Part shown: one piece after another, positions 1 through 64,000 of the stretch
Position numbering within the stretch: position 1 is the first letter of the stretch
Layout: each line of letters opens with the position of its first letter
Source: a virus
Length of the DNA stretch: 64,000 nucleotides
Reading direction: 5' to 3' (one strand)
IMG/VR virus record: IMGVR_UViG_3300025162_000016
Coordinates: 304,759-368,758 of that record
Translations under genes and position numbers: made by a program
Notes under the pieces: model-generated
The model's database searches: none
What the model was told of the DNA's origin: nothing
What the model saw: the letters and a program-made list of their open reading frames with translations, nothing else

Positions 1-245
1 GTATTTCACCAATTTATTTTTATAAAAATAAATATTAACTCTAAGAATGGTATTTCACCAATTTATTTTATAAAAATAATTATTAATTCTAAAAATGGTA
101 TTTCACCAATTTATTTTTATAAAATAAATATTAACTCTAAGAATGGGTATTTCACCAATTTATTTTTATAAAATAAATATTAACTCTAAGAATGGGTATT
201 TCACCAATTTATTTTTATAAAATAATTAATAACTCTAAGGTTAGA
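1..245. repeat. Tandem 49-bp AT-rich repeat array (5 units)
   Basis: Five near-identical units begin at 1, 50, 98, 147 and 196. Each starts GTATTTCACCAATTTATTT and ends with a half-palindrome AACTCTAAGAATG. The array probably extends left of the window. The regular spacing, AT richness and adjoining perfect palindromes look like an iteron or partition-type site, but no replication or partition gene lies beside it here. It could equally be a binding array for the factor that reads the dispersed palindromes. Confidence 0.75.
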
Positions 246-357
246 GTTATTTTTTTTTTTAATAAATCTAAGGTTAGAATTAATCGGTGAAAATACCACT
301 TGACGGGATAACTCTAAGGTTAGAGTTAATGAGAGGAATAAATCTAAGGTTAGAGTT
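231..357. repeat. Cluster of four 18-bp palindromes
   Basis: Copies of AACTCTAAGGTTAGAGTT or one- to two-base variants lie at 231-248, 263-280, 310-327 and 340-357. The arms are exact inverted repeats around a GG centre. The same palindrome recurs singly up to 15.5 kb in front of small genes and is not seen in the right part of the window. It looks like an operator or nucleoid-type site. Confidence 0.7.
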
Positions 358-492
358 GATCGGGATATGGGTATAGTTGTACGTACTGGGAGGGAGAGAG
401 GGAGGGAGGGGAGAGAGCGGGATATTTGGATTGGAAAGATTGCGGAAAGAATAGCTTGCTTTTTTACGAGGGAGTAGTAAGATGTAAGGAAT

Positions 493-678
493 ATGATAAC
501 TAAATATAAATGTCCTCTATGTGATGGGTCAATGACGGCGATACCGGATAAGAAGGGTGTTATGGTGAAGTGCTATAATGAACCTTGTGATCCACAATGT
601 AAGGAGAATGTCTTTGGACATGGGAAGAATGAAAAAGATGCTTGGGAAACGGCGTGTGAGAAATATCCGAAGAAATAA
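493..678 (+). CDS. Small zinc-ribbon protein, Lar-like
   Basis: A 61-residue protein with CPLC near residue 7 and later cysteines (KCYNEPCDPQC), followed by a Gly/His stretch and KDAWETACEKY. This order, CxxC then VxC then a C-terminal amphipathic helix with Ala-Trp, resembles small Lar-type restriction-alleviation zinc ribbons carried by phages. AAGGA precedes the ATG by 2 bp. The zinc ribbon is visible. The Lar link is inference from layout only. Confidence 0.6.
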   Translation: MITKYKCPLCDGSMTAIPDKKGVMVKCYNEPCDPQCKENVFGHGKNEKDAWETACEKYPKK

Positions 679-688
679 AACAATCTGG

Positions 689-716
689 TTGACAAAAACA
701 AATAAATCGGTATAGT
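689..716 (+). promoter_or_regulatory. Promoter for the DUF932 gene
   Basis: TTGACA (689-694), 16-bp spacer, TATAGT (711-716). The following leader is about 55 nt, unlike the leaderless genes nearby. The first 23 bases recur at 1852-1874. Confidence 0.75.
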
Positions 717-774
717 TTGAAGTGTAATAGATAAACACGGTAAACAAAAAGCAGAATCGAAAGAAACAAAAATT

Positions 775-1803
775 ATGGCGCATCGCATCTTTGAGTATGA
801 CAGGCAGCAGGGTAAGGAGCAAGCATGGCACGGTAAGACGGTAATCACGCCGGATTTGACATTGGACAACAATTGGTTGCGGGAATGGGATTTGGTTCCT
901 CGCAAGATTGCGGATTTGGAAAATAACGAAGAATTGCCTTGGGTGTATCTGCGTTGTTCGGATAATTCGGTTATTCGTGTTGGCCAGCCATATAATCCGG
1001 CGACTTTTCAGCCGGTGAACAATGCGGATTTCTTGGATATGATTAAGGCCAGCATATCGGGCACACCGCATACGGTGAGTTCAGTAGGTTCCTTGCGCAA
1101 TCGGGGCCGGGTATTTGTGAGCATTGAATTGATGGGAATGGAGAAATTCAAGGCGGCGGGCCGGGATTTTGGTGCATTCCTGAATTTCGGTAATGGACAT
1201 GATAAGTCTTCGGTACTTTGGGTCAATACCAGCAACATTTGTACGGTTTGCGACAATACGTTTTCGTGCAATCTGGTATCTGTAGAAAATAAGGTGACTA
1301 AGACGGATGATGATAACGTCCGAATCAGCCAGCGGCATACTAAGAATGTTAAATTGCGGTTGCCGGACATTGCTTCAATGGTAGATAAGGCTATTAGGGT
1401 ACAGGCGGAATTCAAGCTGGAAATGGACAAGCTAGCTGCAATAGCCGTAAGCCGAAACGGAGTTACCCAGCTCTTTGCTGGGTTCATTGGGCGCAATGTA
1501 TCGGATAAAGCCAAGGGGTTATCAACTAGGGCGGTCAACACGGTTGCCAAGTTGGATGATTTGTTTGTCAATGGGCGGGGAAACAGGGGTGAAACGTTGG
1601 CCGATGCGTTTTCAGCTACCACGGACTTTTACACTCACTTTTCTTCTGGCGGTGAAAATGTGATGCGACAAATGGTATCGAGCGATTATGGGTCTGGTCA
1701 AGCCAACAAAGCAGAATTCTGGAATCTGGTTAGGAATGGGGAATTGCGGGAAACAACCAGAGCACGGGGCGAAGAATTGTTAGTGAATACTGCTAAAGAT
1801 TAG
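775..1803 (+). CDS. DUF932 (LGT / TIGR03299-type) phage-plasmid protein
   Basis: 342 residues. The N-terminal half carries the family's pattern: an AWHGK motif near residue 17, then RCSDNSVIRVG..Y.P.tFQPVNNADFLDMI. A central beta-rich region ends in a C-terminal helical tail. Length fits the DUF932 family, which is common in large phages and plasmids and often highly expressed. Its biochemical role is unsettled. It is transcribed from the promoter at 689-716 and followed by a rho-independent terminator. G+C is higher than in the surrounding genes. Confidence 0.75.
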   Translation: MAHRIFEYDRQQGKEQAWHGKTVITPDLTLDNNWLREWDLVPRKIADLENNEELPWVYLRCSDNSVIRVGQPYNPATFQPVNNADFLDMIKASISGTPHTVSSVGSLRNRGRVFVSIELMGMEKFKAAGRDFGAFLNFGNGHDKSSVLWVNTSNICTVCDNTFSCNLVSVENKVTKTDDDNVRISQRHTKNVKLRLPDIASMVDKAIRVQAEFKLEMDKLAAIAVSRNGVTQLFAGFIGRNVSDKAKGLSTRAVNTVAKLDDLFVNGRGNRGETLADAFSATTDFYTHFSSGGENVMRQMVSSDYGSGQANKAEFWNLVRNGELRETTRARGEELLVNTAKD

Positions 1804-1804
1804 G

Positions 1805-1850
1805 GGTGAGGAATCAGGGAGGGAGCCTAAAAACCCCCTCTCTTTTTTAA
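1805..1850 (+). terminator. Rho-independent terminator after DUF932 gene
   Basis: GGGAGGG...CCCCCTCTC stem followed by TTTTTT. Confidence 0.65.
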
Positions 1851-1851
1851 T

Positions 1852-1886
1852 TTGACAAAAACAAATAAATCGGTATAATTCTGATA
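1852..1886 (+). promoter_or_regulatory. Leaderless promoter
   Basis: TTGACA (1852-1857), 16 bp, TATAAT (1874-1879), then 7 bp to the ATG at 1887, so transcription should start at the start codon. Confidence 0.75.
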
Positions 1887-2150
1887 ATGAGAAATAAAAC
1901 ATTATATGCAGTGATACATCGTCACGAGTATGGAGCCGGATTTTATCTTGTTCGGTGTGCTCATGTTCCTAAGAAAGAAGAAGTTATTCAACATCTTGAT
2001 ATTGATATTGCTGATACGTTGGACGAAGAAGAAATAATTATCGAAGAAATTATTTCAAAAGAAGCGGTAGAAATCCCTGAACCGGATGGCACTGAGGGAC
2101 AAGACCGAAAGAGCTATACCGATACACAAGACCGTAAAAATTATTACTGA
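1887..2150 (+). CDS. Hypothetical small acidic protein
   Basis: 87 residues. The N-terminus (LYAVIHRHEYGAGFYLVR) looks like a beta hairpin and is followed by a run of acidic residues and a polar tail with a repeated QDRK(S/N)Y motif. No family recognised. The ATG lies 7 bp after a consensus -10 box, so the message is expected to be leaderless. Confidence 0.6.
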   Translation: MRNKTLYAVIHRHEYGAGFYLVRCAHVPKKEEVIQHLDIDIADTLDEEEIIIEEIISKEAVEIPEPDGTEGQDRKSYTDTQDRKNYY

Positions 2151-2155
2151 TTTCG

Positions 2156-2235
2156 CTTGACTTTTTTTGGTCAATCGGTATAGTGTTATCTGCTCTCTCT
2201 CGGTATAGTGCCGGGAGGGGCATTTTTTATTTATT
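2156..2235 (+). ncRNA. Possible very short transcript (promoter plus terminator)
   Basis: TTGACT (about 2158) and TATAGT (about 2180), 16 bp apart, are followed within 50 bp by a CTCTCTC/GGGAGGGG hairpin and T-rich tract, with no ORF between. Either an orphan promoter or a tiny RNA. Confidence 0.35.
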
Positions 2236-2245
2236 CACCGGCAAC

Positions 2246-2263
2246 AATTCTAAGGTTAGAGTT
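2246..2263. repeat. 18-bp palindrome copy
   Basis: Variant AATTCTAAGGTTAGAGTT followed by GATCAAC. Confidence 0.6.
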
Positions 2264-2294
2264 GATCAACTGTGGGGGGGGGATATGATTTCGT

Positions 2295-2360
2295 TTGACT
2301 TTTGCATGTTCTGGAATATGCAATAGTGAAGTGCTGGAACAGACCAGACACTATATCACT
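2295..2360 (+). ncRNA. Solitary CRISPR-like repeat with its own promoter
   Basis: A 36-nt unit at 2325-2360 starts AGTGAAGTGCTGGAAC and ends CTATATCACT. It matches the array repeats at 26-29 kb except for exchanged, still pairable end bases and a changed inner base. TTGACT (2295-2300) and TATGCA (2317-2322) lie directly upstream. No ORF follows. Best described as a solitary repeat unit likely to be transcribed. Confidence 0.6.
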
Positions 2361-2379
2361 AAAAAATGAAACTTTGTAG

Positions 2380-2440
2380 TTGATAATTTTGAATAAACCG
2401 GTATAATTTATTTAGTGAAGTGCTGGAACAGACCAGACAC
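2380..2440 (+). ncRNA. Truncated solitary CRISPR-like repeat with promoter
   Basis: TTGATA (2380-2385), 16 bp, TATAAT (2402-2407), then 6 bp to the repeat start at 2414. The repeat loses its 3' end after CCAGACAC (2440). The predicted transcription start coincides with the repeat start. Confidence 0.55.
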
Positions 2441-2469
2441 AATAAGACGTAAGACGAAACAAGTAATCA

Positions 2470-2497
2470 TTGACAAAATAAAAAATATCGGTATAGT
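2470..2497 (+). promoter_or_regulatory. Promoter for AT-hook gene
   Basis: TTGACA (2470-2475), 16 bp, TATAGT (2492-2497); 39-nt leader to the ATG at 2537. Confidence 0.7.
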
Positions 2498-2536
2498 TAG
2501 TAAAGTTAAGCGATTAAACAAATAAAACAATAAAAA

Positions 2537-2989
2537 ATGAAAAAACAAAATACGGAAGTAGTTGTTGTGACGGAAACGGAAACGGTAACGGCGACAGAAG
2601 TTAAGCGTGGGCGTGGGCGGCCCAGGTTTGAAATTAAGAAGCCGGAGACAAATACGTGGACAATGAATGATGTTAAGGCATTGAACCCTGATGTTTGTGC
2701 ATTGAGTTTATATCAGCATAAGAATAGGTGGATTGCGGAAAATTGGTGTGTGGATAGTGGGGAGCGAATTCCTACGGGCGGGGTGGGAAAGCCATTGACT
2801 GTGTTTATTGCGGTTGCGGCATTGCAACGGTCTAAGGCGGCAAAGAAGGCTGCAAAGACTCGTAAGATGAACAGCAAGCTTCCGGTGGCCCCTCCGGTGG
2901 ATATGGTTGCGGTTCCGGTGACTGATACGGTTGCGGTGACTGATGCGGTTCCGGTGACTGATGCGGTGGAGAATCTGGTGACGGTATAA
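2537..2989 (+). CDS. AT-hook protein with VPVTDAV tail repeats
   Basis: 150 residues. KRGRGRPRF at about residues 23-31 is a textbook AT-hook minor-groove binder. The middle (residues 40-100) is a Trp-containing small domain, followed by a Lys/Ala-rich basic stretch and a low-complexity tail of VPVTD(T/A)V repeats. Probably a DNA-binding or nucleoid-type phage protein. The hook is seen directly. Two other proteins in this region carry GRP hooks (5405-6046, and 7217-7032 on the minus strand). Confidence 0.6.
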   Translation: MKKQNTEVVVVTETETVTATEVKRGRGRPRFEIKKPETNTWTMNDVKALNPDVCALSLYQHKNRWIAENWCVDSGERIPTGGVGKPLTVFIAVAALQRSKAAKKAAKTRKMNSKLPVAPPVDMVAVPVTDTVAVTDAVPVTDAVENLVTV

Positions 2990-3040
2990 TGGTTTACAAT
3001 AAAGACGGCGAGAAAAGTAAAATATTCTTTCCGTCTTTTC

Positions 3041-3074
3041 TTGACTTTTTATATTATATTCATACACTATACCC
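3041..3074 (+). promoter_or_regulatory. Promoter for Gp88-like gene
   Basis: TTGACT about 16-18 bp before a weak -10 (CACTAT), which ends 4 bp before the ATG at 3075. Short-leader arrangement as in neighbouring genes. Confidence 0.5.
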
Positions 3075-3884
3075 ATGAATAAAACAAAATTAAGTTTCAC
3101 TCACGGCAATGCAAAGTTATCAAAAGACACTGCAATTCTTTCCCTTCCGGCAGGATATACATGTCCTTTTGCGAACGAGTGCCGGTCTTGTTCGGATAAA
3201 GTTACCGGCAAGATTAAAGATGGTCCACATACGCAATTCCGTTGTTATGCCACAACGGCAGAGTGTTTATTTCCTAACATACGGAGAAGTCGGTGGAATA
3301 ATTTTGAGCTTATTAAAAACGCTAAAACAACAATCGGTATGGCAAATTTGATTGAACAATCTTTGGAAGGGAAGAAAAAAATCAAATTGGTTAGATTTCA
3401 TCAAAGCGGCGATTTCTTTTCGCAAGCATATTTCGATGCTTGGCTTATGGTTGCTCAAAATCATTCTAATCTAATTTTCTATGGTTATACTAAGGCATTG
3501 CCTTATTGGGTAAAGCGATTAGAGGCAATTCCTGCTAATTTTAGGATTGTAGCCTCAAGGGGTGGGACGCATGACAATTTGATTGAAATGTTTGGGTTGC
3601 GGTCGGTGCGGGTTGTGTTATCTGAGCGAGAGGCACGCCGGAAATGGAAGCTTCAAATTGACCATGATGATTCGCATGTCTGGAATTATGACAAGGACTT
3701 TGCCATTGTCATACATGGCATCCAACCGGCGGGAACAAAGGCTAGTAAAGCATGGCAGAAAATTAAAACGCATGGCAAAGGTGGATATAAAGCCAAATAT
3801 TTTGGTGACAAGAAAGTTAAAAAGCAGAATAGTGCAGAAGGCTGGAAAGTTAAACGAGTTTTTGCCGATAAAATAGCGGCATAA
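3075..3884 (+). CDS. Gp88-like phage protein
   Basis: 269 residues. The N-terminus has GNAKLSKDTAILSLPAGYTCP, then a cysteine cluster (C..ANECRSC, later RCYA). The centre has VRFHQSGDFFSQAYFDAW and FYGYTKALPYW, matching phage proteins of the mycobacteriophage gene-88 type (Pfam Gp88). The conserved cysteines suggest a metal or Fe-S site, but the family has no established activity. Family assignment is from recalled motifs; the function is unknown. Confidence 0.65.
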   Translation: MNKTKLSFTHGNAKLSKDTAILSLPAGYTCPFANECRSCSDKVTGKIKDGPHTQFRCYATTAECLFPNIRRSRWNNFELIKNAKTTIGMANLIEQSLEGKKKIKLVRFHQSGDFFSQAYFDAWLMVAQNHSNLIFYGYTKALPYWVKRLEAIPANFRIVASRGGTHDNLIEMFGLRSVRVVLSEREARRKWKLQIDHDDSHVWNYDKDFAIVIHGIQPAGTKASKAWQKIKTHGKGGYKAKYFGDKKVKKQNSAEGWKVKRVFADKIAA

Positions 3885-3890
3885 AAAACA

Positions 3891-3930
3891 CTAAATACCG
3901 TTGACTTTAATCAAGTTAACGGTATTCTTT
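3891..3930 (+). terminator. Rho-independent terminator
   Basis: AATACCGTTGAC / AGTTAACGGTATT inverted repeat followed by CTTTTATTT, just after the Gp88-like gene. Confidence 0.7.
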
Positions 3931-3935
3931 TATTT

Positions 3936-4124
3936 ATGAGAACAATACTTGGTCCCGGTGCAAAGTGCCGGGGATATGTTAAAGAGACTGCTAATGGTAA
4001 GGAATTGCTTTCTTCTGGCGGTACCTTACTGGGATACTATAATGAAGATACTGATCAAACACTTGAGCCAGGGGGAAACTTGTATTCCTATGGTGATTGT
4101 CTTATCGAATTGCTTGAAGATTAA
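3936..4124 (+). CDS. Small beta-flower-like protein
   Basis: 62 residues, MRTILGPGAKCRGYV..., with repeated Gly-Tyr and Asn/Gly turns (GTLLGYYNEDTDQT, GGNLYSYGD). Short Gly-aromatic strands with Asp/Asn turns resemble the small 4-fold beta-flower proteins found in bacteria and phages. That comparison is inference. It stands directly after the terminator of the preceding gene. Confidence 0.5.
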   Translation: MRTILGPGAKCRGYVKETANGKELLSSGGTLLGYYNEDTDQTLEPGGNLYSYGDCLIELLED

Positions 4125-4134
4125 TGTTAACACT

Positions 4135-4452
4135 ATGAACATGAATAATAGAGTTACCCTACAGCGAACAATATTTACTAATTGGAACACCCAAAATCAG
4201 ACTTACGGATACCGTGCGTATGATGATCAAGGGCAAACGTACGGGAATTGTTTTTCTCTTTTGCAAATGAATTTGCCGGATGATCAATTCTTTAGATTGG
4301 TTTATTCGCAGTGTGATGAAATGGTGGCGGCAATGGTAGATTCCTGTTATGAGAATGCGCTTGGAATTGAAATTGATGGGGACGATAAATCGTATGAATG
4401 GGTGAAAGAAACACTTGCAAAAGAGACAGAAATCAGTAATATGACGGTATAA
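4135..4452 (+). CDS. Hypothetical protein
   Basis: 105 residues from the ATG at 4135 (a second ATG at 4141 is equally possible). A Tyr/Gln-rich start (NTQNQTYGYRAYDDQGQTYG) looks like beta strands, followed by a helical, acidic C-terminal half. No family recognised. The gene runs straight into the next one with a 13-bp gap, suggesting one operon. Confidence 0.55.
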   Translation: MNMNNRVTLQRTIFTNWNTQNQTYGYRAYDDQGQTYGNCFSLLQMNLPDDQFFRLVYSQCDEMVAAMVDSCYENALGIEIDGDDKSYEWVKETLAKETEISNMTV

Positions 4453-4465
4453 GAATAATAAAAAC

Positions 4466-4771
4466 ATGAAAATTACATTGAATCAAGCATATCGGTTATT
4501 GGAAGATTGTTCGGCGGTTATTTGGGCGGATTATTTTCTTACATTCCCAGCATTGCAAGATGAGGATAATGAGCCAAAAATGTTTTTGTCCTTAGACTCT
4601 ACGGATGAACACGGGAAAGTGTTTCTGGTGGAATTCTATCGACAAGATAATCAAGAAGTTAAAGCGATTGGGAATTCTTTATTTCTCACGGATACAACGG
4701 GTGAAGAAATTCAACTAACATTATTGCATGCAATGAACACGGAAATTTATTTGGATGGAAAACCGGATTAA
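4466..4771 (+). CDS. Hypothetical acidic protein
   Basis: 101 residues, overall acidic, predicted alpha/beta, with no motif I recognise. Separated by 13 bp from the upstream gene and likely co-transcribed. Followed by a hairpin terminator (4776-4813). Confidence 0.55.
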   Translation: MKITLNQAYRLLEDCSAVIWADYFLTFPALQDEDNEPKMFLSLDSTDEHGKVFLVEFYRQDNQEVKAIGNSLFLTDTTGEEIQLTLLHAMNTEIYLDGKPD

Positions 4772-4773
4772 TT

Positions 4774-4815
4774 AAATCTATTAGTTTCCCGTCTATAACA
4801 GGGCGGGGAACTAAG
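4774..4815 (+). terminator. Hairpin terminator
   Basis: AGTTTCCCG / CGGGGAACT inverted repeat at the end of the 4135-4771 pair. The U-tract is weak. Confidence 0.45.
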
Positions 4816-4817
4816 TC

Positions 4818-4851
4818 TTGACAAAACAGAAATGTAGTATATTATCCTAAT
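4818..4851 (+). promoter_or_regulatory. Leaderless promoter
   Basis: TTGACA (4818-4823), 16 bp, TATTAT (4840-4845), 6 bp to the ATG at 4852. Confidence 0.7.
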
Positions 4852-5064
4852 ATGATTATTAACAAAATTACCTATGGGTTTGTAGTTCAACAATGGGATA
4901 CAGAAAAAAAACAATGGGTTGGACAAGACTTTGTTGCCGGGGACGTGGTTGAATTTGAAGATGAAACGGGGGATATGATTGATGATGCGGAAATGGAAGA
5001 AATCGAGAGCAAGCCAGCATTATCATTTAAAATGGTTCAACCAGAAAACGAAGCAAAGGCTTGA
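4852..5064 (+). CDS. Hypothetical acidic protein
   Basis: 70 residues: a beta-rich start (YGFVVQQWDTEKKQWVGQDFVAGDVVEFED) and an acidic helix. Resembles small phage proteins of unknown role. Its stop codon overlaps the TTGACA of the next promoter (5061-5066). Confidence 0.55.
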   Translation: MIINKITYGFVVQQWDTEKKQWVGQDFVAGDVVEFEDETGDMIDDAEMEEIESKPALSFKMVQPENEAKA

Positions 5065-5088
5065 CAATTCCAACTAAAGCAGTATAAT
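5061..5088 (+). promoter_or_regulatory. Promoter upstream of solitary CRISPR repeats
   Basis: TTGACA (5061-5066), 16 bp, TATAAT (5083-5088). The next ORF is more than 300 bp away and has its own promoter, so this promoter reads only the solitary repeats at 5137-5361. Confidence 0.65.
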
Positions 5089-5100
5089 TTAAGTCGGTGG

Positions 5101-5172
5101 TTGCATGTTCTGGAATATGTGCTATATATGATAGACAGTGAAGTGCTGGAACAGACCAGTTACTATATCACT
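5101..5172 (+). ncRNA. Solitary CRISPR-like repeat with aligned promoter
   Basis: TTGCAT (5101-5106), 16 bp, TATATA (5123-5128), then 8 bp to a complete 36-nt repeat at 5137-5172 (AGTGAAGTGC ... TATATCACT). The predicted transcript begins at the first base of the repeat. Confidence 0.65.
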
Positions 5173-5210
5173 TTATGTTGTTATCTTTTTTAAATTTATC
5201 CCTTGTGAAT

Positions 5211-5228
5211 AAATCTAAGGTTAGAGTT
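5211..5228. repeat. 18-bp palindrome copy
   Basis: AAATCTAAGGTTAGAGTT between two solitary repeats. Confidence 0.6.
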
Positions 5229-5236
5229 AAAATAAC

Positions 5237-5309
5237 TTGCATGTTTCGGGGATAAGTGCTATATATGATAGACAGTGAAGTGCTGGAACAGACCAGTCAC
5301 TAAAACACT
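5237..5309 (+). ncRNA. Solitary CRISPR-like repeat with aligned promoter
   Basis: TTGCAT (5237-5242), 17 bp, TATATA (5260-5265), 8 bp to a repeat at 5274-5309 ending CACTAAAACACT. The upstream 35 bp duplicate those in front of the 5137 unit. Confidence 0.65.
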
Positions 5310-5334
5310 GGGAATATGTGCTACTGTATGCGAT

Positions 5335-5361
5335 AATGAAGTGCTGGAACAAACCGACATT
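5335..5361 (+). repeat. Degenerate solitary CRISPR-like repeat
   Basis: AATGAAGTGCTGGAACAAAC followed by CGACATT; truncated at the 3' end. Confidence 0.5.
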
Positions 5362-5369
5362 GAAAATAG

Positions 5370-5404
5370 TTGACTTTTGATGGTGTATCGGTATAATGAG
5401 CAAG
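5370..5404 (+). promoter_or_regulatory. Leaderless promoter
   Basis: TTGACT (5370-5375), 16 bp, TATAAT (5392-5397), 7 bp to the ATG at 5405. The earlier ATG at 5396 lies inside the -10 box and cannot be the start. Confidence 0.75.
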
Positions 5405-6046
5405 ATGAAACAAATTGAAGTTGAATTCAAAACTAATGCCAATGGCACCGGGATGCAATTTTTCCGGCAAATTAAAAAAGGTTTTACCCCTAAAGGTAAA
5501 GCTGTATACATATATGAACGTATTCATGCGATTGGAGATAAAGAAGGGGAAACATTTGGATTTGAAGTTATTGCGCCTTCGATAAAGAAGGCAGGAACGT
5601 ATTCGTTACCTGGTGGCAAATCAATTACGTATGCTGAGGATTTTGAGGAATATCCTGGGGCGTCTAAGTTTGGAATATCAGCCTGGTCGTATCCCGCTTA
5701 TCAAGCTGGCGGGGCACGATGGAAATTTGAACAGCTTACAAAAGAACTAATAGAAATTGAAGAAATCGAAGAAACTAATAATATGATTGAAAACGATAAT
5801 GTAGATACAAATGAAGTGCCGTCTAATGTTACTAAGTCGAGGGGACGGCCCAAGAATGATCGTCCGTTGCTAAGTATTCCGTCGGGGGAGTTTAGTACAA
5901 CGGAGCTATGTAAACTAAACAATACTGATTATTCTGTGGCGGCAGTGTTTTTGAGGGACTGTGAAGCGGCTGGGACGGTAAAGCGAACCCGTACCGAGAG
6001 GCGTAATGCTAAGGGGAAGGAAACTCAATTGTTTCAAGTTGTGTAA
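5405..6046 (+). CDS. AT-hook protein with winged-helix-like C-terminus
   Basis: 213 residues from ATG 5405, chosen because the upstream in-frame ATG (5396) overlaps the -10 box. Residues 1-110 form an alpha/beta region of unknown type. A linker leads to SRGRPKNDRP (AT-hook, about residues 143-152). The last 55 residues (FSTTELCKLNNTDYSVAAVF, then GTVKRTRTERR) look like a small helix-turn-helix. DNA binding is inferred from the hook and the basic C-terminus. Target unknown. Confidence 0.6.
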   Translation: MKQIEVEFKTNANGTGMQFFRQIKKGFTPKGKAVYIYERIHAIGDKEGETFGFEVIAPSIKKAGTYSLPGGKSITYAEDFEEYPGASKFGISAWSYPAYQAGGARWKFEQLTKELIEIEEIEETNNMIENDNVDTNEVPSNVTKSRGRPKNDRPLLSIPSGEFSTTELCKLNNTDYSVAAVFLRDCEAAGTVKRTRTERRNAKGKETQLFQVV

Positions 6047-6048
6047 AT

Positions 6049-6372
6049 ATGAAATCGAATAAGCCTATCCCTGAAACATATACGAACCGTGTAGCTCAAT
6101 TTAACAAGACTGAGCAACGATTGCCTAATGTTCCTGTTAAAGGCAAGGAGCCGGGTTCTACGCTCACGGATACGACCAAAGAAAACCCTTATATGATTGC
6201 TCGTCTTAAAGTTCTTAATGACTATAAAGAGGGTAGGCGTATTGAAGTGTTGGCAATGGAAAGAGATAATAGAATTGATCACCGGCATTATGAGGAATTC
6301 GTTACCGATGTTCTTAGGGTAGCCGGGGATATTCCTTCTCTGGCTATCCGAAATCGAATCAAAGGAATCTAA
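6049..6372 (+). CDS. Hypothetical protein
   Basis: 107 residues starting 2 bp after the previous stop, hence co-transcribed. Polar, basic N-terminus and helical C-terminal half (MERDNRIDHRHYEEFVTDVLRVAG...). Unrecognised. Ends in a short CTAAT microrepeat (6364-6392) and a terminator. Confidence 0.5.
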   Translation: MKSNKPIPETYTNRVAQFNKTEQRLPNVPVKGKEPGSTLTDTTKENPYMIARLKVLNDYKEGRRIEVLAMERDNRIDHRHYEEFVTDVLRVAGDIPSLAIRNRIKGI

Positions 6373-6390
6373 TCTAATCTAATCTAATCT

Positions 6391-6424
6391 ACAAATCCCC
6401 TGTCAAGTGACGGGGGATTTTTTA
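6391..6424 (+). terminator. Rho-independent terminator
   Basis: AATCCCCTGTCA / TGACGGGGGATT stem and TTTTT. Confidence 0.75.
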
Positions 6425-6431
6425 TATATTT

Positions 6432-6460
6432 AGTGAATTACTGGAACAGACCAGTCACTA
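6432..6460 (+). repeat. Solitary CRISPR-like repeat (variant)
   Basis: AGTGAATTACTGGAACAGAC then CAGTCACTA. The inner stem is now AGT.ACTGG / CCAGTCACT, a better-paired version of the array repeat. Confidence 0.55.
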
Positions 6461-6462
6461 TC

Positions 6463-6480
6463 AACTCTAAGATTAGAATT
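6463..6480. repeat. 18-bp palindrome copy
   Basis: AACTCTAAGATTAGAATT, degenerate. Confidence 0.45.
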
Positions 6481-6509
6481 AAAACGAATTGCATTTTTTT
6501 GAAATTTCT

Positions 6510-6545
6510 AGTGAATTACTGGAACAGACCAGTCACTAAAACACT
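6510..6545 (+). repeat. Solitary CRISPR-like repeat
   Basis: 36-nt unit AGTGAATTACTGG...CACTAAAACACT. Confidence 0.6.
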
Positions 6546-6588
6546 ACCGGAGAAGGAGTAATAATTTTTTATCACCCTTCTCCGGCAT
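6546..6588. terminator. Bidirectional hairpin terminator
   Basis: CCGGAGAAGG / CCTTCTCCGG inverted repeat with a TTTTTT run in the loop side, between convergent genes. Confidence 0.5.
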
Positions 6589-6594
6589 ATATGT

Positions 6595-6630
6595 AGTGAC
6601 GTGCTGGGATATATCAGTCACTAAAACACT
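6595..6630 (+). repeat. Solitary CRISPR-like repeat (diverged)
   Basis: AGTGACGTGCTGGGATATAT then CAGTCACTAAAACACT. The loop has changed but both outer arms are kept. Confidence 0.5.
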
Positions 6631-6886
6631 CAGACTGTACGGTAAAGGTATCAGCACTTTCCCAACTAAAATGATCTACGATTGCTTTACCGGCAGCATC
6701 ATCTTGATCAAATGCCAATTTGGGTTCAAAATCCGCTTGTTCCGCTTTATTCATAGCAAATTTATAATGATACCCATTATCGTAATCATCTTCGGTACAG
6801 ATTAATTTACAAAAGTAAAAGTCTGGTTCTCCATTACTGTTAATCCCGGCTACCATCATCTTTAAGTCAAGCATAAAGTCAAGCAT
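6614..6886 (-). CDS. Hypothetical protein
   Basis: 90 residues (MLDFMLDLKMMVAGINSNGEP...), acidic, alpha/beta, with a Tyr/Asp-rich centre. Its stop lies inside the 6595-6630 repeat. A minus-strand promoter (TTGACT 6957-6952, TATAAT 6935-6930) supports expression. No family recognised. Confidence 0.55.
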   Translation of the reverse strand: MLDFMLDLKMMVAGINSNGEPDFYFCKLICTEDDYDNGYHYKFAMNKAEQADFEPKLAFDQDDAAGKAIVDHFSWESADTFTVQSECFSD

Positions 6887-6929
6887 ATTTTTGTTTTTAA
6901 TCGGTTAATTGTTTTTTTACTGTGATATG

Positions 6930-6957
6930 ATTATACGGATTTACGGATAGGAGTCAA
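6930..6957 (-). promoter_or_regulatory. Minus-strand promoter
   Basis: TTGACT (6952-6957) and TATAAT (6930-6935) read on the minus strand with a 16-bp spacer. Confidence 0.65.
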
Positions 6958-6976
6958 CTAATAAATGTATATATTT

Positions 6977-7020
6977 AGTGACGTGCTGGAACAGACCAGT
7001 CTCTATATCTCTATATCACT
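6977..7020 (+). repeat. Solitary CRISPR-like repeat with 8-bp insertion
   Basis: AGTGACGTGCTGGAACAGAC ... CTCTATATCTCTATATCACT. The 3' arm is partly duplicated. Confidence 0.5.
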
Positions 7021-7031
7021 AAATTACTAAA

Positions 7032-7217
7032 TTATTCTTCTTCTAATTTTTCTAGGCGATATTGGCGCAAAGCTTCATTGGTTTGCATTTCGTCTATAAT
7101 ATCGCATTCTTGGGGTTGAAATAATCCCATTATACCGACATTTTCGGCATCTATTGATCCGATGATTTCACCGAATTCATTAACTTCTACGTTTTTATTC
7201 TTTCTCGGTCTGCCCAT
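7032..7217 (-). CDS. Small AT-hook-like protein
   Basis: 61 residues beginning MGRPRKNKNVEVNEFGEIIG, so the first residues are a GRPRK AT-hook. The rest is acidic and helical (YRLEKLEEE at the end). Minus-strand promoter at 7390-7364 with a roughly 150-nt leader rich in TTTCACC motifs. Third AT-hook protein in 5 kb. Confidence 0.5.
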   Translation of the reverse strand: MGRPRKNKNVEVNEFGEIIGSIDAENVGIMGLFQPQECDIIDEMQTNEALRQYRLEKLEEE

Positions 7218-7363
7218 AATTTTGTTTTTGGTTTAATTGTTTTTCAACTATGATTTCACCAATTTATTGATTTCGGGATGAAAGTCAACAATTTTCTTCA
7301 ATTATTTTTCAGATTTCACCGATTTCACCGAATCTATTTTTTCCTATTTCACCGGCGATTTTC

Positions 7364-7390
7364 ATTATACCGATTTTTTCAGAAAGTCAA
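7364..7390 (-). promoter_or_regulatory. Minus-strand promoter
   Basis: TTGACT (7385-7390) and TATAAT (7364-7369), 15-bp spacer, reading toward the 7217 start. Confidence 0.55.
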
Positions 7391-7405
7391 GCTCCGGTTT
7401 TTATT

Positions 7406-7423
7406 AAATCTAAGGTTAGAATT
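7406..7423. repeat. 18-bp palindrome copy
   Basis: AAATCTAAGGTTAGAATT followed by GATCC. Confidence 0.55.
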
Positions 7424-7497
7424 GATCCCGTGGGGTGACTTCTAGTATGCCATAATGGCAGGAACCCGCTTTGCCGTGAAATAGTTTTGATATTTCG

Positions 7498-7531
7498 TTG
7501 ACTTTTTTTATGGTATCGGTATGATGGCGAC
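7498..7531 (+). promoter_or_regulatory. Leaderless promoter
   Basis: TTGACT (7498-7503), 16 bp, TATGAT (7520-7525), 6 bp to the ATG at 7532. Confidence 0.7.
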
Positions 7532-7858
7532 ATGATTAAAAACAATAAAAACCTTATCACGGTGGCCTTCAATCCAACTTGTTCGGTTGGACAAGATGGT
7601 GATTGGGCCGAGGGCAATAGCAAATTGGCGGCGATAGAACAGGCTTACGAAAACATATCGGGGACTCATGATTCAACCGAATCGCTTGCTAAGCTAAGCT
7701 ATGAAATTGTTAATCTTTGGGAATTACCGGATGTAAGTTATAATGCCTTTTCCCGTTTGCATGCACAATGGCGTCTTGCTCGTCATAATGGATGGACGAG
7801 CGATGAGGCCGATAAAATAATGATGGAAGAACTCGTTCGCCGGGAAGAAGAGGGTTGA
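7532..7858 (+). CDS. Hypothetical protein
   Basis: 108 residues, mixed alpha/beta, with a helical Glu/Arg-rich end (ADKIMMEELVRREEEG). Its TGA stop forms part of the TTGACT box of the next promoter (7855-7860). No family recognised. Confidence 0.6.
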   Translation: MIKNNKNLITVAFNPTCSVGQDGDWAEGNSKLAAIEQAYENISGTHDSTESLAKLSYEIVNLWELPDVSYNAFSRLHAQWRLARHNGWTSDEADKIMMEELVRREEEG

Positions 7859-7889
7859 CTTTGTTAAAACAATTCATATACTTTGAAAT
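7855..7889 (+). promoter_or_regulatory. Leaderless promoter
   Basis: TTGACT (7855-7860), 16 bp, TATACT (7877-7882), 7 bp to the ATG at 7890. Confidence 0.75.
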
Positions 7890-8159
7890 ATGAAATTATT
7901 CACTGATATTGATGTTACGCCACACGGGGCAATTGTGGGTGCCGGTTCACTTTCGGTTAATCGATCGGAATTGATTACGGACATGCTACCTTGGCAAGAA
8001 CGGTGTTTACAGGAAACCGCTACTGGCTACGGTGCTAAATTGACTACAAGTCTTAAAATTAATTTTAATGGCAAGCTGTTTAGGATTTATAGCACTTGCT
8101 ATGGCAATGCCGGTTCATGTTGGTTCATTGCAAAGAAACGAAAAATATTTGTGTATTAA
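7890..8159 (+). CDS. Hypothetical protein
   Basis: 89 residues (MKLFTDIDVTPHGAIVGAGS...), predominantly beta, ending CWFIAKKRKIFVY. Unrecognised. Leaderless by promoter geometry. Confidence 0.55.
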   Translation: MKLFTDIDVTPHGAIVGAGSLSVNRSELITDMLPWQERCLQETATGYGAKLTTSLKINFNGKLFRIYSTCYGNAGSCWFIAKKRKIFVY

Positions 8160-8161
8160 TG

Positions 8162-8196
8162 TTGACTTTGTTAAAACAGTTCATATACTTTGAAAT
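8162..8196 (+). promoter_or_regulatory. Leaderless promoter (near copy of 7855-7889)
   Basis: TTGACT (8162-8167), 16 bp, TATACT (8184-8189), 7 bp to the ATG at 8197. All but one base match the preceding promoter, so the cassette was duplicated. Confidence 0.75.
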
Positions 8197-8370
8197 ATGA
8201 AATTCAACGTTAAGTACCGATCCAGCACTTCTTTTTTAGCACCAAAGGTTTACCGTGTTATAGTTGAAGCTGCCGACATGGAAACTTGTAAGACAGCAAT
8301 AAATTCATGGAGAGTGCGTGAACTTCGACTTGGTAATAAATTTACAATAATTTCCATCACGGAGACTTGA
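8197..8370 (+). CDS. Hypothetical 57-residue protein
   Basis: Begins MKFNVKYRSSTSFLAPKVYR and ends FTIISITET. A short beta-alpha-beta-like fold is plausible. The strong private promoter ending 7 bp before the ATG supports it as a gene despite its size. Its stop again overlaps a TTGACT box (8366-8371). Confidence 0.6.
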   Translation: MKFNVKYRSSTSFLAPKVYRVIVEAADMETCKTAINSWRVRELRLGNKFTIISITET

Positions 8371-8424
8371 CTTTGTTAAAACAATTCAAGCTGATTATCT
8401 TTCGGAAGTTAAATATTACCGTTG

Positions 8425-8452
8425 ACATTCATTAAAAATCCGGTATGATTAT
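8425..8452 (+). promoter_or_regulatory. Promoter
   Basis: TTGACA then 16 bp then TATGAT, with about a 20-nt leader before ATG 8474. Confidence 0.6.
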
Positions 8453-8473
8453 AGATAGTTCTAATAAAACAAT

Positions 8474-8725
8474 ATGAAATATAGATTCACAATGCCGACA
8501 CAAGCACAATGTGATGCGTTATGTATTAAACGAGATGGATTGTATGGTCGTACTCAAATGTGGTTATTGGGAGCAGCAACGGCAGTATCTTGGGTAACTA
8601 AGATCAATTTGATGTTGTCTTTTCCGGGAAATTCATTTATCATGGAAACCAGTAGCGAAATCGTGGTAGATGGTATTACCGAACGATTAGAATCTTATGG
8701 GTTCATTCGGGAAGAAATGAAATAA
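8474..8725 (+). CDS. Hypothetical protein
   Basis: 83 residues with several Cys/Trp in the first half (CDALCIKRDGLYGRTQMWLLG) and a helical end. Not recognised. Followed by a strong terminator. Confidence 0.55.
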   Translation: MKYRFTMPTQAQCDALCIKRDGLYGRTQMWLLGAATAVSWVTKINLMLSFPGNSFIMETSSEIVVDGITERLESYGFIREEMK

Positions 8726-8743
8726 GAATTTGATTTCACCAAT

Positions 8744-8792
8744 TTCCCAGTCGATTTCACCAATCGACTGGGAGACAGTTTTCTCCTTTTTT
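8744..8792 (+). terminator. Rho-independent terminator
   Basis: CCCAGTCGAT / ATCGACTGGG stem, then TTTTCTCCTTTTTTT. Identical structure at 10075-10123. Confidence 0.8.
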
Positions 8793-8844
8793 TCACCGCT
8801 CATTCAATATTCCGGTATTTCTCAAAAAAACAAGCAATTTTATT

Positions 8845-8978
8845 AACTCTAACCTTAGAGTTGATCGGCAAGTGTGGGAGAGACTGTGAGACTGTGAGAG
8901 TGGGAGAGAAATTGCCGGTGGCTAAAATAGAGTAAAATAAGTCTTGCAATACCGGGAATAATCCGTAGAATGTTGACA
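8845..8978 (+). promoter_or_regulatory. Palindrome plus leaderless promoter cassette
   Basis: 18-bp palindrome AACTCTAACCTTAGAGTT (8845-8862) with GATCG, then a GCCGGTGGCTAAAAT box, TTGCAA (8944-8949), 16 bp, TAGAAT (8966-8971) and 7 bp to the ATG at 8979. First of a series of such cassettes. Confidence 0.75.
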
Positions 8979-9377
8979 ATGAAACGAATAACAATCAATC
9001 TTATACGTGCCGATGGCGAAGTCTTTTGGAAGGGTCAAACCGAATTCGGGAGCGTTGTCTTGTGTAAGTCCCCTATTGACAACATATTTCCTATTGCGTT
9101 GAATCTTAATTCATTGCAAATGGTTATATCTTCAAATGAACAGCCGGGGTTTTCTTTGATAAAACTATGTCAATCGGGTGGTTATTGGGCCTGGAACCTA
9201 TCCGGTATGGAACAACAACCGACTCTCTTAAACGGTCGCCTCTATTTCCCTTCAGCGCACTATTTTGGATTTGCGGAATCAACTATAGATGCGATTTTAC
9301 GAAGACTAATGGGCAAAGGAAAGAATTATTCTCTTTCCGGGAATCGTAAAGTGTGGATAAAATTCAATACTATTTGA
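8979..9377 (+). CDS. Hypothetical protein
   Basis: 132 residues from ATG 8979, chosen because it sits 7 bp after TAGAAT; the ATG at 8970 overlaps that box. Beta-rich, with aromatic clusters (GGYWAWNLSGMEQQ). The lysine-rich C-terminus ends VWIKFNTI. Unknown family. The stop lies next to the next TTGACT promoter. Confidence 0.55.
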   Translation: MKRITINLIRADGEVFWKGQTEFGSVVLCKSPIDNIFPIALNLNSLQMVISSNEQPGFSLIKLCQSGGYWAWNLSGMEQQPTLLNGRLYFPSAHYFGFAESTIDAILRRLMGKGKNYSLSGNRKVWIKFNTI

Positions 9378-9402
9378 CTTCCCGGCAATAACTCATATAC
9401 TA
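9375..9402 (+). promoter_or_regulatory. Promoter
   Basis: TTGACT, 16 bp, TATACT; about 40-nt leader before ATG 9441. Confidence 0.6.
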
Positions 9403-9440
9403 CTCATAGTTAATTAAACAAATAAAGCTAAACAAATATT

Positions 9441-10013
9441 ATGGGCTGGACATTTACAAATAAAGGTTCACAGACAACCAAAGAATTCTTCGAGCGAGCA
9501 TTCAACTATGACAAGCCGGACGAGGGCCGAAGCGGTAATATCATCCGGTTTTCTTCTACGTGGACAACCGCTTATATTGCGTATGAAGTTAAAATTCCGG
9601 CAACGGCGGAATCGCCAGCCAAAAGAGATGTTATCGCAATTGTATGTTTGCTTCGCCATGTTCCTAATGCTAAAGACGGCTACACTTTTGGCTATAAGGA
9701 CATGACGGAAAATATGGGGCCATACGAAAGCAAGTGCCCGAAAACAATTTTGAATTTGCTTACCCCAACAACGAGCGAGTATGCTATTAATTGGCGTAAG
9801 CGGTGCTGGGATAGAATTAACAGGAAAGCTAATGCGCCTAAAGTGAAAGCCGGTGACTTGGTTAAATTTACTGAAATTATTTCTTTCCAACATGGAATAA
9901 AAACGGATTTCCTGACATGGGTTAAAGGTAGTACCTTTCGATATGGGTATAGCCTATGTCGAATTCCCAATTGGAAAGAACGGGAATATATTAACCTTGG
10001 CGCAATTGTTTAG
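9441..10013 (+). CDS. Hypothetical protein, phage-type conserved
   Basis: 190 residues. GWTFTNKGSQTTKEFFERAF, a central DVIAIVCLLRHVPN and a KTILNLLTPTTS..A..WRKRCW stretch resemble a recurrent phage or plasmid protein of unknown role, but I cannot name the family. The stop codon TAG is supplied by the solitary repeat that begins at 10012. Confidence 0.55.
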   Translation: MGWTFTNKGSQTTKEFFERAFNYDKPDEGRSGNIIRFSSTWTTAYIAYEVKIPATAESPAKRDVIAIVCLLRHVPNAKDGYTFGYKDMTENMGPYESKCPKTILNLLTPTTSEYAINWRKRCWDRINRKANAPKVKAGDLVKFTEIISFQHGIKTDFLTWVKGSTFRYGYSLCRIPNWKEREYINLGAIV

Positions 10014-10047
10014 TGAAGTGCTGGAACAGACCAGTTACTATATCACT
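10012..10047 (+). repeat. Solitary CRISPR-like repeat
   Basis: Complete 36-nt copy (AGTGAAGTGCTGG ... CTATATCACT) abutting and ending the previous gene. Confidence 0.6.
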
Positions 10048-10074
10048 CTATATCACTAGTGGATTTCACCAATT

Positions 10075-10123
10075 TCCCAGTCGATTTCACCAATCGACTG
10101 GGAGACATTTTTCTCCTTTTTTT
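10075..10123 (+). terminator. Rho-independent terminator
   Basis: CCCAGTCGAT / ATCGACTGGG and T-tract; copy of 8744-8792. Confidence 0.8.
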
Positions 10124-10174
10124 CACCGCTCATTCAATATTCCGGTTTTTCAACAAATAGCAAGCAATTTTATT

Positions 10175-10298
10175 AACTCTAACCTTAGAGTTGATCGGCT
10201 ACTGTGAGAGACTGAGAGCGGGGGGGAAAGTTGTCGGTGCTGGAAAATAGAGTAAAATAAGTCTTGCAATACCGGGAATAATCCGTAGAATGTTGACA
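10175..10298 (+). promoter_or_regulatory. Palindrome plus leaderless promoter cassette
   Basis: Palindrome 10175-10192; TTGCAA 10264-10269; TAGAAT 10286-10291; ATG 10299. Near-duplicate of the 8845 cassette. Confidence 0.75.
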
Positions 10299-10637
10299 AT
10301 GAAAAAACAAATACTTCCTCGCACTGGAAATTATTACGGTATGTCCATTGTCCCGACGTATGGGACGGGCACAACTACATGGGTCGAAGGAGAAATGATG
10401 AACACTGATTACGGTCAATTCCGTAGAAGGGGGATAGTGATTCATGCGGGCACACAGGAACTTGTAATGGTAAGATTAGATGTTCCTGATACTTTTTTCA
10501 GTATCCCAGCCACCACAAGAGCAGAACATGGATATGTCACCACGAATGCGAAGGGTGAATTTGAATTCCGCCCGCATACTACCCAAACCGTTTCCCCAGC
10601 ACAATTTCGGAAAGATACTAAACACGCATACAAATAA
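10299..10637 (+). CDS. Hypothetical protein
   Basis: 112 residues from ATG 10299 (the upstream ATG at 10290 lies in the -10 box). Beta-rich, Gly/Thr-rich first half (GMSIVPTYGTGTTTWVEGEM), basic end. Not recognised. Confidence 0.55.
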   Translation: MKKQILPRTGNYYGMSIVPTYGTGTTTWVEGEMMNTDYGQFRRRGIVIHAGTQELVMVRLDVPDTFFSIPATTRAEHGYVTTNAKGEFEFRPHTTQTVSPAQFRKDTKHAYK

Positions 10638-10640
10638 TAT

Positions 10641-10675
10641 TTGACTTTCCAACAATAACCTATAGAATATCAACA
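10641..10675 (+). promoter_or_regulatory. Leaderless promoter
   Basis: TTGACT (10641-10646), 16 bp, TAGAAT (10663-10668), 7 bp to ATG 10676. Confidence 0.75.
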
Positions 10676-10843
10676 ATGAAACAAACATTTGAACAATGGC
10701 TGGATAGAGTAGATGCTGAAATTCAAGCGATAGCGGGAGTGTCTTTACTCGATCTTCCCGATTGTTGCTATCAAGATTGGTACAACGATGAAATATCAGT
10801 GAAAAGGGCAGCGAAAAAAGCGATTCGTACTGCCCAAGAATAA
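10676..10843 (+). CDS. Hypothetical 55-residue helical protein
   Basis: MKQTFEQWLDRVDAEIQAIA at the start and a basic helix (SVKRAAKKAIRTAQE) at the end, with a Cys pair in the centre. Supported by its own leaderless promoter and by the terminator that follows (10860-10905). Confidence 0.6.
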   Translation: MKQTFEQWLDRVDAEIQAIAGVSLLDLPDCCYQDWYNDEISVKRAAKKAIRTAQE

Positions 10844-10857
10844 AACCTAGATAAAAC

Positions 10858-10905
10858 AAATTTCCCGCTTGATTTCACCAGTCAAGTGGGAAACTCTTTT
10901 TTCCT
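10858..10905 (+). terminator. Rho-independent terminator
   Basis: TTTCCCGCTTGA / TCAAGTGGGAAA stem and TTTTTT. Confidence 0.75.
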
Positions 10906-10953
10906 CGTGTTCCAATCATTTCGGTTTTTCTCAAAAAAGCAAGCAATTTTATT

Positions 10954-11057
10954 AACTCTAACCTTAGAGTTGATCGGCTACTGTGAGAGAGAAATTGCCG
11001 GTGGCTAAAATAGAGTAAAATAAGTCTTGCAATACCGGGAATAATCCGTAGAATGTC
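10954..11057 (+). promoter_or_regulatory. Palindrome plus promoter cassette
   Basis: Palindrome 10954-10971, GCCGGTGGCTAAAAT, TTGCAA and TAGAAT as in the 8845 cassette, but with about a 20-nt leader to ATG 11075. Confidence 0.7.
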
Positions 11058-11074
11058 CATAGTTAAATAAATAT

Positions 11075-11266
11075 ATGCCATACGACGATAACTTCGGTAA
11101 TTGGGAACTGGACGGCGAGGATAGAGACGAAACAATGTCGTTCTATCGCCACTGCCAGAATAATTCAGTGGAGAAAGTGTGCTCCATTTGCGGTCGTCAT
11201 GTAATGTTGATGCCCCAATACGACAAGTGTGATGCGTGTTGCCGTCGCATTGAAAACGGTTATTAG
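11075..11266 (+). CDS. Small zinc-ribbon protein
   Basis: 63 residues. An acidic N-terminus is followed by VCSICGRHVMLMPQYDKCDACC, two CxxC pairs about 15 residues apart, a zinc ribbon. Role unknown. Confidence 0.6.
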   Translation: MPYDDNFGNWELDGEDRDETMSFYRHCQNNSVEKVCSICGRHVMLMPQYDKCDACCRRIENGY

Positions 11267-11284
11267 TCTTAATCGCCCACAAAT

Positions 11285-11313
11285 CATGCTCCCTTCGGGG
11301 AGCCTTTTTTTTG
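11285..11313 (+). terminator. Rho-independent terminator
   Basis: GCTCCCTTCGGGGAGC hairpin followed by eight T. Confidence 0.85.
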
Positions 11314-11344
11314 TACTTTTCACCGAACAATCAGCAATTTTATT

Positions 11345-11515
11345 AACTCTAACCTTAGAGTTGATCACTCGTCCTGGTACAGTATAATTGCCGATATATC
11401 GGCGATTAATTGGCGTATGGCATCATCTATGCTTAGTTGCCGGGGGAAAGCCGGAAAGAGTAAAATAAGTTGCGAATATTCTTGCAAATTAACCGGCAAC
11501 CCGTAAGATTAGGAC
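11345..11515 (+). promoter_or_regulatory. Palindrome plus leaderless promoter cassette
   Basis: Palindrome 11345-11362; TTGCAA 11482-11487, 16 bp, TAAGAT 11504-11509, 6 bp to ATG 11516. Confidence 0.7.
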
Positions 11516-12142
11516 ATGCTAAATAAAACTACTGATACGGGAGCGGTGCTAGACTTCACTGCCCTTGTCAGCTTACTGGACGGTAACAAGTCGGCCCGTT
11601 TCATTTCTTTGCTCTATCGGACAAAGGAAAGCGGGGAAGTGGCTCGTCATACGCTGCTGTTAAACGTCAAGCGGGAGCGGTGCTTGAAAGTTGACCTGGC
11701 TAGCCTTACTGCCTTGCGCCCTAGCCTTACGGGCATTGAAGCGCAAGCCTGTGATGAATTGGTGGCCAGCATTACGGAGTCTTTGACAACGGGCAGCAAC
11801 AAGCTTTATACAAAGAAGGGTTATTACACTGCCGAGGGTAACGGTAACGTCCAGGTGTCGGTAAAGGACATTGCCTACGTGCGAGGGTATTCCATCGGCA
11901 AAGAGGTTATTACGGAAGGCACCTATAAGAAAGTTAAGTCTAGTGACAAGACTATCGCCAAAAACAAGCTTCGCAAGGGGCTTAAGAATACCAGGGTTCG
12001 GGAATTCGTTATCACGCCAGCAAATTTCATTATGGCTCGTCATAATGGCAAATCCATTGAAATTAATGCACTGCGAACCGATTTCAATTCTTTGGCGGAA
12101 TTGCCCCCAATAACAATCGCCAGTCCTGCCGTTGCAGTGTAA
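11516..12142 (+). CDS. Hypothetical basic protein
   Basis: 208 residues, higher G+C than its neighbours. Begins MLNKTTDTGAVLDFTALVS. The centre is beta-rich, the C-terminal third basic (KSSDKTIAKNKLRKGLKN). Phage-type protein of unknown function. Terminator follows. Confidence 0.6.
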   Translation: MLNKTTDTGAVLDFTALVSLLDGNKSARFISLLYRTKESGEVARHTLLLNVKRERCLKVDLASLTALRPSLTGIEAQACDELVASITESLTTGSNKLYTKKGYYTAEGNGNVQVSVKDIAYVRGYSIGKEVITEGTYKKVKSSDKTIAKNKLRKGLKNTRVREFVITPANFIMARHNGKSIEINALRTDFNSLAELPPITIASPAVAV

Positions 12143-12151
12143 GACGGGTTA

Positions 12152-12195
12152 ACAGGGAGCGTTCCAGCATTGGGCTGGACGCTCTTTTTATTTGC
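12152..12195 (+). terminator. Rho-independent terminator
   Basis: GAGCGTTCCAGC / GCTGGACGCTC stem and TTTTTATTT. Confidence 0.8.
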
Positions 12196-12297
12196 TTTAT
12201 TTCGGTAACGTTATCGGAATTAGACCAGGATAGGTACACGTACAATGTACCGAAAACCGTACGAAAAGTCAATCGAAATTTCAATTTATTTGAAATT

Positions 12298-12413
12298 AAA
12301 TCTAAGGTTAGAGTTGATCGACAAGAGCGAGCGAGAAATTGCCGGTGAAATAGGTTAAAATAAATTGTAGAAAGTATTTGACTTCAAACCGGAAAACCGG
12401 TATCGTGTTGACA
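12298..12413 (+). promoter_or_regulatory. Palindrome plus leaderless promoter cassette
   Basis: Palindrome 12298-12315; TTGACT 12378-12383, 17 bp, TATCGT 12401-12406, 7 bp to ATG 12414. Confidence 0.7.
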
Positions 12414-12704
12414 ATGAAATCAATACCTATGGAACAGATAACGATAGAAGACAGGAATCTCCGTATCGGTGATGTCGTGCGACTCCTATGTACTGGAGAA
12501 GTAGTAGATACTGGATTTAATCAGCTTGTCGTCATCAACAAGACGGAAGAAGCAATTACCTTTTTTCGTCCTTACGTGAGCTTAGGGGACTTTACATATA
12601 CTGGAGGGGTAATACCCTATATCGGAATTGAGCGGTTCGACGCTCCGTTCCGGGGAGCCGTTTACATACTCCTGGATAATATCTATCGGGAAAAAGCAAT
12701 TTAA
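12414..12704 (+). CDS. Hypothetical protein
   Basis: 96 residues from ATG 12414. RIGDVVRLLCTGEVVDTGFNQLVV and later beta strands suggest a small barrel. Unrecognised. The first codons are duplicated at 12873. Confidence 0.55.
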   Translation: MKSIPMEQITIEDRNLRIGDVVRLLCTGEVVDTGFNQLVVINKTEEAITFFRPYVSLGDFTYTGGVIPYIGIERFDAPFRGAVYILLDNIYREKAI

Positions 12705-12707
12705 TCA

Positions 12708-12748
12708 TTGGAGCCGCTCATAAAGATGGGCGGCTCCAATAGTTTATT
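12708..12748 (+). terminator. Hairpin terminator
   Basis: ATTGGAGCCGC / GCGGCTCCAAT stem, short T-rich tail. Confidence 0.65.
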
Positions 12749-12755
12749 TGAAATT

Positions 12756-12920
12756 AACTCTAAGGTTAGAGTTGATCGACAAGAGCGAGCGAGAAATTGC
12801 CGGTGAAATAGGTTAAAATAAATTGTAGGAAGTATTTGACTTTAAACCGGAAAACCGGTATCGTGTTGACAATGAAATCAATACCTACGGAACAGAAAAC
12901 GATAGTAGACATTTTATAAT
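12756..12920 (+). promoter_or_regulatory. Duplicated cassette with 15-codon leader ORF
   Basis: Palindrome 12756-12773 and the same TTGACT/TATCGT promoter as 12378-12406, followed by ATG at about 12873 opening MKSIPTEQKTIVDIL and a stop. This copies the start of the 12414 gene. The real next gene starts at 12939. Confidence 0.6.
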
Positions 12921-12938
12921 AATTAACTAAATACATAT

Positions 12939-13409
12939 ATGGGATACAACACGCAGTTTACTGGTCAGTTCAATCTAAACAAACCTCTTTCCGAAAAGGA
13001 TAAAGAGTTTCTAACCACGCTTTCGGAGACACGCCGGATGGCTCGTAAGGTTGATGCAAAGTATGGTATTGAAGGGGAATTCTATGTAGATGGGGCCGGG
13101 ATATTTGGTCAGGATAAGGATGAAACCATTCTTGACAATAACTGCCCTCCCAAAACTCAACCTGGATATTGGTGCCAATGGGTGCCAAACGATGATGGAA
13201 CGGCTATTATCTGGGATTGCAATGAGAAGTTCTATGAATACATTGAATGGATTAACTATTTGATTAAGAATCTTATTGAACCTCGGGGATATTCACTTAC
13301 GGGAGATGTTGAATGGCAGGGAGATGAACCGGATGATTTTGGGATTATCTCTATCAAAGACAACACGGTGCGGATTGGTCAAGGTGTGCGGAGCTATATC
13401 TACAGTTGA
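12939..13409 (+). CDS. Conserved hypothetical protein (GYNTxFxGxF family)
   Basis: 156 residues. MGYNTQFTGQFNLNKPLSEK, GEFYVDGAG, PPKTQPGYWCQWVPNDDGTA, WDCNEKFYEYIEWINYLI and GYSLTGDVEWQGDE match a widely distributed, uncharacterised family found in bacteria and phages. The pattern is complete, so it is probably intact. Function unknown. Confidence 0.65.
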   Translation: MGYNTQFTGQFNLNKPLSEKDKEFLTTLSETRRMARKVDAKYGIEGEFYVDGAGIFGQDKDETILDNNCPPKTQPGYWCQWVPNDDGTAIIWDCNEKFYEYIEWINYLIKNLIEPRGYSLTGDVEWQGDEPDDFGIISIKDNTVRIGQGVRSYIYS

Positions 13410-13412
13410 TCC

Positions 13413-13447
13413 TTTTTAGTCTGCCGCCGAAAGTTTGACGGCAGACT
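13413..13447 (+). terminator. Hairpin terminator
   Basis: AGTCTGCCG / CGGCAGACT stem overlapping the next promoter. Confidence 0.5.
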
Positions 13448-13640
13448 TGACATTTTAGAATAATTCTGATAGTATCAGAAAAGAGGAATTTGATCTGATT
13501 TCAGATTCTGACTCTTTTCCCAACGAATTTACACTAGTAATTGTGGAAATTAACGTAGTTTAACGGCCCACTTTTTCACGGTCAGGATAGTTTGTCGGCC
13601 CACTTTTTCACACCCACCCTAAAAACGTGGGCTTTTTTTG
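13447..13640 (+). ncRNA. Candidate small non-coding RNA
   Basis: TTGACA (13447-13452), 17 bp, TAGTAT (13470-13475) and a rho-independent terminator (CCCAC/GTGGG then GCTTTTTTT, 13612-13639) bound about 160 nt without an ORF. The transcript would contain an AAAAGAG/CTCTTTT hairpin and the direct repeat CGGCCCACTTTTTCAC twice. Confidence 0.5.
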
Positions 13641-13655
13641 TACATCAATTCCATT

Positions 13656-13757
13656 AACTCTAACCTTAGAGTTGATCGCTTATGCTGACAACGCCGGTGT
13701 CTAAAATATTTTCAAAAGGTGTTTGACTTCAAACCGGGAAAACGGTATCGTGTTGAC
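13656..13757 (+). promoter_or_regulatory. Palindrome plus leaderless promoter cassette
   Basis: Palindrome 13656-13673; TTGACT 13723-13728, 17 bp, TATCGT 13746-13751, 6 bp to ATG 13758. Confidence 0.7.
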
Positions 13758-13964
13758 ATGAACAAAATCTACGGAAGTCGAACAGAAAAATTGCAACGGT
13801 ATCAAGCAGCCGTCAAGACAATGACGCAAGAACAAGTCGATGCCTGTGCCTGGTTGTTCGGTGGGTATGGTTCTGCCTGGACCCCAGCGAATTGTGCGGC
13901 TCGGTATCAAGAAATTCTAGATCAAGAAATTTCAGAACGAGGGGAAGATAAAACGGGAAATTAA
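13758..13964 (+). CDS. Hypothetical protein
   Basis: 68 residues starting MNKIYGSRTEKLQRYQAAVK, helical, with WLFGGYGSAWTP in the centre. Start fixed by the promoter; an earlier ATG at 13719 lies upstream of the -35. Unknown. Confidence 0.55.
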   Translation: MNKIYGSRTEKLQRYQAAVKTMTQEQVDACAWLFGGYGSAWTPANCAARYQEILDQEISERGEDKTGN

Positions 13965-13973
13965 AAATAATTC

Positions 13974-14008
13974 TTGCTTTTTTCAATATAACCAGTAGAA
14001 TAACAACC
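13974..14008 (+). promoter_or_regulatory. Leaderless promoter
   Basis: TTGCTT (13974-13979), 16 bp, TAGAAT (13996-14001), 7 bp to ATG 14009. Confidence 0.7.
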
Positions 14009-14446
14009 ATGAAACTTACATTAACAGTATCGGAGTTAACCGCAATCGTCCGGCACCATTACGCTTTACCGGAACTAACAATCGAAATCGAGGGACTGAA
14101 CGCTATACCCGTTTCCCATGCTATCACGGCAGACAATTTGATTGCCGACCTGCACCACCGCCCATACCCGGCCACGAACGTCTTCAATCCCGCCATCACG
14201 GCAGACAATTTGATTGCCGATCTGCACCACACTAATTGCTTTGATGTTAACAACAATATTGCGCTCGATCATAAGATCGCCGCAATAAAAATCTTGCGGG
14301 AAGTGGTTTGTAACTCCGCCCCCAATACGCAATGCGGACTGGCACAGGCTAAGTGGGCGATAGAGGACTGGCATAGGTTCATTAAATACGTCCGCCAGAA
14401 TGGATTTCCCAAAATGGGAACAGATGACAATAAGAATTGGAGTTAG
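14009..14446 (+). CDS. Hypothetical protein with internal duplication
   Basis: 145 residues. ITADNLIADLHH occurs twice (about residues 39-50 and 63-74), encoded by a near-perfect DNA duplication, so one copy is recent. The C-terminal part (KIAAIKILREVV..., QAKWAIEDWHRFI) resembles a helical ribosomal-L7/L12-like or phage cap fold, only weakly. Unknown function. Confidence 0.55.
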   Translation: MKLTLTVSELTAIVRHHYALPELTIEIEGLNAIPVSHAITADNLIADLHHRPYPATNVFNPAITADNLIADLHHTNCFDVNNNIALDHKIAAIKILREVVCNSAPNTQCGLAQAKWAIEDWHRFIKYVRQNGFPKMGTDDNKNWS

Positions 14447-14455
14447 TACATCTTG

Positions 14456-14531
14456 AATACACGGAGCACTTGGCGGTGCTCTTTGTCCTTCCCTCGCTTG
14501 ACTGGTAATCTTGCGAGGGACTTTTTTTGTT
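14456..14531 (+). terminator. Tandem hairpin terminator
   Basis: GAGCAC/GTGCTC hairpin, then CCCTCGC / GCGAGGG followed by TTTTTTT. Confidence 0.7.
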
Positions 14532-14639
14532 GATTTCACCAGAAAAAAACTAAGTTTCACCAGATAGTTTTTTCCTCCTCCTCCTTCCTCCACTTTCACC
14601 ATTCTTCCGGTATTTCACCGAAAAGCAAGCAAATTTATT

Positions 14640-14751
14640 AACTCTAACCTTAGAGTTGATCGCTTATGCTGACAACGCCGGTGTCTAAAATAATTTGAAT
14701 TATTTTGATATTCCAATTGACATTCAAATACTTTCTGATACTCTCTTGAAC
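14640..14751 (+). promoter_or_regulatory. Palindrome plus leaderless promoter cassette
   Basis: Palindrome 14640-14657; TTGACA 14717-14722, 16 bp, TACTCT 14739-14744, 7 bp to ATG 14752. Confidence 0.7.
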
Positions 14752-14991
14752 ATGAACATAAACACAGTCCGAATCGCACGTAAATTAAATAAAATCAGTG
14801 TCGCAACTTCTGCCCGCCTTATGCGAAGGCTGGGAAGGGTCAACCCCAAAGCAAATAATTGGGAAGCTTTTTGTGCCTTGCGGGCATCTATCATGCGGGA
14901 AGTTAAACCTCAAATTCAAGCCGCAAGGGATGCCGAGGAATGGATGGAATCACGGCACCGCACGACAAAGCGCCGGTACATAGACGCATAA
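14752..14991 (+). CDS. Hypothetical basic helical protein
   Basis: 79 residues from ATG 14752: MNINTVRIARKLNKISVATS, Arg-rich throughout, ending RHRTTKRRYIDA. Possibly nucleic-acid binding by charge. No family. Confidence 0.5.
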   Translation: MNINTVRIARKLNKISVATSARLMRRLGRVNPKANNWEAFCALRASIMREVKPQIQAARDAEEWMESRHRTTKRRYIDA

Positions 14992-14999
14992 GCCACCCA

Positions 15000-15035
15000 A
15001 AACAGTGCTCCGCAAGTGCGGGGCCTTTTTTTTGT
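15000..15035 (+). terminator. Rho-independent terminator
   Basis: GCTCCGCAAGTGCGGGGC hairpin then eight T. Confidence 0.75.
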
Positions 15036-15049
15036 ACATCAATTCCATT

Positions 15050-15150
15050 AACTCTAATCTTAGAATTAATCGCCCTCCTGGCGAAGCCGGTGTCTAAAAT
15101 AATTGAAATTATCTCTTGCAATTCATGTCATAATTAGTATATTGTTAAAC
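15050..15150 (+). promoter_or_regulatory. Palindrome (degenerate) plus leaderless promoter cassette
   Basis: AACTCTAATCTTAGAATT at 15050-15067; TTGCAA 15116-15121, 16 bp, TATATT 15138-15143, 7 bp to ATG 15151. Confidence 0.65.
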
Positions 15151-15396
15151 ATGAACGCTATGTTTACTGAAAAACAAAAACAATTAATTGCCGACCTTGC
15201 GATTGACCTTGCGCCCGAAATGGCGCAAATAGAGGCGAAGCCGGAAACAACCCAGCACCATTATGCGGATTATGGTGCCTTGCTCTCACGGTTAGCTAAG
15301 GGCAATCGTACGGTGGCGATGGTCCTGGCGCACGCTTTCATCAAAGCCGGAGCACACCCAGTGGGTGTAGCCAATGGGCTAAAAATCTTTGTATAG
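15151..15396 (+). CDS. Hypothetical helical protein
   Basis: 81 residues from ATG 15151 (MNAMFTEKQKQLIADLAIDL), Ala-rich helices with GALLSRLAKGNRTVAMVLAHAFIKAG. Unknown. Confidence 0.5.
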   Translation: MNAMFTEKQKQLIADLAIDLAPEMAQIEAKPETTQHHYADYGALLSRLAKGNRTVAMVLAHAFIKAGAHPVGVANGLKIFV

Positions 15397-15404
15397 TTTA
15401 TCCC

Positions 15405-15440
15405 CACGCATGCCCACCCTAAAAAGGTGGGCTTTTTTAT
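15405..15440 (+). terminator. Rho-independent terminator
   Basis: GCCCACC / GGTGGGC stem and TTTTTT. Confidence 0.8.
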
Positions 15441-15517
15441 GTACATTTCACCGATAAGTTAGAGTTATTCCACCAATCTATTAATTTCACCAAAACATCA
15501 ATGATTTCGCCAAAATT

Positions 15518-15645
15518 AACTCTAACCTTAGAGTTAATAAACCTTGCTTCTGTAAACATCGCATTTATAGGTATTTACAGATATTTTGCAAAATTAGAGT
15601 TATTCCCTTGCTTTATTTTGCGAAACGTATAATCTCTGAATAGTT
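15518..15645 (+). promoter_or_regulatory. Palindrome and promoter
   Basis: Palindrome 15518-15535, then TTGCTT and TATAAT about 14 bp apart (15608-15635). Leader of about 30 nt before ATG 15665. Confidence 0.5.
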
Positions 15646-15664
15646 CAAATTAAATAATCAAAAT

Positions 15665-16150
15665 ATGACTGCAAAATCACTCTTCGGACCTAGGCTGGAA
15701 AATGGTGCGGAATACCAGAATGCAATTCGGACGGCGGCAACGGAACTGGCTTCCGTACAGGCCGGTATGGGTATCCCTAGCCTATTTCGCCCGTGCTGGA
15801 CGGATTGCGAGAGTGGCGGGAATGGTTGCCGCAATTTAATCGCCCGCATTCTCATCGAAAACGGTGCCGTCATTGACGGTACCGCCAAAAACGTACATCA
15901 GGGAATGACTACAGAGGCCATCATCTCCGCCGCCAGGGCCATAAACGGCTACGACAAGTATCCCGATCGGACATTTGAACAAAATCTCTCCGTCGTTATG
16001 ACGGAAAGCGGGCAGGCAATCGGTATCCAAATGAGCAATGAAGAGGATGCGGATCGGAATTCCGATGCAAGCAAGGAAGGGAGAATCAGTCGACGCAAAA
16101 ACGCAATTGCAAAAAAGCCCAGGAAATCATGGTTTTTGGTCCTAGAATAG
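15665..16150 (+). CDS. Hypothetical protein
   Basis: 161 residues; N-terminal Cys/Gly segment (FRPCWTDCESGGNGCRN), helical centre, basic tail with KRKNAIAKKPRK-like composition. Unrecognised. Confidence 0.5.
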   Translation: MTAKSLFGPRLENGAEYQNAIRTAATELASVQAGMGIPSLFRPCWTDCESGGNGCRNLIARILIENGAVIDGTAKNVHQGMTTEAIISAARAINGYDKYPDRTFEQNLSVVMTESGQAIGIQMSNEEDADRNSDASKEGRISRRKNAIAKKPRKSWFLVLE

Positions 16151-16161
16151 GCCAATAGAAT

Positions 16162-16208
16162 AGGCCAATAGAATTCACTGGATCGCCAAGGGGCGATCCT
16201 TTTTTTTG
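16162..16208 (+). terminator. Rho-independent terminator
   Basis: GGATCGCCAAGGGGCGATCC hairpin then eight T. Preceded by a direct repeat of AATAGGCCAATAG. Confidence 0.85.
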
Positions 16209-16551
16209 TACATACCCACATACCAGACTAAAATCCAATCGCCACCATCGGCACGTAGACGCCAGCAAATGCCTATCCTGTAGCCTATGCCATAGGGGGG
16301 GGGGGGGGGGGGGGGGGGGGGGGTAGGTGATTCTAGCTGGAGAGAGGGGGGGAGTGCCCCCGCCCCTCAAGGTTATTTTACTATATGTCTTCATTTTTCG
16401 TGGAGTTTTCTTATACGTATATATGTAGAGATATATATAGTGATATAACAACTGAATTATTTCGACATTTTACGGTGTATGAGGATTAAGGGTGTTGGGG
16501 TGGGGGGTAAAAAAAACTGGGAAAAATTTTTTTATGGCAGGGATTTTATGT
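16209..16551. other. Non-coding stretch with 29-base poly-G tract
   Basis: G-tract at 16295-16323, then strongly G/C-asymmetric sequence. No convincing ORF; long plus-strand frames here are low-complexity artefacts. The exact G count may be a sequencing or assembly estimate. Confidence 0.6.
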
Positions 16552-16758
16552 TTATGGGGAGGGATATTCGCTAGTAGAGGTAATGGATTCGATTTGGTCT
16601 TTTTTGAAGGTACGGATAGCATGGGAGTGGTAGCAGTAGGAGGTAATGGAGTCTTCGGTTTGGGAGATGGGGACGATGATTCGGGAAGTTTTCTCATTTT
16701 TGGCATCGACGTAAGAAATTTTGTAGAGGGTAGGATTAGGGATGCAGATATTTTTCAT
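16552..16758 (-). CDS. Small WYL-like fragment
   Basis: 68 residues, MKNICIPNPTLYKISYVDAK..., with ISYCYHSHAIRTFKKDQIESI-like pattern (Ser/Tyr, then IRTF, then basic-Ile). It recalls the last strands of WYL-type ligand-binding domains, but much shorter. Follows the 17034-16795 gene on the same strand. Confidence 0.4.
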   Translation of the reverse strand: MKNICIPNPTLYKISYVDAKNEKTSRIIVPISQTEDSITSYCYHSHAIRTFKKDQIESITSTSEYPSP

Positions 16759-16794
16759 AATTTTTTATTTTTATATTATTCACCGGAGATTATT

Positions 16795-17034
16795 TTATTG
16801 GGGGGGAATATTTTCAATTTTCAGGGCATTATAGATAGCGGTAGAGAGTTCGGTAGCTATTTCGGCACCCCGCATGAAGCCATGAGACCAGAGAGTTTTT
16901 ATAAATTCGAGTTCAGTTGGGGGTGAGTTTTGGAATTTGGAGAGTTTCAATTCGGTCCAGGCGGATTCTTTGAGGGACTCGACGTAGAGTGTTTTATTGG
17001 AAGTATATTCCTGTATATTAATTTGCATGTTCAA
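16795..17034 (-). CDS. Hypothetical helical protein
   Basis: 79 residues beginning MNMQINIQEYTSNKTLYVES, then two helices with SHGFMRGAEIATELSTAIYN. Normal composition in a biased region supports it as the real frame. Unknown function. Likely in operon with 16758-16552. Confidence 0.5.
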   Translation of the reverse strand: MNMQINIQEYTSNKTLYVESLKESAWTELKLSKFQNSPPTELEFIKTLWSHGFMRGAEIATELSTAIYNALKIENIPPQ

Positions 17035-17107
17035 AGGTTATCAGATATTGGATGAGAAGTCAAGCTAGAAATGTTTGAATTTCATAATCTTCACTTCGTT
17101 GCGGAAA

Positions 17108-17130
17108 CCCCTATCCCTTTAGGGTAGGGG
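17108..17130. repeat. IS605-type terminal hairpin
   Basis: CCCCTATCCC / GGGTAGGGG stem with a TTTA loop. The same core occurs at the ends of both tnpB genes (19645, 25264). Confidence 0.7.
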
Positions 17131-17145
17131 AGGAGCAACGAAAAC

Positions 17146-17433
17146 TTATCCCTGAGTTTGTATGTATTTTTTGATTGTTTCTGGAGATGCTTCTCCAATG
17201 GAACAAGCGAAGTATCCATCAGAGAATAGAGTATTTTCTTTCCAATAATGCCCTTTGAGAAATGCTCTATGTTTTTTGTATATTCTAAATGTTGAAATGG
17301 ACTTGAAGTTATTGACCATTTCCAATACCGACTTTGTAGGAGGATAGTTAACCATTAGGTGTATGTGGTCTTGGTCTGTCTCCATTGCTTTGATGATAAT
17401 ATCCTTCTCATTAGCAATATCATACATAATCAT
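17146..17433 (-). pseudogene. tnpA: N-terminally truncated IS200/IS605 TnpA (Y1 HUH transposase)
   Basis: 95 residues against a usual 130-150. The metal-binding HUH motif is DHIHLMV (about residues 22-28). The helix with the catalytic tyrosine is SDGYFACSIG (about 71-80), followed by ETIKKYIQTQG. The first strand and helix (about 40 residues) are missing. The ORF instead begins in an ATGA overlap with the 124-residue gene upstream. Probably inactive. Confidence 0.75.
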
Positions 17434-17804
17434 AAATACTTCAAAAACTTTACTTCAAACCCGTCAATGTTCATTTCTTTGGCAATTTTAATTGCTTCTT
17501 CCTCAAAATTGATTTGGTCGTAAGCAATCTCTTTGAAGTTGTCTTCCTGAAATCCATTCAATCTTTGGGAAAATACTTTGTTCTTTTTCCACCACGATTT
17601 GATGTCATCAATTTTATTTTTACCACCTTGAAACTTATACCAACCCGCTTTCATAGCGTTCTGTTTGGTCTTGTATCCATAACCGCCAGCGTCATCCAAG
17701 AGTTTATCATTTCCATCAACAATAATCCATCTTGTTTCTGGTGGAATACCACTTTCAGGTTCTCTGCTCGGATACACCTTTTCTATAACTTTGAAATCAC
17801 TCAT
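17430..17804 (-). CDS. Hypothetical protein inside IS605 element
   Basis: 124 residues, MSDFKVIEKVYPSREPESGI, then TRWIIVDGNDKLLDDAGGYGYKTKQNAMKAGWY, a beta-hairpin plus helix pattern found in small phage proteins, and an acidic C-terminus. Its stop overlaps the truncated tnpA start (ATGA), suggesting that insertion replaced the tnpA 5' end. Unknown function. Confidence 0.55.
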   Translation of the reverse strand: MSDFKVIEKVYPSREPESGIPPETRWIIVDGNDKLLDDAGGYGYKTKQNAMKAGWYKFQGGKNKIDDIKSWWKKNKVFSQRLNGFQEDNFKEIAYDQINFEEEAIKIAKEMNIDGFEVKFLKYL

Positions 17805-17835
17805 AATGGGAAGTATAACACGAAAAATAAAAAGG

Positions 17836-18015
17836 TCAAGAACAATCGGTTTTATTTATTTTATATTCGGCATATAGTTCTTTTTGATATCGTTTCAGTT
17901 TTTCAATTATTTCGGGTGGTTGAATAACTGAGAATCTTTTCCAACCATCTTTCAATTTTCGTTCTATCCACATTTTTTGAGATTTCTTAATATAATTTGG
18001 TGTTTTTGTTTTCAT
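17836..18015 (-). CDS. Small TnpB-associated protein (paralogue of 48097-48246)
   Basis: 59 residues from ATG 18015 (MKTKTPNYIKKSQKMWIERK...). It shares M-K-T-x-P-x-Y-x-K-x-x-Q-x-x-W-x-E-(R/K) and a KLK..(Y/F)..EL(Y/K) end with the 49-residue protein encoded just before the third tnpB. Both lie immediately upstream of an IS nuclease gene, so a regulatory or accessory role is plausible. Confidence 0.55.
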   Translation of the reverse strand: MKTKTPNYIKKSQKMWIERKLKDGWKRFSVIQPPEIIEKLKRYQKELYAEYKINKTDCS

Positions 18016-18039
18016 CTTGTATATATATAGAAGACTAAT

Positions 18040-18525
18040 ATGAAACACAAGAGAAATTTTTGTAAATGTGGAAAAGAAAAAGACATGCGGTCAGAATGGT
18101 GTCGTGATTGTTTTCTCTCTCTTTATAAAAACGGAGAAATTGAAATATTGACCGAAAAAACAAAAGAAGTTATGAGGCATAAACAAAGACATTTACCTCC
18201 ATTTCGTTCCTTATATAATTTTCTTTTAAATTCTCAAAAACATAGAAAGAAAAATATTATTGTAGATTTAACTTTTGATGAATTTCTCGAATTAACAAAA
18301 ATTTCCAATTGTCATTATTGTGGAGAATTAGTTAAATGGGAACCATATCGAAAGGTAGGTGCCACCTGTGCTTATAATTTAGATAGGAAAAATAATAAAA
18401 TTGGTTATACAAAAGATAATTGTGTGGTTTGTTGTAAAGGATGTAATATGTTAAAATCTTATTATGATGATAACGAATTCCTTTCACGAATACAAAAAAT
18501 ATCCAAAAATCTAAAACTATGTTGA
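18040..18525 (+). CDS. HNH endonuclease
   Basis: 161 residues. N-terminal zinc-binding cysteines (FCKCGKEKDMRSEWCRDC), then CHYCG, then NLDRKNNKIGYTKDNCVVCC.GCNMLK, the betabetaalpha-metal HNH core with its zinc cysteines. A homing-type or IS-cargo nuclease. It overlaps the start of tnpB by 7 nt (ATGTTGA), so the two are co-translated. Confidence 0.8.
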   Translation: MKHKRNFCKCGKEKDMRSEWCRDCFLSLYKNGEIEILTEKTKEVMRHKQRHLPPFRSLYNFLLNSQKHRKKNIIVDLTFDEFLELTKISNCHYCGELVKWEPYRKVGATCAYNLDRKNNKIGYTKDNCVVCCKGCNMLKSYYDDNEFLSRIQKISKNLKLC

Positions 18526-19664
18526 GTTATACGACCACACTTTTAGGAGATTGTCAAGAACTGAAAAAGTTACTTGAATACGAAAGGTTTGTATTCAACC
18601 TTGCTTCCAAGGAACAACTCCCAGAAACAAAGAACTCTCTTGTAGTTCTTCACTCCAAAGTGTATAAAAATGTTCGTAAGTCAAATCCAGAAATCCCATC
18701 CCAAGTAGTAATCAAAGCAGAACAAGAAGTCCTTGCTTCCTATCGTTCTACGAAATCCAATAAACATAAGAAAACTCTCATTGTAAAAAAGAACCTCTCA
18801 ATGAGGTTGGATAAACGATTGTATTCCATTCCCAATAAGTTTTCAATTCGTATAACAGGAGCAACGGAAGGACGAAAAGAATACAAGTTTGTTGTCTATC
18901 CACGACTCAAAGAGTTGATGGAAAAGTATCCATTCCAAGACCCACTTATTTACGAACATAATGGAAAGATTTGTATTGCTTTCTCCTTTGAGAATAAAGT
19001 TGAAAAAGTGAAACAAAGATTGGCATTAGGTGTTGATATTGGCATTCGTAGGAGTGCTGCTTGTTCGGATGGACGACTTATCATTGACAAAAAATTCAAT
19101 GGTGAGAAAAGAGGATTACGACATCTCAAAGATGACTTGAAATCCAAAGGCAGTAAGAGTGCTCGTAAGAAACTTCGTTATTCGTTGCGAAGAAAAGAAC
19201 GCAATAGGAATAAGAACCAAACCCATTTGATTGCCAATGCGGTTCTCTGCACAGACGCAGACACGATTTGTCTTGAAAACCTCAAGAGCATAAAAAGAAA
19301 AAAGAACAAATACCAAAACAAAAGAAGTATATCACAAGTTCCAATGTTTGAACTTCGTAGAGTAATAACCTATAAGGCACAGAACCAAGGAAAGACGGTT
19401 CTGCTTGTTTGCCCTTCTTTCACATCACAACGGGACTCGGTAACGGGTAAAGTTGAAGGTGAAAGAAGAGGTTGTAGATTTTATTCTAAGAATGGAATGA
19501 TATACGACTCGGACATAAATGCTGCCATTAACATTGGCAAAATGTCCAAACATCCCGTATCACAGACACAAAATCTGACTTATGGGCAGGCGTCAGTCAA
19601 TACGCCAAATGAATATAAGTCCCCGCTCATCGGGGCCGTTCAAGCACCTATCCCTTTAGGGTAG
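18519..19664 (+). CDS. tnpB: TnpB RNA-guided nuclease, lacking the usual zinc finger
   Basis: 381 residues. RuvC catalytic residues: Asp in LALGVDIGIRRSAA (about 170), Glu in DTICLENLKSI (about 247), Asp in YDSDINAAINI (about 333). The region between the last two has FTSQRDSVTGKVEGERRGCR rather than the CxxC pairs of typical TnpB. The 3' end overlaps the terminal hairpin, where TnpB guide (omega/re) RNAs usually derive. Paralogue at 24108-25283. Confidence 0.85.
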   Translation: MLSYTTTLLGDCQELKKLLEYERFVFNLASKEQLPETKNSLVVLHSKVYKNVRKSNPEIPSQVVIKAEQEVLASYRSTKSNKHKKTLIVKKNLSMRLDKRLYSIPNKFSIRITGATEGRKEYKFVVYPRLKELMEKYPFQDPLIYEHNGKICIAFSFENKVEKVKQRLALGVDIGIRRSAACSDGRLIIDKKFNGEKRGLRHLKDDLKSKGSKSARKKLRYSLRRKERNRNKNQTHLIANAVLCTDADTICLENLKSIKRKKNKYQNKRSISQVPMFELRRVITYKAQNQGKTVLLVCPSFTSQRDSVTGKVEGERRGCRFYSKNGMIYDSDINAAINIGKMSKHPVSQTQNLTYGQASVNTPNEYKSPLIGAVQAPIPLG

Positions 19665-19667
19665 GTG
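19645..19667 (+). repeat. Right-end hairpin / probable guide-RNA scaffold end
   Basis: CACCTATCCC / GGGTAGGTG stem overlapping the tnpB stop, then GTTGTTGAC. Confidence 0.65.
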
Positions 19668-19762
19668 TTGTTGACTTTAGTTATAATATCAATAAATTTA
19701 ATCATCTATTAATATACCGGAAATTTTATGATATTTTTGGATTGGGGGATATACATATAGGA

Positions 19763-20008
19763 ATGAGAATAAGCATTACGAAGATTAAGGGTTGGGATTT
19801 TCAGACACGGTTACAAGAGATTGACAAGCGATTAAAGGTATGTCAAGAGGAATACGGAGAAAGTTCCAAGCGGAAGGAAATTTATTCTGAGGTATTTGAG
19901 GATACAATGAATGAAGTTTGTCAAATTGTTATGTATTGGAAGAGTCATATAAAAAGTAAAGAAGACAAGCCAAAGAAAAGGAGAGTGAAATCGGTTAATA
20001 TTTTTTAG
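19763..20008 (+). CDS. Hypothetical coiled-coil protein
   Basis: 81 residues from ATG 19763 (MRISITKIKGWDFQTRLQEI), charged helices, basic end KPKKRRVKSV. Unrecognised. Confidence 0.5.
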   Translation: MRISITKIKGWDFQTRLQEIDKRLKVCQEEYGESSKRKEIYSEVFEDTMNEVCQIVMYWKSHIKSKEDKPKKRRVKSVNIF

Positions 20009-20085
20009 ATTATGTTAACATATTACGTTCATTATTTTAACGTTCATGTTTATTACGTAGCGTTTGCGATTTTTTGGTTATAAGG

Positions 20086-20113
20086 TTGACATTTGCCGGG
20101 AATCTGATATAGT
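20086..20113 (+). promoter_or_regulatory. tmRNA promoter
   Basis: TTGACA (20086-20091), 16 bp, TATAGT (20108-20113), about 22 bp before the mature tmRNA 5' end. Confidence 0.75.
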
Positions 20114-20135
20114 TATAAGAGTTAGCAAACAGATC

Positions 20136-20526
20136 GGGCCTGAACTGGTATCGATCCAGATCATTGACAATTCGGAGCACGTAGAGGATGAGCGTTGGCC
20201 TCTTTAAGCATCGTTCAAAAAACCAAATGGCAAACTGAATAAGTTAGCTGGCCTTGAAGTTTCCTTAGTGGAAGACTCTGAGGCTGTGTTAGTCTGATTG
20301 ACTAATCCGTCATATTGTTTGACTCCTGCTAGAGCAAATGTGGCGTAAAACAGCAGGGCAACCGGTTGTAGTTGTAAATGCAACACTGATTAGCGGCTCT
20401 GTTAGTCGCATATACCTGACGCCAGTTTTTTTTATTTATAGTTAGGTGAATTGCAAAATAGGAATAAACGTGTAGTGCTGGGTTGGAGATTATTTGGAGA
20501 CCGGAGTTCGACTCTCCGCAGGTCCA
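20136..20526 (+). ncRNA. ssrA: Transfer-messenger RNA
   Basis: The 5' end GGGCCTGAACTGGTATCGAT and the 3' end pair through GGGCCTG / CAGGTCC (7 bp). The T-arm is CGGAG-TTCGACT-CTCCG. GTTGGCCTC before the tag matches bacterial tmRNAs. Acceptor 3' base A at 20526; CCA is not encoded. The tag frame is uncertain. GCA at 20208 opens 29 codons ending S-E-A-V-L-V before TGA (20295), with no canonical LAA end. Phage-borne copies are known but uncommon. Confidence 0.85.
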
Positions 20527-20605
20527 GACCGTATATAAATTGACGCCTCCACGGGGCTACGGTTGGGTAATGCTAAGATCAATTGAGGAGACATGGATGT
20601 CTTCA

Positions 20606-20652
20606 TGTACGAGAAAACCGCTTCTTTTTGGATGGAGGCGGTTTTCTTTGTA
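20606..20652 (+). terminator. Rho-independent terminator after tmRNA
   Basis: GAAAACCGC / GCGGTTTTC stem and T-rich end. Confidence 0.75.
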
Positions 20653-20683
20653 CTAATCTTCTTTCCGGCTATATTTATACAAT

Positions 20684-21646
20684 ATGGCTAATTTAATAAA
20701 AGAACTTCAATTAAGGTATTCTCCGGAGGGAGGATCACCCCGACAAGTGTCGCATGATTATTTCGCAATGTTTGCTCTTTGGAGAGCAGAAGGAAGTGGT
20801 GGAGACGGGGGAGCTACATCTATTGGAAGGAGTCGATTAGTTGATGATGTATTTAGGCAAGTGGCAGAAGCAATGGGATTAAAATATGCGGAAGGAAGGC
20901 AACTAGCGGGACGAGAAGTGATAAAAAAAGATATTGGGCAATTGAATCATTATCTCAAGATGGAAGATTGGATGAATTTCCACGGAGTGGTGAAAGATAT
21001 CCTTAGGAAAACGGTGGTATCGACTAGGTTTCAGGAATTGTCAAAGATGGAGACAAATCCAAAAGCACATTTGGATGATTTTAGCAGAATGATTAGAGAG
21101 CTTGTTCGTTCATCCAGAGTTCTTCCAGATGCACCGGGGGCGTCAACTAAGTCTGAGCCCGAGCCAGCATATAAACAATTTGATAAACCATTAACTGCTC
21201 CACCGGCAGCATTATCACCGGAACTCCCAATGAAAGGTGCTCAAATGCATTTGCCGCTTAAACCACAGGAAAAAATTCCGGTTCCTGATTTAACTGGGGT
21301 AAAACCATTAGGGGCACCTATGGCAGGAGATGAGCCAAAGCAAGCACCGCCGATGACGGAAATGTTTTTGAAAAAATATGGATATGAATGGAGTGAAGCA
21401 GATAAAGCGTATAAGAACGATGCTCGAAAATATAAAATACAATTTTTTCCGGATAATTCAGTAGTGGTTACTTCTTCAAGTGGCAAGACCAAAGAATTTA
21501 AAAATATTGGGTTATTATTTCGGGCATTAGCGCACAATAAAAAGAAACGACATCCCGCAAATACACCGGAAGTTCCCGCCGGAGAGCCGAAGGCAGGAGT
21601 AACGACAGAGAATTTTAAGATGTTATACGAATTTCTGTATCATTAA
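20684..21646 (+). CDS. Hypothetical protein with Pro-rich linker
   Basis: 320 residues. The N-terminal helical domain (MANLIKELQLRYSPEGGSPR..., to about 150) is followed by a Pro/Ala-rich linker (about 150-220). A small C-terminal domain (YGYEWSEADKAYKNDARKYKI..., SGKTKEFKNIGLLFRALAHN) follows. Unrecognised. The layout suits a virion or host-takeover protein. The preceding -10-like TATATT is 8 bp from the ATG. Confidence 0.5.
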   Translation: MANLIKELQLRYSPEGGSPRQVSHDYFAMFALWRAEGSGGDGGATSIGRSRLVDDVFRQVAEAMGLKYAEGRQLAGREVIKKDIGQLNHYLKMEDWMNFHGVVKDILRKTVVSTRFQELSKMETNPKAHLDDFSRMIRELVRSSRVLPDAPGASTKSEPEPAYKQFDKPLTAPPAALSPELPMKGAQMHLPLKPQEKIPVPDLTGVKPLGAPMAGDEPKQAPPMTEMFLKKYGYEWSEADKAYKNDARKYKIQFFPDNSVVVTSSSGKTKEFKNIGLLFRALAHNKKKRHPANTPEVPAGEPKAGVTTENFKMLYEFLYH

Positions 21647-21658
21647 TTGTTATCATTT

Positions 21659-23941
21659 ATGAGTAATATTACATTATCACTCATTTTAGAGCTTCTAAAT
21701 CATGATGCTATTCAAGCCGCATTAGCTAAAGCGGGAAAATCAAATTATTCTCGTAAAATTATTGATCTTGATCCAACTAAAGATAAAAATGCAGTTTATT
21801 CCATTAAGTTAACCAAGTTTTTCCTTGAACCTAGATCTGGTAACGACGATCAATTCTATGATATTCTCAAGTCTTATTTTGAAAAATTTCTCCTTTTTAA
21901 AAATAGAAAATTACTGAAAGGTAAAGACGCTGATCTCAATTCAATAAAATCTTTCAAAGATTTTCATAATTTAGTGGATGCAACCGAAGCAGAACTCAAA
22001 AGAAATAAACCGGCAGATATAGTAGCTAAAATTGCTGATCCAGAGAAAGTTGAAGATCAGGGAAATAGAATGGATGTATTAGGTAAGAAGATAGATAAGA
22101 AAGATATTACTTATATCGATCCGACGGTTGTTGTTATTCGGGCAGATAATTCATCGAAATCCAAGAGATATGGTGGTGGATTTAGTAACTGGTGTACGGC
22201 AAGAAAGACCGGAAATTTATTTTATGATTATCGATTTAAAGAGCCACCACAAACGATGTTTTACGTATATTTTTTAAATAAAGATAAGAATGATAATGAA
22301 TTAGTATTACATTTTGGAGTTGATGAAGATAGAGACATTTCTTATACCGACAGATTAAACAAAGAAAGTAGACAAACATTAGATTGGTTAGTGAAAAAGT
22401 TTCCAGAGTTGAAACCTGCATTAGATAAAAATGCATTTGAATTGGTTCCATTGACAGCAACTGAAATAAGAGTTAAAAAGTTACCAGATACGTTATCGGT
22501 GGAACAATTTAATGGATTAAGTTACGATGAGAAAGAGATGTGGTTTCAGTCTGGAGATAGAGAGGCTACATTAGAGGTATGGAATTTAATGGATGAGAAT
22601 TTCAAGAATTTGTATGTGAGAGAATTTTCAGATAGGGAGGATGATATTAACTATGCAGTATATGATACAATAAAAGGGACAAAGTATGAAAAGTTATATA
22701 TGGAAGGAATACAGGAGAGGATAGAAGATGGGATATCCGAGTCGGAGACACATACTATAGATCAATGTAGTCCACATGATTGGGAATTTATCAAGACCAG
22801 TCCGGGGTTGATTAATAAATTAAATTGTAGAGAAGGAATTTATTATACCTTATTTTATTCGCCGAATAAAAAAGAAACGGCCAGTCTACTTGGTGCTGCA
22901 AAGATAGATAGATTATCCGATTGGGAGGTGAAAGATTTGATAGATCGTTCTCAAAACAAAGAGGAAATGATTGAAATTATTTTACAATATAAAGGAAATA
23001 AATTAAGTGATGATAATGTTTATAATTTATTACAAAATTCATCAAATAAAGAGGAAATGATTAAATTTATTTTACAATATAAAGGAAAGAATTTAACCGA
23101 TTCCAATGTAAATGATATATTAACGCATTCTAAAAATAAAGAGGAAATGATTGAAATTATTTTAAAATATACCGGAAATAATTTAAGTGATAATAATGTA
23201 AATGATATATTAACGCATTCTAAAAATAAAGAGGAAATGATTAAAATTATTTTACAATATAAAGGAAATAATTTAACCGATTCCAATGTAAACGATATGT
23301 TAAAGCATTCTCAAAATAAAGAGGAGATGATTAAATTTATTTTAAACTATACCGGAAATCAATTAACCGATTCCAATGTAGAAAGTTTATTTTGGCATTC
23401 TAAAAATAAAAAGGAATTTATTAAAATTGTTTTACACTATAACGGAAATAATTTAACCAGTACGGCTATGAGATATTTGGTAGTGGCTTCTCAAAATAAA
23501 GAGGAGATGATTAAAATTATTTTAAAATATACCGGAAATAAATTAACCGATGAGAATGTAGATCAACTGATAGCGGCTTCATACGACGAGGACGGGTGTG
23601 TAGACGGGTATGTAGAAAATTTAGCCAAAATATTTGTGGCAAATAAGCATAAATTCAGTGAATCTCAAATTATGAATTTTTTGTATAGTAGCCGATACCC
23701 CCAAGAAATTGCTAGAATATTGGGTCAAAAAAATATAAACAAATTAAGTGAATCGAGCATTTTTTCCATATTGTCTACTTATGAACATAAAGAAACGTTT
23801 GCCAAACTTTTAATAACATATATATATCCCAATAGAATGACGCAGTTTAAGTTAAAATTTCCCGAATATAGGGAATTGTTGAACGTTCAAGCTGAGGATG
23901 AGGATGAATGGCATCCAAATTATAAATCTTATTTTAAATAA
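21659..23941 (+). CDS. WCTA-motif phage protein with C-terminal tandem repeats
   Basis: 760 residues from ATG 21659. The N-terminal domain (about 1-250) contains SKRYGGGFSNWCTARKTGN and FYVYFLNKDKN, a pattern seen in uncharacterised proteins of many large phages. From about residue 425 at least eight 28-residue repeats, N-K-E-E-M-I-x-x-I-L-x-Y-x-G-N-x-L-(T/S)-D-x-N-V, form a probable helical solenoid. Paralogue at 49771-51870 with about 90 percent identical N-domain. Function unknown; a protein-binding scaffold is plausible. Confidence 0.65.
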   Translation: MSNITLSLILELLNHDAIQAALAKAGKSNYSRKIIDLDPTKDKNAVYSIKLTKFFLEPRSGNDDQFYDILKSYFEKFLLFKNRKLLKGKDADLNSIKSFKDFHNLVDATEAELKRNKPADIVAKIADPEKVEDQGNRMDVLGKKIDKKDITYIDPTVVVIRADNSSKSKRYGGGFSNWCTARKTGNLFYDYRFKEPPQTMFYVYFLNKDKNDNELVLHFGVDEDRDISYTDRLNKESRQTLDWLVKKFPELKPALDKNAFELVPLTATEIRVKKLPDTLSVEQFNGLSYDEKEMWFQSGDREATLEVWNLMDENFKNLYVREFSDREDDINYAVYDTIKGTKYEKLYMEGIQERIEDGISESETHTIDQCSPHDWEFIKTSPGLINKLNCREGIYYTLFYSPNKKETASLLGAAKIDRLSDWEVKDLIDRSQNKEEMIEIILQYKGNKLSDDNVYNLLQNSSNKEEMIKFILQYKGKNLTDSNVNDILTHSKNKEEMIEIILKYTGNNLSDNNVNDILTHSKNKEEMIKIILQYKGNNLTDSNVNDMLKHSQNKEEMIKFILNYTGNQLTDSNVESLFWHSKNKKEFIKIVLHYNGNNLTSTAMRYLVVASQNKEEMIKIILKYTGNKLTDENVDQLIAASYDEDGCVDGYVENLAKIFVANKHKFSESQIMNFLYSSRYPQEIARILGQKNINKLSESSIFSILSTYEHKETFAKLLITYIYPNRMTQFKLKFPEYRELLNVQAEDEDEWHPNYKSYFK
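22945..23580 (+). repeat. 84-bp coding tandem repeats
   Basis: About eight near-identical 84-bp units within the WCTA gene, several retaining 90 percent or more identity, so they are still being homogenised or recently expanded. Confidence 0.75.
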
Positions 23942-24107
23942 TAGAAAGCTATACGAGTTTTTTCATAATTTTTGGAGGAAGGAAACCCCGACGGCTTTAG
24001 CCTCGGGGAGGAATTCCGACCATTCTTAACATTCTACACCAACCACCTCAATTTGTCAACCACAAAAATATTTTAACTTTTTCGATGTTTTTGATATTTT
24101 CATCACT

Positions 24108-25283
24108 ATGTATTGTGTAGTAATGATAACATATAATACCAAACTGAAATTTGAGAAACAAGAAGATTTCAATAATCTCCTTGAATCTCTCAAATTAAAT
24201 CAATCGGCTTGGAATATCATAAGTCAAGAAAGATTTTCTATGACCGGTGGAATATTGAAAATTCTTCACGACAAATGTTATTATAAAGTTAAAAAAGCCC
24301 TGCCAACTATTCCATCGCAGTTTATCATTAAAGCGGAACAAGATGTCATTGCTACTTACAAAACAATTAAATCCAATAAACATAAACTTGATTCTCCCGC
24401 TACAAAAAAGAATTTATCCATTCAATTAGATAAAAGAATCTACAAGTGGATAGACAAAACACACTTAAAAATCACCACATTAAATAAACAAGCAATTGTG
24501 TCGTTTGATGTATATGAAAAGTTAAATGAATTAGATTTTTCCAAATTAAAAGACCCCAAATTATTTTTCAAAAATGGGAATTTCTATCTAAGTTTGATTT
24601 TCGATATTCAGCTTCCGTTTATTGATAATAATAAAATCGTAGGAATTGATGTAGGATTAAAAAGATTAATTTCCACGAGTGAAGGAAATATTGTTAAAGG
24701 CAATGAATTCAATGGGCATAAACGTAAAATTCGTTGGAATAAAAGAAAATTTCAATCTAAAAAGCACTCACATTCAGCGAGAACAAATCGTAAGAAACTC
24801 AGAAAAAAAGAAGCAAATTTTAGTAGAAATTATATACATAATGTTACTAAAAATGTAATTCTAAATACCAATGCAAATATTTTAGTGATAGAAGATTTAA
24901 GTAAAATTAAAAGTAAAAATAAAGGTAAACGATTCAATAATAGATTAAGTCAATTACCATTTTTCGCATTCAGAACTATATTAACATACAAGGCACAACT
25001 TTACGGAAAAAAAGTTGCAACAGTTAACCCCGCCTTTACAAGCCAAATAGATCATAGAGGTTTAGTTGGTGGAAAAAGAAGGGGATGTAGATATTATGGT
25101 TCGGACAATGTAGTATTAGATGCGGATGTAAATGCCGCAATCAATATTGCTAACAGATATGTAGACAATTTGAGTTTACATAAACACTCCGTTTTGTGTT
25201 GCAAAGCACTGGATGGACAGGCTGCGGTCAATCAGCCAATCGTCGGAAGTTCTTTCCGGCAAGCCCCTATCCCTTTAGGGTAG
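24108..25283 (+). CDS. tnpB: TnpB RNA-guided nuclease
   Basis: 391 residues. RuvC residues: Asp in KIVGIDVGLKRLIS (about 182), Glu in NILVIEDLSKIKS (about 261), Asp in VLDADVNAAINIANRY (about 344). As in its paralogue, the zinc-finger cysteines are absent (PAFTSQIDHRGLVGGKRRGC). The C-terminal QAPIPLG is encoded by the terminal hairpin, as in 18519-19664. It stands 400 bp before the CRISPR region; there is no evidence that it uses that repeat. Confidence 0.85.
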   Translation: MYCVVMITYNTKLKFEKQEDFNNLLESLKLNQSAWNIISQERFSMTGGILKILHDKCYYKVKKALPTIPSQFIIKAEQDVIATYKTIKSNKHKLDSPATKKNLSIQLDKRIYKWIDKTHLKITTLNKQAIVSFDVYEKLNELDFSKLKDPKLFFKNGNFYLSLIFDIQLPFIDNNKIVGIDVGLKRLISTSEGNIVKGNEFNGHKRKIRWNKRKFQSKKHSHSARTNRKKLRKKEANFSRNYIHNVTKNVILNTNANILVIEDLSKIKSKNKGKRFNNRLSQLPFFAFRTILTYKAQLYGKKVATVNPAFTSQIDHRGLVGGKRRGCRYYGSDNVVLDADVNAAINIANRYVDNLSLHKHSVLCCKALDGQAAVNQPIVGSSFRQAPIPLG

Positions 25284-25286
25284 GGG
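25264..25286 (+). repeat. Right-end hairpin of tnpB element
   Basis: CCCCTATCCC / GGGTAGGGG overlapping the tnpB stop. Confidence 0.7.
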
Positions 25287-25289
25287 TTG

Positions 25290-25453
25290 TTGACCGTCGA
25301 TCGTTCTATTTTTTTCAAGCATTCGTGGGCAATTTTGTTTATTTCGACAAATGTTTCTTTATGGGGGCTTTCTTTGCAATGAGGAAAGCTCTCTTTTAGG
25401 ATTTTTTTAAGACCTTCGATTATATCGATTTGAATAGTGGTTTGATTTTGCAT
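25290..25453 (-). pseudogene. Gene interrupted by tnpB element
   Basis: Begins MQNQTTIQIDIIEGLKKILK at 25453 and reads a normal helical protein for about 54 codons (to ERSTVN), after which the frame enters the IS right end. The rest of the gene is not found at the left end of the element. Confidence 0.5.
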
Positions 25454-25535
25454 TTTAAATAAATATCATATTTCCGGTGTTTTTGTTAACATATAGCTAT
25501 GTATTATAAAAGAGCAAACATTTTATTGAAAAATG

Positions 25536-25563
25536 TTGACATTTGTTGAAATTCTGCTATAGT
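25536..25563 (+). promoter_or_regulatory. Promoter of the MRIEIF repeat element
   Basis: TTGACA (25536-25541), 16 bp, TATAGT (25558-25563). The same block occurs at 63706 and, inverted, at 57062. Confidence 0.7.
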
Positions 25564-25603
25564 AATTCCAGTTCTAATAAAATAAACAGTTGTGCGTTGA
25601 TGA

Positions 25604-25693
25604 ATAGAAATATTCCAGCACGGAGCTTATAGTCCCGAGTGTTTTGAAAACCTAAATTTAGTAAGAATAAATTTTAATAGAACAGGTAACTAT
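25604..25693 (+). repeat. MRIEIF-type conserved 5' gene segment (copy A, start lost)
   Basis: Encodes the same peptide as 45684 onward, (I)EIFQHGAYSPECF..., but a TGA sits directly before it, so its own ATG is lost. It reads in frame into the CRISPR-like repeat and the 25694 gene. Confidence 0.6.
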
Positions 25694-25945
25694 ATGGTGA
25701 AGTGCTGGAACAGACCAGTTACTATATCACCTACCAATAATGGGAGTAATCGTAGTGGAAATCAATCGAAGCAAAAAGTGGTGGGAAGAAATGCTTTTGA
25801 AATTCGTCAAGATATTATAGAAAACGCTATAGAAATCATGCGGATGTCCAATCCGAAATCTTCGTTGAATATAGAAGATATGACCGACGACATATTAAAA
25901 ATATCATCAAAATTATATGATTTTGTTGAAAATAAATACCGGTAA
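25694..25945 (+). CDS. Hypothetical protein whose N-terminus is encoded by a CRISPR repeat
   Basis: 83 residues. Residues 2-13 (VKCWNRPVTISP) are the translation of the complete 36-nt repeat at 25696-25731. The rest (...QKVVGRNAFEIRQDIIENAI...) is a normal helical protein ending DFVENKYR. Either the repeat was inserted into an older gene or the upstream MRIEIF segment and the repeat supply its start. Followed 5 bp later by the next gene. Confidence 0.5.
   Translation: MVKCWNRPVTISPTNNGSNRSGNQSKQKVVGRNAFEIRQDIIENAIEIMRMSNPKSSLNIEDMTDDILKISSKLYDFVENKYR
25696..25731 (+). repeat. Single CRISPR repeat inside a coding region
   Basis: Exact 36-nt array repeat (GGTGAAGTGC ... TATATCACC), about 1.1 kb before array 1. 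Confidence 0.75.
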
Positions 25946-25950
25946 AATAT

Positions 25951-26583
25951 ATGAATTTAAGTTTAACAAATATTATACGGGATAATCCCGATTTAACTAA
26001 AAGATTAGAAGAAGGAACAAAAGAAGTTCGAAAAAGTAAAACTAATTTAGTTCAGGCGGCAAACAATTTCAACAATAAATATACCGATGAGATAGAAGAA
26101 GGAACTCGGCGGCGGCAAATACTTTTGGAAAATGGTAAGGAGGTTGGTAAAACCGAGGAAGAAGTTCTAGGAACATGTGGCGGATTTATTCCTTCGGTTA
26201 GAACTCCTATAATGAATTTTCTGTTTTTTATGATGAGAGATGGAAATCGTTCGGATTGGGTGGGTATTCAAAAAGATCTTAATGAGCAATATGGGCATAT
26301 AGATACAAATTTAGAAGAAGTAGTTTCAGAAAAAGAATTGGATCAGATATATGGGCAATTGATACATGATGATGCGCAATATAAGAATGTAAACGAACCG
26401 GAAGAAATGGACCGATTCATTTATGGAGATATGTCACATGATTTATTTATTAAGATAAAAAAATTAAAAGCTCTATCCCGAAGTGATAATCAAAACGAAG
26501 CGTTTTTAGCATATCAAATATGCATGCGATTATGTCGAAAGTTTGGATTAGAAATAGATAAAATTCCTTGTAACATAAAATAA
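25951..26583 (+). CDS. Hypothetical helical protein
   Basis: 210 residues, acidic and helical. Starts MNLSLTNIIRDNPDLTKRLE; a Gly-containing segment (LGTCGGFIPSVRTPIMNFLF) lies near the middle; ends FGLEIDKIPCNIK. Co-directional with the 25694 gene (5-bp gap) and just before the CRISPR leader. Not a recognised Cas protein. Confidence 0.5.
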   Translation: MNLSLTNIIRDNPDLTKRLEEGTKEVRKSKTNLVQAANNFNNKYTDEIEEGTRRRQILLENGKEVGKTEEEVLGTCGGFIPSVRTPIMNFLFFMMRDGNRSDWVGIQKDLNEQYGHIDTNLEEVVSEKELDQIYGQLIHDDAQYKNVNEPEEMDRFIYGDMSHDLFIKIKKLKALSRSDNQNEAFLAYQICMRLCRKFGLEIDKIPCNIK

Positions 26584-26595
26584 GTTTTTTTATAA

Positions 26596-26814
26596 TTTTT
26601 GGATGTCTGATATGGATATGAGACTTTTATGTTAATTTGCGAGCGGTTAGGTGGTGTCAAATATGCCGTAGCCGCTCGCAACTTGTAACTCACTGATAAT
26701 GTGGAACTTACGAAATATGATATTTGATGTTGACAAATCGAGGATAATAGAATACACTACCGCTCGCAAATTGATACACAGTTCTTTGACAATACGATAG
26801 TTGCGAGAGACACA
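26596..26814 (+). promoter_or_regulatory. CRISPR leader 1
   Basis: Contains a 10-bp hairpin TTGCGAGCGG / CCGCTCGCAA (about 26636-26680), a promoter TTGACA (26730-26735), 17 bp, TACACT (26753-26758), then a further CCGCTCGCAA that could compete for the same arm. Repeated almost exactly in front of array 2. Confidence 0.75.
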
Positions 26815-27352
26815 GGTGAAGTGCTGGAACAGACCAGTTACTATATCACCGGTTGAACTCTGTCATATCTATGTCCACGTTAATCAGGTGAAGTGCTGGA
26901 ACAGACCAGTTACTATATCACCGATCTCTTCCGATGTTTGCTCAAGAGAAGCTTGTTTGGGTGAAGTGCTGGAACAGACCAGTTACTATATCACCTAGGG
27001 TTGCTATAAATGTAACAACCAAACTAGCAGATGGTGAAGTGCTGGAACAGACCAGTTACTATATCACCCAGTACTGGAGTACGGTTAAACCGGACACTAT
27101 ACCCGAGGTGAAGTGCTGGAACAGACCAGTTACTATATCACCAATAAACACTGTTCATCCGTTTCCGTTTCCGGTTTCGTTTGAAGGGTGAAGGTGAAGT
27201 GCTGGAACAGACCAGTTACTATATCACCCGAAAATGGAATATCTCTGCTATAGTTATGTTTGTAAGGTGAAGTGCTGGAACAGACCAGTTACTATAACAC
27301 CATCCTTGGACCAACCATCCAACCATCCAAACAGACCAGTTACTATATCACC
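26815..27352 (+). CRISPR. CRISPR array 1
   Basis: Seven 36-nt repeats start at 26815, 26887, 26960, 27033, 27107, 27193 and 27266. A truncated repeat is at 27329-27352. Each begins GGTGAAGTGCTGG and ends TACTATATCACC. Spacers are 36-38 nt except one of 50 nt. Repeat 7 carries one substitution and the last is truncated, so the old end is at the right and the leader at the left. No adaptation or effector genes lie in the window. Confidence 0.85.
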
Positions 27353-28057
27353 CTATATCATCCTAAGAAAAGTTATAAATCTTGGAGATATATTTGAAAG
27401 GGTATATATTCCATCTTTAAATAAAGGGTCATCAAACAATCTCAGTTGTGGATTATCTTCCATGGCGGCATTAATATCTATTTTATAAAGAGAAAATTCT
27501 TTGAGTGTATTATTTAATTCAAAAAATCTATTTGCAATTAATTCTGCTTCGTCTTCCGTTCTAGTGAAATATATTCTTTCGGGATGATAACTTATTTTAC
27601 TTAAACTTTTTGGGACCAATCCTATTTTTCGTATTTTATTATCATTGATGGAAGGGGTTGCATGATATAAAACCGAAAATTCCATATCAGTTAATTCCGG
27701 ATCAAATTTTGCTTCGGCTTGAATTGCTATTAATATGTTTAACAATGGGCTATTATTTTTGAAATCATTTTTATCAAATTTTTTCCATTTCATATTTTCT
27801 TTGTTTAATAAACCGGCGGAAATGTACCATCCTAAATTATTAATTAATTTCAATAAGTTATCCAGTTCTTTTTCGGAAGGCGGTTTAATAAAAGAAATGG
27901 TAATAATGTTTCCATTTTTAGGAACTATTTTTATTTTTTCAGTCGAAATTGCCCATCGATTAATCATATCATTGAATTTTGTTTTTGAAACCGAATAGAT
28001 TAATCCTTCGTATAATAAATGATCTCGGATTAGGTGGTTTAGCTTAATCATCTGCAT
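27353..28057 (-). CDS. ADP-ribosyltransferase-like protein
   Basis: 234 residues. The N-terminal 110 residues are an alpha/beta region of unknown type. The C-terminal half reads SVLYHATPSINDNKIRKIGLVPKS, then RIYFTRTEDEAELIA, then GIYTLSNISPRFITFL. The YHAT..GL.P / IYFT / Y-S-x-I-x-P order matches the ART-like fold of RNA 2'-phosphotransferase (Tpt1) and DarT-type proteins. Lies between the two CRISPR arrays on the opposite strand. Substrate unknown. Confidence 0.5.
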   Translation of the reverse strand: MQMIKLNHLIRDHLLYEGLIYSVSKTKFNDMINRWAISTEKIKIVPKNGNIITISFIKPPSEKELDNLLKLINNLGWYISAGLLNKENMKWKKFDKNDFKNNSPLLNILIAIQAEAKFDPELTDMEFSVLYHATPSINDNKIRKIGLVPKSLSKISYHPERIYFTRTEDEAELIANRFFELNNTLKEFSLYKIDINAAMEDNPQLRLFDDPLFKDGIYTLSNISPRFITFLRMI

Positions 28058-28089
28058 ATATATATATGCCGGTTAAAATAAAACGTCTA

Positions 28090-28305
28090 CAATTTTTGGA
28101 TGTCTGATATGAGACTTTTATGTTAATTTGCGAGCGGTTAGGTGGTGTCAAATATACCGTAGCCGCTCGCAACTTGTAACTCACTGATAATGTGGAACTT
28201 ACGAAATATGATATTTGATGTTGACAAACCGGGGATAATAGAATACACTACCGCTCGCAAATTGATACATAGTTCTTTGATAATACGTTACTTACGAGGG
28301 ATACA
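28090..28305 (+). promoter_or_regulatory. CRISPR leader 2
   Basis: Near-identical copy of leader 1: TTGCGAGCGG / CCGCTCGCAA hairpin, TTGACA (28221-28226), 17 bp, TACACT (28244-28249). Confidence 0.75.
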
Positions 28306-29152
28306 GGTGAAGTGCTGGAACAGACCAGTTACTATATCACCCAATGATCCAACCGCAAACTTTATAAACTGTTGTGTTGGGTGAAGTGCTGGAACAGACC
28401 AGTTACTATATCACCAATATTACTACGTCGTATTTATATATCGAATGATAATGTTGGTGAAGTGCTGGAACAGACCAGTTACTATATCACCCAAGTCTAT
28501 CCATGCAACCTAATACATATCGTTGTGAGGTGAAGTGCTGGAACAGACCAGTTACTATATCACCGGAGAGAGATAAACCTCTACATGGTATGGTTCGGCC
28601 AGTGTGGTGAAGTGCTGGAACAGACCAGTTACTATATCACCTTCCCATATTCTTCGGAGTTACTCGAATTATCCGAGGTGAAGTGCTGGAACAGACCAGT
28701 TACTATATCACCTGTATGTGGTAACTTTTGTTCCTATAGCATCAACAAGGTGAAGTGCTGGAACAGACCAGTTACTATATCACCGTCAACAGTTGACATA
28801 CCTTGAATTCCCGGCGCTGTTGGTGAAGTGCTGGAACAGACCAGTTACTATATCACCTAATGATCCAACCGCAAACTTTATAAACTGTTGTGTTGGGTGA
28901 AGTGCTGGAACAGACCAGTTACTATATCACCAATATTACTACGTCGTATTTATATATCGAATGATAATGTTGGTGAAGTGCTGGAACAGACCAGTTACTA
29001 TATCACCTAGCATACTGGTATGATAGGATCTAAGAAGTAATCTTGGTGAAGTGCTGGAACAGACCAGTTACTATATCACCGACCATCGAGGGGATAACCG
29101 ACACGATTGACCTTACGGCGAATTACTGGAACAGACCAGTCACTATATCGCC
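28306..29152 (+). CRISPR. CRISPR array 2
   Basis: Twelve repeats start at 28306, 28380, 28456, 28529, 28606, 28677, 28749, 28822, 28896, 28972, 29045 and 29117. Spacers are 35-41 nt. Spacers 1 and 2 (28342-28379, 28416-28455) recur as spacers 8 and 9 (28858-28895, 28932-28971). The last repeat is diverged but its ends changed together (GGCGA / TCGCC), so pairing is kept. Confidence 0.85.
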
Positions 29153-29179
29153 GCACCTTATAAAATATACGAAAAAAAT

Positions 29180-29389
29180 ATGAAAAAGAAATCTACAAAA
29201 AAAGTTTCAACATTACCCACCGCAGCGGAGGTTTTGAATATTGAAGGAATATATCTTCCTTTAGAAACCGCCAATGTATTATATGCATATTTTCATGCAT
29301 TTTTAGCAAAAGGGTTTACTCAAGAACAATCATTTAAACTCACGGAAAGAATAGCCGGATTTTATTTTAGGTCATCGCCTCTATCCTAA
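29180..29389 (+). CDS. Hypothetical protein
   Basis: 69 residues, Lys-rich start (MKKKSTKKVSTLPTAAEVLN) then two helices with LETANVLYAYFHAFLAKGFT. Small phage accessory protein, unrecognised. Confidence 0.5.
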   Translation: MKKKSTKKVSTLPTAAEVLNIEGIYLPLETANVLYAYFHAFLAKGFTQEQSFKLTERIAGFYFRSSPLS

Positions 29390-29425
29390 CCAAATAGGCT
29401 AGAGTAATATCATTCTCCAAAAATT

Positions 29426-29626
29426 ATGAACATGCATGTACCAGAAGAAATTAGATTGAAATATCCACAGATGGAGTTTCGTGGAAAACAACGGAAGTTG
29501 CATAATCGTACCATGATTGATGCGGAAAATCATCAGACCGGGATGAGTTTCTACTATTCTTTTGAGGAAGATTTCTTCTGGTTCAAAAATTGTGAAATTC
29601 CCGATTGGTTCATAAAAAAAGAATAA
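29426..29626 (+). CDS. Hypothetical protein
   Basis: 66 residues, beta-rich with aromatic residues (GMSFYYSFEEDFFWFKNCEI). First gene of a tight run up to 31597. Confidence 0.55.
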   Translation: MNMHVPEEIRLKYPQMEFRGKQRKLHNRTMIDAENHQTGMSFYYSFEEDFFWFKNCEIPDWFIKKE

Positions 29627-29629
29627 AAT

Positions 29630-29932
29630 ATGGAAATCAAAACTAAACTCATTGCAAACACAAATCTTCTTCGTGGTTATGGATGTGGTTATATTGGTGT
29701 TCCCAAAGGTCATCTGTGGCATGGAATGGAGTATGATGATCTACGTGACGTTGATGTTCATGGTGGGCTAACATGGAGCGATAATTATATTCGTGGCGAT
29801 GAAGAGGCCGGTTGGTGGTGGGTTGGATTCGACACTTCTCACAGTGGAGATGATCAGATCAATTGTGATGAAAATTATTGTAATGAGCAAATTAAGAAAC
29901 TTAAACAACAAGCATTGAAAGTTATTGTATGA
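29630..29932 (+). CDS. Conserved phage hypothetical (vHGGLT family)
   Basis: 100 residues: GYGCGYIGVPKGHLWHGMEY, VHGGLTWSDNYI, WWWVGFDTSHSGDD. This order is common in small phage and plasmid proteins of unknown function. Overlaps the next start by 4 nt (ATGA). Confidence 0.65.
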   Translation: MEIKTKLIANTNLLRGYGCGYIGVPKGHLWHGMEYDDLRDVDVHGGLTWSDNYIRGDEEAGWWWVGFDTSHSGDDQINCDENYCNEQIKKLKQQALKVIV

Positions 29933-30159
29933 CTGTAAAACAATTAATTGAAAAATTAGGTGAGTATGATCCTGAGATGCCGGTTATGAGTAATGGATAT
30001 GAGGGTGGTTTGAATGATATTGATTCATTTGAAAAACGTGATGTGGTGCTTAATTATCACGAAGCATGGTATTATGGTAAACACGAAAGCGTTGATGGGA
30101 TTCATGGGGAAGGTGATGCTTTGAAAAACACTACGGTTAAAGCATTGATCATCGCATAA
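29929..30159 (+). CDS. Hypothetical phage protein (MTVKQLIEKL type)
   Basis: 76 residues. The start MTVKQLIEKLGEYDPEMPVM matches a recurrent small phage family. Acidic, His-rich centre. Translationally coupled to the upstream gene. Confidence 0.6.
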   Translation: MTVKQLIEKLGEYDPEMPVMSNGYEGGLNDIDSFEKRDVVLNYHEAWYYGKHESVDGIHGEGDALKNTTVKALIIA

Positions 30160-30162
30160 AAT

Positions 30163-30987
30163 ATGAAATGTACATGGATAGTAGAAAATTTTGTTAAAGA
30201 ACAGTCGTTTAAAGGTCTTATAGAAGCCGTTAAATCGCTTAATTATCCTTTATTGGAGATTAAAGGTGATTACACAAAATCGACATTAGATCAAATAACG
30301 AGTAAGTGTGTTATGTTGAACGGGTCGATTAAAATGGTTAAGCTAGTTAAACAAGACCTTCCATCCGATTGTTATCCTGTAGTTTATTGTAATTTTGAGA
30401 AATACAAATGTTCCTCGTATTATTCTCATTTCGGGTCATATTTGTTTAATGATAAATATTGTATGATGTCATTGAAGGAGTTGGGGAGACAGAAGTTTGA
30501 TGTGTGGGGTCATTATGGGAAGGATGCTTTAATATTTATTCGTCCCGATTCAGGGGAGAAAACTTTTCAAGCGGGATTATTAGATATTATTGATGTGGAT
30601 ACTCTTAATGAATCGAATAAAGAGTATGAACATGAAATGGTATTGGTATCCACTCCCAAAACCATTATATGGGAAGGTCGGTTTGTGGTATCAAGGTTCA
30701 AAGAAATAATTGCATCTTCCACCTACAGATTTCAAGGACAAGTAAGCTTGATTCCGAGCGTACCAACTGAGACAACCAAGTTTTGCAAAGAATTGTTGGA
30801 TAAAACAGATTATAACCCGGACTCGGTTTTTTGTATGGATTTATGTCAGGACAGTGATAAAAACGTGTGGCTTCTTGAGTTAACTAGTTTTTCGAGTGCG
30901 GGTTTGTATGCTACTGACAAGGTTCAGATTGTAAAACGGGTTTCGGAAATTGCTGAGGAAGAGTATAAAAAATATGAAAATTGCTGA
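30163..30987 (+). CDS. ATP-grasp-domain protein
   Basis: 274 residues. ALIFIRPDSGEKTFQAGLLD (nucleotide-binding Lys region, about 126-145), TIIWEGRFVVSRFKEIIASSTY (central strand, about 167-188) and a C-terminal VFCMDLCQDSDKNVWLLELTSFSSAGLY with the Asp/Glu metal ligands follow the ATP-grasp order seen in DUF4343-type phage proteins. Expected to activate a carboxylate; substrate unknown. Ends in an overlap with the next gene. Confidence 0.65.
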   Translation: MKCTWIVENFVKEQSFKGLIEAVKSLNYPLLEIKGDYTKSTLDQITSKCVMLNGSIKMVKLVKQDLPSDCYPVVYCNFEKYKCSSYYSHFGSYLFNDKYCMMSLKELGRQKFDVWGHYGKDALIFIRPDSGEKTFQAGLLDIIDVDTLNESNKEYEHEMVLVSTPKTIIWEGRFVVSRFKEIIASSTYRFQGQVSLIPSVPTETTKFCKELLDKTDYNPDSVFCMDLCQDSDKNVWLLELTSFSSAGLYATDKVQIVKRVSEIAEEEYKKYENC

Positions 30988-31189
30988 ATTTGTAGAACTA
31001 TGTGTGTGGGATGCTGATCGAGCAGCGAATTTTCCAACGATGATTAATTTAGCAAAGGTTTCTCAAATTGCGTCATGTGGTGAAAGAAAGTTTACCAGAA
31101 TAATTTTTGAGAATCAAACAGAAATCATAATTAATGGAAAATTTGATGCGGTTAAAATGGAGATAAAACATCAATTGGAATCCGAATGA
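30974..31189 (+). CDS. Hypothetical protein
   Basis: 71 residues from ATG 30974, inside the end of the ATP-grasp gene. MKIAEFVELCVWDADRAANF then beta-strand and helix with FENQTEIIINGKFDAVKMEI. Overlaps the next gene by 4 nt. Confidence 0.5.
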   Translation: MKIAEFVELCVWDADRAANFPTMINLAKVSQIASCGERKFTRIIFENQTEIIINGKFDAVKMEIKHQLESE

Positions 31190-31392
31190 GAATATTAATA
31201 GAATTTGAAGTGACTGGATGTAAGTCGCAGGACGAAGCCAAAGAGAGTGGGAAAGAGTGGGTTAGGAATAATAATATCACAGTCAAATATGGTGAATGTG
31301 AATTAACTCCTACGGGAGATGTTTTTGACTTTCAACCGTTTGGTGATACAATATGGAAAAAATATTATGACGACTACTATAAAGAATATTAA
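31186..31392 (+). CDS. Hypothetical protein
   Basis: 68 residues, MRILIEFEVTGCKSQDEAKE; alpha/beta with an acidic-aromatic tail. Translationally coupled (ATGA). Confidence 0.5.
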   Translation: MRILIEFEVTGCKSQDEAKESGKEWVRNNNITVKYGECELTPTGDVFDFQPFGDTIWKKYYDDYYKEY

Positions 31393-31597
31393 GATTACTC
31401 AAAGCATTCAGTGGACATGTAGGAGATGGGGTGGTGTATTTTTAGGATTACGGATTAATTTTCCTGTGACCATCACTGATTACGATGGTAAAAATAATAA
31501 TTCCGTATGGCGGCACATTTTCATTGGACTAGGCTTTTTCTTTTTCACATGGAATATTGATATTGATTATAATTTCCGGGATGAGCCGGTGAAATAA
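31367..31597 (+). CDS. Hypothetical membrane-associated protein
   Basis: 76 residues from ATG 31367 (MTTTIKNIKITQSIQWTCRR). A hydrophobic segment IFIGLGFFFFTWNIDI near residues 50-65 suggests one membrane helix. Overlaps the preceding gene. Confidence 0.45.
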   Translation: MTTTIKNIKITQSIQWTCRRWGGVFLGLRINFPVTITDYDGKNNNSVWRHIFIGLGFFFFTWNIDIDYNFRDEPVK

Positions 31598-31603
31598 TAA
31601 CCG

Positions 31604-31638
31604 TTGACTTTCTATAAACTTCGTGGTAGTATTTGAAC
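31604..31638 (+). promoter_or_regulatory. Leaderless promoter
   Basis: TTGACT (31604-31609), 17 bp, TAGTAT (31627-31632), 6 bp to ATG 31639. Confidence 0.7.
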
Positions 31639-31788
31639 ATGACCGATCAAGAGATTAATATTACAATTGCGGAATTGATGGGAATTCCAATGGAAGGTTC
31701 GTGGTGTGAACATTGGGGTAAGATAGCTAGTTGCAGTGCAAAACAACAAGCTATCGCTTTTTTAAGAGTTAAGGGAATAAAGATTTGA
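31639..31788 (+). CDS. Hypothetical 49-residue protein
   Basis: MTDQEINITIAELMGIPMEG at the start, CEHWGKIASCSAKQQAIAFL, basic end. The stop TGA is inside the next TTGACT (31785-31790). Supported by its leaderless promoter. Confidence 0.55.
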   Translation: MTDQEINITIAELMGIPMEGSWCEHWGKIASCSAKQQAIAFLRVKGIKI

Positions 31789-31813
31789 CTTTCTATAAAA
31801 TTCGTGGTAGTAT
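31785..31813 (+). promoter_or_regulatory. Promoter
   Basis: TTGACT, 17 bp, TAGTAT; near copy of 31604-31632, with a 37-nt leader to ATG 31850. Confidence 0.65.
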
Positions 31814-31849
31814 AACAAAAAAGTAAAAATAAAAGTATAACAAAAAAAT

Positions 31850-32161
31850 ATGATTAAAGAACTAACAAAAGAACAGAGTGATAAGTTTGGTGAGTATGTC
31901 AAGGTATGGACCGAGAAGGGGTTGACCACCCAACGGCAAACAGAAAGCGATGCTAAGATTGATTTCTGGAATTTTCAAAAGCACATTCTCAAGAAAGAAA
32001 ATCCGGCACCAGTAATTATTTTAGATTCACCGCTAAAATGTTGGATGGCGGTAGTGATGTCGTCCGCCATGAAGAGTTTGCCGGCAGAAAAAATTCAGAA
32101 AAATGTGATGGATAAGATCACGCCTGTAGTGGGCAAACTCTCTGTAAAACATGAAAACTAA
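31850..32161 (+). CDS. Hypothetical protein
   Basis: 103 residues, helical and basic (MIKELTKEQSDKFGEYVKVW...). Resembles N-terminal leaders of phage proteins that precede DUF6745-like genes, but only loosely. Overlaps the next gene. Confidence 0.5.
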   Translation: MIKELTKEQSDKFGEYVKVWTEKGLTTQRQTESDAKIDFWNFQKHILKKENPAPVIILDSPLKCWMAVVMSSAMKSLPAEKIQKNVMDKITPVVGKLSVKHEN

Positions 32162-32327
32162 AACAACTAAGGAAATTAAAACTAAACTTCCTAAAACTAA
32201 AGTAGTCAACTATACAGTTGATCCTGAACAGGGGTCTATGTTCTTGGCATACGCTGCCCCAAAAGAATACGCCGTTAAATCCATTGATCGTAAAGGAAAA
32301 AAAGCGACGGTCACATATATTATATAA
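32151..32327 (+). CDS. Hypothetical basic 58-residue protein
   Basis: MKTKTTKEIKTKLPKTKVVN then YTVDPEQGSMFLAYAAPKEY, ending KKATVTYII. Starts within the end of the preceding gene. Confidence 0.45.
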   Translation: MKTKTTKEIKTKLPKTKVVNYTVDPEQGSMFLAYAAPKEYAVKSIDRKGKKATVTYII

Positions 32328-32364
32328 GCACGTTGAATTCTGAGTTCGTGACCGCTAGAATTAC

Positions 32365-32616
32365 ATGAATAATAAATTAATTAATGATCAAATTTATTTA
32401 CAAGTTGAGGATCAAATTAGATCACAAGTGCTGTCACAAGTTGAGTTACAAGTTTGGTCACAAGTCTATTCACAAGTCTATTCACAAATTCGGTCACAAG
32501 TTAGTTCACAAGTCTGGTCACTAGTTAAGTCACAAGTTGAGTCACCGGTTTGGTCACAAGTTGAGTCACAAGTGCGTCAACACGTTAGAAATGAGCTAAG
32601 ATCAAATGAGCATTAA
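32365..32616 (+). CDS. SQV-array ORF 1
   Basis: 83 residues, MNNKLINDQIYLQVEDQI then S-Q-V-x repeats; ends RNELRSNEH. First ORF of the array. The 11 bases before its ATG match the usual end of a preceding unit (CTAGAATTAC), suggesting a lost neighbour. Confidence 0.7.
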   Translation: MNNKLINDQIYLQVEDQIRSQVLSQVELQVWSQVYSQVYSQIRSQVSSQVWSLVKSQVESPVWSQVESQVRQHVRNELRSNEH

Positions 32617-32809
32617 ATTAATTATGGATCAAGTTTGGTCGCAAGTTAGGCATCAAATCGAGTCACAAATTTGGGATCAAGTCTGGTCACAAGTTCAGTT
32701 ACAAGTCTATTCACAAGTCTATTTGCAAGTTGCGTTACAAGTTCTGAATAAAGTTAGGTCACAAGTTGCGGATCAATTGCGGTCACAATTAGAATCAAAT
32801 AAATTATAA
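32606..32809 (+). CDS. SQV-array ORF 2
   Basis: 67 residues, MSIKLIMDQVWSQ start; 11-nt overlap with ORF 1; ends QLESNKL. Confidence 0.65.
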   Translation: MSIKLIMDQVWSQVRHQIESQIWDQVWSQVQLQVYSQVYLQVALQVLNKVRSQVADQLRSQLESNKL

Positions 32810-32833
32810 AGTAATGCGAGGGACAACATAAAA

Positions 32834-32995
32834 ATGGATTTTCCGGATCAAGTAATATTACAAGAGATGGGTAAAATAATGGGACGAGTTGAGTCACAAA
32901 TTGCGTCACAAGTTAGGTCACAAGTTTCGTCACAAGTTGCGAACCAAATTCAGTCACAGATGATGTCACAAATTCGGAATCAAATAGATAAATAG
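32834..32995 (+). CDS. SQV-array ORF 3
   Basis: 53 residues with an unusual start MDFPDQVILQEMGKIMGRV, shared with the ORF at 43619. The 24 bp before both starts are also shared. Confidence 0.6.
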   Translation: MDFPDQVILQEMGKIMGRVESQIASQVRSQVSSQVANQIQSQMMSQIRNQIDK

Positions 32996-32997
32996 TG

Positions 32998-33216
32998 ATG
33001 TCTCAATTACAGTTACAAGTTCGGACTCAGGTAAGGCATCAACTTGAAAGGTTTCTAATGTATCCGATGGTGGTACAAACTGGAAGTTTAATATCTCAAG
33101 AAGTCAACAACCAAATAGAATCCCAAGTTGGGCGTAAAATATGGGAAACCGTGGAGTTGAACATAGCATATACAATGGAATTCCAAGTTAAAGAACAACT
33201 AGAATTACATGAATAA
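32998..33216 (+). CDS. SQV-array ORF 4 (diverged)
   Basis: 72 residues. Only the first part keeps the repeat; the middle (RFLMYPMVVQTGSLISQEVN) is non-repetitive. ELELHE-type end. Confidence 0.55.
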   Translation: MSQLQLQVRTQVRHQLERFLMYPMVVQTGSLISQEVNNQIESQVGRKIWETVELNIAYTMEFQVKEQLELHE

Positions 33217-33424
33217 TACATTAATTAATGATCAAGTCTGGTCACAAGTCTATTCACAAGTTTGGCAACAAGTTCGGAATCAAGTTAGTTCACAAGTCTA
33301 TTCACAAGTTGATTCACAAGTCTGTTCACAAGTTTGGGATCAAGCTGGGTCACAAGTGCGGTCACAAATTTGGGATCAAGTAGGGCAACAAATTAGAAAT
33401 GAGCTAAGATCAAATGAGTATTAA
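33209..33424 (+). CDS. SQV-array ORF 5
   Basis: 71 residues, MNNTLINDQVWSQ start, Tyr/Cys-containing variable positions; 8-nt overlap upstream. Confidence 0.65.
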   Translation: MNNTLINDQVWSQVYSQVWQQVRNQVSSQVYSQVDSQVCSQVWDQAGSQVRSQIWDQVGQQIRNELRSNEY

Positions 33425-33638
33425 ATTAATTAATGATCAAGTCACGTCACAAGTTCAGTCACAAATTTGGGATCGAGTTTGGGATCAAGTGATGTCCCAA
33501 GTTTCGTCACAAGTTAGCTCAGAAGTTTGGAAACAAGTCTGGTCACAAGTTGAGTCAGAAGTGGCAGAACAACTCTGGTCACAAGTCAAGGATCCAGTCT
33601 GGTCACAAGTTCGGTCACAACTAGAATTATATGAATAA
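33414..33638 (+). CDS. SQV-array ORF 6
   Basis: 74 residues, MSIKLINDQ start; ends RSQLELYE. Confidence 0.65.
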   Translation: MSIKLINDQVTSQVQSQIWDRVWDQVMSQVSSQVSSEVWKQVWSQVESEVAEQLWSQVKDPVWSQVRSQLELYE

Positions 33639-34227
33639 TAAATTAATTAATGATCAAATTTATTCACAAGTTTCGGTACAAGTTGAGGATCAAGTTTGGG
33701 CACAAGTGCTATCACCAGTTCAGTCACGAGTTTCGTCACAACTGATGTCACAAGTTGAGTCACAAGTTGTGGCACAAGTTTGGTATAAATTAATTAATGA
33801 TCAAATTTATTCACAAATTAGATCACAAGTCTATTCACAAGTTGAGTTACAAGTTGAGTTACAAGTGCGGTCACAAGTCTGGTCACAAGTTGATTCAGAA
33901 GTGCGGTCACAAGTTCGGGATCAAGTTAAGTTACAAGTTGCATCACAAGTTAGGTCACAAGTTGGGGATCAAGTTGGGGATCAAGTTGGGGATCAAGTGA
34001 TGTCCCAAGTTTCGTCACAAGTTAGCTCAGAAGTTTGGAAACAAGTCTGGTCACAAGTTGAGTCACAAGTCTGGTCACAAGTTCAATTAATTAATGATCA
34101 AATTTATTTACAAGTTGAGTCACAAGTCTGGTCACAAGTTAATTCACAAATTCGGTCACAAGTTAGTAATCAAGTTAGGTCACACGTTGCGGATCAATTG
34201 CGGTCACAACTAGAATTACATGAATAA
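33631..34227 (+). CDS. SQV-array ORF 7 (fusion of units)
   Basis: 198 residues, the longest. Internal LINDQIYSQ and LINDQIYLQ show that three units have fused in frame. Contains GDQV three times in a row. Confidence 0.7.
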   Translation: MNNKLINDQIYSQVSVQVEDQVWAQVLSPVQSRVSSQLMSQVESQVVAQVWYKLINDQIYSQIRSQVYSQVELQVELQVRSQVWSQVDSEVRSQVRDQVKLQVASQVRSQVGDQVGDQVGDQVMSQVSSQVSSEVWKQVWSQVESQVWSQVQLINDQIYLQVESQVWSQVNSQIRSQVSNQVRSHVADQLRSQLELHE

Positions 34228-34573
34228 TAAATTAATTAATGATCAAATTTATTTACAAGTTGAGGATCAAATTAGATCACAAGTGCTGTCACAAGTTGAG
34301 TCACAAGTCTGGTCACAAGTTCGGCAAGTTGAAGCACAAGTTCGGAAACAAGTTGAGTCACAAGTTTATTCACAAGTCTATTCACAAGTGCTGTCACAAG
34401 TTGAGTCACAAGCCAATTCACAAGTCTGGTCACAAGTTGATTCAGAAGTGCGGGCACAAGTTCGGGATCAAGTTAAGTTACAAGTTGCATCACAAGTTAG
34501 GTCACAAGTTGGGGATCAAGCTGGGGATCAAGTTAGGCAACAAATTATAAATGAACTAAGGTCGCATGAATAA
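34220..34573 (+). CDS. SQV-array ORF 8
   Basis: 117 residues; shares its first 20 codons with ORFs 1 and 9; ends INELRSHE. Confidence 0.65.
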   Translation: MNNKLINDQIYLQVEDQIRSQVLSQVESQVWSQVRQVEAQVRKQVESQVYSQVYSQVLSQVESQANSQVWSQVDSEVRAQVRDQVKLQVASQVRSQVGDQAGDQVRQQIINELRSHE

Positions 34574-34814
34574 TAAATTAATTAATGATCAAATTTATTT
34601 ACAAGTTGAGGATCAAATTAGATCACAAGTGCTGTCACGAGTTGAGAACCAAGTCTGGTCACAAGTTAAGGATCAAGTGGGGCAACAAGTCTGGTCACAA
34701 GTTCGGTTACAAGTTGCGTTACAAGTTAGGGATCAAGTTAGATCACAAGTCTATTCACAAATTCGGTCACAAGTTAGGTTACAAATTTTGTCACAAGTTC
34801 AATCACAATTATAA
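34566..34814 (+). CDS. SQV-array ORF 9
   Basis: 82 residues, last before the DUF6745-like gene; ends RLQILSQVQSQL without the usual ELHE. Confidence 0.65.
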   Translation: MNNKLINDQIYLQVEDQIRSQVLSRVENQVWSQVKDQVGQQVWSQVRLQVALQVRDQVRSQVYSQIRSQVRLQILSQVQSQL

Positions 34815-34819
34815 GTGTT

Positions 34820-34848
34820 GACTTTCTATAAATCCTCTGATAGTATTG
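34820..34848 (+). promoter_or_regulatory. Promoter and RBS for the DUF6745-like gene
   Basis: TTGACT then TAGTAT about 17 bp apart, then GGAGG 10 bp before ATG 34863. This is one of few clear Shine-Dalgarno sites in the region, and marks the gene as independently expressed. Confidence 0.65.
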
Positions 34849-34862
34849 GAGGAGTGGAATAA

Positions 34863-35867
34863 ATGAATGTTCAGGATCAAATACATAAAAATGTGTGGTG
34901 TCCGTACGCCGAGGTTTCGGAAAACGTGCCACTTATTATCACATATCATATCGCATTTATATGTGATCAAATAGATAATTCAGTAAGATTTCAAGTAGCT
35001 AACCCACTTGAACTACAAATAAATAATCAAATTAAAAAAGAAACAACAGAAAATATGAATGAAATAGCTAAAGAAATGAATACCGATACGAATGATAAAA
35101 TCCGGGATCAAATTGTAGCCAATATATTGTCTCAACTAAAATCAAAAGTGACGGATGATGAAACCGAAATCGGGAATCAAGTAAAACTCGAAGTGGCAGA
35201 AGAAATCAAATCACATATTATGGCTCAAATGACATCAGAAGACAACAAATTCGTATATCCCTACTTCGATTGCCAGTTCTGGGCATCTTGGTTCAGTTTC
35301 TATGAATTTATGAAGACTGAACTAGGTATTGAATTCCCGAATGAAAAGGAATATAATATCCTCAAAGATTGTCAGAAATATGGCATGGTATTTCCTTTGG
35401 ATGACCTTTGTGTCGTATGTCAGCCGCCGACAATTATTAAAAAGAATAATTCAGGGTTGCACTGTGAGAATGGTCCGGCACTCAGTTATAACGGAGACAA
35501 CGAGATATTTGCATTGAACGGGGTGGTAATGCCTAAAGAATATGTATTAACTCCTGCTAGAGATATTACCGCAGAGACGGTTATGAAGGAGACCAATGTA
35601 GAGATTCGCCGGGAATTACTTAGGAAGGTAGGTATTGAGCGGCTAATGAATGATTTGCCACATAAACTGTTGGAGACCCGTGGTAACTACGAATTGTATA
35701 GTATTGATCTAAGTAATGAAATTAAAGATGCACGTTATCTGAAAATGCAGAACCCATCCATCGGAGTTTTTCATTTGGAGGGACTAGCTCCTGGTATTAA
35801 TACAATTGAGGAAGCTCTTAAATGGAGGAATAATAATTTGTTTGTTGACGCCGAAATTCTAACGTAA
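34863..35867 (+). CDS. DUF6745-like protein embedded in SQV array
   Basis: 334 residues. The N-terminal 120 residues hold scattered degenerate Q-V/Q-I tetrads (IRDQIVANILSQL, GNQVKLEV). Then WASWFSFYEFMKTELGIEF, YGMVFPLDDLCVVCQPPT, LHCENGPALSYNGDNEIFAL.GVVMPKEYV, VEIRRELLRKVGIERLM follow the order of DUF6745 proteins. Those in other bacteria often carry D-Q-V-W/R repeats in front of the domain. Function unknown. It has its own promoter and RBS, unlike the flanking ORFs. Confidence 0.65.
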   Translation: MNVQDQIHKNVWCPYAEVSENVPLIITYHIAFICDQIDNSVRFQVANPLELQINNQIKKETTENMNEIAKEMNTDTNDKIRDQIVANILSQLKSKVTDDETEIGNQVKLEVAEEIKSHIMAQMTSEDNKFVYPYFDCQFWASWFSFYEFMKTELGIEFPNEKEYNILKDCQKYGMVFPLDDLCVVCQPPTIIKKNNSGLHCENGPALSYNGDNEIFALNGVVMPKEYVLTPARDITAETVMKETNVEIRRELLRKVGIERLMNDLPHKLLETRGNYELYSIDLSNEIKDARYLKMQNPSIGVFHLEGLAPGINTIEEALKWRNNNLFVDAEILT

Positions 35868-35885
35868 ACCTAATGTTAAAACCTA

Positions 35886-36092
35886 ATGTTAAAGCTAATG
35901 ACACAAGTTGAGTCACAAGTTAGCTCACAAGTTTGGGATCAAGTTATGGATCAAGTTCGGTCACAAGTCTGGTCACAAGTTGCGTCACAAGTCTATTCAC
36001 AAGTTTGGAAGCAAGTTATGGATCAAGTTCGGTCACAAGTTGAGATTCAAGTGGGGCAACACGTTATAAATGAACTGGGGTCGAATGTATAA
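35886..36092 (+). CDS. SQV-array ORF 10
   Basis: 68 residues (MLKLMTQVESQ start; ATG 35898 possible). First unit after the DUF6745-like gene; preceded by a short duplicated CCTAATGTTAAA. Confidence 0.6.
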   Translation: MLKLMTQVESQVSSQVWDQVMDQVRSQVWSQVASQVYSQVWKQVMDQVRSQVEIQVGQHVINELGSNV

Positions 36093-36321
36093 TAAATTAA
36101 TTGATGATCAAGTTCGGTCACAAGTTAGGGATCGAGTTTGGAAACAAGTTGAGTTACAAGTTTCAACTCAAGTGTCGTCACAAGTTAGTTCAGAAGTGAG
36201 GTCGCAAATTTGGGATCAAGTTTGGAAACAAGTCTATTCACAAGTTCAGTCACACGTCTGGGATCAAGTCGAAGCACAAGTTCGGAATCAACTTCGGTTA
36301 CAACTAGAATTACATGAATGA
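36085..36321 (+). CDS. SQV-array ORF 11
   Basis: 78 residues, MYNKLIDDQVRSQ start; ends RLQLELHE. Confidence 0.65.
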   Translation: MYNKLIDDQVRSQVRDRVWKQVELQVSTQVSSQVSSEVRSQIWDQVWKQVYSQVQSHVWDQVEAQVRNQLRLQLELHE

Positions 36322-36502
36322 TATAATTAGATATCAAATTAGGGATCGAGTTAGGTCACAAGTTGTGGATCAAGTCTGGTCACAAGTTTCGGCACAAGTT
36401 GATTCAGAAGTGAGGTCGCAAGTTTGGGATCAAGTGATGTTACAAGTTCAGTCACAAGTTGCGAACCAAATTCGGTCACAACTAGAATCACATGAACATT
36501 AA
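36314..36502 (+). CDS. SQV-array ORF 12
   Basis: 62 residues, MNDIIRYQIRDRVRSQ start; 8-nt overlap. Confidence 0.65.
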   Translation: MNDIIRYQIRDRVRSQVVDQVWSQVSAQVDSEVRSQVWDQVMLQVQSQVANQIRSQLESHEH

Positions 36503-36827
36503 TAAATTAATTAATGATCAAGTCTGTTTACAAGTTTGGGATCGAGTTAGGTCGCAAGTTTCGTCACAAGTTACGTTACAAGTCACGTCACAAGTTGAGG
36601 ATCAAGTGATGTCCCAAGTTCAGTCACAAGTTCAGTCACAAGTCTATTCACAAGTCACGTCACAAGTTCAGTCACAAGTTTGGGATCGAATTAGGTCACA
36701 AGTTCAGTCACGAGTTGCGTCACAAGTCTGGTCACAAGTTGAGTTACAAGTCACGTCACAAGTTGTGTTACAAGTTCGGAATCAAGTTAAATCACAAGTG
36801 CGGTCACAACTAGAATTACATGAATGA
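36492..36827 (+). CDS. SQV-array ORF 13
   Basis: 111 residues, MNINKLINDQ start, about 25 tetrads, many Thr (ACG) at the variable position. Confidence 0.65.
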   Translation: MNINKLINDQVCLQVWDRVRSQVSSQVTLQVTSQVEDQVMSQVQSQVQSQVYSQVTSQVQSQVWDRIRSQVQSRVASQVWSQVELQVTSQVVLQVRNQVKSQVRSQLELHE

Positions 36828-37101
36828 TATAATTAAATATCAAATTAGGGATCGAGTTAGGTCACAAGTTGCGGATCAAGTTCGTTCACAAGTCTGGTCA
36901 CAAGTTAGGTCACAAGTTCTGAATAAAGTTAGGTCACACGTTGCGGCACAAGTTGGGGTAAAAGTTGGGGTGAAAGTTGAGTCACAAATTAGGGATCAAG
37001 TTATGAATCAAGTTAGGTCACAAGTTAGTGATCAAGTTGCGACACAAGTGCGGACACAAGTGCAGAATCAAGTGCGGTCACAACTAGAATTACATGAATG
37101 A
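36820..37101 (+). CDS. SQV-array ORF 14
   Basis: 93 residues, MNDIIKYQI start; contains GVKVGVKV where the glutamine is replaced by lysine. Confidence 0.65.
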   Translation: MNDIIKYQIRDRVRSQVADQVRSQVWSQVRSQVLNKVRSHVAAQVGVKVGVKVESQIRDQVMNQVRSQVSDQVATQVRTQVQNQVRSQLELHE

Positions 37102-37387
37102 TATAATTAAAAACCAAATTCTTGATCAAGTTAGGTCACAAGTTGAGAACAAAGTCTGGTCACAAGTTAGGGATCAAGCTTGGGCACAAGTCACGTCACA
37201 AGTTAGGGATCAAGTCTGGTCACAAGTTGGGTCACAAGTTGGGGCACAAGTTCGGTCACAAGTTCGGGTACAAGTAGCTGAACAAGTTGGGTCACAAGTT
37301 GGGTCACAAGTTGGGGCACAAGTTCGGTCACAAGTTCGGGTACAAGTAGCTGAACAAGTTGGGTCACAACTAGAATTACATGAATGA
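37094..37387 (+). CDS. SQV-array ORF 15
   Basis: 97 residues with a near-perfect internal tandem duplication of five tetrads (GSQVGAQVRSQVRVQVAEQV), showing ongoing unit amplification. Confidence 0.7.
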   Translation: MNDIIKNQILDQVRSQVENKVWSQVRDQAWAQVTSQVRDQVWSQVGSQVGAQVRSQVRVQVAEQVGSQVGSQVGAQVRSQVRVQVAEQVGSQLELHE

Positions 37388-37709
37388 TATAATTAAATAT
37401 CAAATTTTTGATCGAGTTAGGTTACAAGTGCAGGATCAAGTTTGGTCACAAGTTGACGTTCAAATTTGGGATCAAATCTGGTTACAGGTAATGTCACAAG
37501 TGTTGTTACAAGTTGAGTTACAAGTTCGGAATCAAGTAATTAATCAAGTTCAGTTACAAGTGATGACTCCATTGATAAAACGAATGGATGAACATGTGGA
37601 TGATCAAGTTTGGACCCACGTTTGGAATCAAATTGGGTTACAAGTGGCACAGCAAATTCAATCCCAAGTCAGAAATCAAGTTAGGTCACAACTCGAATCA
37701 CATGAATAA
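37380..37709 (+). CDS. SQV-array ORF 16
   Basis: 109 residues; includes the non-repeat block MTPLIKRMDEHVDDQ, which recurs in ORF 43 (44134). Confidence 0.65.
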   Translation: MNDIIKYQIFDRVRLQVQDQVWSQVDVQIWDQIWLQVMSQVLLQVELQVRNQVINQVQLQVMTPLIKRMDEHVDDQVWTHVWNQIGLQVAQQIQSQVRNQVRSQLESHE

Positions 37710-37944
37710 TCTAATTAGATACCAAATTAGATCACAAGTTGATTCACAAGTGCGGTCACAAGTTATAACACTCTGGTCCCAAGTTACGTCACAAGTGCGG
37801 CCACAAGTCTGTTCACAAGTTTTGGATCAAGTTGCGTCACAAGTTCGGTCACAAGTGTGGTCACAAGTTAGTGATCAAGTTGCGACACAAGTTGGGGCAC
37901 AAGTTCGGAATCAAGTAATGTTACAACTCGAATCACATGAATAA
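37702..37944 (+). CDS. SQV-array ORF 17
   Basis: 80 residues from ATG 37702 (MNNLIRYQIRSQ); in-frame upstream extension belongs to another frame of ORF 16. Confidence 0.65.
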   Translation: MNNLIRYQIRSQVDSQVRSQVITLWSQVTSQVRPQVCSQVLDQVASQVRSQVWSQVSDQVATQVGAQVRNQVMLQLESHE

Positions 37945-38182
37945 TCTACTTAAAAACCAAATTTGGGATCAAGTTGAGGCACAAGTTGAGTTGCAAGTGG
38001 GATATCAAATTTGGGATCAAGTTAGGTCACGAGTTGAGTCACTAATGATGTTACAAGTTCGGAAACAAGTTGAGTCACAAGTTTATTCACAAATTCGGTC
38101 ACAAGTTAGGGATCAAGTGGGGCAACAAGTTCAGTCACAAGTCTGGTCACAAGTTATGTCACAACTAGAATCACATGAATGA
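37937..38182 (+). CDS. SQV-array ORF 18
   Basis: 81 residues, MNNLLKNQIWDQVEAQ start shared with ORFs 20-22. Confidence 0.65.
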   Translation: MNNLLKNQIWDQVEAQVELQVGYQIWDQVRSRVESLMMLQVRKQVESQVYSQIRSQVRDQVGQQVQSQVWSQVMSQLESHE

Positions 38183-38468
38183 TATAATAAGGAATAAAAT
38201 TGGGAAACAAGTTCTGGTACAAGTGATGTCCCAAGTTGATGAACAAGTTAGTTCACAAGTTAGGGATCAAGTCTGGTCACAAGTTAAGTCACAAGTCTAT
38301 TCACAAGTCTATTCACAAGTTGAGGATCAAGTTAGTTCACAAGTCTATTTGCAAGTTGAGTTACAAGTCTATTCACAAGTCACGTCACAAGTTAGGTCAC
38401 AAGTTATGTCACAAGTCTGTTCACAAGTTAGGGATAAAGTAATGTTACAACTCGAATCACATGAATAA
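38175..38468 (+). CDS. SQV-array ORF 19
   Basis: 97 residues, MNDIIRNKIGKQV start; Tyr-rich variable positions. Confidence 0.65.
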   Translation: MNDIIRNKIGKQVLVQVMSQVDEQVSSQVRDQVWSQVKSQVYSQVYSQVEDQVSSQVYLQVELQVYSQVTSQVRSQVMSQVCSQVRDKVMLQLESHE

Positions 38469-38658
38469 TCTACTTAAAAACCAAATTTGGGATCAAGTTG
38501 AGGCACAAGTTTGGAATCGAGTTAGGTCACAAGTTCGGAATAAAGTTAAGTTACAAGTTGCATCACAAGTCTGGTCACAAGTTCGGAATCAAGTAATGTT
38601 ACAAGTCTGGGATCAAGTGCGGTCACACGTTTCGTCACAACTCGAATCACATGAATAA
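38461..38658 (+). CDS. SQV-array ORF 20
   Basis: 65 residues, MNNLLKNQIWDQ start; ends SSQLESHE. Confidence 0.65.
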   Translation: MNNLLKNQIWDQVEAQVWNRVRSQVRNKVKLQVASQVWSQVRNQVMLQVWDQVRSHVSSQLESHE

Positions 38659-38860
38659 TCTACTTAAAAACCAAATTTGGGATCAAGTATGGTCGCAAGT
38701 CACGTCACAAGTTCTGTTACCTGTGATGTCCCAAGTTGATGAACAGGTTGGGGTTCAAATCTGGTCACAAGCTAAGTCACAAGTTGAGTCGGAAGTGGCA
38801 GAACAAGTCTGGTCACAAGTTCGGAATCAAGTAATGTTACAACTCGAATCACATGAATAA
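38651..38860 (+). CDS. SQV-array ORF 21
   Basis: 69 residues, MNNLLKNQIWDQ start; VESEVAEQVW segment shared with ORFs 6, 23 and 28. Confidence 0.65.
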   Translation: MNNLLKNQIWDQVWSQVTSQVLLPVMSQVDEQVGVQIWSQAKSQVESEVAEQVWSQVRNQVMLQLESHE

Positions 38861-39074
38861 TCTACTTAAAAACCAAATTTGGGATCAAGTTGAGGCACAA
38901 GTTGAGTTGCAAGTGGGGGATCAAATTTGGGATCGAGTTAGGTCACGAGTTGAGTCACTAATGATGTTACAAATTTGGGATCGAGTTAGGTCACGAGTTG
39001 AGAACCAAGTCTGGTCGCAAGTTAAGGATCAAGTGGGGCAACAAGTTATAAATGAACTAAGGTCGCATGAATAA
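38853..39074 (+). CDS. SQV-array ORF 22
   Basis: 73 residues; RVRSRVE occurs twice, a local duplication. Confidence 0.65.
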   Translation: MNNLLKNQIWDQVEAQVELQVGDQIWDRVRSRVESLMMLQIWDRVRSRVENQVWSQVKDQVGQQVINELRSHE

Positions 39075-39327
39075 TAAATTAATTAATGATCAAGTTTGGA
39101 ATCAAGTTAGGCAACAAGTCTATTCACAAGTTGAGTTACAAGTTGAGTTACAAGTGCGGTCACAAGTTGGGCAACAAGTTAGGGATCAAGTCTTGATACA
39201 AATCCGGTTACAAATTTGGTCACAGATTCAGTTACAAGTTCGGTCACAAGTCGAGTCAGAAGTAGCAAAACAAGTGTGGTCACAAATTAGAAATCACGTT
39301 ATGTCACAATTAGAATCACATGAATGA
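39067..39327 (+). CDS. SQV-array ORF 23
   Basis: 86 residues, MNNKLINDQVWNQVRQQV start shared with ORF 33. Confidence 0.65.
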   Translation: MNNKLINDQVWNQVRQQVYSQVELQVELQVRSQVGQQVRDQVLIQIRLQIWSQIQLQVRSQVESEVAKQVWSQIRNHVMSQLESHE

Positions 39328-39613
39328 TATAATAACGAATAAAATCGGGAAACAAGTTCAGTCACAAGTTTGGCAACAAGTTGAGTACCCAATGTTGAAA
39401 CACCTCGTATCACAAGTTACGTCAAGAGGTCGGGATAAAGTTAGGCAACAAGTTAGTAATCAAGTCTGGTCACAAATTAAGTCACAGGTCAATTCACAAG
39501 TTCAGTCACGAGTTGCGTCACAAGTCTGGTCACAAGTCCGGTTACAAGTTTCGTCACAAGTCTGGTTACAAATTTGGCAACAAGTTATAAATGAACTAAT
39601 ATCGCATGAATAA
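39320..39613 (+). CDS. SQV-array ORF 24
   Basis: 97 residues, MNDIITNKIGKQV start; insertion YPMLKHLVSQVTSRGRDKV also found in ORFs 30, 37 and 45. Confidence 0.65.
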   Translation: MNDIITNKIGKQVQSQVWQQVEYPMLKHLVSQVTSRGRDKVRQQVSNQVWSQIKSQVNSQVQSRVASQVWSQVRLQVSSQVWLQIWQQVINELISHE

Positions 39614-39695
39614 TATAATAACGAATAAAATCGGGAAACAAGTTCAGTCACAAGTTAGTTCACAAGTCTGGTCACAACTAGAATTACATGAATAA
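39606..39695 (+). CDS. SQV-array ORF 25 (short)
   Basis: 29 residues, MNNIITNKIGKQVQSQV then end SQLELHE; a collapsed copy of the ORF 24 type with only four tetrads. Confidence 0.5.
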   Translation: MNNIITNKIGKQVQSQVSSQVWSQLELHE

Positions 39696-39894
39696 TCAAA
39701 TTAAAGATCAAATTTGGGGTCGAGTTTTGTCACAAGTTTCAGCACAACTTCACCTAATTGATGCTCAAGTCTGGTCACAAGTTAGGTCACAAGTTGAGAA
39801 CCAAGTCTGGTCACAAGTTTCGTCACAAGTTATGTTAAAAGTTGAGTCACAAGTTGAGTCACAAGTTATAAATGAACTGGGGTCGCATGAATAA
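39688..39894 (+). CDS. SQV-array ORF 26
   Basis: 68 residues, MNNQIKDQIWGRV start; ends INELGSHE. Confidence 0.65.
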   Translation: MNNQIKDQIWGRVLSQVSAQLHLIDAQVWSQVRSQVENQVWSQVSSQVMLKVESQVESQVINELGSHE

Positions 39895-40417
39895 TAAATT
39901 AATTAATGATCAAGTCTGGTCACAAGACTATTCACACATCTATTCACAAGTTCCGTTACGAGTTTGGGTTCAAGTCTGGTCACAAGTCCGGGATCAAGTT
40001 CGGAAACAAGTCTGGCAAGTTGAGGATCAAGTTACGTCACAAGTTTCGTCACAAGTTTGGGATCGAGTCTGGTCACAAGTTCAGTCACAAGCCAATTCAC
40101 AAGTTGAGGCTCAAGTTCGTTCACAAGTCTGGTCACAAGTTATGTCACAAGTTACGTCACAAGTTGATGAACAAGTCTGGTCACAAGTTCGGGATCAAGT
40201 GATGTTACAAGTTCAGTCACGAGTTGCGTCACAAATCTGGTCACAAGTCTGGTCACCAGTCGGGGCACAAGTTTCGTCACAAGTTAGCTCACAAGTTAGC
40301 TCACAAGTTTGGCAACAAGTTGAACAAGTTAGCTCACAAGTTCCGTCACAAATTAGGTCGCACGTTGAGTTACAAGTTAGGAACCGAGTTATAAATGAAC
40401 TAAGATCGCATGAATAA
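39887..40417 (+). CDS. SQV-array ORF 27
   Basis: 176 residues, about 42 tetrads, second longest; starts at ATG 39887 (MNNKLINDQVWSQ). Two places break the period (WQVEDQV, EQVSSQV) by losing codons in multiples of three. Confidence 0.65.
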   Translation: MNNKLINDQVWSQDYSHIYSQVPLRVWVQVWSQVRDQVRKQVWQVEDQVTSQVSSQVWDRVWSQVQSQANSQVEAQVRSQVWSQVMSQVTSQVDEQVWSQVRDQVMLQVQSRVASQIWSQVWSPVGAQVSSQVSSQVSSQVWQQVEQVSSQVPSQIRSHVELQVRNRVINELRSHE

Positions 40418-40754
40418 TAAATTAATTAATGAACAAGTCTGGTCACAAACTTGGGATCAAGTTGCGGCACAAGTTGTGGATCAAGTTAACTCACAAGTTA
40501 TGTTAAAAGTTGAGTCGGAAGTGGCAGAACAAGTCTGGTCACAAGTTCGGAATCAAATTATGTCACAAGTCTATTCACAAGTTGCGTTACAAGTGCAGGA
40601 TCAAGTTAGTTCACAAGTTAGGAATCAAGTTTGGGATCGAGTAATGTTACAAGTTCGGAATAAAGTTAAGTCACAAGTTCAGTCGCAAGTTTGGGATCGA
40701 GTAATGTTACAAGTTGCGTCACAAGTTATAAATGAACTGGGATCGAATGTATAA
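40410..40754 (+). CDS. SQV-array ORF 28
   Basis: 114 residues; block VWDRVMLQVRNKVKSQV partly duplicated at its end. Confidence 0.65.
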   Translation: MNNKLINEQVWSQTWDQVAAQVVDQVNSQVMLKVESEVAEQVWSQVRNQIMSQVYSQVALQVQDQVSSQVRNQVWDRVMLQVRNKVKSQVQSQVWDRVMLQVASQVINELGSNV

Positions 40755-40950
40755 TAAATTAATTAATGATCAAGTCTGGTTACAAGTTTGGGATCGAGTT
40801 AGGTCGCAAGTTAGTTCACAAATTTGGGATCGAGTCTGGTCACAAGTTAAGTCACAAGTTGCGGCACAAGTTGATTCACAAGTGCGGTCACAAGTAAATA
40901 GTCAAGTTATAGCACAAATTAGAAATAAGCTAAGATCAAATGAGTATTAA
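40747..40950 (+). CDS. SQV-array ORF 29
   Basis: 67 residues, MYNKLINDQVWLQ start at ATG 40747. Confidence 0.65.
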   Translation: MYNKLINDQVWLQVWDRVRSQVSSQIWDRVWSQVKSQVAAQVDSQVRSQVNSQVIAQIRNKLRSNEY

Positions 40951-41152
40951 ATTAATTGATGATCAAGTCTGGTCACAAGTTCAACCAGAAATTTGGGATC
41001 GAGTTAAATCGCCAATGGTGAAACATCTAGTATCACAAGTCACATTACAAGTCACGTTACAAGTTGAGTCACAAGTTATGTCACAAGTTTGGCAACAAAT
41101 TTGGCAACAAGTTTCGTCACAAGTTCGGTCACAACTAGAATCACATGAATAA
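40940..41152 (+). CDS. SQV-array ORF 30
   Basis: 70 residues, MSIKLIDDQ start; insertion SPMVKHLVSQV. Confidence 0.65.
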   Translation: MSIKLIDDQVWSQVQPEIWDRVKSPMVKHLVSQVTLQVTLQVESQVMSQVWQQIWQQVSSQVRSQLESHE

Positions 41153-41306
41153 TACATTAATTAATGATCAAGTTTGGCAACAAGTTAGCTCACAAGTTTG
41201 GCAACAAGTTGAACAAGTTAGCTCACAAGTTGCGTCACAGGTTTCGTCACAAGTCAAGGATCCAGTCTGGTCACAAGTTCGGTCACAACTAGAATTATAT
41301 GAATAA
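41145..41306 (+). CDS. SQV-array ORF 31
   Basis: 53 residues, MNNTLINDQVWQQV start; shares WQQVEQVSSQV with ORF 27 and KDPVWSQVRSQLELYE with ORF 6, so it looks like a recombinant of the two. Confidence 0.6.
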   Translation: MNNTLINDQVWQQVSSQVWQQVEQVSSQVASQVSSQVKDPVWSQVRSQLELYE

Positions 41307-41511
41307 TAAATTAATTAATGATCACTTTTGGGATCAAGTCTGGTCACAGGTGATATCACAAGCTTCGTTACAAATTGAGTTACAAGTTAGCTCACAAGTT
41401 ATATCACAAGTCGGGTCACAAGTTCGGTCACAAGTTTGGAAGCAAGTTCAGTCACAAGTTAGTAATCAAGTTAGGCAACAAATTATAAATGAACTGGGGT
41501 CGAATGTATAA
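41299..41511 (+). CDS. SQV-array ORF 32
   Basis: 70 residues, MNNKLINDHFWDQ start; ends INELGSNV. Confidence 0.65.
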   Translation: MNNKLINDHFWDQVWSQVISQASLQIELQVSSQVISQVGSQVRSQVWKQVQSQVSNQVRQQIINELGSNV

Positions 41512-41716
41512 TAAATTAATTAATGATCAAGTTTGGAATCAAGTTAGGCAACAAGTCTATTCACAAGTTGATTCACAAGTTGCGGCACAAATAAATAATC
41601 AGATTAAGTCACAAGTTCAGAATCAAGTTGCGTCACAAGTTTGGAAGCAAGTTCAGTCACAAGTTAGTAATCAAGTTATAGCACAAATTAGAAATGAACT
41701 GGGGTCGAATGTATAA
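41504..41716 (+). CDS. SQV-array ORF 33
   Basis: 70 residues from ATG 41504 (MYNKLINDQVWNQ). Confidence 0.65.
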   Translation: MYNKLINDQVWNQVRQQVYSQVDSQVAAQINNQIKSQVQNQVASQVWKQVQSQVSNQVIAQIRNELGSNV

Positions 41717-41981
41717 TAAATTAATTAATGATCAAGTCTATTCACAAGTGCTGTCACAAGTTTGGGAGCAAGTTGCGTCACAAATAAATAATCAGATTAA
41801 GTCACAAGTTCAGAATCAAGTGATAGCACAAGTCACGTCACAAGTTTGGGATCAAGTTTCAAATCAAGTTTTGGAACGAATTATATCTCAAGTTTCGGAA
41901 CAAGTTTCGGAACAAGTTGAGTTATACGTTTTGGATCAAGTTAGAGCACATGTAGTGAGTAAACTTTGGGTAAGTAAATAA
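41709..41981 (+). CDS. SQV-array ORF 34
   Basis: 90 residues, MYNKLINDQVYSQ; the end (ELYVLDQVRAHVVSKLWVSK) departs from the repeat. A 28-bp gap follows, one of few in the array. Confidence 0.6.
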   Translation: MYNKLINDQVYSQVLSQVWEQVASQINNQIKSQVQNQVIAQVTSQVWDQVSNQVLERIISQVSEQVSEQVELYVLDQVRAHVVSKLWVSK

Positions 41982-42009
41982 TCAAATATATAATAACTTG
42001 TTACGAATT

Positions 42010-42219
42010 ATGAAGGAGAAAATGATATATCAAGTGTCGAGGGACGTGCAGAATCAAGTGCGGGATAAGGTTTGGAATCAAGTTGAGTTACACGTTTTGG
42101 ATCAAATTTCGTCACAAGTCAATTCACAAGTCAATTCACAAGTCTGGTCACAAGTCTGGTCACAAGTCTGGTCACAAGTGGGGGATCAAGTTCGGTCACA
42201 ATTAGAATCACATGAATAA
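42010..42219 (+). CDS. SQV-array ORF 35
   Basis: 69 residues from ATG 42010 (MKEKMIYQVSRDV...), preceded by AAGGAG-like bases within its start; WSQV four times in a row with identical DNA. Confidence 0.6.
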   Translation: MKEKMIYQVSRDVQNQVRDKVWNQVELHVLDQISSQVNSQVNSQVWSQVWSQVWSQVGDQVRSQLESHE

Positions 42220-42460
42220 TAAATTAGTTAATGATAAAATCTGGTCACAAATTTGGGATCGAATTAGGTCACAAGTTCAGTCACGAGTTAGCTCACAAGT
42301 TAGCTCACAAGTTTGGCAACAAGTTATGAATCGAGTTACGTCACAAGTTAATGATCAAGTCTATTCACAAGTTATGTCACAAATTTGGGATCGAGTCACG
42401 TCACAAGTTGAGGATCAAGTTGCGGCACAAGTTCGGTCACAACTAGAATTACATGAATAA
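42212..42460 (+). CDS. SQV-array ORF 36
   Basis: 82 residues, MNNKLVNDKIWSQ start. Confidence 0.65.
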   Translation: MNNKLVNDKIWSQIWDRIRSQVQSRVSSQVSSQVWQQVMNRVTSQVNDQVYSQVMSQIWDRVTSQVEDQVAAQVRSQLELHE

Positions 42461-42836
42461 TAATAAATTAGTTAATGATCAAGTCTATTCACAAGTTATG
42501 TCACAAGTTGAGTCACAAGTTTCAACTCAAGTGTCGTCACAAGTTGAGTTGGAAGTTGTGTTACAAGTTGCGGTACGAGTTAGTTCACAAGTTAGGAATC
42601 AAGTTTGGGATCGAGTTAGTTCACAAGTTAGGAATCAAGTTTTGGATCGAGTTAGGTCACAAGTTGATTACCCAATGATGAAACACCTCCTATCACAAGT
42701 TACGTCACAAGTTAGGTCACAAGTTAGGTCACAAGTCTATTCACAAGTCCGGTCACAAGTTAGCTCGGAAGTTTGGAAACAAGTTTCGTCACAAATAGCA
42801 GAACAAGTGCGGTCACAATTAGAATTACATGAATGA
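42453..42836 (+). CDS. SQV-array ORF 37
   Basis: 127 residues, MNNNKLVNDQVYSQ start; insertion YPMMKHLLSQV near the centre. Confidence 0.65.
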   Translation: MNNNKLVNDQVYSQVMSQVESQVSTQVSSQVELEVVLQVAVRVSSQVRNQVWDRVSSQVRNQVLDRVRSQVDYPMMKHLLSQVTSQVRSQVRSQVYSQVRSQVSSEVWKQVSSQIAEQVRSQLELHE

Positions 42837-43071
42837 TATAACTAACTATCAAATTTGGGTTCAAGTTAAGTCACAAGTCTGGTCACAAGTTAAGTCACAA
42901 GTTGAGGATCAAGCTTGGGCACAAGTCACGTCACAAGTAGCAGAACAAGTTTGGGATCAAGTCTGGTCACAAGTTCGGAATCAAATCACGTTACAAGTCA
43001 ATTCACAAGTAGCAGAACAAGTAGCAGAACAAGTGCGGTCACAAATATCTTCCAATGGACAATTTATATAA
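42829..43071 (+). CDS. SQV-array ORF 38
   Basis: 80 residues, MNDITNYQIWVQV; a different end, RSQISSNGQFI, shared with ORF 39. Confidence 0.65.
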   Translation: MNDITNYQIWVQVKSQVWSQVKSQVEDQAWAQVTSQVAEQVWDQVWSQVRNQITLQVNSQVAEQVAEQVRSQISSNGQFI

Positions 43072-43282
43072 TCAAGTTCAGTCACAAGTTGCATCCCACG
43101 TTGATTCCCAAGTCTGGTCACAAGTTTCAACTCAAGTCTCGTCACAAGTTGAATTAGAAGTGAGGTCGCAAGTCTATTCACAAATTGAGGATCAAGTTCG
43201 TTCACAAGTCAATTCACAAGTTGCGTCACAAGTAGCAGAACAAGTGCGGTCACAAATATCTTCCAATGGACAATTTATATAA
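43055..43282 (+). CDS. SQV-array ORF 39
   Basis: 75 residues, MDNLYNQVQSQV; overlaps ORF 38 by 17 nt. Confidence 0.65.
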   Translation: MDNLYNQVQSQVASHVDSQVWSQVSTQVSSQVELEVRSQVYSQIEDQVRSQVNSQVASQVAEQVRSQISSNGQFI

Positions 43283-43577
43283 TCAAATTATTGATCAAGT
43301 TGAGTTACACGTTTTGGATCAAGTTTCGTCACAAGTCTGGTCACAAGTCTGGTCACAAGTCTGGTCACAAGTTGATTCAGAAGTGCGGTCACAAGTTCTG
43401 AATAAAGTTAGGTCACAAGTTTCGTCACAAGTTTGGGATCAAGTTTGGTCACAAGTTAGGGATCAAGTGATGTTACAAGTTTCGTCACAAGTTTGGGATC
43501 AAGTGATGTTACAAGTTGCGTTACAAGTTCTGAATAAAGTTAGGTCACAAGTTGCGGATCAATTGCGGCACAATTAG
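43266..43577 (+). CDS. SQV-array ORF 40
   Basis: 103 residues, MDNLYNQIIDQVELHV; ends ADQLRHN after an apparent deletion relative to RSQLESNKL of ORF 2. Confidence 0.65.
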   Translation: MDNLYNQIIDQVELHVLDQVSSQVWSQVWSQVWSQVDSEVRSQVLNKVRSQVSSQVWDQVWSQVRDQVMLQVSSQVWDQVMLQVALQVLNKVRSQVADQLRHN

Positions 43578-43618
43578 AATCAAATAAATTATAAAGTAAT
43601 GCGAGGGACAACATAAAA

Positions 43619-43819
43619 ATGGATTTTCCGGATCAAGTAATATTACAAGAGATGGGTAAAATAATGGGACGAGTTAGGTCACAAGTTGCGGATCAAGTTC
43701 GGTCACAAGTGAGGACACAAGTTTGGGATCAAGTTTGGAATCGACTTATTAAAGCTGGTGGATCACAAGTTAAATCAGAAATTGAGTCACAAATATCTTC
43801 CAATGAACAATTTATATAA
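43619..43819 (+). CDS. SQV-array ORF 41
   Basis: 66 residues, MDFPDQVILQEMGKIMGRV start as in ORF 3; contains LIKAGGSQV. Confidence 0.6.
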   Translation: MDFPDQVILQEMGKIMGRVRSQVADQVRSQVRTQVWDQVWNRLIKAGGSQVKSEIESQISSNEQFI

Positions 43820-44141
43820 ACAAGTTCAGTCACAAGTAGCAGAACAAGTGCGGTCACAAGTTGATTCACAAGTTGCGACACAAGTTCGAATTCAAATCAA
43901 TTCACAAGTTACGTCACAAGTCTATTCACAAGTTGCGGATCAAGTTTCGGAACAAGTCTGGTCACAAGTCTGGTCACAAGTTTCGCCACAAGTCCATTCA
44001 CAAGTATGGTCACAAGTTCGGTTACAAGTTGCGTTACAAGTTTGGGATCAAGTTAGATCACACGTTGCGGCACAAGTCTATTCACAAGTGCTGTCACAAA
44101 TTAGAGATCAAGTTATAAATAAGCTAAGATCACATGAATAA
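43803..44141 (+). CDS. SQV-array ORF 42
   Basis: 112 residues from ATG 43803 (MNNLYKQVQSQ). Confidence 0.65.
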   Translation: MNNLYKQVQSQVAEQVRSQVDSQVATQVRIQINSQVTSQVYSQVADQVSEQVWSQVWSQVSPQVHSQVWSQVRLQVALQVWDQVRSHVAAQVYSQVLSQIRDQVINKLRSHE

Positions 44142-44328
44142 TACATTAATTAATTATCAAACCTATTCACAAGTTTGGGATCGAGTGAGGGGACACGTTG
44201 CGGATCAAATAATGTTACAAGTGATGACTCCATTGATAAAACGAATGGATGAACAAGTTGCGTCACAAGTTTCGTCACAAATTTCGTCACAAGTCACGTC
44301 ACAAAATGAATTTGGGTCGCATGAATAA
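44134..44328 (+). CDS. SQV-array ORF 43
   Basis: 64 residues, MNNTLINYQTYSQ; carries the MTPLIKRMDEQV block. Confidence 0.6.
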   Translation: MNNTLINYQTYSQVWDRVRGHVADQIMLQVMTPLIKRMDEQVASQVSSQISSQVTSQNEFGSHE

Positions 44329-44581
44329 TAGATTAATTAAAGACCAAATCGAGTCACAAATCTATTCACAAGTCACGTCACAAGTTAGGGATCAAGTCTG
44401 GTCACAAGTCACGTCACAAGTAGCAGAACAAGTGAGGTCACAAGTCTGTTCACAAGTTCGAATTCAAGTTAGGTCACAAGTTGCGTTACAAGTTGAGTTA
44501 CAAGTTCGGTTACAAGTAAATGAGCAGATTCGGAATCAAGTTGCGGCACAAGTTATAAATGAACTGGGGTCGAATGTATAA
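44321..44581 (+). CDS. SQV-array ORF 44
   Basis: 86 residues from ATG 44321 (MNNRLIKDQIESQ). Confidence 0.65.
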   Translation: MNNRLIKDQIESQIYSQVTSQVRDQVWSQVTSQVAEQVRSQVCSQVRIQVRSQVALQVELQVRLQVNEQIRNQVAAQVINELGSNV

Positions 44582-44798
44582 TAAATTAATTAAAGACCAA
44601 ATCGAGTCACAAGTTTGGCGACAAGTTGAAGCACAAATCGAGTCACAGGTGGTATACCCAATGTTCGGACACCTCGTATCACAAATTGCGTCACAAGTTT
44701 CATCTCAAGTTATGTCACGAGTTGAGCCACAAGTTAGGACACAAGTGAATGAGCATGTTGCGGATCAATTGCGGTCACAATTAGAATTACATGAATAA
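44574..44798 (+). CDS. SQV-array ORF 45
   Basis: 74 residues from ATG 44574 (MYNKLIKDQIESQ); insertion YPMFGHLVSQIA. Confidence 0.65.
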   Translation: MYNKLIKDQIESQVWRQVEAQIESQVVYPMFGHLVSQIASQVSSQVMSRVEPQVRTQVNEHVADQLRSQLELHE

Positions 44799-44979
44799 TA
44801 AATTAGTTAATGATCAAGTCTATTCACAAGTTTCGACTCAAGTTTCGGAACAAGTCTGGTCACACGTTGTGTCACAAGTTTCGTCACAAGTTGATGATCA
44901 AGTTTGGGATCAAGTTAGATCACACGTTGCGGCACAAGTTAGTTCACAAGTTCGGTCACAACTAGAATTACATGAATAA
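44791..44979 (+). CDS. SQV-array ORF 46
   Basis: 62 residues, MNNKLVNDQVYSQ; ends RSQLELHE. Confidence 0.65.
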   Translation: MNNKLVNDQVYSQVSTQVSEQVWSHVVSQVSSQVDDQVWDQVRSHVAAQVSSQVRSQLELHE

Positions 44980-45196
44980 TAATCGAATTATTGATCAAGT
45001 TTCGACTCAAGTTTGGTCACAAGTTTGGGATCAAGTTGAGTCACAAGTTAGCTCACAAGTCTGGTCACAAGTTCGGTTACAAGTTGCGTTACAAGTTAGG
45101 AATCAAGTTTGGTCACAAGTTGCGGCACAAGTTAAGGAAAATGTTGAATCACAAATTAGAAGCCACCTCGCCCGCTCTATTTTGTTTGTTGACTAG
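44972..45196 (+). CDS. SQV-array ORF 47 (last)
   Basis: 74 residues, MNNNRIIDQVSTQ; the end (KENVESQIRSHLARSILFVD) leaves the repeat, marking the right edge of the array. Confidence 0.65.
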   Translation: MNNNRIIDQVSTQVWSQVWDQVESQVSSQVWSQVRLQVALQVRNQVWSQVAAQVKENVESQIRSHLARSILFVD

Positions 45197-45211
45197 TTAT
45201 GGGTTTTGTGG

Positions 45212-45248
45212 TTGACAAATTGAGGTAGTTGGTGTAGACTATTAAAGC
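45212..45248 (+). promoter_or_regulatory. Near-leaderless promoter
   Basis: TTGACA (45212-45217), 17 bp, TAGACT (45235-45240), 8 bp to ATG 45249. Confidence 0.7.
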
Positions 45249-45449
45249 ATGAGAACTGCTGAAGAAATAATTAAAGAAAATGGATGGGATGAATATAAGA
45301 CAGTGGCGGAAATTAAAGCCATTCAAGCCGATGCGTGGCAAGACGCCATTAAACACGCAATTTCCATAGCTAAAAGATATAGTAAAGATGATTCATGGGG
45401 TCAGGAAAAAATCATAGTGAAAGAACTCGGTAATCTTCTTGAAAAATAA
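45249..45449 (+). CDS. Hypothetical helical protein
   Basis: 66 residues, MRTAEEIIKENGWDEYKTVA, then IQADAWQDAIKHAISIAKRY. Pattern common in small phage proteins with an Ala-rich helix. Unknown. Confidence 0.55.
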   Translation: MRTAEEIIKENGWDEYKTVAEIKAIQADAWQDAIKHAISIAKRYSKDDSWGQEKIIVKELGNLLEK

Positions 45450-45450
45450 T

Positions 45451-45654
45451 ATGAATACTGATTATGAACAAGGATGGGATGCTTATATGTCCGGCCTATA
45501 TAAAGAGGATTGCCCACACACAAACAACCTCTCACAAGGTGGAGATTGGTTAGATGGTTGGTGGGCGGCACAAATACAATTGAGAGATTCCAATGTAGTA
45601 GCAGAAAAACCAACACTAAAACCAATACCATGTAAGTGCGGTAAAGAATATTAA
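45451..45654 (+). CDS. RMF/CrpP-like small protein
   Basis: 67 residues from ATG 45451: YEQGWDAYMSGLYKEDCPHT, GGDWLDGWWAAQIQ, then a CKCG ending. The G-x-x-A-Y..G...CP....WL.GW order is that of ribosome-modulation-factor-like proteins found in phages and plasmids. Role inferred from resemblance only. Confidence 0.6.
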   Translation: MNTDYEQGWDAYMSGLYKEDCPHTNNLSQGGDWLDGWWAAQIQLRDSNVVAEKPTLKPIPCKCGKEY

Positions 45655-45683
45655 TAAACATAGGTTAATTGACTAACAAAAAG

Positions 45684-45824
45684 ATGAGAATAGAAATATT
45701 CCAGCACGGAGCTTATAGTCCCGAGTGTTTTAAAAACCTAAATTTAGTAAGAATAAATTTCAATAGAACAGGTAACTATATGGTGAAGTGCTGGAACAGA
45801 CCAGTTACTATATCACCCAAATGA
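45684..45824 (+). CDS. MRIEIF-family ORF containing a CRISPR repeat (copy B)
   Basis: MRIEIFQHGAYSPECFKNLN..., 32 conserved residues ending NRTGNY, then VKCWNRPVTISP from the 36-nt repeat at 45782-45817 and a stop. One base past the repeat, another frame (LYKHETDEERIIRMIKARSA...) stays open to 45939. This suggests that insertion of the repeat split a single longer gene. Confidence 0.5.
   Translation: MRIEIFQHGAYSPECFKNLNLVRINFNRTGNYMVKCWNRPVTISPK
45782..45817 (+). repeat. Single CRISPR repeat inside MRIEIF ORF
   Basis: Exact 36-nt copy of the array repeat, 17 kb from the arrays. Confidence 0.75.
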
Positions 45825-45951
45825 GTTATATAAACACGAAACGGATGAAGAACGAATTATTCGTATGATAAAAGCTAGATCGGCAGAAGATACATATGCT
45901 TATTGTATCATGAGACTTCAAAATTTAGGACGAATTTGAAAATTTAAAAAT

Positions 45952-46131
45952 ATGAGACTTAAACGAAATAACGTGCTTTTGACTAGTATTAGTTTCATTT
46001 TGGCGAGTGTGGTATTGTGGATATCGCCGTCCACAAGTTTCAATGTTGAATTTGCGATTTTTGATTTGAAATTAGCATCGATATTGTTTGCGGCATATCT
46101 GTGCATGGATAAAAAATATGAAACTAAATAA
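45952..46131 (+). CDS. Small membrane protein
   Basis: 59 residues with two hydrophobic segments (VLLTSISFILASVVLWISP and LASILFAAYL), basic N-terminus MRLKRN. Likely two-helix inner-membrane protein. Overlaps the next start by 14 nt. Confidence 0.55.
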   Translation: MRLKRNNVLLTSISFILASVVLWISPSTSFNVEFAIFDLKLASILFAAYLCMDKKYETK

Positions 46132-46612
46132 AATGTATCTAGTATTGGGCGATTCATCCGACGATGGACACGGTAAGTATGAGAAAGTTTTACTTAATAG
46201 TAACGTTAAAGTAGACTCAATTCGGTACGCCTACAAGGCATCATGTAAGCTTACAGGGGTGAGTTTTAATCATAGCACAGACTATACAGAGGTTGGTAAT
46301 AAGAATCAAATTGCGACTAAATATGAGGATGGCGTGCTTCATAAAAAAGTTTTTGATATTCTTGCTAAACATGGGCTTACTAAGGACATGTTGAGAGAAT
46401 GGGACGTGTGCGATTATTTCGAGGAAGGAGATTTTGAAGATGGTCAATTTGGGTTGTATGCAGAAATTTTCGTTAGTCTTTGGATTTGGTTTGTTAAACT
46501 GAGCTTACCTGAGGTAGTAATATTAGAACGTGACATTCCTAAAGAGGTGATTCCGAATATTAATGGCTGTAAAAATCTATCTAGTCAATTTGGTTACGGA
46601 TTATATATTTAA
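46118..46612 (+). CDS. Hypothetical protein
   Basis: 164 residues from ATG 46118 (MKLNKMYLVLGDSSDDGHGK). The start resembles small phage proteins that open with a VLGDSSDDGHGK-like loop. The rest is alpha/beta. Unknown function. Confidence 0.55.
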   Translation: MKLNKMYLVLGDSSDDGHGKYEKVLLNSNVKVDSIRYAYKASCKLTGVSFNHSTDYTEVGNKNQIATKYEDGVLHKKVFDILAKHGLTKDMLREWDVCDYFEEGDFEDGQFGLYAEIFVSLWIWFVKLSLPEVVILERDIPKEVIPNINGCKNLSSQFGYGLYI

Positions 46613-46624
46613 AATGATTAATAT

Positions 46625-46954
46625 ATGGGAACTAATTTAGACATTAACGAAATTTATAAAATTTTAAGTGAACATAAGTTGTTTGTGGGAAGAATGATTT
46701 CTTCTTATAAAAAATCTCCAAAGGGATGTACATGCGTTTGGAATGGAAACATTGTAACTCGCACATATGGAAAGATTTGGTATGGTGATTTGAATCTAAC
46801 CAAAGAAGGTGATATTTTGAAGGAAATTGCTAATTGTATTGGAGAACCTCTTTATATTCTACGGGAAAGTGATTGTCGTTTTGGATCGGAGAATGATCCA
46901 ATTGATACGATTATTGGTAGAAGTATTTGGAACACAACTCAGAACCTTGTTTAA
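46625..46954 (+). CDS. Hypothetical protein
   Basis: 109 residues, helical start (NLDINEIYKILSEHK), then beta strands with a Cys/Trp stretch. Unrecognised. Confidence 0.5.
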   Translation: MGTNLDINEIYKILSEHKLFVGRMISSYKKSPKGCTCVWNGNIVTRTYGKIWYGDLNLTKEGDILKEIANCIGEPLYILRESDCRFGSENDPIDTIIGRSIWNTTQNLV

Positions 46955-47023
46955 AAAAGAGCACACATTTTGTTGAAAATCTCGAACTGTTAGAAGAATT
47001 CTCAGAGTCATTATTGAAATAAT

Positions 47024-47248
47024 ATGGGTGAAATTGCTATTGGAGATTTGTTTAAGCATAAGAAATATGGATTTACCGGTAAATTGATTTGCGTTGATCA
47101 TTTCTCCAATATCCATGTAATCCAATCGGCAGATAACCGAGAGCCAAAATATTATTCCGATGAATTATATGAAGGGATAGAATATCCACCAACTCTTACA
47201 TGGAAAGGTCTGGAATATCAGATGGAAGAAGATTTTGAAAAAATATGA
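47024..47248 (+). CDS. Hypothetical protein
   Basis: 74 residues: IGDLFKHKKYGFTGKLICVD looks like a small SH3-like barrel start; acidic end. Four-nt overlap with the next gene. Confidence 0.5.
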   Translation: MGEIAIGDLFKHKKYGFTGKLICVDHFSNIHVIQSADNREPKYYSDELYEGIEYPPTLTWKGLEYQMEEDFEKI

Positions 47249-47433
47249 AAATAAACGACATTATCAGATATCAAAATTATACATCGGATGATCGTAAGTC
47301 ATCGATTAGAAAAATGAGGATAGTAGAGATGCGATTGCTCGGTGACCCCAAAAACCTTACAGAACGTTTTATTGGAGAAACTTTGAGTGGTAAAGATAAA
47401 CAATGGATTTATGAGGATCAAATTGTCAAATAA
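47245..47433 (+). CDS. Hypothetical protein
   Basis: 62 residues, MKINDIIRYQNYTSDDRKSS; small barrel-like pattern ending WIYEDQIVK. Coupled to neighbours on both sides. Confidence 0.5.
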   Translation: MKINDIIRYQNYTSDDRKSSIRKMRIVEMRLLGDPKNLTERFIGETLSGKDKQWIYEDQIVK

Positions 47434-47791
47434 AATGAAGAATAGAGAAATTAAATTTAGAGTATGGCATCATTCGTTTTCGAGATTCCTGACGCCGGAT
47501 GAATGGTTTCTAGCGTTGGATGGTAAGTTACTATTTACTGATTTTACCACGGATGAATGGAGGATTGTAGATTCGGATTATACTATTCAACAATATACCG
47601 GACTTAAAGATAAAAACGATAAAGAAATCTATGAGGGTGATATTGTTAAAACTGAATTTGGTCATATGTTTAGTAGTAATATTCATGTGGTAGAGTATAT
47701 AAAAAATAGATTTGTCCCCGATGATGTGTGTGATACTGATGGTGTAGAAGTTATCGGGAATATTTTTGAGAATTTAGATTTGGTAAAATAA
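47432..47791 (+). CDS. YopX family protein
   Basis: 119 residues from ATG 47432. MKNREIKFRVWHHSFSRFL, then YTIQQYTGLKDKNDKEIYEG, DIV..., and VEVIGNIFENLDLVK are the complete YopX signature. Common in phages; function unknown. Paralogue at 51964-52416. Confidence 0.8.
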   Translation, partial: KMKNREIKFRVWHHSFSRFLTPDEWFLALDGKLLFTDFTTDEWRIVDSDYTIQQYTGLKDKNDKEIYEGDIVKTEFGHMFSSNIHVVEYIKNRFVPDDVCDTDGVEVIGNIFENLDLVK

Positions 47792-47792
47792 T

Positions 47793-47960
47793 ATGAGTAA
47801 AACGAAATATTACATCAAAATAGTGCTGCCCGAAAATGATCACGGCTCTGTGCTAGGATTAGAACTAACAGAAAAAATCAGGACCGAGTTGGATAATTAT
47901 CTTAACCAAGTGTTCAATAATTTTGAAGTTAAAATAATAACTGAAGTTTCTAGTTCGTAA
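47793..47960 (+). CDS. Hypothetical 55-residue protein
   Basis: MSKTKYYIKIVLPENDHGSV then LGLELTEKIRTELDNYLNQV, ending FEVKIITEVSSS. The last 22 codons recur as a fragment at 51889-51956. Confidence 0.6.
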   Translation: MSKTKYYIKIVLPENDHGSVLGLELTEKIRTELDNYLNQVFNNFEVKIITEVSSS

Positions 47961-48096
47961 AATAATGTCTTGAGTCATTTCATTGATTATTAGGTAATTT
48001 ATACCAAATCATAGAAAACTATACCACAAATATAAAAAATTGTCAAGAAGTATCACTCTTTTTGCTCTTTGAGATTTCTAAGCAATATATATTGCT

Positions 48097-48246
48097 ATGA
48101 AAACACCTATATATACAAAAATTGCACAGCGAAACTGGATGGAAAAGCGAAAGAAAGCGGGATATTGCTGGGCTACTTTCTTTACCACCAAGGAGAACGT
48201 AGCTAAATTAAAGGAGTTCTACGCTGAACTCAAAAAGTCCAAATGA
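48097..48246 (+). CDS. Small TnpB-associated protein
   Basis: 49 residues, MKTPIYTKIAQRNWMEKRKK..., homologous to the 18015-17836 protein. Its TGA overlaps the ATG of the following tnpB (ATGA), so the two are translationally coupled. Likely part of the insertion element. Confidence 0.6.
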   Translation: MKTPIYTKIAQRNWMEKRKKAGYCWATFFTTKENVAKLKEFYAELKKSK

Positions 48247-49493
48247 TCCGCTCATCAAACCATACAACAAAATTTGCAAATCCTCTCAAACTAAAGAGGT
48301 TGTCCAGATTCGTTGACGAATACAGGCGAGTTGGCCAAATCATTATCGATACTATCTGGGCCAACGGTTATGACAGCTTTATTCCATTAAAGGATCAACT
48401 TAATTGCCCAAAATACCTTGACTACAATCGGTTTGACGTGGAAACAGACATTTCCCCAAGAGCAATGAGTTCGCTCACAACCCAAATATGTGCTGCCCTA
48501 TCAGCATCCACAAAAAAACGAAAGAAACTTCTATATACAAAATCCAAACTAATAGATGAAAATATACCAACAAAATCTATCGATAGACTGTTGACAAAAT
48601 ACATAATCGTAAAACCAGACTGCCGTTACATGAATCCAGAACTTAGTTCCAAATGTAGCGACATCGAATCTGGAAAATCCTTCGACTACTTTCTACGAAT
48701 AAAATGTATCGGTAAATCTTATGGTCACATAAAAATTCCACTAAAACATACCAAAATGAGCCTAAAATGGCTCAAATCAGGAAAACCACTCACATCATAT
48801 TCTTTAACTACATCTTCTATTACACTGAGGTTTGAAATTAAACCTTTACGCACAACCATTGGAACAAAGGTTATTGGTGTTGATCAAGGGATGAAAGACG
48901 TTGCTACTTGTTCTGATTCCCAAACAACCCCCAAAACCGATGCTCATGGACACTCGCTTGAATTTATAATAAACAAACTGTCAAGAAAAAAGAGGGGTAG
49001 CAGAGCATTTGAAAAAACACAGTCTCACAGAAAAAATTTTATTAATTGGTCAATCAATCAATTAAATTTTAATGATGCCAAAGAAATTCGATTGGAAAAA
49101 ATATGGAACATTGGCTACAAAAATCGAACGTCAAGAAAGCTTTCACATTGGACAAACACGTTGATTAGAGATAAAATTATTGGAAAATGCGAAGAACTGG
49201 AGGTTCCAGTCATCGAGCAGGATTCCACTTATCGTTCCCAACGTTGTTTTAATTGCGGATTGGTACGAAAAGCCAATCGGAAAGGTAAATTATACAAATG
49301 TAAGAAATGTGGGTATGAGGCGGATGCTGATTTCAATGCAAGCCTAAACCATAGTATTGATTTGCCTGATATCGATTGGCGGTTTCGTGGTAAAGGACAC
49401 AATCTAGGCAAGGGGTTCCGATGGACTCCTACCGGATTGTTCAACCTTGACGGATCGGAGCTTAGAGTCCCGGTTTCCAACAAACAAGGATAA
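48243..49493 (+). CDS. tnpB: TnpB-like RuvC nuclease, zinc-finger type
   Basis: 416 residues, a different branch from the two TnpB proteins at 18.5 and 24.1 kb. RuvC Asp in TKVIGVDQGMKDVAT (about 216), Glu in AKEIRLEKIW (about 285), zinc finger CFNCG...KCKKCG (about 339-361), final Asp in EADADFNASLN (about 365). Complete catalytic set. No tnpA nearby and no matching terminal hairpin of the CTATCCC type. Confidence 0.8.
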   Translation: MIRSSNHTTKFANPLKLKRLSRFVDEYRRVGQIIIDTIWANGYDSFIPLKDQLNCPKYLDYNRFDVETDISPRAMSSLTTQICAALSASTKKRKKLLYTKSKLIDENIPTKSIDRLLTKYIIVKPDCRYMNPELSSKCSDIESGKSFDYFLRIKCIGKSYGHIKIPLKHTKMSLKWLKSGKPLTSYSLTTSSITLRFEIKPLRTTIGTKVIGVDQGMKDVATCSDSQTTPKTDAHGHSLEFIINKLSRKKRGSRAFEKTQSHRKNFINWSINQLNFNDAKEIRLEKIWNIGYKNRTSRKLSHWTNTLIRDKIIGKCEELEVPVIEQDSTYRSQRCFNCGLVRKANRKGKLYKCKKCGYEADADFNASLNHSIDLPDIDWRFRGKGHNLGKGFRWTPTGLFNLDGSELRVPVSNKQG

Positions 49494-49528
49494 TTTTCTA
49501 TAAATTATCTAACTCTACATCATATACT

Positions 49529-49693
49529 ATGGAAAGTTGTTACGTATGCAAACGTGCTAAATCCAACCAAGAAAATCCATATATTTGTAATACTTGTAGT
49601 AAATTAGGATATATAGAAAATAAATGTTTACCAATCGGATTTTTTGATTTTGTTTGTTGGAAACCATTCGTCAAACTCCCATTAGGCAATTGA
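49529..49693 (+). CDS. Small zinc-ribbon protein
   Basis: 54 residues, MESCYVCKRAKSNQENPYIC.TC gives two CxxC pairs (residues 4-7 and 20-23). The C-terminal half is hydrophobic. Unknown role. Confidence 0.5.
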   Translation: MESCYVCKRAKSNQENPYICNTCSKLGYIENKCLPIGFFDFVCWKPFVKLPLGN

Positions 49694-49699
49694 ATTAAT

Positions 49700-49730
49700 A
49701 TGCAAAGAGAAATTAAAATTAGAGTATGAA
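49700..49730 (+). pseudogene. YopX gene fragment
   Basis: ATGCAAAGAGAAATTAAAAT matches the start of the YopX gene at 51964 but stops after nine codons. Confidence 0.5.
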
Positions 49731-49770
49731 GAATTAAAGGTTTTTTGTTTATAATTACATATTTATTTAT

Positions 49771-51870
49771 ATGATAATAAAATTAAATGAAATAAAAAGT
49801 GTAATACGGGAACTCCTCTTAGAACTTTTTAATAAAGACGCCTCCAAAACCGCATTAGCTAAAGCGGGAAAATCAAAATATTTTGATAAAATTATTGATC
49901 TTGATCCAACTAAAGATAAAAATGCAGTTTATTCCATTAAATTAACTAAATTTTTTCTTGAACCCAGATCTCAATCCGATGATCAATTCTTAGAATTACT
50001 CAAATCTTATTTTGAAAAATATCTTCTTTTTAAAAATAGAAAACTATTAAAAGGTAAAGACGCTGATCTCAATTCAATAAAATCTTTCAAAGATTTTCAT
50101 AATTTAATTGATGCAACCGAAGCGGAACTCAAAAGAAATAAACCCGTCGATGTCGTTGCTAAAATTGCGGAACCGGAGAAAGTTGATGATCAGGGAAGCA
50201 TAATAGAAGCATTAGGTAAGAAGATAGATAAGAAGGATATTACCTATGTTGATCAAAATGTTATTGTTGTTCGGGCAGATAATTCATCGAAATCGAAGAG
50301 ATATGGTGGTGGATTTAGTAACTGGTGTACGGCGAGAAAGTCCGGAAATTTATTTTATAATTATCGATTTGAAGAGCCACCACAAACGATGTTTTACGTA
50401 TATTTTTTAAATAAAGATAAGAATGATAATGAATTAGTGTTGCATTTCGGAGTTGATGAAGATAGAGACATTTCTTATACCGACAGATTAAACAAAGAAA
50501 GTAGACAAACATTAGATTGGTTGGTGAGAAAGTTTCCCGAATTAAAACCTGCGTTGGCTTCTAATGCATTTAAACTAGTTCCATTGACAGCGACAGAGAT
50601 AAGAGTTAAAAAGTTACCAGATACGTTATCGGTGGAACAATTTAATGGATTAAGTTACGATGAGAAAGAGATGTGGTTTCAGTCTGGAGATAGAGAGGTT
50701 ACATTAGATGTATGGAATTTGATGGATGAGAATTTCAAGAATTTGTATGTGAGAGAATTTTCAGATAGGGAGGATGATATTGATAATGAGATATTTAATA
50801 TAATAAGAGGGACAAAGTATGAAAAATTATATATGGAAGGAATACAGGAGAGGATAGAAGATGGGATATCCGAATCGGAGACACATACTATAGATCAATG
50901 TAGTCCGCATGAGTTGGAATTTATCAAGACCAGTCCAGGGTTGATTAATAAATTAAGTGATTATACTGTTTATAGTTTATTAGATCAATCACAGAATAAA
51001 GACGAGATGGCTCGGATATTGGGTCCGGAGAATATAAATAAATTAAATAGTGATAATGTTTATAAAATATTAGATTATTCACAGAATAAAGACGAGATGG
51101 CTCGGATATTGGGTCCGGAAAATATAAATAAATTAAGTGATGATAATGTTTATAGTTTATTACAAAATTCATCAAATAAAGACGAAATGTCCAAAATTAT
51201 TTTACAATATAAAGGAAATAATTTAAGTGATAATAATGTTTATAATTTATTACACTATTCATCAAATAAAAACGAGATGGCTAAAATACTTGGTAGTGAA
51301 AATATAAATAAATTAAGTGATAATACTGTTTATTATTTATTATACTATTTACTGAATAAAGACGAGATGGCTAAACTTATTTTACAATATAAAGGAAATA
51401 ATTTAAGTGATAATAATGTTTATAATTTATTACACTATTCACAGAATAAAGACGAGATTGCTAAGATATTGGGTCCGGGGAATATAAATAAATTAAATAG
51501 TGATAATGTTTATAAAATATTAGATTATTCACAGAATAAAGACGAGATGGCTCGGATATTGGGTCCGGAAAATATAAATAAATTAAGTAATAATAATGTT
51601 TATTATTTATTACACTCTTCACTGAATAAAGAAGAGATGGCTAAAATACTTGGTAGTGAAAATATAAATAAATTAAGTGATAATACTGTTTATTATTTAT
51701 TATACTATTCACTGAATAAAGAAGAGATGGCTAAGATTTTGATGAATTATTTAAGTTCCGATAGGATAGAGCAATTTAAATTAAAATTTCCGCAACAAGC
51801 GAAGTGGTTTAATGCGTCACCTACTCCAATTAGGGAGCGTCATTCCAATTATAAATCCTATTACAGTTGA
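49771..51870 (+). CDS. WCTA-motif phage protein with C-terminal tandem repeats (paralogue)
   Basis: 699 residues. The N-domain is nearly the same as in 21659-23941 (RYGGGFSNWCTARKSGNLFY). The C-terminal repeats differ: two types alternate, DEMARILGPENINKL and DEMAKLILQYKGNNL, each followed by SDxNVYxLL. Start is MIIKLNEIKSVIRELLLELF. Function unknown. Confidence 0.65.
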   Translation: MIIKLNEIKSVIRELLLELFNKDASKTALAKAGKSKYFDKIIDLDPTKDKNAVYSIKLTKFFLEPRSQSDDQFLELLKSYFEKYLLFKNRKLLKGKDADLNSIKSFKDFHNLIDATEAELKRNKPVDVVAKIAEPEKVDDQGSIIEALGKKIDKKDITYVDQNVIVVRADNSSKSKRYGGGFSNWCTARKSGNLFYNYRFEEPPQTMFYVYFLNKDKNDNELVLHFGVDEDRDISYTDRLNKESRQTLDWLVRKFPELKPALASNAFKLVPLTATEIRVKKLPDTLSVEQFNGLSYDEKEMWFQSGDREVTLDVWNLMDENFKNLYVREFSDREDDIDNEIFNIIRGTKYEKLYMEGIQERIEDGISESETHTIDQCSPHELEFIKTSPGLINKLSDYTVYSLLDQSQNKDEMARILGPENINKLNSDNVYKILDYSQNKDEMARILGPENINKLSDDNVYSLLQNSSNKDEMSKIILQYKGNNLSDNNVYNLLHYSSNKNEMAKILGSENINKLSDNTVYYLLYYLLNKDEMAKLILQYKGNNLSDNNVYNLLHYSQNKDEIAKILGPGNINKLNSDNVYKILDYSQNKDEMARILGPENINKLSNNNVYYLLHSSLNKEEMAKILGSENINKLSDNTVYYLLYYSLNKEEMAKILMNYLSSDRIEQFKLKFPQQAKWFNASPTPIRERHSNYKSYYS
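50960..51740 (+). repeat. 72-84-bp coding tandem repeats
   Basis: About eleven units with long identical runs. Some pairs separated by 400 bp are base-for-base alike (for example around 51050-51140 and 51490-51590). Confidence 0.7.
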
Positions 51871-51888
51871 AAACATTTCTGGTAGAAC

Positions 51889-51956
51889 GTTAATTATCTG
51901 AACCCGGTGTTCAACAATTTCAAAGTTAAAATAGTAACTGAAGTTTCAAGTTAGTA
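51889..51956 (+). pseudogene. 3' fragment of the 47793 gene
   Basis: Encodes ...VFNNFKVKIVTEVSS then stop, followed by AATAATATG as in the original locus. Confidence 0.6.
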
Positions 51957-51963
51957 AAATAAT

Positions 51964-52416
51964 ATGCAAAGAGAAATTAAATTTCGAGTTTGGGATGTCG
52001 ATGGAAAGAAATTCATTGATCCGCAACATTATGATATCGGACAAGTTCTACTTGATTTTGCGGGCAATATCAGAATTGCAGCATGGTCACAAGGTAATGG
52101 AGATAATGCCGCCGATTCTGTATATTCTCCCGTAGGCAATCAAAGTAATTATACTATTCAACAATATACCGGACTTAAAGATAAAAATAACAAAGAAATC
52201 TATGAGGGTGATATTCTCGTGTATTCAGAAAATGATCCAACCTCCACTGCTGATAGAACATTGGTGCGTGTAGAATATAAAGGGAGCGGTTTTTGTTATA
52301 GAGATTTAGCTACAAATAAACTCGACTCTATTCATTCCATCATCGGAATTGTTGAAGTTGATGTTGACGCAGAAATTATTGGTAATATCTTTGAAAATGT
52401 CTATTTGTTGCCATAA
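51964..52416 (+). CDS. YopX family protein
   Basis: 150 residues: MQREIKFRVWDVDGKKFIDP, YTIQQYTGLKDKNNKEIYEG, DILVY, then EIIGNIFENVYLLP. Complete YopX architecture. Confidence 0.85.
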   Translation: MQREIKFRVWDVDGKKFIDPQHYDIGQVLLDFAGNIRIAAWSQGNGDNAADSVYSPVGNQSNYTIQQYTGLKDKNNKEIYEGDILVYSENDPTSTADRTLVRVEYKGSGFCYRDLATNKLDSIHSIIGIVEVDVDAEIIGNIFENVYLLP

Positions 52417-52418
52417 TT

Positions 52419-52640
52419 ATGCTTAAAAAAGTTATATATCGAATTTCAGAACGAGTTATAGATCAAGTCTATTTACGAGTTGGGGCACAAGTTCAGAATC
52501 AAGTTGAGTCACAAGTCTGGTCACAAGTTGAGTCACAAGTTCAGTCACAAGTTAAAGAGCAAGTTATGTCACAAGTTGAGGGTCAAGTTTGGGTACAAGT
52601 CAGGGATAAAATTATGGCTCAGATTCATAGTCAGATTTAG
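52419..52640 (+). CDS. Isolated SQV-type ORF
   Basis: 73 residues, MLKKVIYRISERVIDQVYLR then S-Q-V-x tetrads, 7 kb from the main array. Starts 2 bp after the YopX stop, so likely co-translated with it. Confidence 0.6.
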   Translation: MLKKVIYRISERVIDQVYLRVGAQVQNQVESQVWSQVESQVQSQVKEQVMSQVEGQVWVQVRDKIMAQIHSQI

Positions 52641-52677
52641 TTAAAATCCCACTGGAATCAGTACTGTGTCAAAAAAT

Positions 52678-52857
52678 ATGAAGTCGTCAAAAAATAAACG
52701 GAAATGGCCTACTTTAGAAGGTAGACTTAATCACCCACTAACATCTCGGGGCGCTGGCTTGAAGCAAATGAAGGCAAATGGAGATATTTTAACTCCATTA
52801 GCCGAAAAAGAACTGGAAAAATATTTGTCAAAATCAAACAAATCAATTGCGGACTGA
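52678..52857 (+). CDS. Hypothetical basic protein
   Basis: 59 residues from ATG 52678 (upstream ATG 52666 also possible), Lys-rich, with LEGRLNHPLTSRGAGLKQMK. Unknown. Confidence 0.45.
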   Translation: MKSSKNKRKWPTLEGRLNHPLTSRGAGLKQMKANGDILTPLAEKELEKYLSKSNKSIAD

Positions 52858-52897
52858 ACCGTCTGACGGTACGCACTGAAAATAAAAAATGAACTCT

Positions 52898-52926
52898 TGA
52901 CAAAAACGATAAACTAGTGTAGATTG
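52898..52926 (+). promoter_or_regulatory. Promoter
   Basis: TTGACA, 17 bp, TAGATT; about 40-nt leader to ATG 52965. Confidence 0.6.
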
Positions 52927-52964
52927 GAGATAGTTATAAACAAACAGATAGTAATAATAAAATT

Positions 52965-53300
52965 ATGAATAAAAACAGAAATACAGCAAAAATTAATGCA
53001 CAGCAGGGTGATGTAATTCTAAAACGTCTCACGGCTCTCCCATCCGGCGAAGCAAAGCTAATTTCTAAAGGCAAATTGGTCCTTGCGGATGGGGAAAGTA
53101 CCGGGCATTATCACGGATTATTTGAAGAAAACAGTGAATTGCGTCAGTACGGCAACACAATGGTCCTCGATCTAAAAGAGGAAGCGACATTGACTCATCA
53201 AGAGCATGGACCGATTACCTTGGAGCCGGGGTTGTGGGAAGTTGGCAAGGTTCAGGAGTATGATTATTTTGCTCAAATGAAGCGTCCGGTGATGGATTAA
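52965..53300 (+). CDS. Conserved phage hypothetical (GESTGHYH family)
   Basis: 111 residues: AQQGDVILKRLTALPSGEAK, VLADGESTGHYHGL, LTHQEHGPITLEPGLWEVGK, VQEYDYFAQMKRPVMD. A common small beta-barrel-like phage protein of unknown function with conserved histidines. Confidence 0.65.
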   Translation: MNKNRNTAKINAQQGDVILKRLTALPSGEAKLISKGKLVLADGESTGHYHGLFEENSELRQYGNTMVLDLKEEATLTHQEHGPITLEPGLWEVGKVQEYDYFAQMKRPVMD

Positions 53301-53330
53301 CATATAAATGCGGCAGATTAATTATAAATT

Positions 53331-53549
53331 ATGAGCAATAGTAATAATGTATGCATTAACTGCCGCATTTCCTCAAAACGATATGGGATGATATGTGGAA
53401 AGTGTGGAACAGAGATGGTGGGTATAGGTAAGAAATGGGGGGTGCCGAGGAAGGCTGATATTAAGGGTTGGAGGGATGTAGGGGCTATGGTAAGGGATAT
53501 ATTGGCTGAGAAGGCTAGGACGAGATATGGAGTTAATGCAGTAGAATAA
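53331..53549 (+). CDS. Zinc-ribbon protein
   Basis: 72 residues with CINC and CGKCG pairs (residues 8-11 and 24-28), then a basic, Trp-containing helix. Unknown. Confidence 0.5.
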   Translation: MSNSNNVCINCRISSKRYGMICGKCGTEMVGIGKKWGVPRKADIKGWRDVGAMVRDILAEKARTRYGVNAVE

Positions 53550-53556
53550 ACAAGTT

Positions 53557-53703
53557 ATGACCGACCGAGAATTTGTAACACTGGTTGACAAATTAAAAAA
53601 TGACGAGCCGTTTACTGATAAAGATGAAAAACTTTTGAGATATTGCGTTGAAGAAGGGTTCCTTGAAGTTACAGAAGACGAAGATAATAATAGTTACGAA
53701 TAA
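53557..53703 (+). CDS. Hypothetical acidic 48-residue protein
   Basis: MTDREFVTLVDKLKNDEPFT ... ending EVTEDEDNNSYE. Its last 28 codons are duplicated as a fragment at 53941-54019. Confidence 0.5.
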   Translation: MTDREFVTLVDKLKNDEPFTDKDEKLLRYCVEEGFLEVTEDEDNNSYE

Positions 53704-54035
53704 ATTATGGCAATTATATGAAGTTTAGAGTTTGGAGTAATAAGTATAAAATGTATCACGATGATGCAATGTGGCCTAATAATCAACGGTCGATGCAACT
53801 ATTCTTTTTAGATCCGAATGGAAAGCTGCATGAGATGGTATGGTTTAGTGATACACCGGGGGAGTGTCTTACTGAGGTAACCATTGATAAAAATGATTAT
53901 GTTGTGGAACTAATAGGTGGTGGCAAGAAAAAAAGTAAACATGAAAAACTTTGAGATATTGCGTTGAAGAAGGCTTCCTTGAAGTTACAGAAGACGAAGA
54001 TAATAATAGTTACGAATAAGTTATGGCAATTATAC
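53624..54035 (+). repeat. 95-bp direct duplication flanking the 53718 gene
   Basis: 53624-53718 and 53941-54035 are about 95 percent identical, including the downstream ATGGCAATTATA that starts the ClpP-like gene. The gene between them was therefore gained by tandem duplication or insertion. Confidence 0.65.
53718..53954 (+). CDS. YopX N-terminal-like protein
   Basis: 78 residues, MKFRVWSNKYKMYHDDAMWP, then a DPNGKLHEMVWFSD stretch; resembles the first half of YopX without the QQYTGLKD block. Lies between two copies of a 95-bp duplication. Confidence 0.5.
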   Translation: MKFRVWSNKYKMYHDDAMWPNNQRSMQLFFLDPNGKLHEMVWFSDTPGECLTEVTIDKNDYVVELIGGGKKKSKHEKL

Positions 54036-54586
54036 TACCGACACCAAAAGACCGCAGTTTAATATTTAGCAAAACCGTCAATAATGACAGTGTTGCTGAA
54101 CTGACAAAAACACTGCTTGATATTAGCACCGATGATGCGTATATCTCAAAAATATATAATGTTCATGATATTGCATACAAACCGCAACCCATCAAAATTC
54201 ATATTGATAGTTATGGTGGATCAGTATATCAAGGATTAGGTCTTTTGAATATAATGAAGAACTGTACCACCCCAATTCATACCATTGTTACGGGGTGTGC
54301 TATGAGTTGTGGATTTTTGATCTCTATCAGTGGGCATAAACGATTTGCTTATCAACATTCAACTTTTATGTACCATCAAGTAGCAAGTTATGAGTTTGGA
54401 AAGTTGAAAGATATTGAGGATGGAGTTATAGAAACAAAACGATTGCAACATATCATCGAACAACATACAATTAGCCAGACGAAAATTCCTATTGCCAAAT
54501 TAACTGAGGTTTACAATAAAAAAGAAGATTGGTATATGGACTCGAAGCAAGCTCTTAAACTAGGGGTAATTGATGAAATTATATAA
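54023..54586 (+). CDS. ClpP-like serine protease
   Basis: 187 residues, near full ClpP length. HIDSYGGSVYQGLGLLNIM (oxyanion-side Gly-Gly), nucleophile Ser in TGCAMSCGFLI (about residue 95), His in STFMYHQVASYEFG (about 117), and Asp in DWYMDSKQALKLGVIDEII. All three catalytic residues are in place. Followed 31 bp later by an AAA ATPase, which is BCS1-like rather than ClpX-like. Possibly a prohead or regulatory protease. Confidence 0.75.
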   Translation: MAIILPTPKDRSLIFSKTVNNDSVAELTKTLLDISTDDAYISKIYNVHDIAYKPQPIKIHIDSYGGSVYQGLGLLNIMKNCTTPIHTIVTGCAMSCGFLISISGHKRFAYQHSTFMYHQVASYEFGKLKDIEDGVIETKRLQHIIEQHTISQTKIPIAKLTEVYNKKEDWYMDSKQALKLGVIDEII

Positions 54587-54617
54587 ATGTTTTTAGAAAC
54601 TAAATTTCGACTGTGAT

Positions 54618-55766
54618 ATGGCATCTACACGATATGTAAGAAGAAATATGATTGAAGAAGGATTATACGACAATGAACCGAGTTATGTAAGGGCAACCAT
54701 ATACGAACGAGTATTTGGAAAAGTCCCTTTTGCCGGGTTTGAAGCTCATGATTTTTTGGTCTGCCGAGAGAAACTTCAGGAGTGGATTAATAGTAATGGA
54801 TTTACATTGCTTCATGCTAAATTAGCGGTTTATCATGATGATGGAGAAGAGCGACTTACTCGATATTACGTTAATAATGAGACCAAGGTAATGATTACCC
54901 TACGTCGTAGTTATAACAATCCGGATATGGAACGAGATGTTTTAATTAGCGACGGTGATCCCAGTGACCGAAACAAGAATCCCAATAAATTCGTATGGCT
55001 TTCTTATTATGGGCCGACTGAAGAAATTACTTTAGCATTTAAAAAAGTAATGGATGGTCTTCGGATTAAAGAAGATACCAAGAATAAGTTATACATGCTT
55101 AAATCGACGGATTATGGTGGGTTGGAATTAGATTCGTTTCCAACTAACTGTGAAAATATATCATTGGAGTTAAATTATGGAAAGGCTTTTGCAAAAGTGC
55201 ATAAGCATATTATAGAAAATCTTACAGGTAAGAAATCGGGGTTGTATATTTTTCATGGACCACCAGGCACTGGGAAAACTTCTATAATTAAATATCTTAC
55301 TACTATAGTAGAAACCAGAAAGTTTATTTTTGTTCCCAATACATTAATTTCGGAATTGTTTTCCCCCAAATTAGTTGACAAATTATATGCATTTAAGAAT
55401 TCGGTATTAGTTCTTGAAGATGCTGAGATTTGTGTATTTAAACGGAATGGACAAAATAATGAATTGGTCTCGGGAATTCTCAATATTACAGATGGATTAT
55501 TGAAAGATTTATTAAATATTTCTATTATCGTAACATTTAATTCCGCAGATATTGATGAGTTAGATACTGCTCTGTTGAGAAAAGGACGACTCAAAGTGAT
55601 TCATAAGTTTGATTTACTTTCAATTGAAGAATCTAAAAAACTGGCTAAACATTTGAAGAAGAAGAAAGAAGTTACTAAATCACTATCGTTAGCCGATATT
55701 TATAATTTAGATGAGGAAACCGGTGTAGAAGATGTTCCTGAGAAAAAAGTTGGATTTGGCGGATAA
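54618..55766 (+). CDS. BCS1-like AAA ATPase
   Basis: 382 residues. N-terminal 210 residues unrecognised; then GLYIFHGPPGTGKTSIIKYL (Walker A, about 212-231), SVLVLEDAEICV (Walker B, about 262-273) and TFNSADIDELDTALLRKGR (sensor and Arg region). The order matches BCS1-type AAA proteins common in giant phages. A Lys/Glu tail ends VEDVPEKKVGFGG. Possible partner of the ClpP-like protease upstream. Confidence 0.75.
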   Translation: MASTRYVRRNMIEEGLYDNEPSYVRATIYERVFGKVPFAGFEAHDFLVCREKLQEWINSNGFTLLHAKLAVYHDDGEERLTRYYVNNETKVMITLRRSYNNPDMERDVLISDGDPSDRNKNPNKFVWLSYYGPTEEITLAFKKVMDGLRIKEDTKNKLYMLKSTDYGGLELDSFPTNCENISLELNYGKAFAKVHKHIIENLTGKKSGLYIFHGPPGTGKTSIIKYLTTIVETRKFIFVPNTLISELFSPKLVDKLYAFKNSVLVLEDAEICVFKRNGQNNELVSGILNITDGLLKDLLNISIIVTFNSADIDELDTALLRKGRLKVIHKFDLLSIEESKKLAKHLKKKKEVTKSLSLADIYNLDEETGVEDVPEKKVGFGG

Positions 55767-55812
55767 ATGTGTTTTTTAAAATTTGAAACGATATTTAAAT
55801 GTGGCAAGAAGT

Positions 55813-55885
55813 CGCAGGGCTGCTGGGTGCAGAGTTGTTTTTCATATGAATGACGTGGTGGGTTCGAACCCCATATCTGCGACCA
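55813..55885 (+). tRNA. tRNA, probable Met (CAT)
   Basis: Starts CGCAGGG and ends ATCTGCG-A-CCA, so CCA is encoded. T-arm GTGGG-TTCGAAC-CCCAT is standard. D-arm CTGC/GCAG. The anticodon loop reads TTCATAT, giving CAT, but the anticodon stem is weak with several G-U pairs. First of three tRNA-like genes in 260 bp. Confidence 0.6.
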
Positions 55886-55895
55886 AATTTTACAT

Positions 55896-55969
55896 GCATC
55901 ATTAGCATAAAAGTAATGTCCGAGTTTTCCAAACTCGTAAAGTCGGGGCAGTACCGACATGGTGCTCCA
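55896..55969 (+). tRNA. tRNA-Gly (TCC), unusual D- and T-loops
   Basis: Acceptor GCATCAT / ATGGTGC (7 bp), discriminator T, encoded CCA. Anticodon arm CGAGT-TTTCCAA-ACTCG gives TCC. T-stem GTCGG/CCGAC has loop GGCAGTA instead of TTCRANY, and the D-loop lacks the conserved GG. Structure is convincing, the conserved tertiary bases are not. Confidence 0.65.
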
Positions 55970-56000
55970 AATTATTAATAACGGTGACTAGTTCACCTCA

Positions 56001-56070
56001 TGCTTGGTAATTTAAAAAAAAAATAGCGAATTGATAAATCGCAAATGCTGGCTCTAATCCAGTCCAAGTA
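56001..56070 (+). tRNA. tRNA-like, candidate Ile (GAT), degenerate
   Basis: Acceptor TGCTTGG / CCAAGTA (7 bp), anticodon stem GCGA/TCGC with loop containing TTGATAA (GAT), T-stem GCTGG/CCAGT with loop CTCTAAT. D-arm is only ATTT/AAAT around a poly-A loop. CCA is not encoded. May be a decaying or specialised tRNA. Confidence 0.5.
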
Positions 56071-56102
56071 TATTTTAATTTTTTTCTGATATAGTTAGCC
56101 CT

Positions 56103-56576
56103 ATGATTACGTATATAGAATTAAATGCGGTATTAACAGATAGCGGAATTCGTCAAGAGGCAATTCAAATCTTCGATGAGGAATTTGTTCTTCCGACCTC
56201 CCATTGGATAACGCACGATTTAGGCGCATCTCTAGATAAATTTTTCTTCGATACCGGAATAAAATTTGGATATAACCAATATGAATGTAATAAGTTTGCT
56301 AAAACTGCAACTACAATAGCGGATTGGTCTTGGGCTAAAACTAAAACCCGAGACGTCGCATTGGCATTTGGTATGTTTGGTTATATTGGAGGCGTGGATG
56401 GGCATATGATTAATATTGCCGTTCACAGAGATTCCGCCAGCAAATTATATTTAGCTTTTTACGAACCTCAACCCTTTGTTGCCGAAGGTGAAATGGCATC
56501 TCGACTTGTATGTTTAACTCAAAAAACTCTTTCAAAAGAAGATATTCGGTCTTGTATCTCGTGCTTATTTTTATAA
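56103..56576 (+). CDS. MOA-type cysteine-protease-like protein
   Basis: 157 residues. YNQYECNKFAKTATTIADWS (candidate catalytic Cys, about residue 61), DGHMINIAVHRDSASK (His, about 100) and LAFYEPQ resemble the C-terminal papain-like domain of lectin MOA-related proteins, found without the lectin domain in phages. TATAGT ends 7 bp before the ATG. Family assignment is tentative. Confidence 0.5.
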   Translation: MITYIELNAVLTDSGIRQEAIQIFDEEFVLPTSHWITHDLGASLDKFFFDTGIKFGYNQYECNKFAKTATTIADWSWAKTKTRDVALAFGMFGYIGGVDGHMINIAVHRDSASKLYLAFYEPQPFVAEGEMASRLVCLTQKTLSKEDIRSCISCLFL

Positions 56577-56650
56577 GCTTTCTATCAGTAACGGGATGTA
56601 CAACTACTTCCCCTACAGTAAATTTACCTCCGGTTGAATTTACCGAGTGA
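56510..56650 (+). CDS. Small lipoprotein overlapping the previous gene
   Basis: 46 residues in a second frame: MFNSKNSFKRRYSVLYLVLI, a basic n-region, hydrophobic core and lipobox SVTGC, leaving a short Pro-containing mature peptide (CTTTSPTVNLPPVEFTE). Size and embedded position recall outer-membrane spanins (Rz1), but a matching inner spanin was not identified. Confidence 0.5.
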   Translation: MFNSKNSFKRRYSVLYLVLIFISFLSVTGCTTTSPTVNLPPVEFTE

Positions 56651-56669
56651 ACTATATTTATATTTTGTC

Positions 56670-56740
56670 ATATCCCCGCCGCCTCTAGGCTGTACAGTAA
56701 CGACAGTTAATGCGTAATTGCGGGGATTTTATATTGGACC
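56670..56740. terminator. Hairpin terminator
   Basis: ATATCCCCGC / GCGGGGAT stem followed by TTTATATT. Confidence 0.55.
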
Positions 56741-56747
56741 ATCGTAA

Positions 56748-56862
56748 CTCCAACTGGTACTATTAGAATAGTTACCTGTTCTATTGAAATTTATTCTCGC
56801 TAAATTTAGGTTTTTAAAACACTCGGGACTATAAGCTCCGTGCTGAAAATATTTCTATTCTC
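56748..56862 (-). pseudogene. MRIEIF-family ORF (copy C, frameshifted)
   Basis: Same peptide as copy B but one extra T in the seventh codon shifts the frame. Without that base it reads through ...NRTGNY to SNSTSWSYDGPI and stop, which may be the uninterrupted C-terminus that the CRISPR repeat replaces in copies A and B. Confidence 0.55.
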
Positions 56863-57062
56863 ATCTTTTTGTTAGCCAATTAACCTATGTTTATTAATAT
56901 TCTTCACCGGAAAAATATATTAAAACAAGCGATTTATTGACAGAATTTCACTTCGGTTGCAGTTTTAATGTTGACGCAGTGGACACCACCTACTCGTCAA
57001 CCCACAACTGTTTATTTTATTAGAACTGAAGTTACTATAGCAGAATTTCTATAAATGTCAAC
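56768..57062 (-). repeat. 295-bp inverted repeat, left arm
   Basis: Reverse complement of 63706-63999 with only a few differences. Includes promoter TTGACA/TATAGT, a GTTGACG...CGTCAAC hairpin and the MRIEIF segment. Confidence 0.8.
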
Positions 57063-57104
57063 ATTTTTCAATAAAATGTTTGCTCTTTTCTGATACTTAT
57101 AAAC

Positions 57105-57605
57105 ATGAAAACAAAATTTATATTTCTTATAATAAGTTTCTTACTGTTGGTAGGATGTAACACCGTTCCTAGTTTTACTTCTAATAATATTCTTAATTTA
57201 AGAGTGGTAGATGCTTCTCAAAACATACTGAGAGGTGGTCAACCAGATGCGAAGGGATTTATATATTTGAAATCACTTGGTATAACTAATATTATTAAAC
57301 TTAATTTAGAAGATAATGAGGATGCGGAGGCAACTGCATTAGGAATGACGGTGGTTTATATTCCTATTAACACATATGATCAGGTAATTCATTTGGAAAA
57401 GTGGAAGTTCGAGGTTGCGGTAATTGCTATAACTCCGAACACTTTCATTCATTGTGCGCATGGACAAGATCGAACTGGGTTGGTTGTAGCGGGATATAGG
57501 ATGGCGAATGGAATGTCTAAAGCAGATGCAGAAAAAGAAATGCTGGCGAATGGATTTCACAAAGAATTGATTGGGTTATGGGGATTTTTTAAAAAAATAA
57601 ATTAA
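57105..57605 (+). CDS. Dual-specificity/tyrosine-phosphatase-like lipoprotein
   Basis: 166 residues. Signal MKTKFIFLIISFLLLVGC with lipobox LVGC (Cys 18). NILRGGQPDAKGFIYLKSLG is the usual N-motif of DSP-like proteins, and HCAHGQDRTGL is the C-x5-R phosphate loop (Cys about 122). Likely a periplasmic or outer-membrane phosphatase on phosphotyrosine, phospholipid or inositol phosphates. First gene inside the inverted repeats. Confidence 0.7.
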   Translation: MKTKFIFLIISFLLLVGCNTVPSFTSNNILNLRVVDASQNILRGGQPDAKGFIYLKSLGITNIIKLNLEDNEDAEATALGMTVVYIPINTYDQVIHLEKWKFEVAVIAITPNTFIHCAHGQDRTGLVVAGYRMANGMSKADAEKEMLANGFHKELIGLWGFFKKIN

Positions 57606-57638
57606 TGATTTATCTTTTTCTGTTGATATTTAAGATAT

Positions 57639-59357
57639 ATGACAGAAAAACAATCACTCCCATCAAGCGTTTATAATTGGAAGAGACAAAAGCCAGATTC
57701 TCGTGATTATAAATTTGCAGAAATACCTTCGGTGAAACGATTAAAAGTAACAACTCCACCACCGGTTGTTAATTTACGAAAATGGTGTTCTGAAGTAGAA
57801 AATCAAAAATCTTTAGGTAGTTGTTTTACCGGCGATACTTTAATTCCTCTTTTGAATGGAAAGATAGCTACACTGAAAGAACTTACAGATGGGATGTATG
57901 GGAAAACTTTTTGGGTATATGGAAATAAAAATGGAAGAATGGTTCCTGCGTTAGCATCCGCATCTCTTACACAGTATATCGCACCCATTTATAATGTCAC
58001 ATTAGATAATGGGAGAACAATAAAATGTACTGCTGATCATCAGTTTTTGATGCGAGATGGTAATTACAAAAAAGCAATGGAATTAGTATCTGGGGATAGT
58101 TTAATGTCATTTAGAAGAAAATATAATAAATTGGGATATGAGTATGTTTTTTGCCACAGTGACCACAAATATCATCTTACACATTGGTTAGTCGGAAGTT
58201 ATATACATGATTATTCTGTTAATAAAAATGGAGTAGAAGTGATACATCATAAGGATTTTATTAAAAATAATAATACTCCGGAAAATTTGGTAGGAATGAC
58301 AATACAAGAACATTCAATATATCAAAATAAAACGGCGGAATGTAAATTAAAACGTTTTATCGCAGCGAAAAATAGATGGAAAGATATAACGCCGGAAGCT
58401 ATGAGTCGTGTTGTAGATTCCGCAGAAATACGTTTGGGGGCAGTGGGAACACGAAGTCAGATAGCAAAAACAGCAAACGAGGTATTTCTTAAATGTGGAA
58501 ATATTTCTAAAGAACAATGGGAAACGACGGACGTAACAAAACGATTTAAGTTTGAAACGGCGATGAAATATTTTGGAAACCAAGACGAGTTATTGATTGC
58601 TGCACAAAATTATAATCATAAAGTCGTATCGGTCATTAATAGTAATACATCCGAAGATGTTTATTGTCTCACGGTACCAGATACTCAAAATTTTGCACTT
58701 AATGATGGAGTTTATGTTCATAATTGTACCGGCCAGGCGTGGGTGGGTTTAATGGAGTGGCATGAGAATTTCATGGGAAGAGGAGGAAAGGCATTTCAAA
58801 ATCTTAGTCGGTTGTTTGTTTATTATAATGAACGGGAACTTGAAGGAACCATCAATGAGGATGCCGGTGCCGAATTAAGAAGTGGAGCAAAAGCATTGGC
58901 TACGTGGGGGGTTTGTTATGAAAAAAGTTGGCCTTATAACATTGATACTTTCACACAAAAACCAAGTCCAATATGTTATCAGGATGGAGCTATTCATAAA
59001 ATTAATAGTTATTATTCTATCAGTACATTTAATCATCTTAAAATGTGTTTGGCAAACAATTTGCCGGTGGTATTTGGATTTATGGTATATTCGAGTTTTG
59101 ATTCCGATGTGGTTGCTAAAACCGGTATAGCTTCTATGCCAGATATTAAAAACGAGGAATTGCTGGGGGGACACGCCGCAATGATTGTGGGATATAATAA
59201 TTATGAGAAGCGATTTTTAGTAAGAAATTCGTGGGGGAAAAATTGGGGACTTAAAGGAATTAATGCCGGTTATTTTACGCTTCCCTACGATTATGTGGCT
59301 AATCCCAATCTTGCCAGTGATTTTTGGACGGTGGTTCGTATTGTCGAAGACGCATGA
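57639..59357 (+). CDS. Papain-like (C1) protease interrupted by an intein
   Basis: 572 residues as translated. N-extein residues 1-61 end NQKSLGS; the intein is residues 62-362; the C-extein starts CTGQAWVGLMEW. After splicing the site reads GS-C-TGQA, so intein residue +1 is the catalytic Cys. His is in LGGHAAMIVGY, Asn in RNSWGKNWG. The mature enzyme (about 271 residues) is the size of a papain catalytic domain and lacks a signal peptide. Neighbouring YiiX-like gene overlaps its stop. Confidence 0.8.
   Translation: MTEKQSLPSSVYNWKRQKPDSRDYKFAEIPSVKRLKVTTPPPVVNLRKWCSEVENQKSLGSCFTGDTLIPLLNGKIATLKELTDGMYGKTFWVYGNKNGRMVPALASASLTQYIAPIYNVTLDNGRTIKCTADHQFLMRDGNYKKAMELVSGDSLMSFRRKYNKLGYEYVFCHSDHKYHLTHWLVGSYIHDYSVNKNGVEVIHHKDFIKNNNTPENLVGMTIQEHSIYQNKTAECKLKRFIAAKNRWKDITPEAMSRVVDSAEIRLGAVGTRSQIAKTANEVFLKCGNISKEQWETTDVTKRFKFETAMKYFGNQDELLIAAQNYNHKVVSVINSNTSEDVYCLTVPDTQNFALNDGVYVHNCTGQAWVGLMEWHENFMGRGGKAFQNLSRLFVYYNERELEGTINEDAGAELRSGAKALATWGVCYEKSWPYNIDTFTQKPSPICYQDGAIHKINSYYSISTFNHLKMCLANNLPVVFGFMVYSSFDSDVVAKTGIASMPDIKNEELLGGHAAMIVGYNNYEKRFLVRNSWGKNWGLKGINAGYFTLPYDYVANPNLASDFWTVVRIVEDA
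57822..58724 (+). mobile_element. Intein with HNH-type homing endonuclease
   Basis: Starts CFTGDTLIPLLNG (block A), has a TADHQFL block B (about 40 codons later than the first beta strands), an internal HNH segment VEVIHHKDFIKNNNTPENLV, and ends TQNFALNDGVYVHN before Cys +1 (blocks F, G). All splicing residues (Cys1, His, Asn-terminal, Cys+1) are present. Confidence 0.85.
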
Positions 59358-59893
59358 AAATAGCGTTTTATAAAGGAACTAGTTGGTTTAGTAAAGCAAT
59401 CATGCGAATTTCCCGTGGGGGTTATTCTCATGCGGCGGTTCAATTAAACGACGGAACCATTGTTGAAGCGGGTGTAAAAAATGGGGTATGTCTGAGAAAA
59501 AGTTTATTGGACGACGTGGATATTAATACTACGGTCGATGTATTTGATGTTCAAACTACGCCGGAAGAAGATGAAATTATTTGTGATTTCTTGATTCGAC
59601 AAATGGGGAAGGGGTATGATTTCTGGAATATAATTGGGTTTGTATTATATTCATCTAAAGAAGGAAGAAAAGGATATGATCGGTGGTTTTGTAGTGAATT
59701 GGTAGTGGCGGCTTTTCGACAAGCCGGAATCAATCTACTCACACGAGTTGACGCATGGAAAATATCACCCACGATTTTATCTTATAGTCCTCTCCTAAAA
59801 AGCGGACAGAGAATGCAGATTACAAAAAGTAAACGATTCGGTGGCATAAAACACTCAAATTCAATACATACGACAACTGAAAACTTAGGATAA
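59354..59893 (+). CDS. YiiX/YaeF-like NlpC-P60 permuted hydrolase
   Basis: 179 residues from ATG 59354, in ATGA overlap with the protease gene. GTSWFSKAIMRISRGGYSHA (His), DGTIVEAG, a long helix region, then RWFCSELVVAAFRQAG (Cys) follow the permuted NlpC/P60 order. Expected to cleave amide or thioester bonds (peptidoglycan or lipid-linked). Coupled to the intein-bearing protease. Confidence 0.65.
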   Translation: MKIAFYKGTSWFSKAIMRISRGGYSHAAVQLNDGTIVEAGVKNGVCLRKSLLDDVDINTTVDVFDVQTTPEEDEIICDFLIRQMGKGYDFWNIIGFVLYSSKEGRKGYDRWFCSELVVAAFRQAGINLLTRVDAWKISPTILSYSPLLKSGQRMQITKSKRFGGIKHSNSIHTTTENLG

Positions 59894-59976
59894 TAGTTTA
59901 TTTGCGGGCACAAGGACATCATTTTAATGGTTTTTGAATAATTTGAACTATTTATAGGATGAACTATAGATAAAAT

Positions 59977-61368
59977 ATGCATATCATTACACCGTATAAT
60001 CCGTGGGCTCCTAAAAAGAAAAAAACTTGGCAGGAAGAGTTGTGGGAACAGCAAACCATTGCGGAGGCTGAAGCAAGAATGTTAGCAGAAGCTAGTAGCA
60101 GGACATTACCCAATAATTCTCCTAATACTTCAATGGCAACGGTTGGACCAATGGCAAATACTATGGCAGGCGGTGGCGGTAAACCCGTTTATGCATTTTT
60201 TAGCGCCGGTTCAGACGTGGTAAATTTCGATCGGAGTCCTGCTAGTGGAGATGGCCCAGTCACGGTCAATTTTATAAATTTAACTACAACTCCTCAGTTC
60301 GATTCATATAAATGGAGATTTAGTGATAATACTACTAGTACGGATGTAAATCCGGTTCATATATTTCAAAGCGGAAGTACTAATTCAACCATTTATATCG
60401 CATCGTTGGAAGTAAGTAATTCTGTAACCGGTGCGCCGGGTGGAAGAAGTCCAGATGTTTTTATTGTGGTAGGAGTTCCTAGTGTAACTGCCAGTTATAC
60501 GTATACAACTACATCCAAGGTAGCGCCTTTCTCGGCGTCGTTTACTAATACTTCGATTAATACAAGTCAAACAAAAACGACTTCGTATGTTTGGATAATC
60601 AAAAACGACAATAATACATACACGTCTACGGCGACCGATTTTGAGGTTAGAATTGATAGTGGAAGTGTTACCGCATCGCTCGGAATGACTGGATCGTATG
60701 GATTAACTAGTTTGACTAATTCAATGTTTAAGGCGGCAGCACCCACATTATTAGTATCCTACACCGTGGTCACTTCGTCTAAATATGCTCCCGCTAATGT
60801 AACGTTATCAAGTTCATATAGCTATACCGGAATCGGAACTCTTAGTGGACTCTGGCGTGAAGGAGAGTATCAGGAAAATGGCACGGAATATGTGGTTGGA
60901 TATCCCGGTGCAAAAGTTATTGGGCCGGAAGTTTTCAATACGAAATCGATTTCGGGCGGTGATGGAAAATTCACCTCATCATTAGCAATTACTGAGTCTA
61001 TATACGGAATTACCGCTTTCTATACTCAGAGTTTCCAGCTTAAATTGCCAACGTTGGAACTGTCATTCGTCACTCGTTCATTTGGTAACGGTGGAATAGA
61101 GAATTCTTATATGGAGCCGGTTTCAATGTCGTACACTTCGAGTATCGTTACGGAAGGTATGTATGGGGCGAATTACACATTCCTTTGGGATTTCGGTGCG
61201 GCAAGTTTCACAAACTCTCAAGGAGTTTATGCTGGGACTGCAACAACTCAAGGACCGCATTTCCGATCTGATTATGCTCCCGGTTCATACACGGCATCAC
61301 TGGAAGTTACATCGAGCATTTATGGATTGTCGGTGAGATCAACTCAAAGTTTCGTTGTCGGATCTTAA
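59977..61368 (+). CDS. PKD/Ig-like repeat protein
   Basis: 463 residues, Ser/Thr-rich. Residues 60-160 read as a PKD-type domain (VNFINLTTTPQFDSYKWRFS, NPVHIF, YIASLEV). Three further Ig-like units repeat a YTASLEVTSSIYGL-type strand. No signal peptide; it starts MHIITPYNPWAPKKKKTWQE. Likely a virion surface or tail-decoration protein. Confidence 0.65.
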   Translation: MHIITPYNPWAPKKKKTWQEELWEQQTIAEAEARMLAEASSRTLPNNSPNTSMATVGPMANTMAGGGGKPVYAFFSAGSDVVNFDRSPASGDGPVTVNFINLTTTPQFDSYKWRFSDNTTSTDVNPVHIFQSGSTNSTIYIASLEVSNSVTGAPGGRSPDVFIVVGVPSVTASYTYTTTSKVAPFSASFTNTSINTSQTKTTSYVWIIKNDNNTYTSTATDFEVRIDSGSVTASLGMTGSYGLTSLTNSMFKAAAPTLLVSYTVVTSSKYAPANVTLSSSYSYTGIGTLSGLWREGEYQENGTEYVVGYPGAKVIGPEVFNTKSISGGDGKFTSSLAITESIYGITAFYTQSFQLKLPTLELSFVTRSFGNGGIENSYMEPVSMSYTSSIVTEGMYGANYTFLWDFGAASFTNSQGVYAGTATTQGPHFRSDYAPGSYTASLEVTSSIYGLSVRSTQSFVVGS

Positions 61369-61396
61369 TTTAAACACTCATTATAAAATCAAAGAC

Positions 61397-61431
61397 AAGG
61401 CGTTAGTAAAATAACGCCTTTTCTTTTTTGT
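61397..61431 (+). terminator. Rho-independent terminator
   Basis: AAGGCGTTA / TAACGCCTT stem and TTCTTTTTT. Confidence 0.85.
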
Positions 61432-61446
61432 AACATAATCGTAACA
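61429..61446 (+). promoter_or_regulatory. Pho-box-like direct repeat
   Basis: TGTAACA-TAAT-CGTAACA: two 7-bp direct repeats separated by 4 bp, the spacing of PhoB sites, upstream of an outer-membrane protein and pstS. Sequence resembles but does not equal the enteric CTGTCAT half-site. Confidence 0.5.
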
Positions 61447-61499
61447 TAGATTCATCAATTTCGTTTGCGGTTCTTCATAGTTATTTGCAAATTAAAATT

Positions 61500-62186
61500 A
61501 TGATGAAAAATCTAAAAGTATATGTTTATGTCGCCGCCCTGATCATGGTCGGTGTTTTTAATGTTAATGCTCAAACTAATGTTGTATCAACGGGTTCCAC
61601 AAATAAACCTGTACATAAAACATTTAAAACCTTTGATTTGAGTAATTTCGTCTTTACAGTTGAAAACGAGTTCCGTGCTAAAGACACGGGCACCTCCTTC
61701 TTCTATGAACATAATGATATTCAAGCTAAATATCTTTTGATAGACAAATATTTTGATATCTTCACTGATTATCGACTTATTTTTAAAAACAGTGCCGAAG
61801 GTAATAATTGGAAAAATCAAAGTATGTTTCTTGAAGGCTTTAATATAAAATATCCCGAACAAACGTGGGGTAAAATTAACCTCCGTCAACGACTTGAAAT
61901 TGGACTGAACCATGCTCCTACAAAAGACACTTATCAGTGGAATGTGTTTCCCAAATATAATACCCCATGGAAACTTACTAAATATGAAATCAATCCATTC
62001 GTAGCCGATGAATCCTTCTTTGACACCCAGCAATCTATGGGCTTTGTAAAAAATCGAGTCTATGCTGGTATAGATTATAAGTTTACTCCCAAAATCAAAG
62101 GTGGTACTTGGTACTACTATGAAACCGCTGCTCATTCATCATCAACCGCAAATGTCCTCGTTACCCAGATTAAATTCGAATTTTAA
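61500..62186 (+). CDS. Outer-membrane beta-barrel protein
   Basis: 228 residues from ATG 61500. Signal peptide MMKNLKVYVYVAALIMVGVF...NAQ, then alternating strands, Trp/Tyr girdle, and C-terminal KFEF with final Phe, the usual Bam signal. Resembles small porin-like barrels. Sits 6 bp before pstS and behind the Pho-box-like repeat, so a phosphate-related pore is a reasonable inference. Confidence 0.6.
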   Translation: MMKNLKVYVYVAALIMVGVFNVNAQTNVVSTGSTNKPVHKTFKTFDLSNFVFTVENEFRAKDTGTSFFYEHNDIQAKYLLIDKYFDIFTDYRLIFKNSAEGNNWKNQSMFLEGFNIKYPEQTWGKINLRQRLEIGLNHAPTKDTYQWNVFPKYNTPWKLTKYEINPFVADESFFDTQQSMGFVKNRVYAGIDYKFTPKIKGGTWYYYETAAHSSSTANVLVTQIKFEF

Positions 62187-62192
62187 ATTAAT

Positions 62193-63068
62193 ATGAAATA
62201 TCTTTTTATAAGTGCTATTCTCAGTCTGTTAATGGTAGGTTGTAATAAATCTAATAACATCGTGACAACCCCAACCACTACCATCCAAGTAAAAGGCTCA
62301 GATACAATGGTTAATCTGGCTCAAGCATGGGCAGAAGAATATGTAAAAACAAATCCTGCCATCAATGTGGAGGTTTGTGGCGGCGGGTCTGGTGTTGGTA
62401 TTGCTGCCCTCGAAAAGGGAATCATTGATATAGCGAATAGTAGCCGTAATATGAAACCCGACGAAATTGATGCTACTAAAAAAATAACAGGTAAGTTACC
62501 AGTGGAGTTCGTAGTCGGTTATGACGCTCTTGGTGTATATGTTCATATTGATAATCCCATTAATGAAATTACCATCGAACAACTCGCCCAAATCTATGTG
62601 GCAAATGGTAAAATTAATAAATGGTCGGATATTGGTATCAAAATTCCCAATGGAGAAGATAACATTGTCCTCGTCAATAGACAATCTAGTTCGGGAACAT
62701 ATGAGTTCTTCAGAGAACATGTTCTAAACAAAAAAGACTTCCGCCTCGGTTCGAGGGATATGAATGGTTCAAAAGAAGTGGTTGAATTAGTTTCATTTAC
62801 AAAAGCCGCTATCGGCTATAGTGGTATGGGGTATAATATACCGGGAAAAGTAAAAATGTTGAAAATAGCTAAAGCTGCCGGTATCCCATCCGTCGAACCT
62901 ACAATGATAAATGCATTAAATAAATCATACCCTCTATCTCGTTCACTATTATGTTATACTCTAGGAGAACCCGCTGGTGAACTGAAAAAATATCTTGATT
63001 GGTGCGTATCTCCTCCCGGTCAAAAAATAGTAGAACAAACGGGATATGTTCCACTCCCAATTAAATGA
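62193..63068 (+). CDS. pstS: PstS-like phosphate-binding lipoprotein
   Basis: 291 residues. Lipobox LLMVGC (Cys 17), then IQVKGSDTMVNLAQAWAEEY, NVEVCGGGSGVGIAALEKGI, IANSSRNMK, and VNRQSSSGTYEFFREHVL: the phosphate-contact loops of PstS. Only the binding protein is present, without pstCAB, as in phages that boost host phosphate uptake. Operon with the barrel gene. Confidence 0.85.
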   Translation: MKYLFISAILSLLMVGCNKSNNIVTTPTTTIQVKGSDTMVNLAQAWAEEYVKTNPAINVEVCGGGSGVGIAALEKGIIDIANSSRNMKPDEIDATKKITGKLPVEFVVGYDALGVYVHIDNPINEITIEQLAQIYVANGKINKWSDIGIKIPNGEDNIVLVNRQSSSGTYEFFREHVLNKKDFRLGSRDMNGSKEVVELVSFTKAAIGYSGMGYNIPGKVKMLKIAKAAGIPSVEPTMINALNKSYPLSRSLLCYTLGEPAGELKKYLDWCVSPPGQKIVEQTGYVPLPIK

Positions 63069-63113
63069 GCGGCAATTATCATTTTGTTTCTATTTATTTT
63101 GAAGGAAGCAGAA

Positions 63114-63140
63114 AACCCATCTGCTTCCAGCGGATGGGAT
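63114..63140. repeat. IS605-like terminal hairpin remnant
   Basis: ACCCATCTGC...GCGGATGGGAT, matching the style of the 23986 left end. Confidence 0.4.
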
Positions 63141-63278
63141 GAATGCGACCCATTGAAAAATAGTTTGATGTTTCTCATTTCTCAAAAATATATATTCTTG
63201 TAGAAAGCAATCTTCGGATTAGCATTCTCAAGGGCTGGAAGAGTCCTATAGAAACTCTAATGTTAGAGACAAGTGGAA

Positions 63279-63302
63279 ACCCACTTGCTTTAGCGGGTGG
63301 GT
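63279..63302. repeat. IS605-like terminal hairpin remnant
   Basis: ACCCACTTGCTTTAGCGGGTGGGT preceded by GTGGAA, like the left end GGAAACCCCG...GCTTTAGC at 23981. The transposase genes are gone. Confidence 0.5.
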
Positions 63303-63313
63303 ACTTCATAAAT

Positions 63314-63688
63314 ATGATTAAACTAAAAGATATTTTGTTTGAGCTTATTGATAAGAATGCGATATTATATTTAGGATGGGTTAAACGCAATAACCATGAT
63401 GTTATGGGAATGGACATTCAGTCTGGGGAGGATGAGACGCATCATAATTATATGCTCGGATTGCCTCCGGAATGGAGAAATGAATTTGATAGTAATTTAT
63501 TGAGATGGAGATATCGAAAAGATATTAATATTGTCTATTGGTGGGAGTTTGGTAATCCAACCGATGACGAGAAAGAGGCGGTAGAACACTGGATTGAAAA
63601 AAAATTAAATCAAAAAAATCCTTCTCATAAAATTATTCCTACCGATAAAAATAATATGACTTTTTGGAAATCTCATGGAGAAGATTAA
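63314..63688 (+). CDS. Hypothetical protein
   Basis: 124 residues from ATG 63314. The start MIKLKDILFELIDKNAILYL resembles the N-terminal peptide MIIKLNEIKSVIRELLLELF of the 49771 protein; the rest is acidic with many Trp. Possibly shares a targeting or capsid-associated leader. Unknown. Confidence 0.5.
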   Translation: MIKLKDILFELIDKNAILYLGWVKRNNHDVMGMDIQSGEDETHHNYMLGLPPEWRNEFDSNLLRWRYRKDINIVYWWEFGNPTDDEKEAVEHWIEKKLNQKNPSHKIIPTDKNNMTFWKSHGED

Positions 63689-63705
63689 CAATGTCAAATT
63701 TTGAT

Positions 63706-63999
63706 GTTGACATTTATAGAAATTCTGCTATAGTAATTCCAGTTCTAATAAAATAAACAGTTGTGGGTTGACGAGTAGGTGGTGTCCACTGCGTCAACAT
63801 TAAAACTGCAACCGAAGTGAAATTCTGTCAAAAAATCGCTTGTTTTAATATATTTTTCCGGTGAAGAATATTAATAAACATAGGTTAATTGACTAACAAA
63901 AAGATGAGAATAGAAATATTCCAGCACGGAGTTTATAGTCCCGAGTGTTTTAAAAACCTAAATTTAGCGAGAATAAATTTCAATAGAACAGGTAACTAT
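63706..63999 (+). repeat. 295-bp inverted repeat, right arm
   Basis: Inverted copy of 56768-57062; starts GTTGACATTTATAG and ends GGTAACTAT at the window edge. Confidence 0.8.
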
Positions 64000-64000
64000 C
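63904..64000 (+). CDS. MRIEIF-family ORF (copy D, runs off the window)
   Basis: MRIEIFQHGVYSPECFKNLN... through NRTGNY, intact start and frame, cut by the window end. No CRISPR repeat has appeared by the last base. Confidence 0.55.
   Translation, partial: MRIEIFQHGVYSPECFKNLNLARINFNRTGNY

Follow-up and report, generated by a model that had tools for sequence, protein, structure and literature searches.

In a large, uncultivated T4-like phage, the putatively early genes are very probably expressed from host-type sigma-70 promoters whose -10 element ends 6 or 7 bp before the AUG, an arrangement that would yield leaderless mRNA. The window that we analysed is a stretch of 64,000 nucleotides, bases 304,759-368,758 of a virus record (IMGVR_UViG_3300025162_000016) that totals 368,758 bases. 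The record opens with the same 7,102 bases that end the window, a terminal repeat, and the genome unit of about 361.7 kb is therefore probably complete. Since the phage carries a gp23-type major head protein (MCP), UvsX, and a gp41/DnaB-type helicase, as do the T4-like phages of the Straboviridae and Kyanoviridae, we place it among the T4-like phages. Its nearest named relatives by MCP, at 51-53% identity, are Microcystis phage Mel-JY01, the Flavobacterium immuto phages (Immutovirus), and LR756508, and all of these are also among the closest by helicase. LR756508 is a metagenomic huge phage of 484 kb.

An earlier note on this DNA had claimed that at least fourteen genes, with 16 ATGs listed, possess a 16-17-bp-spaced promoter that ends 6-7 bp before the ATG. 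This claim holds at every one of the 16 coordinates, each of which shows TTGAC or TTGC, a spacer of 16 or 17 bp, TAnnnT, 6 or 7 bp, and ATG. All sites lie on the + strand, and each is given here from the first base of the -35 box to the last base of the ATG. The sites with TTGACA or TTGACT and a 16-bp spacer are TTGACA-16-TATAAT-7-ATG at 1852-1889 (an 87-aa ORF), TTGACA-16-TATTAT-6-ATG at 4818-4854, TTGACT-16-TATAAT-7-ATG at 5370-5407 (213 aa), TTGACT-16-TATGAT-6-ATG at 7498-7534, TTGACT-16-TATACT-7-ATG at 7855-7892 and again, as a near-copy, at 8162-8199, TTGACT-16-TAGAAT-7-ATG at 10641-10678, and TTGACA-16-TACTCT-7-ATG at 14717-14754. A TTGC-type -35 box is found in TTGCAA-16-TAGAAT-7-ATG at 8944-8981 and at 10264-10301, in TTGCAA-16-TAAGAT-6-ATG at 11482-11518 (208 aa), in TTGCTT-16-TAGAAT-7-ATG at 13974-14011, and in TTGCAA-16-TATATT-7-ATG at 15116-15153. 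The spacer is 17 bp in TTGACT-17-TATCGT-7-ATG at 12378-12416, TTGACT-17-TATCGT-6-ATG at 13723-13760, and TTGACT-17-TAGTAT-6-ATG at 31604-31641. An automatic scan recovered 12 of the 16 sites, and the other four (ATGs at 14009, 14752, 15151, and 31639) were resolved with the gap fixed at 6 or 7. The same layout is present at three sites absent from the earlier note: TTGACT-16-TACACT-6-ATG at 3041-3077, which serves the GP88 gene (3075-3884), TTGACT-16-TATTCT-7-ATG at 3901-3938, which serves a 62-aa ORF at 3936, and TTGACT-17-TATCGT-7-ATG at 12836-12874, which opens a 15-codon micro-ORF at 12872 upstream of the 12939 gene. This micro-ORF may be a decayed duplicate or a leader peptide.

We then compared the frequency of this layout with control counts. 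The pattern TTGACN{17,18}TANNNTN{5,7}ATG has 35 matches in the 368,758-base record and 1 match for the reversed control. When ORF-opening ATGs behind -35/-10 pairs with at most 3 mismatches are sorted by gap, 19 fall at gap 6 and 18 at gap 7, compared to about 5 elsewhere. Gene calls were home-made, the genome was sampled as eight separate stretches of 20 kb, and the 7.1 kb terminal repeat enters the whole-sample figures twice. In 224 kb, we counted every triplet that follows TTGAC..TAnnnT at gap 6/7; ATG was observed 22 times against 3.0 expected, TTG 0 times against 3.4, and GTG 3 times against 1.4. At least 35 codons are opened by 19 of these 22 ATGs, and at shifted gaps there is no ATG excess (2 observed against 3.0 expected at 0/1, 0 against 3.0 at 12/13, and 2 against 3.0 at 30/31). 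A Pribnow-type box whose first T precedes the start by about 10 bp, as in genes termed TA-led, is thus present above chance, and AUG is used in preference to GUG and UUG. Leaderless initiation predicts such a preference for AUG.

TA-led genes are also recognised by the lack of a Shine-Dalgarno (SD) sequence, and this too was found. In a set of 239 genes, SD motifs are no more frequent in the SD window than in a shifted control window; the sole hint of an excess, at most a slight one, concerns GGAG and AGGA ahead of closely spaced genes (6 vs 3). A single automatic test applied to several phages found SD-like motifs before 0% of the early genes of this phage, against 33% in phiYS40 and 53% in T4, while a promoter-adjacent box (TAnnnT, gap 5-8) precedes 35%, 24%, and 5% of the genes in the same order. 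Given that phiYS40, which is reported to be leaderless, scores positive, the test recovers a known case. T4 is thus SD-led and devoid of the leaderless signal.

The start codons themselves appear to be correctly placed. An alignment of the GP88 protein with two cyanophage homologues reveals a conserved block 2-8 residues past the start, which fixes the GP88 start codon; a misannotated start at 3075 is excluded by this homology and by the lack of an upstream in-frame start. Upstream in-frame codons do exist for the genes at 5405, 8979, 10299, 12414, 13758, 14752, 15151, and 31639, but their position is within the promoter, upstream of it, or in the 6-7 nt gap, and we rejected misannotation there as well.

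The earlier note had described the use of these promoters as uniform. It is systematic, but about eight promoter-bearing genes within the first 16.5 kb (775, 2537, 6886 on the - strand, 7217 on the - strand, 8474, 9441, 11075, and 15665) have 20-58 nt between the -10 element and the ATG, A-rich and free of SD sequences. In the first 16.5 kb the gaps are bimodal, either 6-7 or at least 20, and none falls between 8 and 19. The automatic test found the full signal in 12 of the 34 called genes of the early region, the rest being leadered or operon-internal. Likewise, the regions upstream of the MCP gene are operon-internal, and no promoter was seen in them. In the repeat-gene array, a start often overlaps the preceding stop by 8 nt, which suggests reinitiation. 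Some of the units are recent copies, and the set is partly non-independent: one cassette is common to 8979 and 10299, another to 7890 and 8197, and another to 12414, 12872, and 13758. The proteins of the 8979 and 10299 genes are nevertheless unrelated despite their single promoter cassette, which also precedes 11075, there with a 20-nt leader. Non-coding stretches of about 280-350 nt precede several of the leaderless promoters, and genome compaction was therefore rejected as the cause of the layout.

The layout recurs in related phages. In a near-identical contig of 84 kb, the pattern gives 25 matches against 0 for the control. The contigs G002 and G003 have 18 against 0 each, although they overlap and these are mostly the same sites; in them the leaderless signal precedes many genes of either strand. 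Their GP88 gene is 63% identical to 3075-3884, and it is leaderless in both this phage and G002 behind promoters of different sequence. Among relatives by MCP, the 354 kb record G007 (73% identical) has 58 matches against 3, with the full signal in 27 of the 48 genes of one 20 kb stretch, and the 80 kb contig G026 (61% identical) has 25 against 0. Some G007 gaps are 9-11, from which leaders of a few nucleotides would result. Smaller excesses are seen in the MCP relatives G006, G019, G020, and G031. No excess was found in many other MCP relatives or in any cultured relative tested; Immutovirus, Mel-JY01, and LR756508, unlike this phage, have 0-1 matches per whole genome, and the layout is absent from T4 and from cyanophages, including those with GP88 homologues.

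Given the fixed spacing, the AUG preference, the absence of SD sequences above background, and the recurrence in other phages, the leaderless reading of the earlier note is the best one, with the reservation that a minority of the early genes are leadered. A -10 box that ends 6 or 7 bp from the start codon would place the polymerase start on the A of the AUG and thus produce a leaderless message. According to the mechanism that we propose, the RNA polymerase of the host, carrying its principal sigma factor, would read the TTGAC/TAtaaT boxes of this presumably early region and start transcription 7 or 8 nt downstream of the -10 element, with +1 on the A of the AUG or within 1-2 nt of it. The 5'-terminal AUG would then be bound by 70S ribosomes with no SD contact, in a host that would routinely translate leaderless, SD-free mRNA. 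The remaining genes would be translated from SD-less, A-rich leaders of about 20-60 nt, or as cistrons that follow or overlap an upstream gene.

The earlier note had attributed the layout to a host, or to phage-modified ribosomes, adapted to leaderless messages, and had called for a look at phage-encoded initiation factors and ribosomal proteins. A phage that reprograms host ribosomes in favour of leaderless mRNAs, either by encoding an initiation factor or ribosomal protein or by altering the IF2/IF3 ratio, has a precedent in phiYS40, for which such an altered ratio has been proposed (PMC3594737). This phage also intervenes in translation, as it carries a tmRNA and tRNAs, and bS21 is annotated in its cultured MCP relative Mel-JY01. 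Searches that detected their positive controls nevertheless found no IF1, IF3, or bS21 gene above the search threshold in the contig, and no sigma-70 region 2 or RNAP-beta domain. Moreover, translation of the earliest genes would have to precede the synthesis of any phage factor. We thus regard reprogramming as improbable; the suggestion of phage-modified ribosomes gains no support, and on these negative results we favour a host that is independent of SD sequences over a modified ribosome. A host adapted to leaderless messages is plausible.

It seems quite improbable that the AUG-adjacent -10 boxes are minor or decoy elements and that the true starts lie upstream, on leadered mRNAs. About eight genes of the same region do carry leaders of 20-58 nt, and a promoter match is by itself no proof of use, but this explanation leaves without cause both the enrichment of AUG with open frames at the exact spacing and the conservation of that spacing between divergent phages. 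Even less credit can be given to TAnnnT as a translational A/U-rich element, as opposed to part of a promoter: an A/T-rich region does precede all starts, but TAnnnT is accompanied by TTGAC at the 16-17 bp typical of a sigma-70 promoter, and this pairing is seen on either strand and in divergent phages. Chance, in a genome whose AT-richness yields many weak -10 matches, or pattern-picking in the earlier note has almost no probability left in view of the reversed-pattern controls (35 vs 1, 58 vs 3, 25 vs 0, and 18 vs 0) and the lack of excess at shifted gaps.

Leaderless phage messages are usually isolated cases, such as lambda cI, or account for a share of the genes, as in phiYS40. The closest parallel to the leaderless promoters described here is phiYS40, a large tailed phage that has a -10-like box adjoining the AUG in 24% of its genes and an annotated UvsX-like recombinase and DnaB-like helicase. 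Most middle and late phiYS40 mRNAs are reported to be leaderless (Sevostyanova et al. 2007, as reviewed in PMC3594737), and an altered IF2/IF3 ratio is proposed, with more IF2 and less IF3 in infected cells. The two phages differ in that phiYS40 keeps SD signals in 33% of its genes, whereas this phage has none over background, and in that the leaderless genes of phiYS40 are middle and late, whereas here the promoters are in a host-type, probably early, region. The known host of phiYS40 is Thermus. Among cellular genomes, leaderless or TA-led genes are common in Actinobacteria and Deinococcus-Thermus (Zheng et al. 2011, PMC3160421; PMC12340547), and expression from a -10 region adjacent to the ORF in Deinococcus-Thermus, ascribed to leaderless mRNA, is raised by a -35 element 17 bp upstream (PMC12340547). 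What is shared with those genes is a Pribnow-like box that precedes the start codon by about 10 bp, together with the leaderless mRNA predicted from it; those genomes, however, also contain SD-led genes, whereas here the genes belong to a phage lineage, the early ones are SD-less, and the -35 boxes are of consensus type.

A second AUG-adjacent element was found by expectation maximization (EM) on genes outside the window, which returned nATATTTAT, mostly 4-9 nt before the ATG. TAYTTATA ends 3 or 4 nt before the ATG in 9 of 260 genes of this phage, against 0.05 expected per position, and ends 4 nt before it in 43 of 626 distinct genes of more distant relatives, against 0.15 expected; at 3-7 nt before the ATG it recurs across the MCP clade. 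Examples on the + strand, putatively late-like, are TATTTATA at 20671-20686, 5 nt before the ATG of a 320-aa gene, and TACTTATA at 57093-57107, 4 nt before that of a 166-aa gene. The nameable genes behind TAYTTATA are transposases, and the others are unknown. The T4 late promoter TATAAATA, which is read by gp55, is not enriched before genes of this phage, whereas TAYTTATA is. A query with the RM378 sigma for a gp55-type late sigma gave no match in any of six records, and it thus lacked a positive control. TAYTTATA may be a late-type promoter, read by a corresponding sigma factor, whose mRNA would be leaderless or nearly so. Because the element occupies the SD window, the absence of SD sequences there is no independent evidence, and an SD-exclusion count for TAYTTATA genes (0/111 vs 138/754) was set aside.

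Leaderless phage messages are already known, with phiYS40 as the phage precedent. What is new is a set of early genes without SD use over background, consensus sigma-70 promoters fused to the AUG, the occurrence of this layout in divergent phages that are uncultivated, and a second element next to the AUG. Taken jointly, these features might be read, with slightly less than even confidence, as leaderless expression of both host-type and late-like genes with SD sequences largely dispensed with. This tentative reading would cover a T4-like jumbo phage lineage, with TAYTTATA-N3-7-ATG as its second promoter class, together with at least one phage group that shares only GP88 and DUF932-type genes, and it would have the ribosomes of a bacterial host work mainly without SD initiation. 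The phage clade appears reliant on leaderless initiation, with no detectable SD use in early genes, and gene finders that score SD sequences may misplace starts in such phages. With a promoter and AUG within 40 bp, these sites would be natural leaderless modules.

The SD-less early genes of the clade point to bacterial hosts of a lineage in which most translation is SD-independent, and we searched for clues to its identity. A TnpB search against a collection of genome contigs gave only a match to Prevotella at 29%, and the tmRNA had no match among phages and plasmids. Matches to the GP88 and DUF932 proteins are from cyanophages and actinophages, all at less than 45% identity.

The final 7,102 bases of the record (56899-64000 in the window) repeat its opening 7,102 bases exactly. 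This identity represents either a direct terminal repeat or a circular overlap, and since these bases are shared by the contig's start and end, the unit genome is about 361.7 kb in length.

The phage encodes a tmRNA at 20136-20529 (Rfam RF00023, 93.8 bits). ARAGORN made no call for it, and no match to it was found among phages or plasmids. The phage also carries tRNA genes at 56001-56071 and, in the local coordinates of two other stretches of its DNA, at L009:13292-13609 and L016:2137-4184. One of them is a Met(CAT) tRNA, in which the initiator-type G-C pairs are missing from the anticodon stem.

Small genes whose products consist of QVxSQVxxQ-type repeats form a long array at 32365-45450 and have no Shine-Dalgarno motif. 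Neighbouring genes in this array commonly overlap by exactly 8 nt (ATGAATAA).

The genome contains at least three CRISPR-like arrays, located at 26816-29151 in the window and at genome positions 9143-9611 and 297366-298343 (minus strand). Their 36-nt repeat unit, GGTGAAGTGCTGGAACAGACCAGTTACTATATCACC, alternates with unique spacers, mostly of 34-40 nt, some of which are duplicated; degenerate single copies of the repeat lie between early genes. Three TnpB/Cas12f-like proteins are encoded at 18519-19664, 24108-25283 and 48243-49493, the second just upstream of the CRISPR-like repeat arrays.

Copies of a palindrome, AACTCTAACCTTAGAGTT, are dispersed over 1-350 and many early intergenic sites, where they precede many early promoters. 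A tandem repeat, TTTCACCAATTTATTTTTATAAAA, spans 1-240. These are possible regulator sites or mobile elements. A 29-base poly-G run (16295-16323) lies in a non-coding stretch, around which strand composition shifts. Lastly, a papain-family protease (57639-59357) is split by an intein bearing an HNH endonuclease domain.

Follow-up and report, generated by a model that had tools for sequence, protein, structure and literature searches.

What is made from the long run of short, coupled repeat ORFs in this T4-like giant phage, and why would a virus carry dozens of them? The ORFs lie in a window of 64,000 nucleotides (the whole stretch of DNA analyzed here) from a genome of 368,758 bases, and the original prediction described them as 47 ORFs of one tetrapeptide repeat, 29-198 codons long and read in one orientation. 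That description was confirmed: the ORF listing of the window places 46 ATG-started QV-repeat ORFs on the + strand within 32365-45196, and the 47th (32995-33216, ATG at 32998) has a lower repeat content than the other 46. The QV ORFs of the array are 29-198 aa long.

Results

The extent of 32365-45196 originally predicted is correct for the array, but the locus is larger, with an N-terminal domain before the array, a DUF6745 domain inside it, and a lone QV ORF and a partner gene downstream:

31604-31632, + strand: promoter-like element, copy 1, TTGACTTTCTATAAA-N8-TAGTAT (genome motif search)
31785-31813, + strand: promoter-like element, copy 2, upstream of the N-domain ORF (genome motif search)
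31850-32161, + strand: N-terminal domain of the DUF6745 protein as a separate ORF, 103 aa (local HMM of N-domains, E = 2.6e-12)
32365-34814, + strand: QV array, block 1, 9 coupled ORFs
34818-34846, + strand: promoter-like element, copy 3, upstream of the DUF6745 ORF (genome motif search)
34863-35867, + strand: C-domain, DUF6745 (PF20530) ORF, 334 aa (PF20530, 50.5 bits, cut-off 27)
35886-45196, + strand: QV array, block 2, 38 coupled ORFs of SQVx repeats
52419-52640, + strand: lone QV-repeat ORF, 73 aa, downstream of the array (ORF listing)
52965-53300, + strand: partner, a small all-beta protein with E-S-T-G-H-x-H ... Q-E-H motifs (local HMM, E = 4e-12)

The 12-bp unit of the array, (TCA/GAT/TTA/AAT...)-CAA-GT(T/C/G)-NNN, encodes a period-4 peptide of the form polar-Q-V-x with variable x, and 680 units fit this pattern. 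Across these, the Q codon is CAA in 670 (98.5%), the V codon GTT in 376 and the first codon TCA in 325, and x is R (126), W (123), E (80) or S (66), followed by others. The string CAAGT...CAAGT...CAAGT occurs 306 times on a single strand of the genome, and the places listed are all inside the array. Pentapeptide repeat proteins, A(D/N)LXX, were ruled out, the QV period being strictly four residues, and a search of Rfam over 16000-54000 returned no structured RNA match in the array, the sole match in that range being a tmRNA at 20136-20529. The genome is repeat-rich in general, with 90-bp repeat proteins and 36-bp repeats also present. The ORFs of block 1 start at 32365, 32606, 32834, 32998, 33209, 33414, 33631, 34220 and 34566. 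Stop-to-start overlaps are observed at 40 of the 45 junctions between adjacent ATG ORFs, scored with two ORF starts refined, and measure 8 bp in 33 cases (ATGAATAA type), 11 bp in four and 17 bp in three.

The DUF6745 ORF, the only copy in the genome, begins with a degenerate QI/QV remnant, and no QV ORF tested against PF20530 matched above the cut-off. The partner is likewise single-copy and lies 17 kb from DUF6745 in the window; it adjoins nearly every DUF6745 gene, being adjacent in 30 of 30 Actinomycetes loci sampled, and its AlphaFold2 model is all beta with a mean pLDDT of 88. STM4013/4014/4015 families are also found near DUF6745 in some Actinomycetes genomes. The promoter-like element is sigma-70-like, with 17-bp spacing and a TG before the -10, and exists in exactly three copies in the genome, every one at the QV/DUF6745 locus; two of the three stand just upstream of the N- and C-domain ORFs.

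How do these parts relate to one another? In relatives, one polypeptide comprises the N-domain, polar-polar-aliphatic-x tetrads and DUF6745, and is encoded beside the all-beta partner. In this phage the chain is encoded in pieces, with the N-domain and DUF6745 each on an ORF of their own and the repeats spread over 47 short QV ORFs. On a related phage contig, L319, the N-domain, 66 SQVx units and DUF6745 form a single 568-residue chain, and the tract DNA has the consensus TCA-CAA-GTT-nnn, as in the window. The N-domain ORF of the window is 50% identical to the L319 N-terminus over 90 aa (E = 9e-25) and the DUF6745 ORF is 55% identical to L319 over 335 aa. L319 was reached through another contig, L143; the window's own DUF6745, used as a query against viral contigs, returned no match. 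Because L319 fuses the same N-domain, tract codon consensus and C-domain, we read the array as an exploded single gene, and we place at roughly 60% the probability that it is an exploded, trans-acting form of the DUF6745 module's repeat tract. The original prediction was therefore right to link the D/S-Q-V-x repeat to DUF6745 but not to regard it as a free leader, since the tract sits between the N-terminal domain and DUF6745. Nor is a leader alone amplified, given that N-domain, C-domain and partner are all in the window and L319 encodes the fused form.

DUF6745 with a tetrad insert is also found in loci of Pseudomonadota, Nitrospirota, Planctomycetota, Actinomycetota and others, and because DUF6745 occurs without any tract in Actinomycetes and in the phage Ma-LMM01, the tract is optional. 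The array was first thought to be unique; however, separate QV ORFs are present in about 20 other phage records, with arrays known in L054, L086, L113, L137, L152, L155, L160 and L315. Within the short flanks covered, none of 38 loci with a QV insert in DUF6745 (28 with complete ORFs) has separate QV ORFs, and none of 14 distinct phage records with both a DUF6745 locus and separate QV ORFs has the insert. The first locus sample was fetched by the QV pattern, but the exclusivity persists in loci fetched by DUF6745 alone. Moreover, of 17 further records that carry QV ORFs, 8 contain DUF6745, compared with none of 25 control records. The split state is not one clade; starred branches of the tree force at least four state changes, and the tree gives no direction between fused and split.

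Are the ORFs kept as coding sequence? No in-frame stop is observed at x in 642 DNA-defined units, against 54.8 expected from position-specific base frequencies with bases assumed independent, which rules out chance ORFs. This is the opposite of frequent frameshifts and a missing purifying signal, and with both stops and frameshifts ruled out, what the array encodes is a family of short repeat proteins, one of the possibilities originally raised. Diversity at x1 exceeds neighbouring synonymous diversity in 11 of 11 arrays, several fold in most, and tetrads built from other residues (SSLx, DQLx, TNLx) follow the same pattern at the same place. The QV ORFs are thus shown statistically to be strongly selected to stay open, with the x residue free or driven to vary, and so the QV peptides are under selection as proteins.

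One could suppose, instead, that slippage and unequal recombination have produced a tolerated expansion of harmless ORFs, from which stops are purged only via operon polarity or toxic fragments. The general repeat-richness of the phage, the many DUF6745 genes without a tract, and a unit order and number that are not conserved even among close relatives would all suit this explanation, which we consider unlikely. It would make a coincidence of QV ORFs standing alongside insert-free DUF6745, and it is opposed by the excess diversity at x, by the alternative tetrads and by the spread of separate QV ORFs over so many records with repeated state changes.

An array acting at the level of DNA, as the original prediction also envisaged, would have incidental ORFs and 12-bp units that work as a protein-binding decoy, a recombination substrate or a packaging/segregation site. 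The length and regularity of the array and its homogeneous unit DNA (CAA 98.5%) agree with this, but it is disfavored and improbable: the same peptide is written in different codons across lineages (CAA/CAG; GTT/GTC/GTG/GTA; TCA/TCT/AGC), L113 and L160 carry arrays on both strands, and start and stop caps are kept in every natural array variant, in addition to the complete lack of in-frame stops. All 40 overlaps in the window equal 2 mod 3 and impose a frame step of +1, as might be expected if one giant protein were made by programmed frameshifting at each junction. That outcome is very improbable, because 4-bp overlaps in L155 and L160 give the opposite frame step and every ORF starts at an ATG of its own and has conserved caps at its N- and C-termini.

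The predicted active amplification is borne out by remodelling seen directly in other phages, where identical flanks accompany different arrays. In one phage, contigs identical across 858 bp of DUF6745 and differing at 0-1 positions over 7,000 bp of flank carry downstream arrays of 344, 490 and 234 bp. Array differences between near-identical phage contigs always keep the reading frames, and the changes seen consist of blocks gained or lost rather than of point hypermutation. In related phages, therefore, array blocks are gained, lost and recombined at a pace that outstrips mutation of the flanking DNA; block sharing is seen in the window, where shared 24-mers account for 57% of the array, against 32% once units are shuffled.

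Blocks exchanged between ORFs, together with the switches from one state to the other, cis or trans, along the tree, might suggest a sequence pool from which tracts recombine back into DUF6745, like silent-cassette antigen switching. We give this little credence, given that the ORFs carry their own starts and stops and that an archive would require a fused tract to coexist with separate ORFs, which none of the loci covered shows. Lastly, although short-read assembly of repeats in a metagenome contig is error-prone, an assembly artefact is hardly credible when the 47 ORFs are intact, capped and consistently overlapping, L155 and L236 are identical over 4,854 bp, and a 33-aa ORF in L237 has a new unit order not derivable from collapse.

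Discussion

How would an exploded repeat tract function? Translation of the QV ORFs probably proceeds by termination-reinitiation, with promoters that they share with the N- and C-domain ORFs, and the peptides would probably work in trans alongside DUF6745 and its partner, replacing the cis role of the tract. Most likely, tract and peptides alike would form an extended, exchangeable interaction surface on which the residues at x (W, R, E, G, Y, S and so on) determine what is bound. We infer this surface, since fold searches with DUF6745 and the partner returned no solved relative or matching fold, and AlphaFold2 models the N- and C-domains of the fused protein confidently and the tract as a helix only at pLDDT 45-50. 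Pfam, NCBIfam, PADLOC and PHROGs returned no function; the partner belongs to no Pfam family, and neither it nor DUF6745 matched the PADLOC defence models. Weak Pfam, PADLOC and PDB matches of the tract (YpjP, REase_II, eL29 and others) were discounted as repeat-driven. Within the library covered, a literature search found no paper that mentions DUF6745 or QV repeat strings.

The system can be described as a two-gene core with an optional tract, carried inside the protein or as separate peptides and never both in the loci seen, whose arrays change faster than any flanking DNA. It offers a direct route to asking why phages want dozens of variable short peptides. We tentatively raise the possibility that the tetrads are a combinatorial recognition code, in which each unit of a constant polar-polar-aliphatic scaffold would present a single side chain drawn from a small, chemically contrasting set (W, R, E, G and a handful of others), and phages would hold dozens of peptides in a recombining operon to shift the specificity of a DUF6745/partner effector. 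If true, this would be a fast-evolving protein library inside a virus.

TALE, PPR and PUF proteins are modular, and in each of their repeats a single residue or a pair varies; like the QV tetrads, they set a variable position into a fixed scaffold. Their unit is about 34-36 residues versus 4 in QV, and with no common fold shown the likeness is one of analogy. Among phages, the cultured, T4-like Microcystis phage Ma-LMM01 has adjacent DUF6745 and partner genes (gp174/gp175) but, unlike the window, no repeat tract in the DUF6745 gene or the rest of its genome; its transcriptome paper names neither gene (PMC5780444). DUF6745 proteins with a tetrad insert, such as L319, resemble the window in N-domain, DUF6745, place of the QV tetrads and partner gene, but keep the tract within one chain, whereas the window has 47 ORFs and separate N- and C-domains. 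The arrays of other phages share its short coupled QV ORFs and homogenised caps, with DUF6745 and partner nearby or elsewhere in most records, but comprise 1-14 ORFs seen versus 47, with different caps and codons, and their DUF6745 retains the N-domain in one chain, unlike the window. Such forms line up into a series, rare in nature, in which a protein breaks up into a gene family.

Architecture of the locus

The window comprises bases 304759-368758 of a virus record of 368,758 bases, which is assigned to a T4-like giant phage because it encodes UvsX, a T4-type DNA polymerase, a portal protein, PhoH and ribonucleotide reductase. The locus combines an array of short ORFs built of polar-Q-V-x tetrads, in which x is a variable fourth residue (QV ORFs), with separate genes of the DUF6745 (PF20530) module.

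Components of the DUF6745 locus in the window
31850-32161: N-domain as an ORF of its own (HMM E = 2.6e-12; local E-values refer to the fetched sequence set)
32365-45196, + strand: QV array, 47 ORFs of (S/D/L/N...)-Q-V-x tetrads
34863-35867: DUF6745 ORF
52419-52640: lone QV ORF
52965-53300: partner, a small all-beta protein

Stop and start overlap by 8, 11 or 17 bp at 40 of the 45 scored junctions of the array, and all junction overlaps are 2 mod 3, so that each following ORF lies in the +1 frame. The start and end sequences, or caps, vary with junction type (MNNKLIND.../...ELHE, MNDIIKYQ, MNNLLKNQ and MDNLYNQ/...NGQFI), and the local clustering of cap types is what tandem duplication would produce. 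A promoter-like 29-bp element has three copies genome-wide, every one at this locus, and two of the three precede the N-domain and C-domain ORFs.

The tetrads of bacteria and many phages form an insert, or tract, that separates an N-domain (..LTxEQ..W..GLSTEPAD..AY..AGL..P..SP) from DUF6745. The insert-bearing gene is adjoined by a second one, whose small product carries E-[ST]-G-H-x-H motifs. The window holds an exploded form of such a gene. The decisive comparison for this reading is that with L319 (L-numbers denote comparison loci from other phages and bacteria), a single 568-aa protein with 66 SQVx units between its N- and C-domains, which are 50% and 55% identical to the window's N-domain ORF and DUF6745 ORF, respectively. 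The L319 units are written TCA-CAA-GTT-nnn, as in the window.

The 30 best DUF6745 matches in 395 Actinomycetes genomes (48 with the family) served as a repeat-blind sample. The partner was adjacent to DUF6745 in 30/30 loci and tetrads were present in 0/30 DUF6745 genes; the module core is DUF6745 plus partner, and the tract is optional. STM4013, STM4014 and STM4015 family genes lie near DUF6745 in the Actinomycetes loci L307, L308 and L313 and are a possible functional context for it. L161 appears to carry a partner-DUF6745 fusion (weak HMM match, E = 0.0009). The same slot is filled elsewhere by SSLx, DQLx or TNLx tetrads, with x again drawn from W, R, E and G. The tract also occurs within an unrelated architecture (L135, L190) and is for this reason regarded as a portable module. 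These QV proteins (L135:1188-2378, L190:3300-4184) are of a different family with a common C-terminus (ATSYW...HWF.DFL.LG...FGKKGxYLGEY), and an apparent macro-like domain, judged by eye, precedes the tetrads in L135. In phage L033 a QV ORF is flanked by apparent MoxR-like ATPase and VWA-type genes (5829-6938 and 7503-8687, by eye).

Tract in cis or in trans

The tract occurs either within the DUF6745 gene (cis) or as separate QV ORFs (trans), and never as both in the loci covered. Among 61 DUF6745 loci, a few records being represented twice, 38 were cis, and separate QV ORFs were found in 0/38 of their available flanks, which for most neighbour loci span a few kb. Trans QV ORFs were present in 14 distinct records, window included, and 0/14 had an in-gene tract of at least five units; the window's DUF6745 retains a four-unit remnant. 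The other loci showed neither state in the stretch covered, or another tetrad chemistry. Since this first sample was chosen by QV pattern, the test was repeated with loci fetched by DUF6745 alone, which were trans (L236-L242, L314-L317), cis (L319, L322) or neither (L318), and never both. PF20530 was found in 8/17 further QV-ORF records versus 0/25 control viral records. On the C-domain tree the trans state is not a single clade, and the starred branches force at least four changes; the window's own starred group comprises four rows, all trans, and is nested within cis rows. The QV peptides are shown to belong to the DUF6745 module.

Selection and turnover

Repeat units found from DNA alone (n = 642) contained 0 in-frame stops at the x codon in the window, versus 54.8 expected from base frequencies at those positions, and ten further arrays contained 0 or 1. 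Codon choice for one peptide differs by lineage (CAA or CAG for Q; GTT, GTC, GTG or GTA for V; TCA, TCT or AGC for S). Within arrays, diversity at x bases 1 and 2 generally exceeds that at the third position of the V codon, which is four-fold synonymous, and does so several fold in most arrays: 0.47 and 0.61 versus 0.00 in L155, 0.68 and 0.56 versus 0.09 in L160, and 0.74 and 0.68 versus 0.51 in the window. These patterns show that QV peptides are maintained as proteins, with a tetrad scaffold that is under purifying selection and an x residue that is free, or else pushed toward variation.

Turnover in relatives is fast and preserves frames, in arrays known from metagenome contigs only. L155 and L236-L240 share an identical DUF6745 gene (0/858 bp differ), and their flanks differ at 0 or 1 positions in 7,000 bp. 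Their arrays nevertheless differ: those downstream measure 344, 490, 344, 344 and 234 bp, and 89-aa and 61-aa ORFs lie upstream in some and are missing from others. A frame-keeping deletion in L240 merged ORFs of 54 and 58 aa into one of 75 aa, L237 has an extra new ORF of 33 aa, and frames and caps are intact in every variant. L314 and L315, with 99% identical DUF6745, have two versus six QV ORFs. Window ORFs as far as 10.8 kb apart share identical stretches that reach 107 bp, and recurrent 24-mers cover 57% of the array versus 32% with units shuffled.

Other features of the window

Two CRISPR-like arrays (26815-27301 and 28306-29080) consist of 7 and 11 copies of a near-perfect 36-bp repeat, GGTGAAGTGCTGGAACAGACCAGTTACTATATCACC, spaced 71-86 bp, with single dispersed copies at 5137, 10012, 25696 and 45782. 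Three TnpB/Cas12f-like RNA-guided nuclease genes (18519-19664, 24108-25283, 48243-49493) were recognized by TnpB family models (two) and a Cas12f1-like TNB domain (the third), and one lies directly upstream of CRISPR-like repeats. The window also contains a phage-encoded tmRNA gene (20136-20529; Rfam RF00023, 93.8 bits; not detected by ARAGORN), two large proteins that contain tandem repeats of 90 bp (30 residues; 21647-23941, 49771-51870), a papain-family protease gene split by an intein that includes an HNH-like stretch (57639-59357), and a 29-G run (16295-16323) that is unusual for an AT-rich phage.

Discussion

How might the pieces of this module work? We propose that the QV ORFs would be translated by termination-reinitiation, and that their peptides may act together with DUF6745 and the partner, the x residues determining what is bound. 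Structure prediction was confident for the N- and C-domains, gave a helical tract at a pLDDT of only 45-50 and returned an all-beta partner; a fold search with DUF6745 and the partner matched no solved fold.

The literature searched made no mention of DUF6745 or the repeat strings, and the protein-family and defence-system libraries searched yielded no function. Separate QV arrays are a recurring and hitherto undescribed kind, new in being without a described counterpart, which is not proof of a new mechanism. If DUF6745 is counted as an already known system, they would instead be a novel form of that system. The window holds by far the largest QV array seen, and no other example seen has the N- and C-domains split as well.

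Follow-up and report, generated by a model that had tools for sequence, protein, structure and literature searches.

Why does an intein interrupt a phage protease directly in front of its catalytic cysteine, and does it serve to control the enzyme or only live in its gene? The window analysed here is the terminal 64 kb (positions 304759-368758) of a virus record 368,758 bases long. The original prediction placed an intein at 57822-58724 within a papain-family protease, took the residue following the intein as the protease nucleophile and saw in this arrangement the post-translational control of a toxic enzyme.

The features of the locus are summarised in the table. The precursor is read through 572 codons with no internal stop. 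Profile searches place PF14890 (Intein_splicing) at residues 69-362 (E=3.5e-22), TIGR01445 (intein_Nterm) from residue 62 onwards (5.7e-10) and TIGR01443 (intein_Cterm) up to residue 363 (3e-7). PF00112 (Peptidase_C1, 1.1e-10) is matched within the final 150 residues. The Hint/intein splicing blocks A, B, F and G lie in frame with the exteins. Residue 1 of the intein is the nucleophile Cys62 (57822-57824), the TxxH of block B reads T131-A-D-H134 (Thr 58029, His 58038) and block F reads EDVYC. The intein ends in His-Asn (H361-N362, 58719-58724), followed by Cys363 at +1. An uninterrupted frame with complete intein motifs is not a chance reading. With Cys1, T-A-D-H, the VYC of block F, His-Asn and Cys+1 in place, the intein should splice by the ordinary class 1 route. 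According to the intein and C1 profiles the boundaries predicted beforehand are exact to the base.

Table. Features of the protease locus in the window.
Feature	Position	Strand	Basis
Precursor gene, xylellain-type C1 peptidase interrupted by intein	57639..59357	+	ORF, 572 aa; PF00112, PF14890; PDB 3OIS
N-extein, 61 aa, C-terminal end ...ENQKSLGS, contains oxyanion-hole Gln56 (57804-57806)	57639..57821	+	Gln56 invariant in 40 aligned homologues; empty-site homologues
Intein, class 1, 301 aa, Cys62 to Asn362	57822..58724	+	intein profiles, alignments
HNH endonuclease core within intein (HH 58245-58250, Asn 58272, His 58311)	58230..58316	+	PF13392, phrog_59, alignments, model
C-extein, 210 aa, first residue predicted catalytic Cys363 (58725-58727)	58725..59354	+	40-row alignment; model
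Next gene, C92/YaeF-like permuted papain-like amidase	59354..59893	+	PF05708 2e-5, phrog_1128 1.3e-30
Repeat stretch, 7,102 bases, same as the first 7,102 of the contig	56899..64000		0 mismatches; contains whole protease gene

The closest solved relative in a sequence search against the PDB is xylellain (3OIS, E 3.6e-42), with the match starting around Cys363. Gln56, Cys363, His512 (59172-59174) and Asn530 (59226-59228) are invariant in a 40-row alignment of homologues and correspond to the Gln, Cys, His and Asn of the papain family, whereby His512 and Asn530 complete the predicted catalytic triad. W532 is likewise invariant. The precursor was modelled with AlphaFold2 (mean pLDDT 77.2); the model has a helix that begins at Cys363, as in papain. 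Both exteins together superpose on xylellain (Z 33.2, rmsd 2.3, 251 residues) and are predicted to form a near-native fold around the intein. The structure-search matches comprise the C1 fold only; they bear on the protease and say nothing on the intein part.

The intein-free site reads VYDQGQLGSCTANG in a homologue from a viral contig, IYDQGDLGSCTANA in a homologue from a 595-kb phage and VFDQDQLGSCTANA in the homologue of Burkholderia phage FLC9. A further 163 loci were taken from viral contigs and bacterial genomes; nearly all could be read at the insertion point, and none is interrupted there. Altogether about 160 homologues, including the 7 nearest viral ones, show the empty-site pattern Q...LGSCT and are continuous through the insertion point, so that the intein-free relatives called for by the original prediction do exist. 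Together with the invariance in 40 rows and the xylellain-like model they support Cys363 as the protease nucleophile, as had been claimed. In the folded model this cysteine occupies the catalytic position, judging from the helix start and the superposition. The protein is assigned to the xylellain-type C1 peptidases, with predicted proteolytic activity.

The intein parts the oxyanion-hole Gln56 from Cys363 by 301 residues. Hence the precursor is expected to be inactive, and the anatomy implies that splicing must precede protease activity. Hint domains are generally capable of cleaving rather than splicing. A cleavage of the bacterial-intein-like kind would free the C-extein, whose first residue would then be the catalytic Cys. 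This is extremely unlikely here, as the full class 1 motifs including His-Asn-Cys are in place and the extein is conserved on either side of the intein. Moreover a free C-extein would be devoid of part of the active site, given that Gln56 sits in the N-extein.

The requirement of splicing for a complete active site would also suit a zymogen lock, in which slow or conditional splicing (responding to redox, metal, temperature or infection stage) times the onset of a harmful protease. In favour of a lock, a redox response is conceivable in principle for any class 1 intein that has cysteines at both position 1 and +1. The redox sensing described for the DnaB intein (PMC6195587) points the same way, as do the precursor accumulation and slowed splicing of other phage inteins (PMC5050341). 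However, the splicing residues are canonical in every complete intein found at this site (see below) and give no hint of slow or conditional splicing, and the 7 nearest viral homologues manage without an intein, as do members of the protease family fused into an endolysin in some phages. In addition inteins infest this phage genome generally, in unrelated genes, and nothing indicates that the protease is toxic. We therefore regard a lock as very unlikely, and post-translational control of a toxic protease is the part of the original prediction that we do not uphold.

Viral contigs were searched for further cases using the junction pattern VHN^CT(A/G)xA and two profile scans, taking the best 80 hits of each scan. 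At least 10 more inteins reside at the same catalytic Cys, at least 4 of them HNH-type (L184, L185, L186, L187) and at least 6 LAGLIDADG-type (L178, L188, L193, L194, L196, L197). Duplicate contigs were counted once (L177=L188, L180=L185, L181=L186, L192=L178). The junction pattern matched six stretches, four of them real (L177, L178, L180, L181) and two unrelated (L179, L182). A match of LR756508 to a sister intein turned out to be the intein of a portal gene, and GXN1, a DNA polymerase, was dropped as well. The L197 intein runs past the contig end, with its C-terminal junction outside the contig. Relatives close to the whole precursor or to the lone intein were not found in viral contigs by single-sequence search, which may have passed over very near records.

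Among the LAGLIDADG cases, the C-extein of L194 matches xylellain at 9e-4, and for L178 the match is to annotated C1 peptidases (3e-11). A single-sequence search against the PDB gave no C1 peptidase match for the C-exteins of L178 and L193, and neither did a Pfam scan for that of L196; L193 and L196 were placed among C1 proteases by alignment. The 595-kb phage LR756511 carries two differing intein-free C1 peptidases (L191:1779-2615 and L008:4860-5645), one of which resembles the protease of the window and the other that of L178.

The four HNH-type inteins are 36-59% identical among themselves and with the window intein. The LAGLIDADG-type inteins show 41-54% mutual identity and about 15% against the HNH set, while their host exteins are mostly only 19-33% identical. 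Such a pattern, with inteins far more alike than their exteins, is what lateral movement into a homologous site would be expected to leave. Judged by sequence, one C1 catalytic site is occupied by two intein types. One might argue that phages retained both endonuclease classes at the C1 Cys because a switch at the nucleophile is useful to them in a protease without inhibitory propeptide. We give this idea little credence.

The scattered occurrence is also reflected in the C-extein tree, which held seven intein-bearing rows (those then known). Intein presence changes state 6 times on this tree, with at least 4 changes forced by well-supported branches. The window extein falls into a clade of 8 (SH-aLRT 99), the other 7 rows of which are intein-free. 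The AU test rejects neither one common origin of all the inteins at the C1 site (p 0.33) nor one of the HNH-type set (p 0.43), the splicing-domain trees being weakly resolved. Owing to this poor resolution the count of separate invasions is not fixed.

The original prediction also assumed a nested HNH segment that makes the intein mobile, and the core of such a segment is indeed present. Scanned alone, the intein matches HNH_3 (PF13392) with E 1.5e-5 and 25.0 bits, just over the cut-off of 24.8, whereas the whole precursor stays just below it with 23.7 bits. In addition an HNH endonuclease profile, phrog_59, is matched at 1.7e-7. An alignment of three C1-site inteins shows no variation at the core residues, which also line up when all five are compared, and the AlphaFold2 model shows a beta-beta-alpha arrangement. 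The catalytic His, Asn and His of the motif are found, with His203, His204, Asn212, Asn216 and His225 retained.

With 301 aa the window intein is shorter than its four HNH-type sisters (380-410 aa). The alignment reveals that 80-110 residues which follow the HNH core in the sisters are absent. Its endonuclease may thus have decayed, and the intein would be a relic that still splices and persists since precise loss is rare. That among the close relatives searched no second intein occupies the C1 site fits such a history. The retained HNH residues speak against it, and an HNH-type intein of comparable size (312 aa) occurs in the ribonucleotide reductase of a phage, an unrelated gene; hence the short form is no proof of decay and need not be dead. 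We consider a relic a serious possibility, though somewhat less likely than not, and the intein may or may not still be mobile.

A look at the remaining genome places the protease intein in a broader context. The phage, with a unit length of about 362 kb, harbours about 15 inteins. Four are found in a ribonucleotide reductase ORF and two in the portal protein. The terminase large subunit has three (one split), while a prohead-protease-like, a RecA-like and a radical-SAM protein, two glycosyltransferases and the C1 protease have one each. For about 12 of these inteins N- or C-terminal motif matches lie over the threshold. By comparison, 3 inteins per genome in crAss-like phages are part of a density termed 'unprecedented', which is far fewer than here. 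Given about 15 inteins in the genome, the one in the protease needs no special reason.

The terminase gene is apparently fractured (L214:2561-3160, L208:623-2071 and L208:2068-5499; G000:C1 about 60560-66000). In the N-part the LVLDE motif is followed straight away by a short intein-N piece, with which this part ends. The gap holds a 483-aa ORF with the appearance of a homing endonuclease, followed by an intein-C piece and the remaining terminase with two more inteins. Such an arrangement resembles a split intein whose two halves flank a separate gene.

The protease gene itself is present in the record as two identical copies due to the 7,102-base repeat, which represents either true terminal redundancy or an assembly overlap of a circular map. 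Directly upstream of it lies a lipoprotein-like dual-specificity/tyrosine phosphatase (57105-57605). The window further contains a PstS-like phosphate-binding protein (62193-63068, PF12849 1e-37), an auxiliary metabolic gene, and a TnpB/Cas12f-like protein (48243-49493, PF07282 2e-14). Neighbours of C1 protease loci include a capsid gene (L024), a head-tail adaptor match (L185) and a C92 gene (L051), which does not settle the function. In Alicyclobacillus phage MMB025 (L010:3827-6091) an intein-free C1 domain starts a 754-aa protein annotated as endolysin, a hint at a lytic role for some of the phage C1 peptidases.

Taking all lines of evidence into account, the element is very probably a class 1 cis-splicing intein with an HNH core that inserted selfishly just before the catalytic-Cys codon of a phage xylellain-type peptidase. 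An HNH-type intein would have entered the peptidase gene directly before the Cys363 codon. After translation Cys62 would form the first thioester, Cys363 would then receive the N-extein, and cyclisation of Asn362 would release the intein. The active-site loop GS-CTGQ would thereby be restored with no scar. Most likely the insert was both gained and maintained as a selfish element. The insertion point is among the most conserved of the family and hence offers a stable homing target, while imprecise loss or mutation of Cys+1 would kill the enzyme, which would favour retention of the intein. Splicing, inactivity of the precursor and arrival by homing are what we infer from the sequence. The site looks like a favoured niche of a parasite rather than a purpose-built safety catch.

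Intein maps would accordingly gain the nucleophile of the papain family as a site, used by two endonuclease classes in at least 11 viral genes. A single sulphur atom would serve splicing first and the protease second. As an example of movement into a single conserved site of very diverged hosts, the contrast between intein and extein identity is a strong one. Moreover the locus provides a clean natural case for the question whether active-site inteins are merely hidden parasites or usable as zymogen locks. No report on inteins in C1/papain-like proteases was found in the open-access literature, a search that left out most subscription papers. The papain-family nucleophile is thus apparently an undescribed, repeatedly used intein insertion site.

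Both components have known counterparts. Tailed phages acquired xylellain-type peptidase genes (PMC10380794). Xylellain (3OIS) shares the fold and the Q...C / H / N machinery, with 38% identity over the aligned fold. In contrast to the window protease, xylellain and the short bacterial and phage C1A peptidases are without intein, and inteins are unmentioned in that survey. It is also established that phage proteins can harbour inteins within catalytic motifs, with lateral transfer and effects on splicing rate (PMC5050341). The mycobacteriophage inteins of TerL, TOPRIM and thymidylate synthase described there are likewise class 1, carry homing endonucleases and reside in catalytic motifs. As here, their distribution is scattered and related inteins sit in unrelated-looking exteins. 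Their exteins are mostly DNA-related, unlike the protease of the window; the word 'protease' occurs once in that text and 'peptidase' never. The same paper also lists a reference (Wang and Liu 1997) to the intein in chloroplast ClpP of Chlamydomonas eugametos. This intein likewise lies in a protease gene, but ClpP is a serine protease and differs in fold from the C1 protease. The best named intein match is NCBIfam NF052663 (RtcB_rel_intein2, 171 bits, residues 61-366), with an unrelated extein and a score far under the whole-protein cut-off of 1050 bits. Finally, the HNH inteins of Bacillus phage SP-15, of the Aphanizomenon phage CL131 dCTP deaminase and of Bernardetia gyrB show the same architecture at about 28-33% identity, but their exteins and insertion sites differ from those of the window intein.
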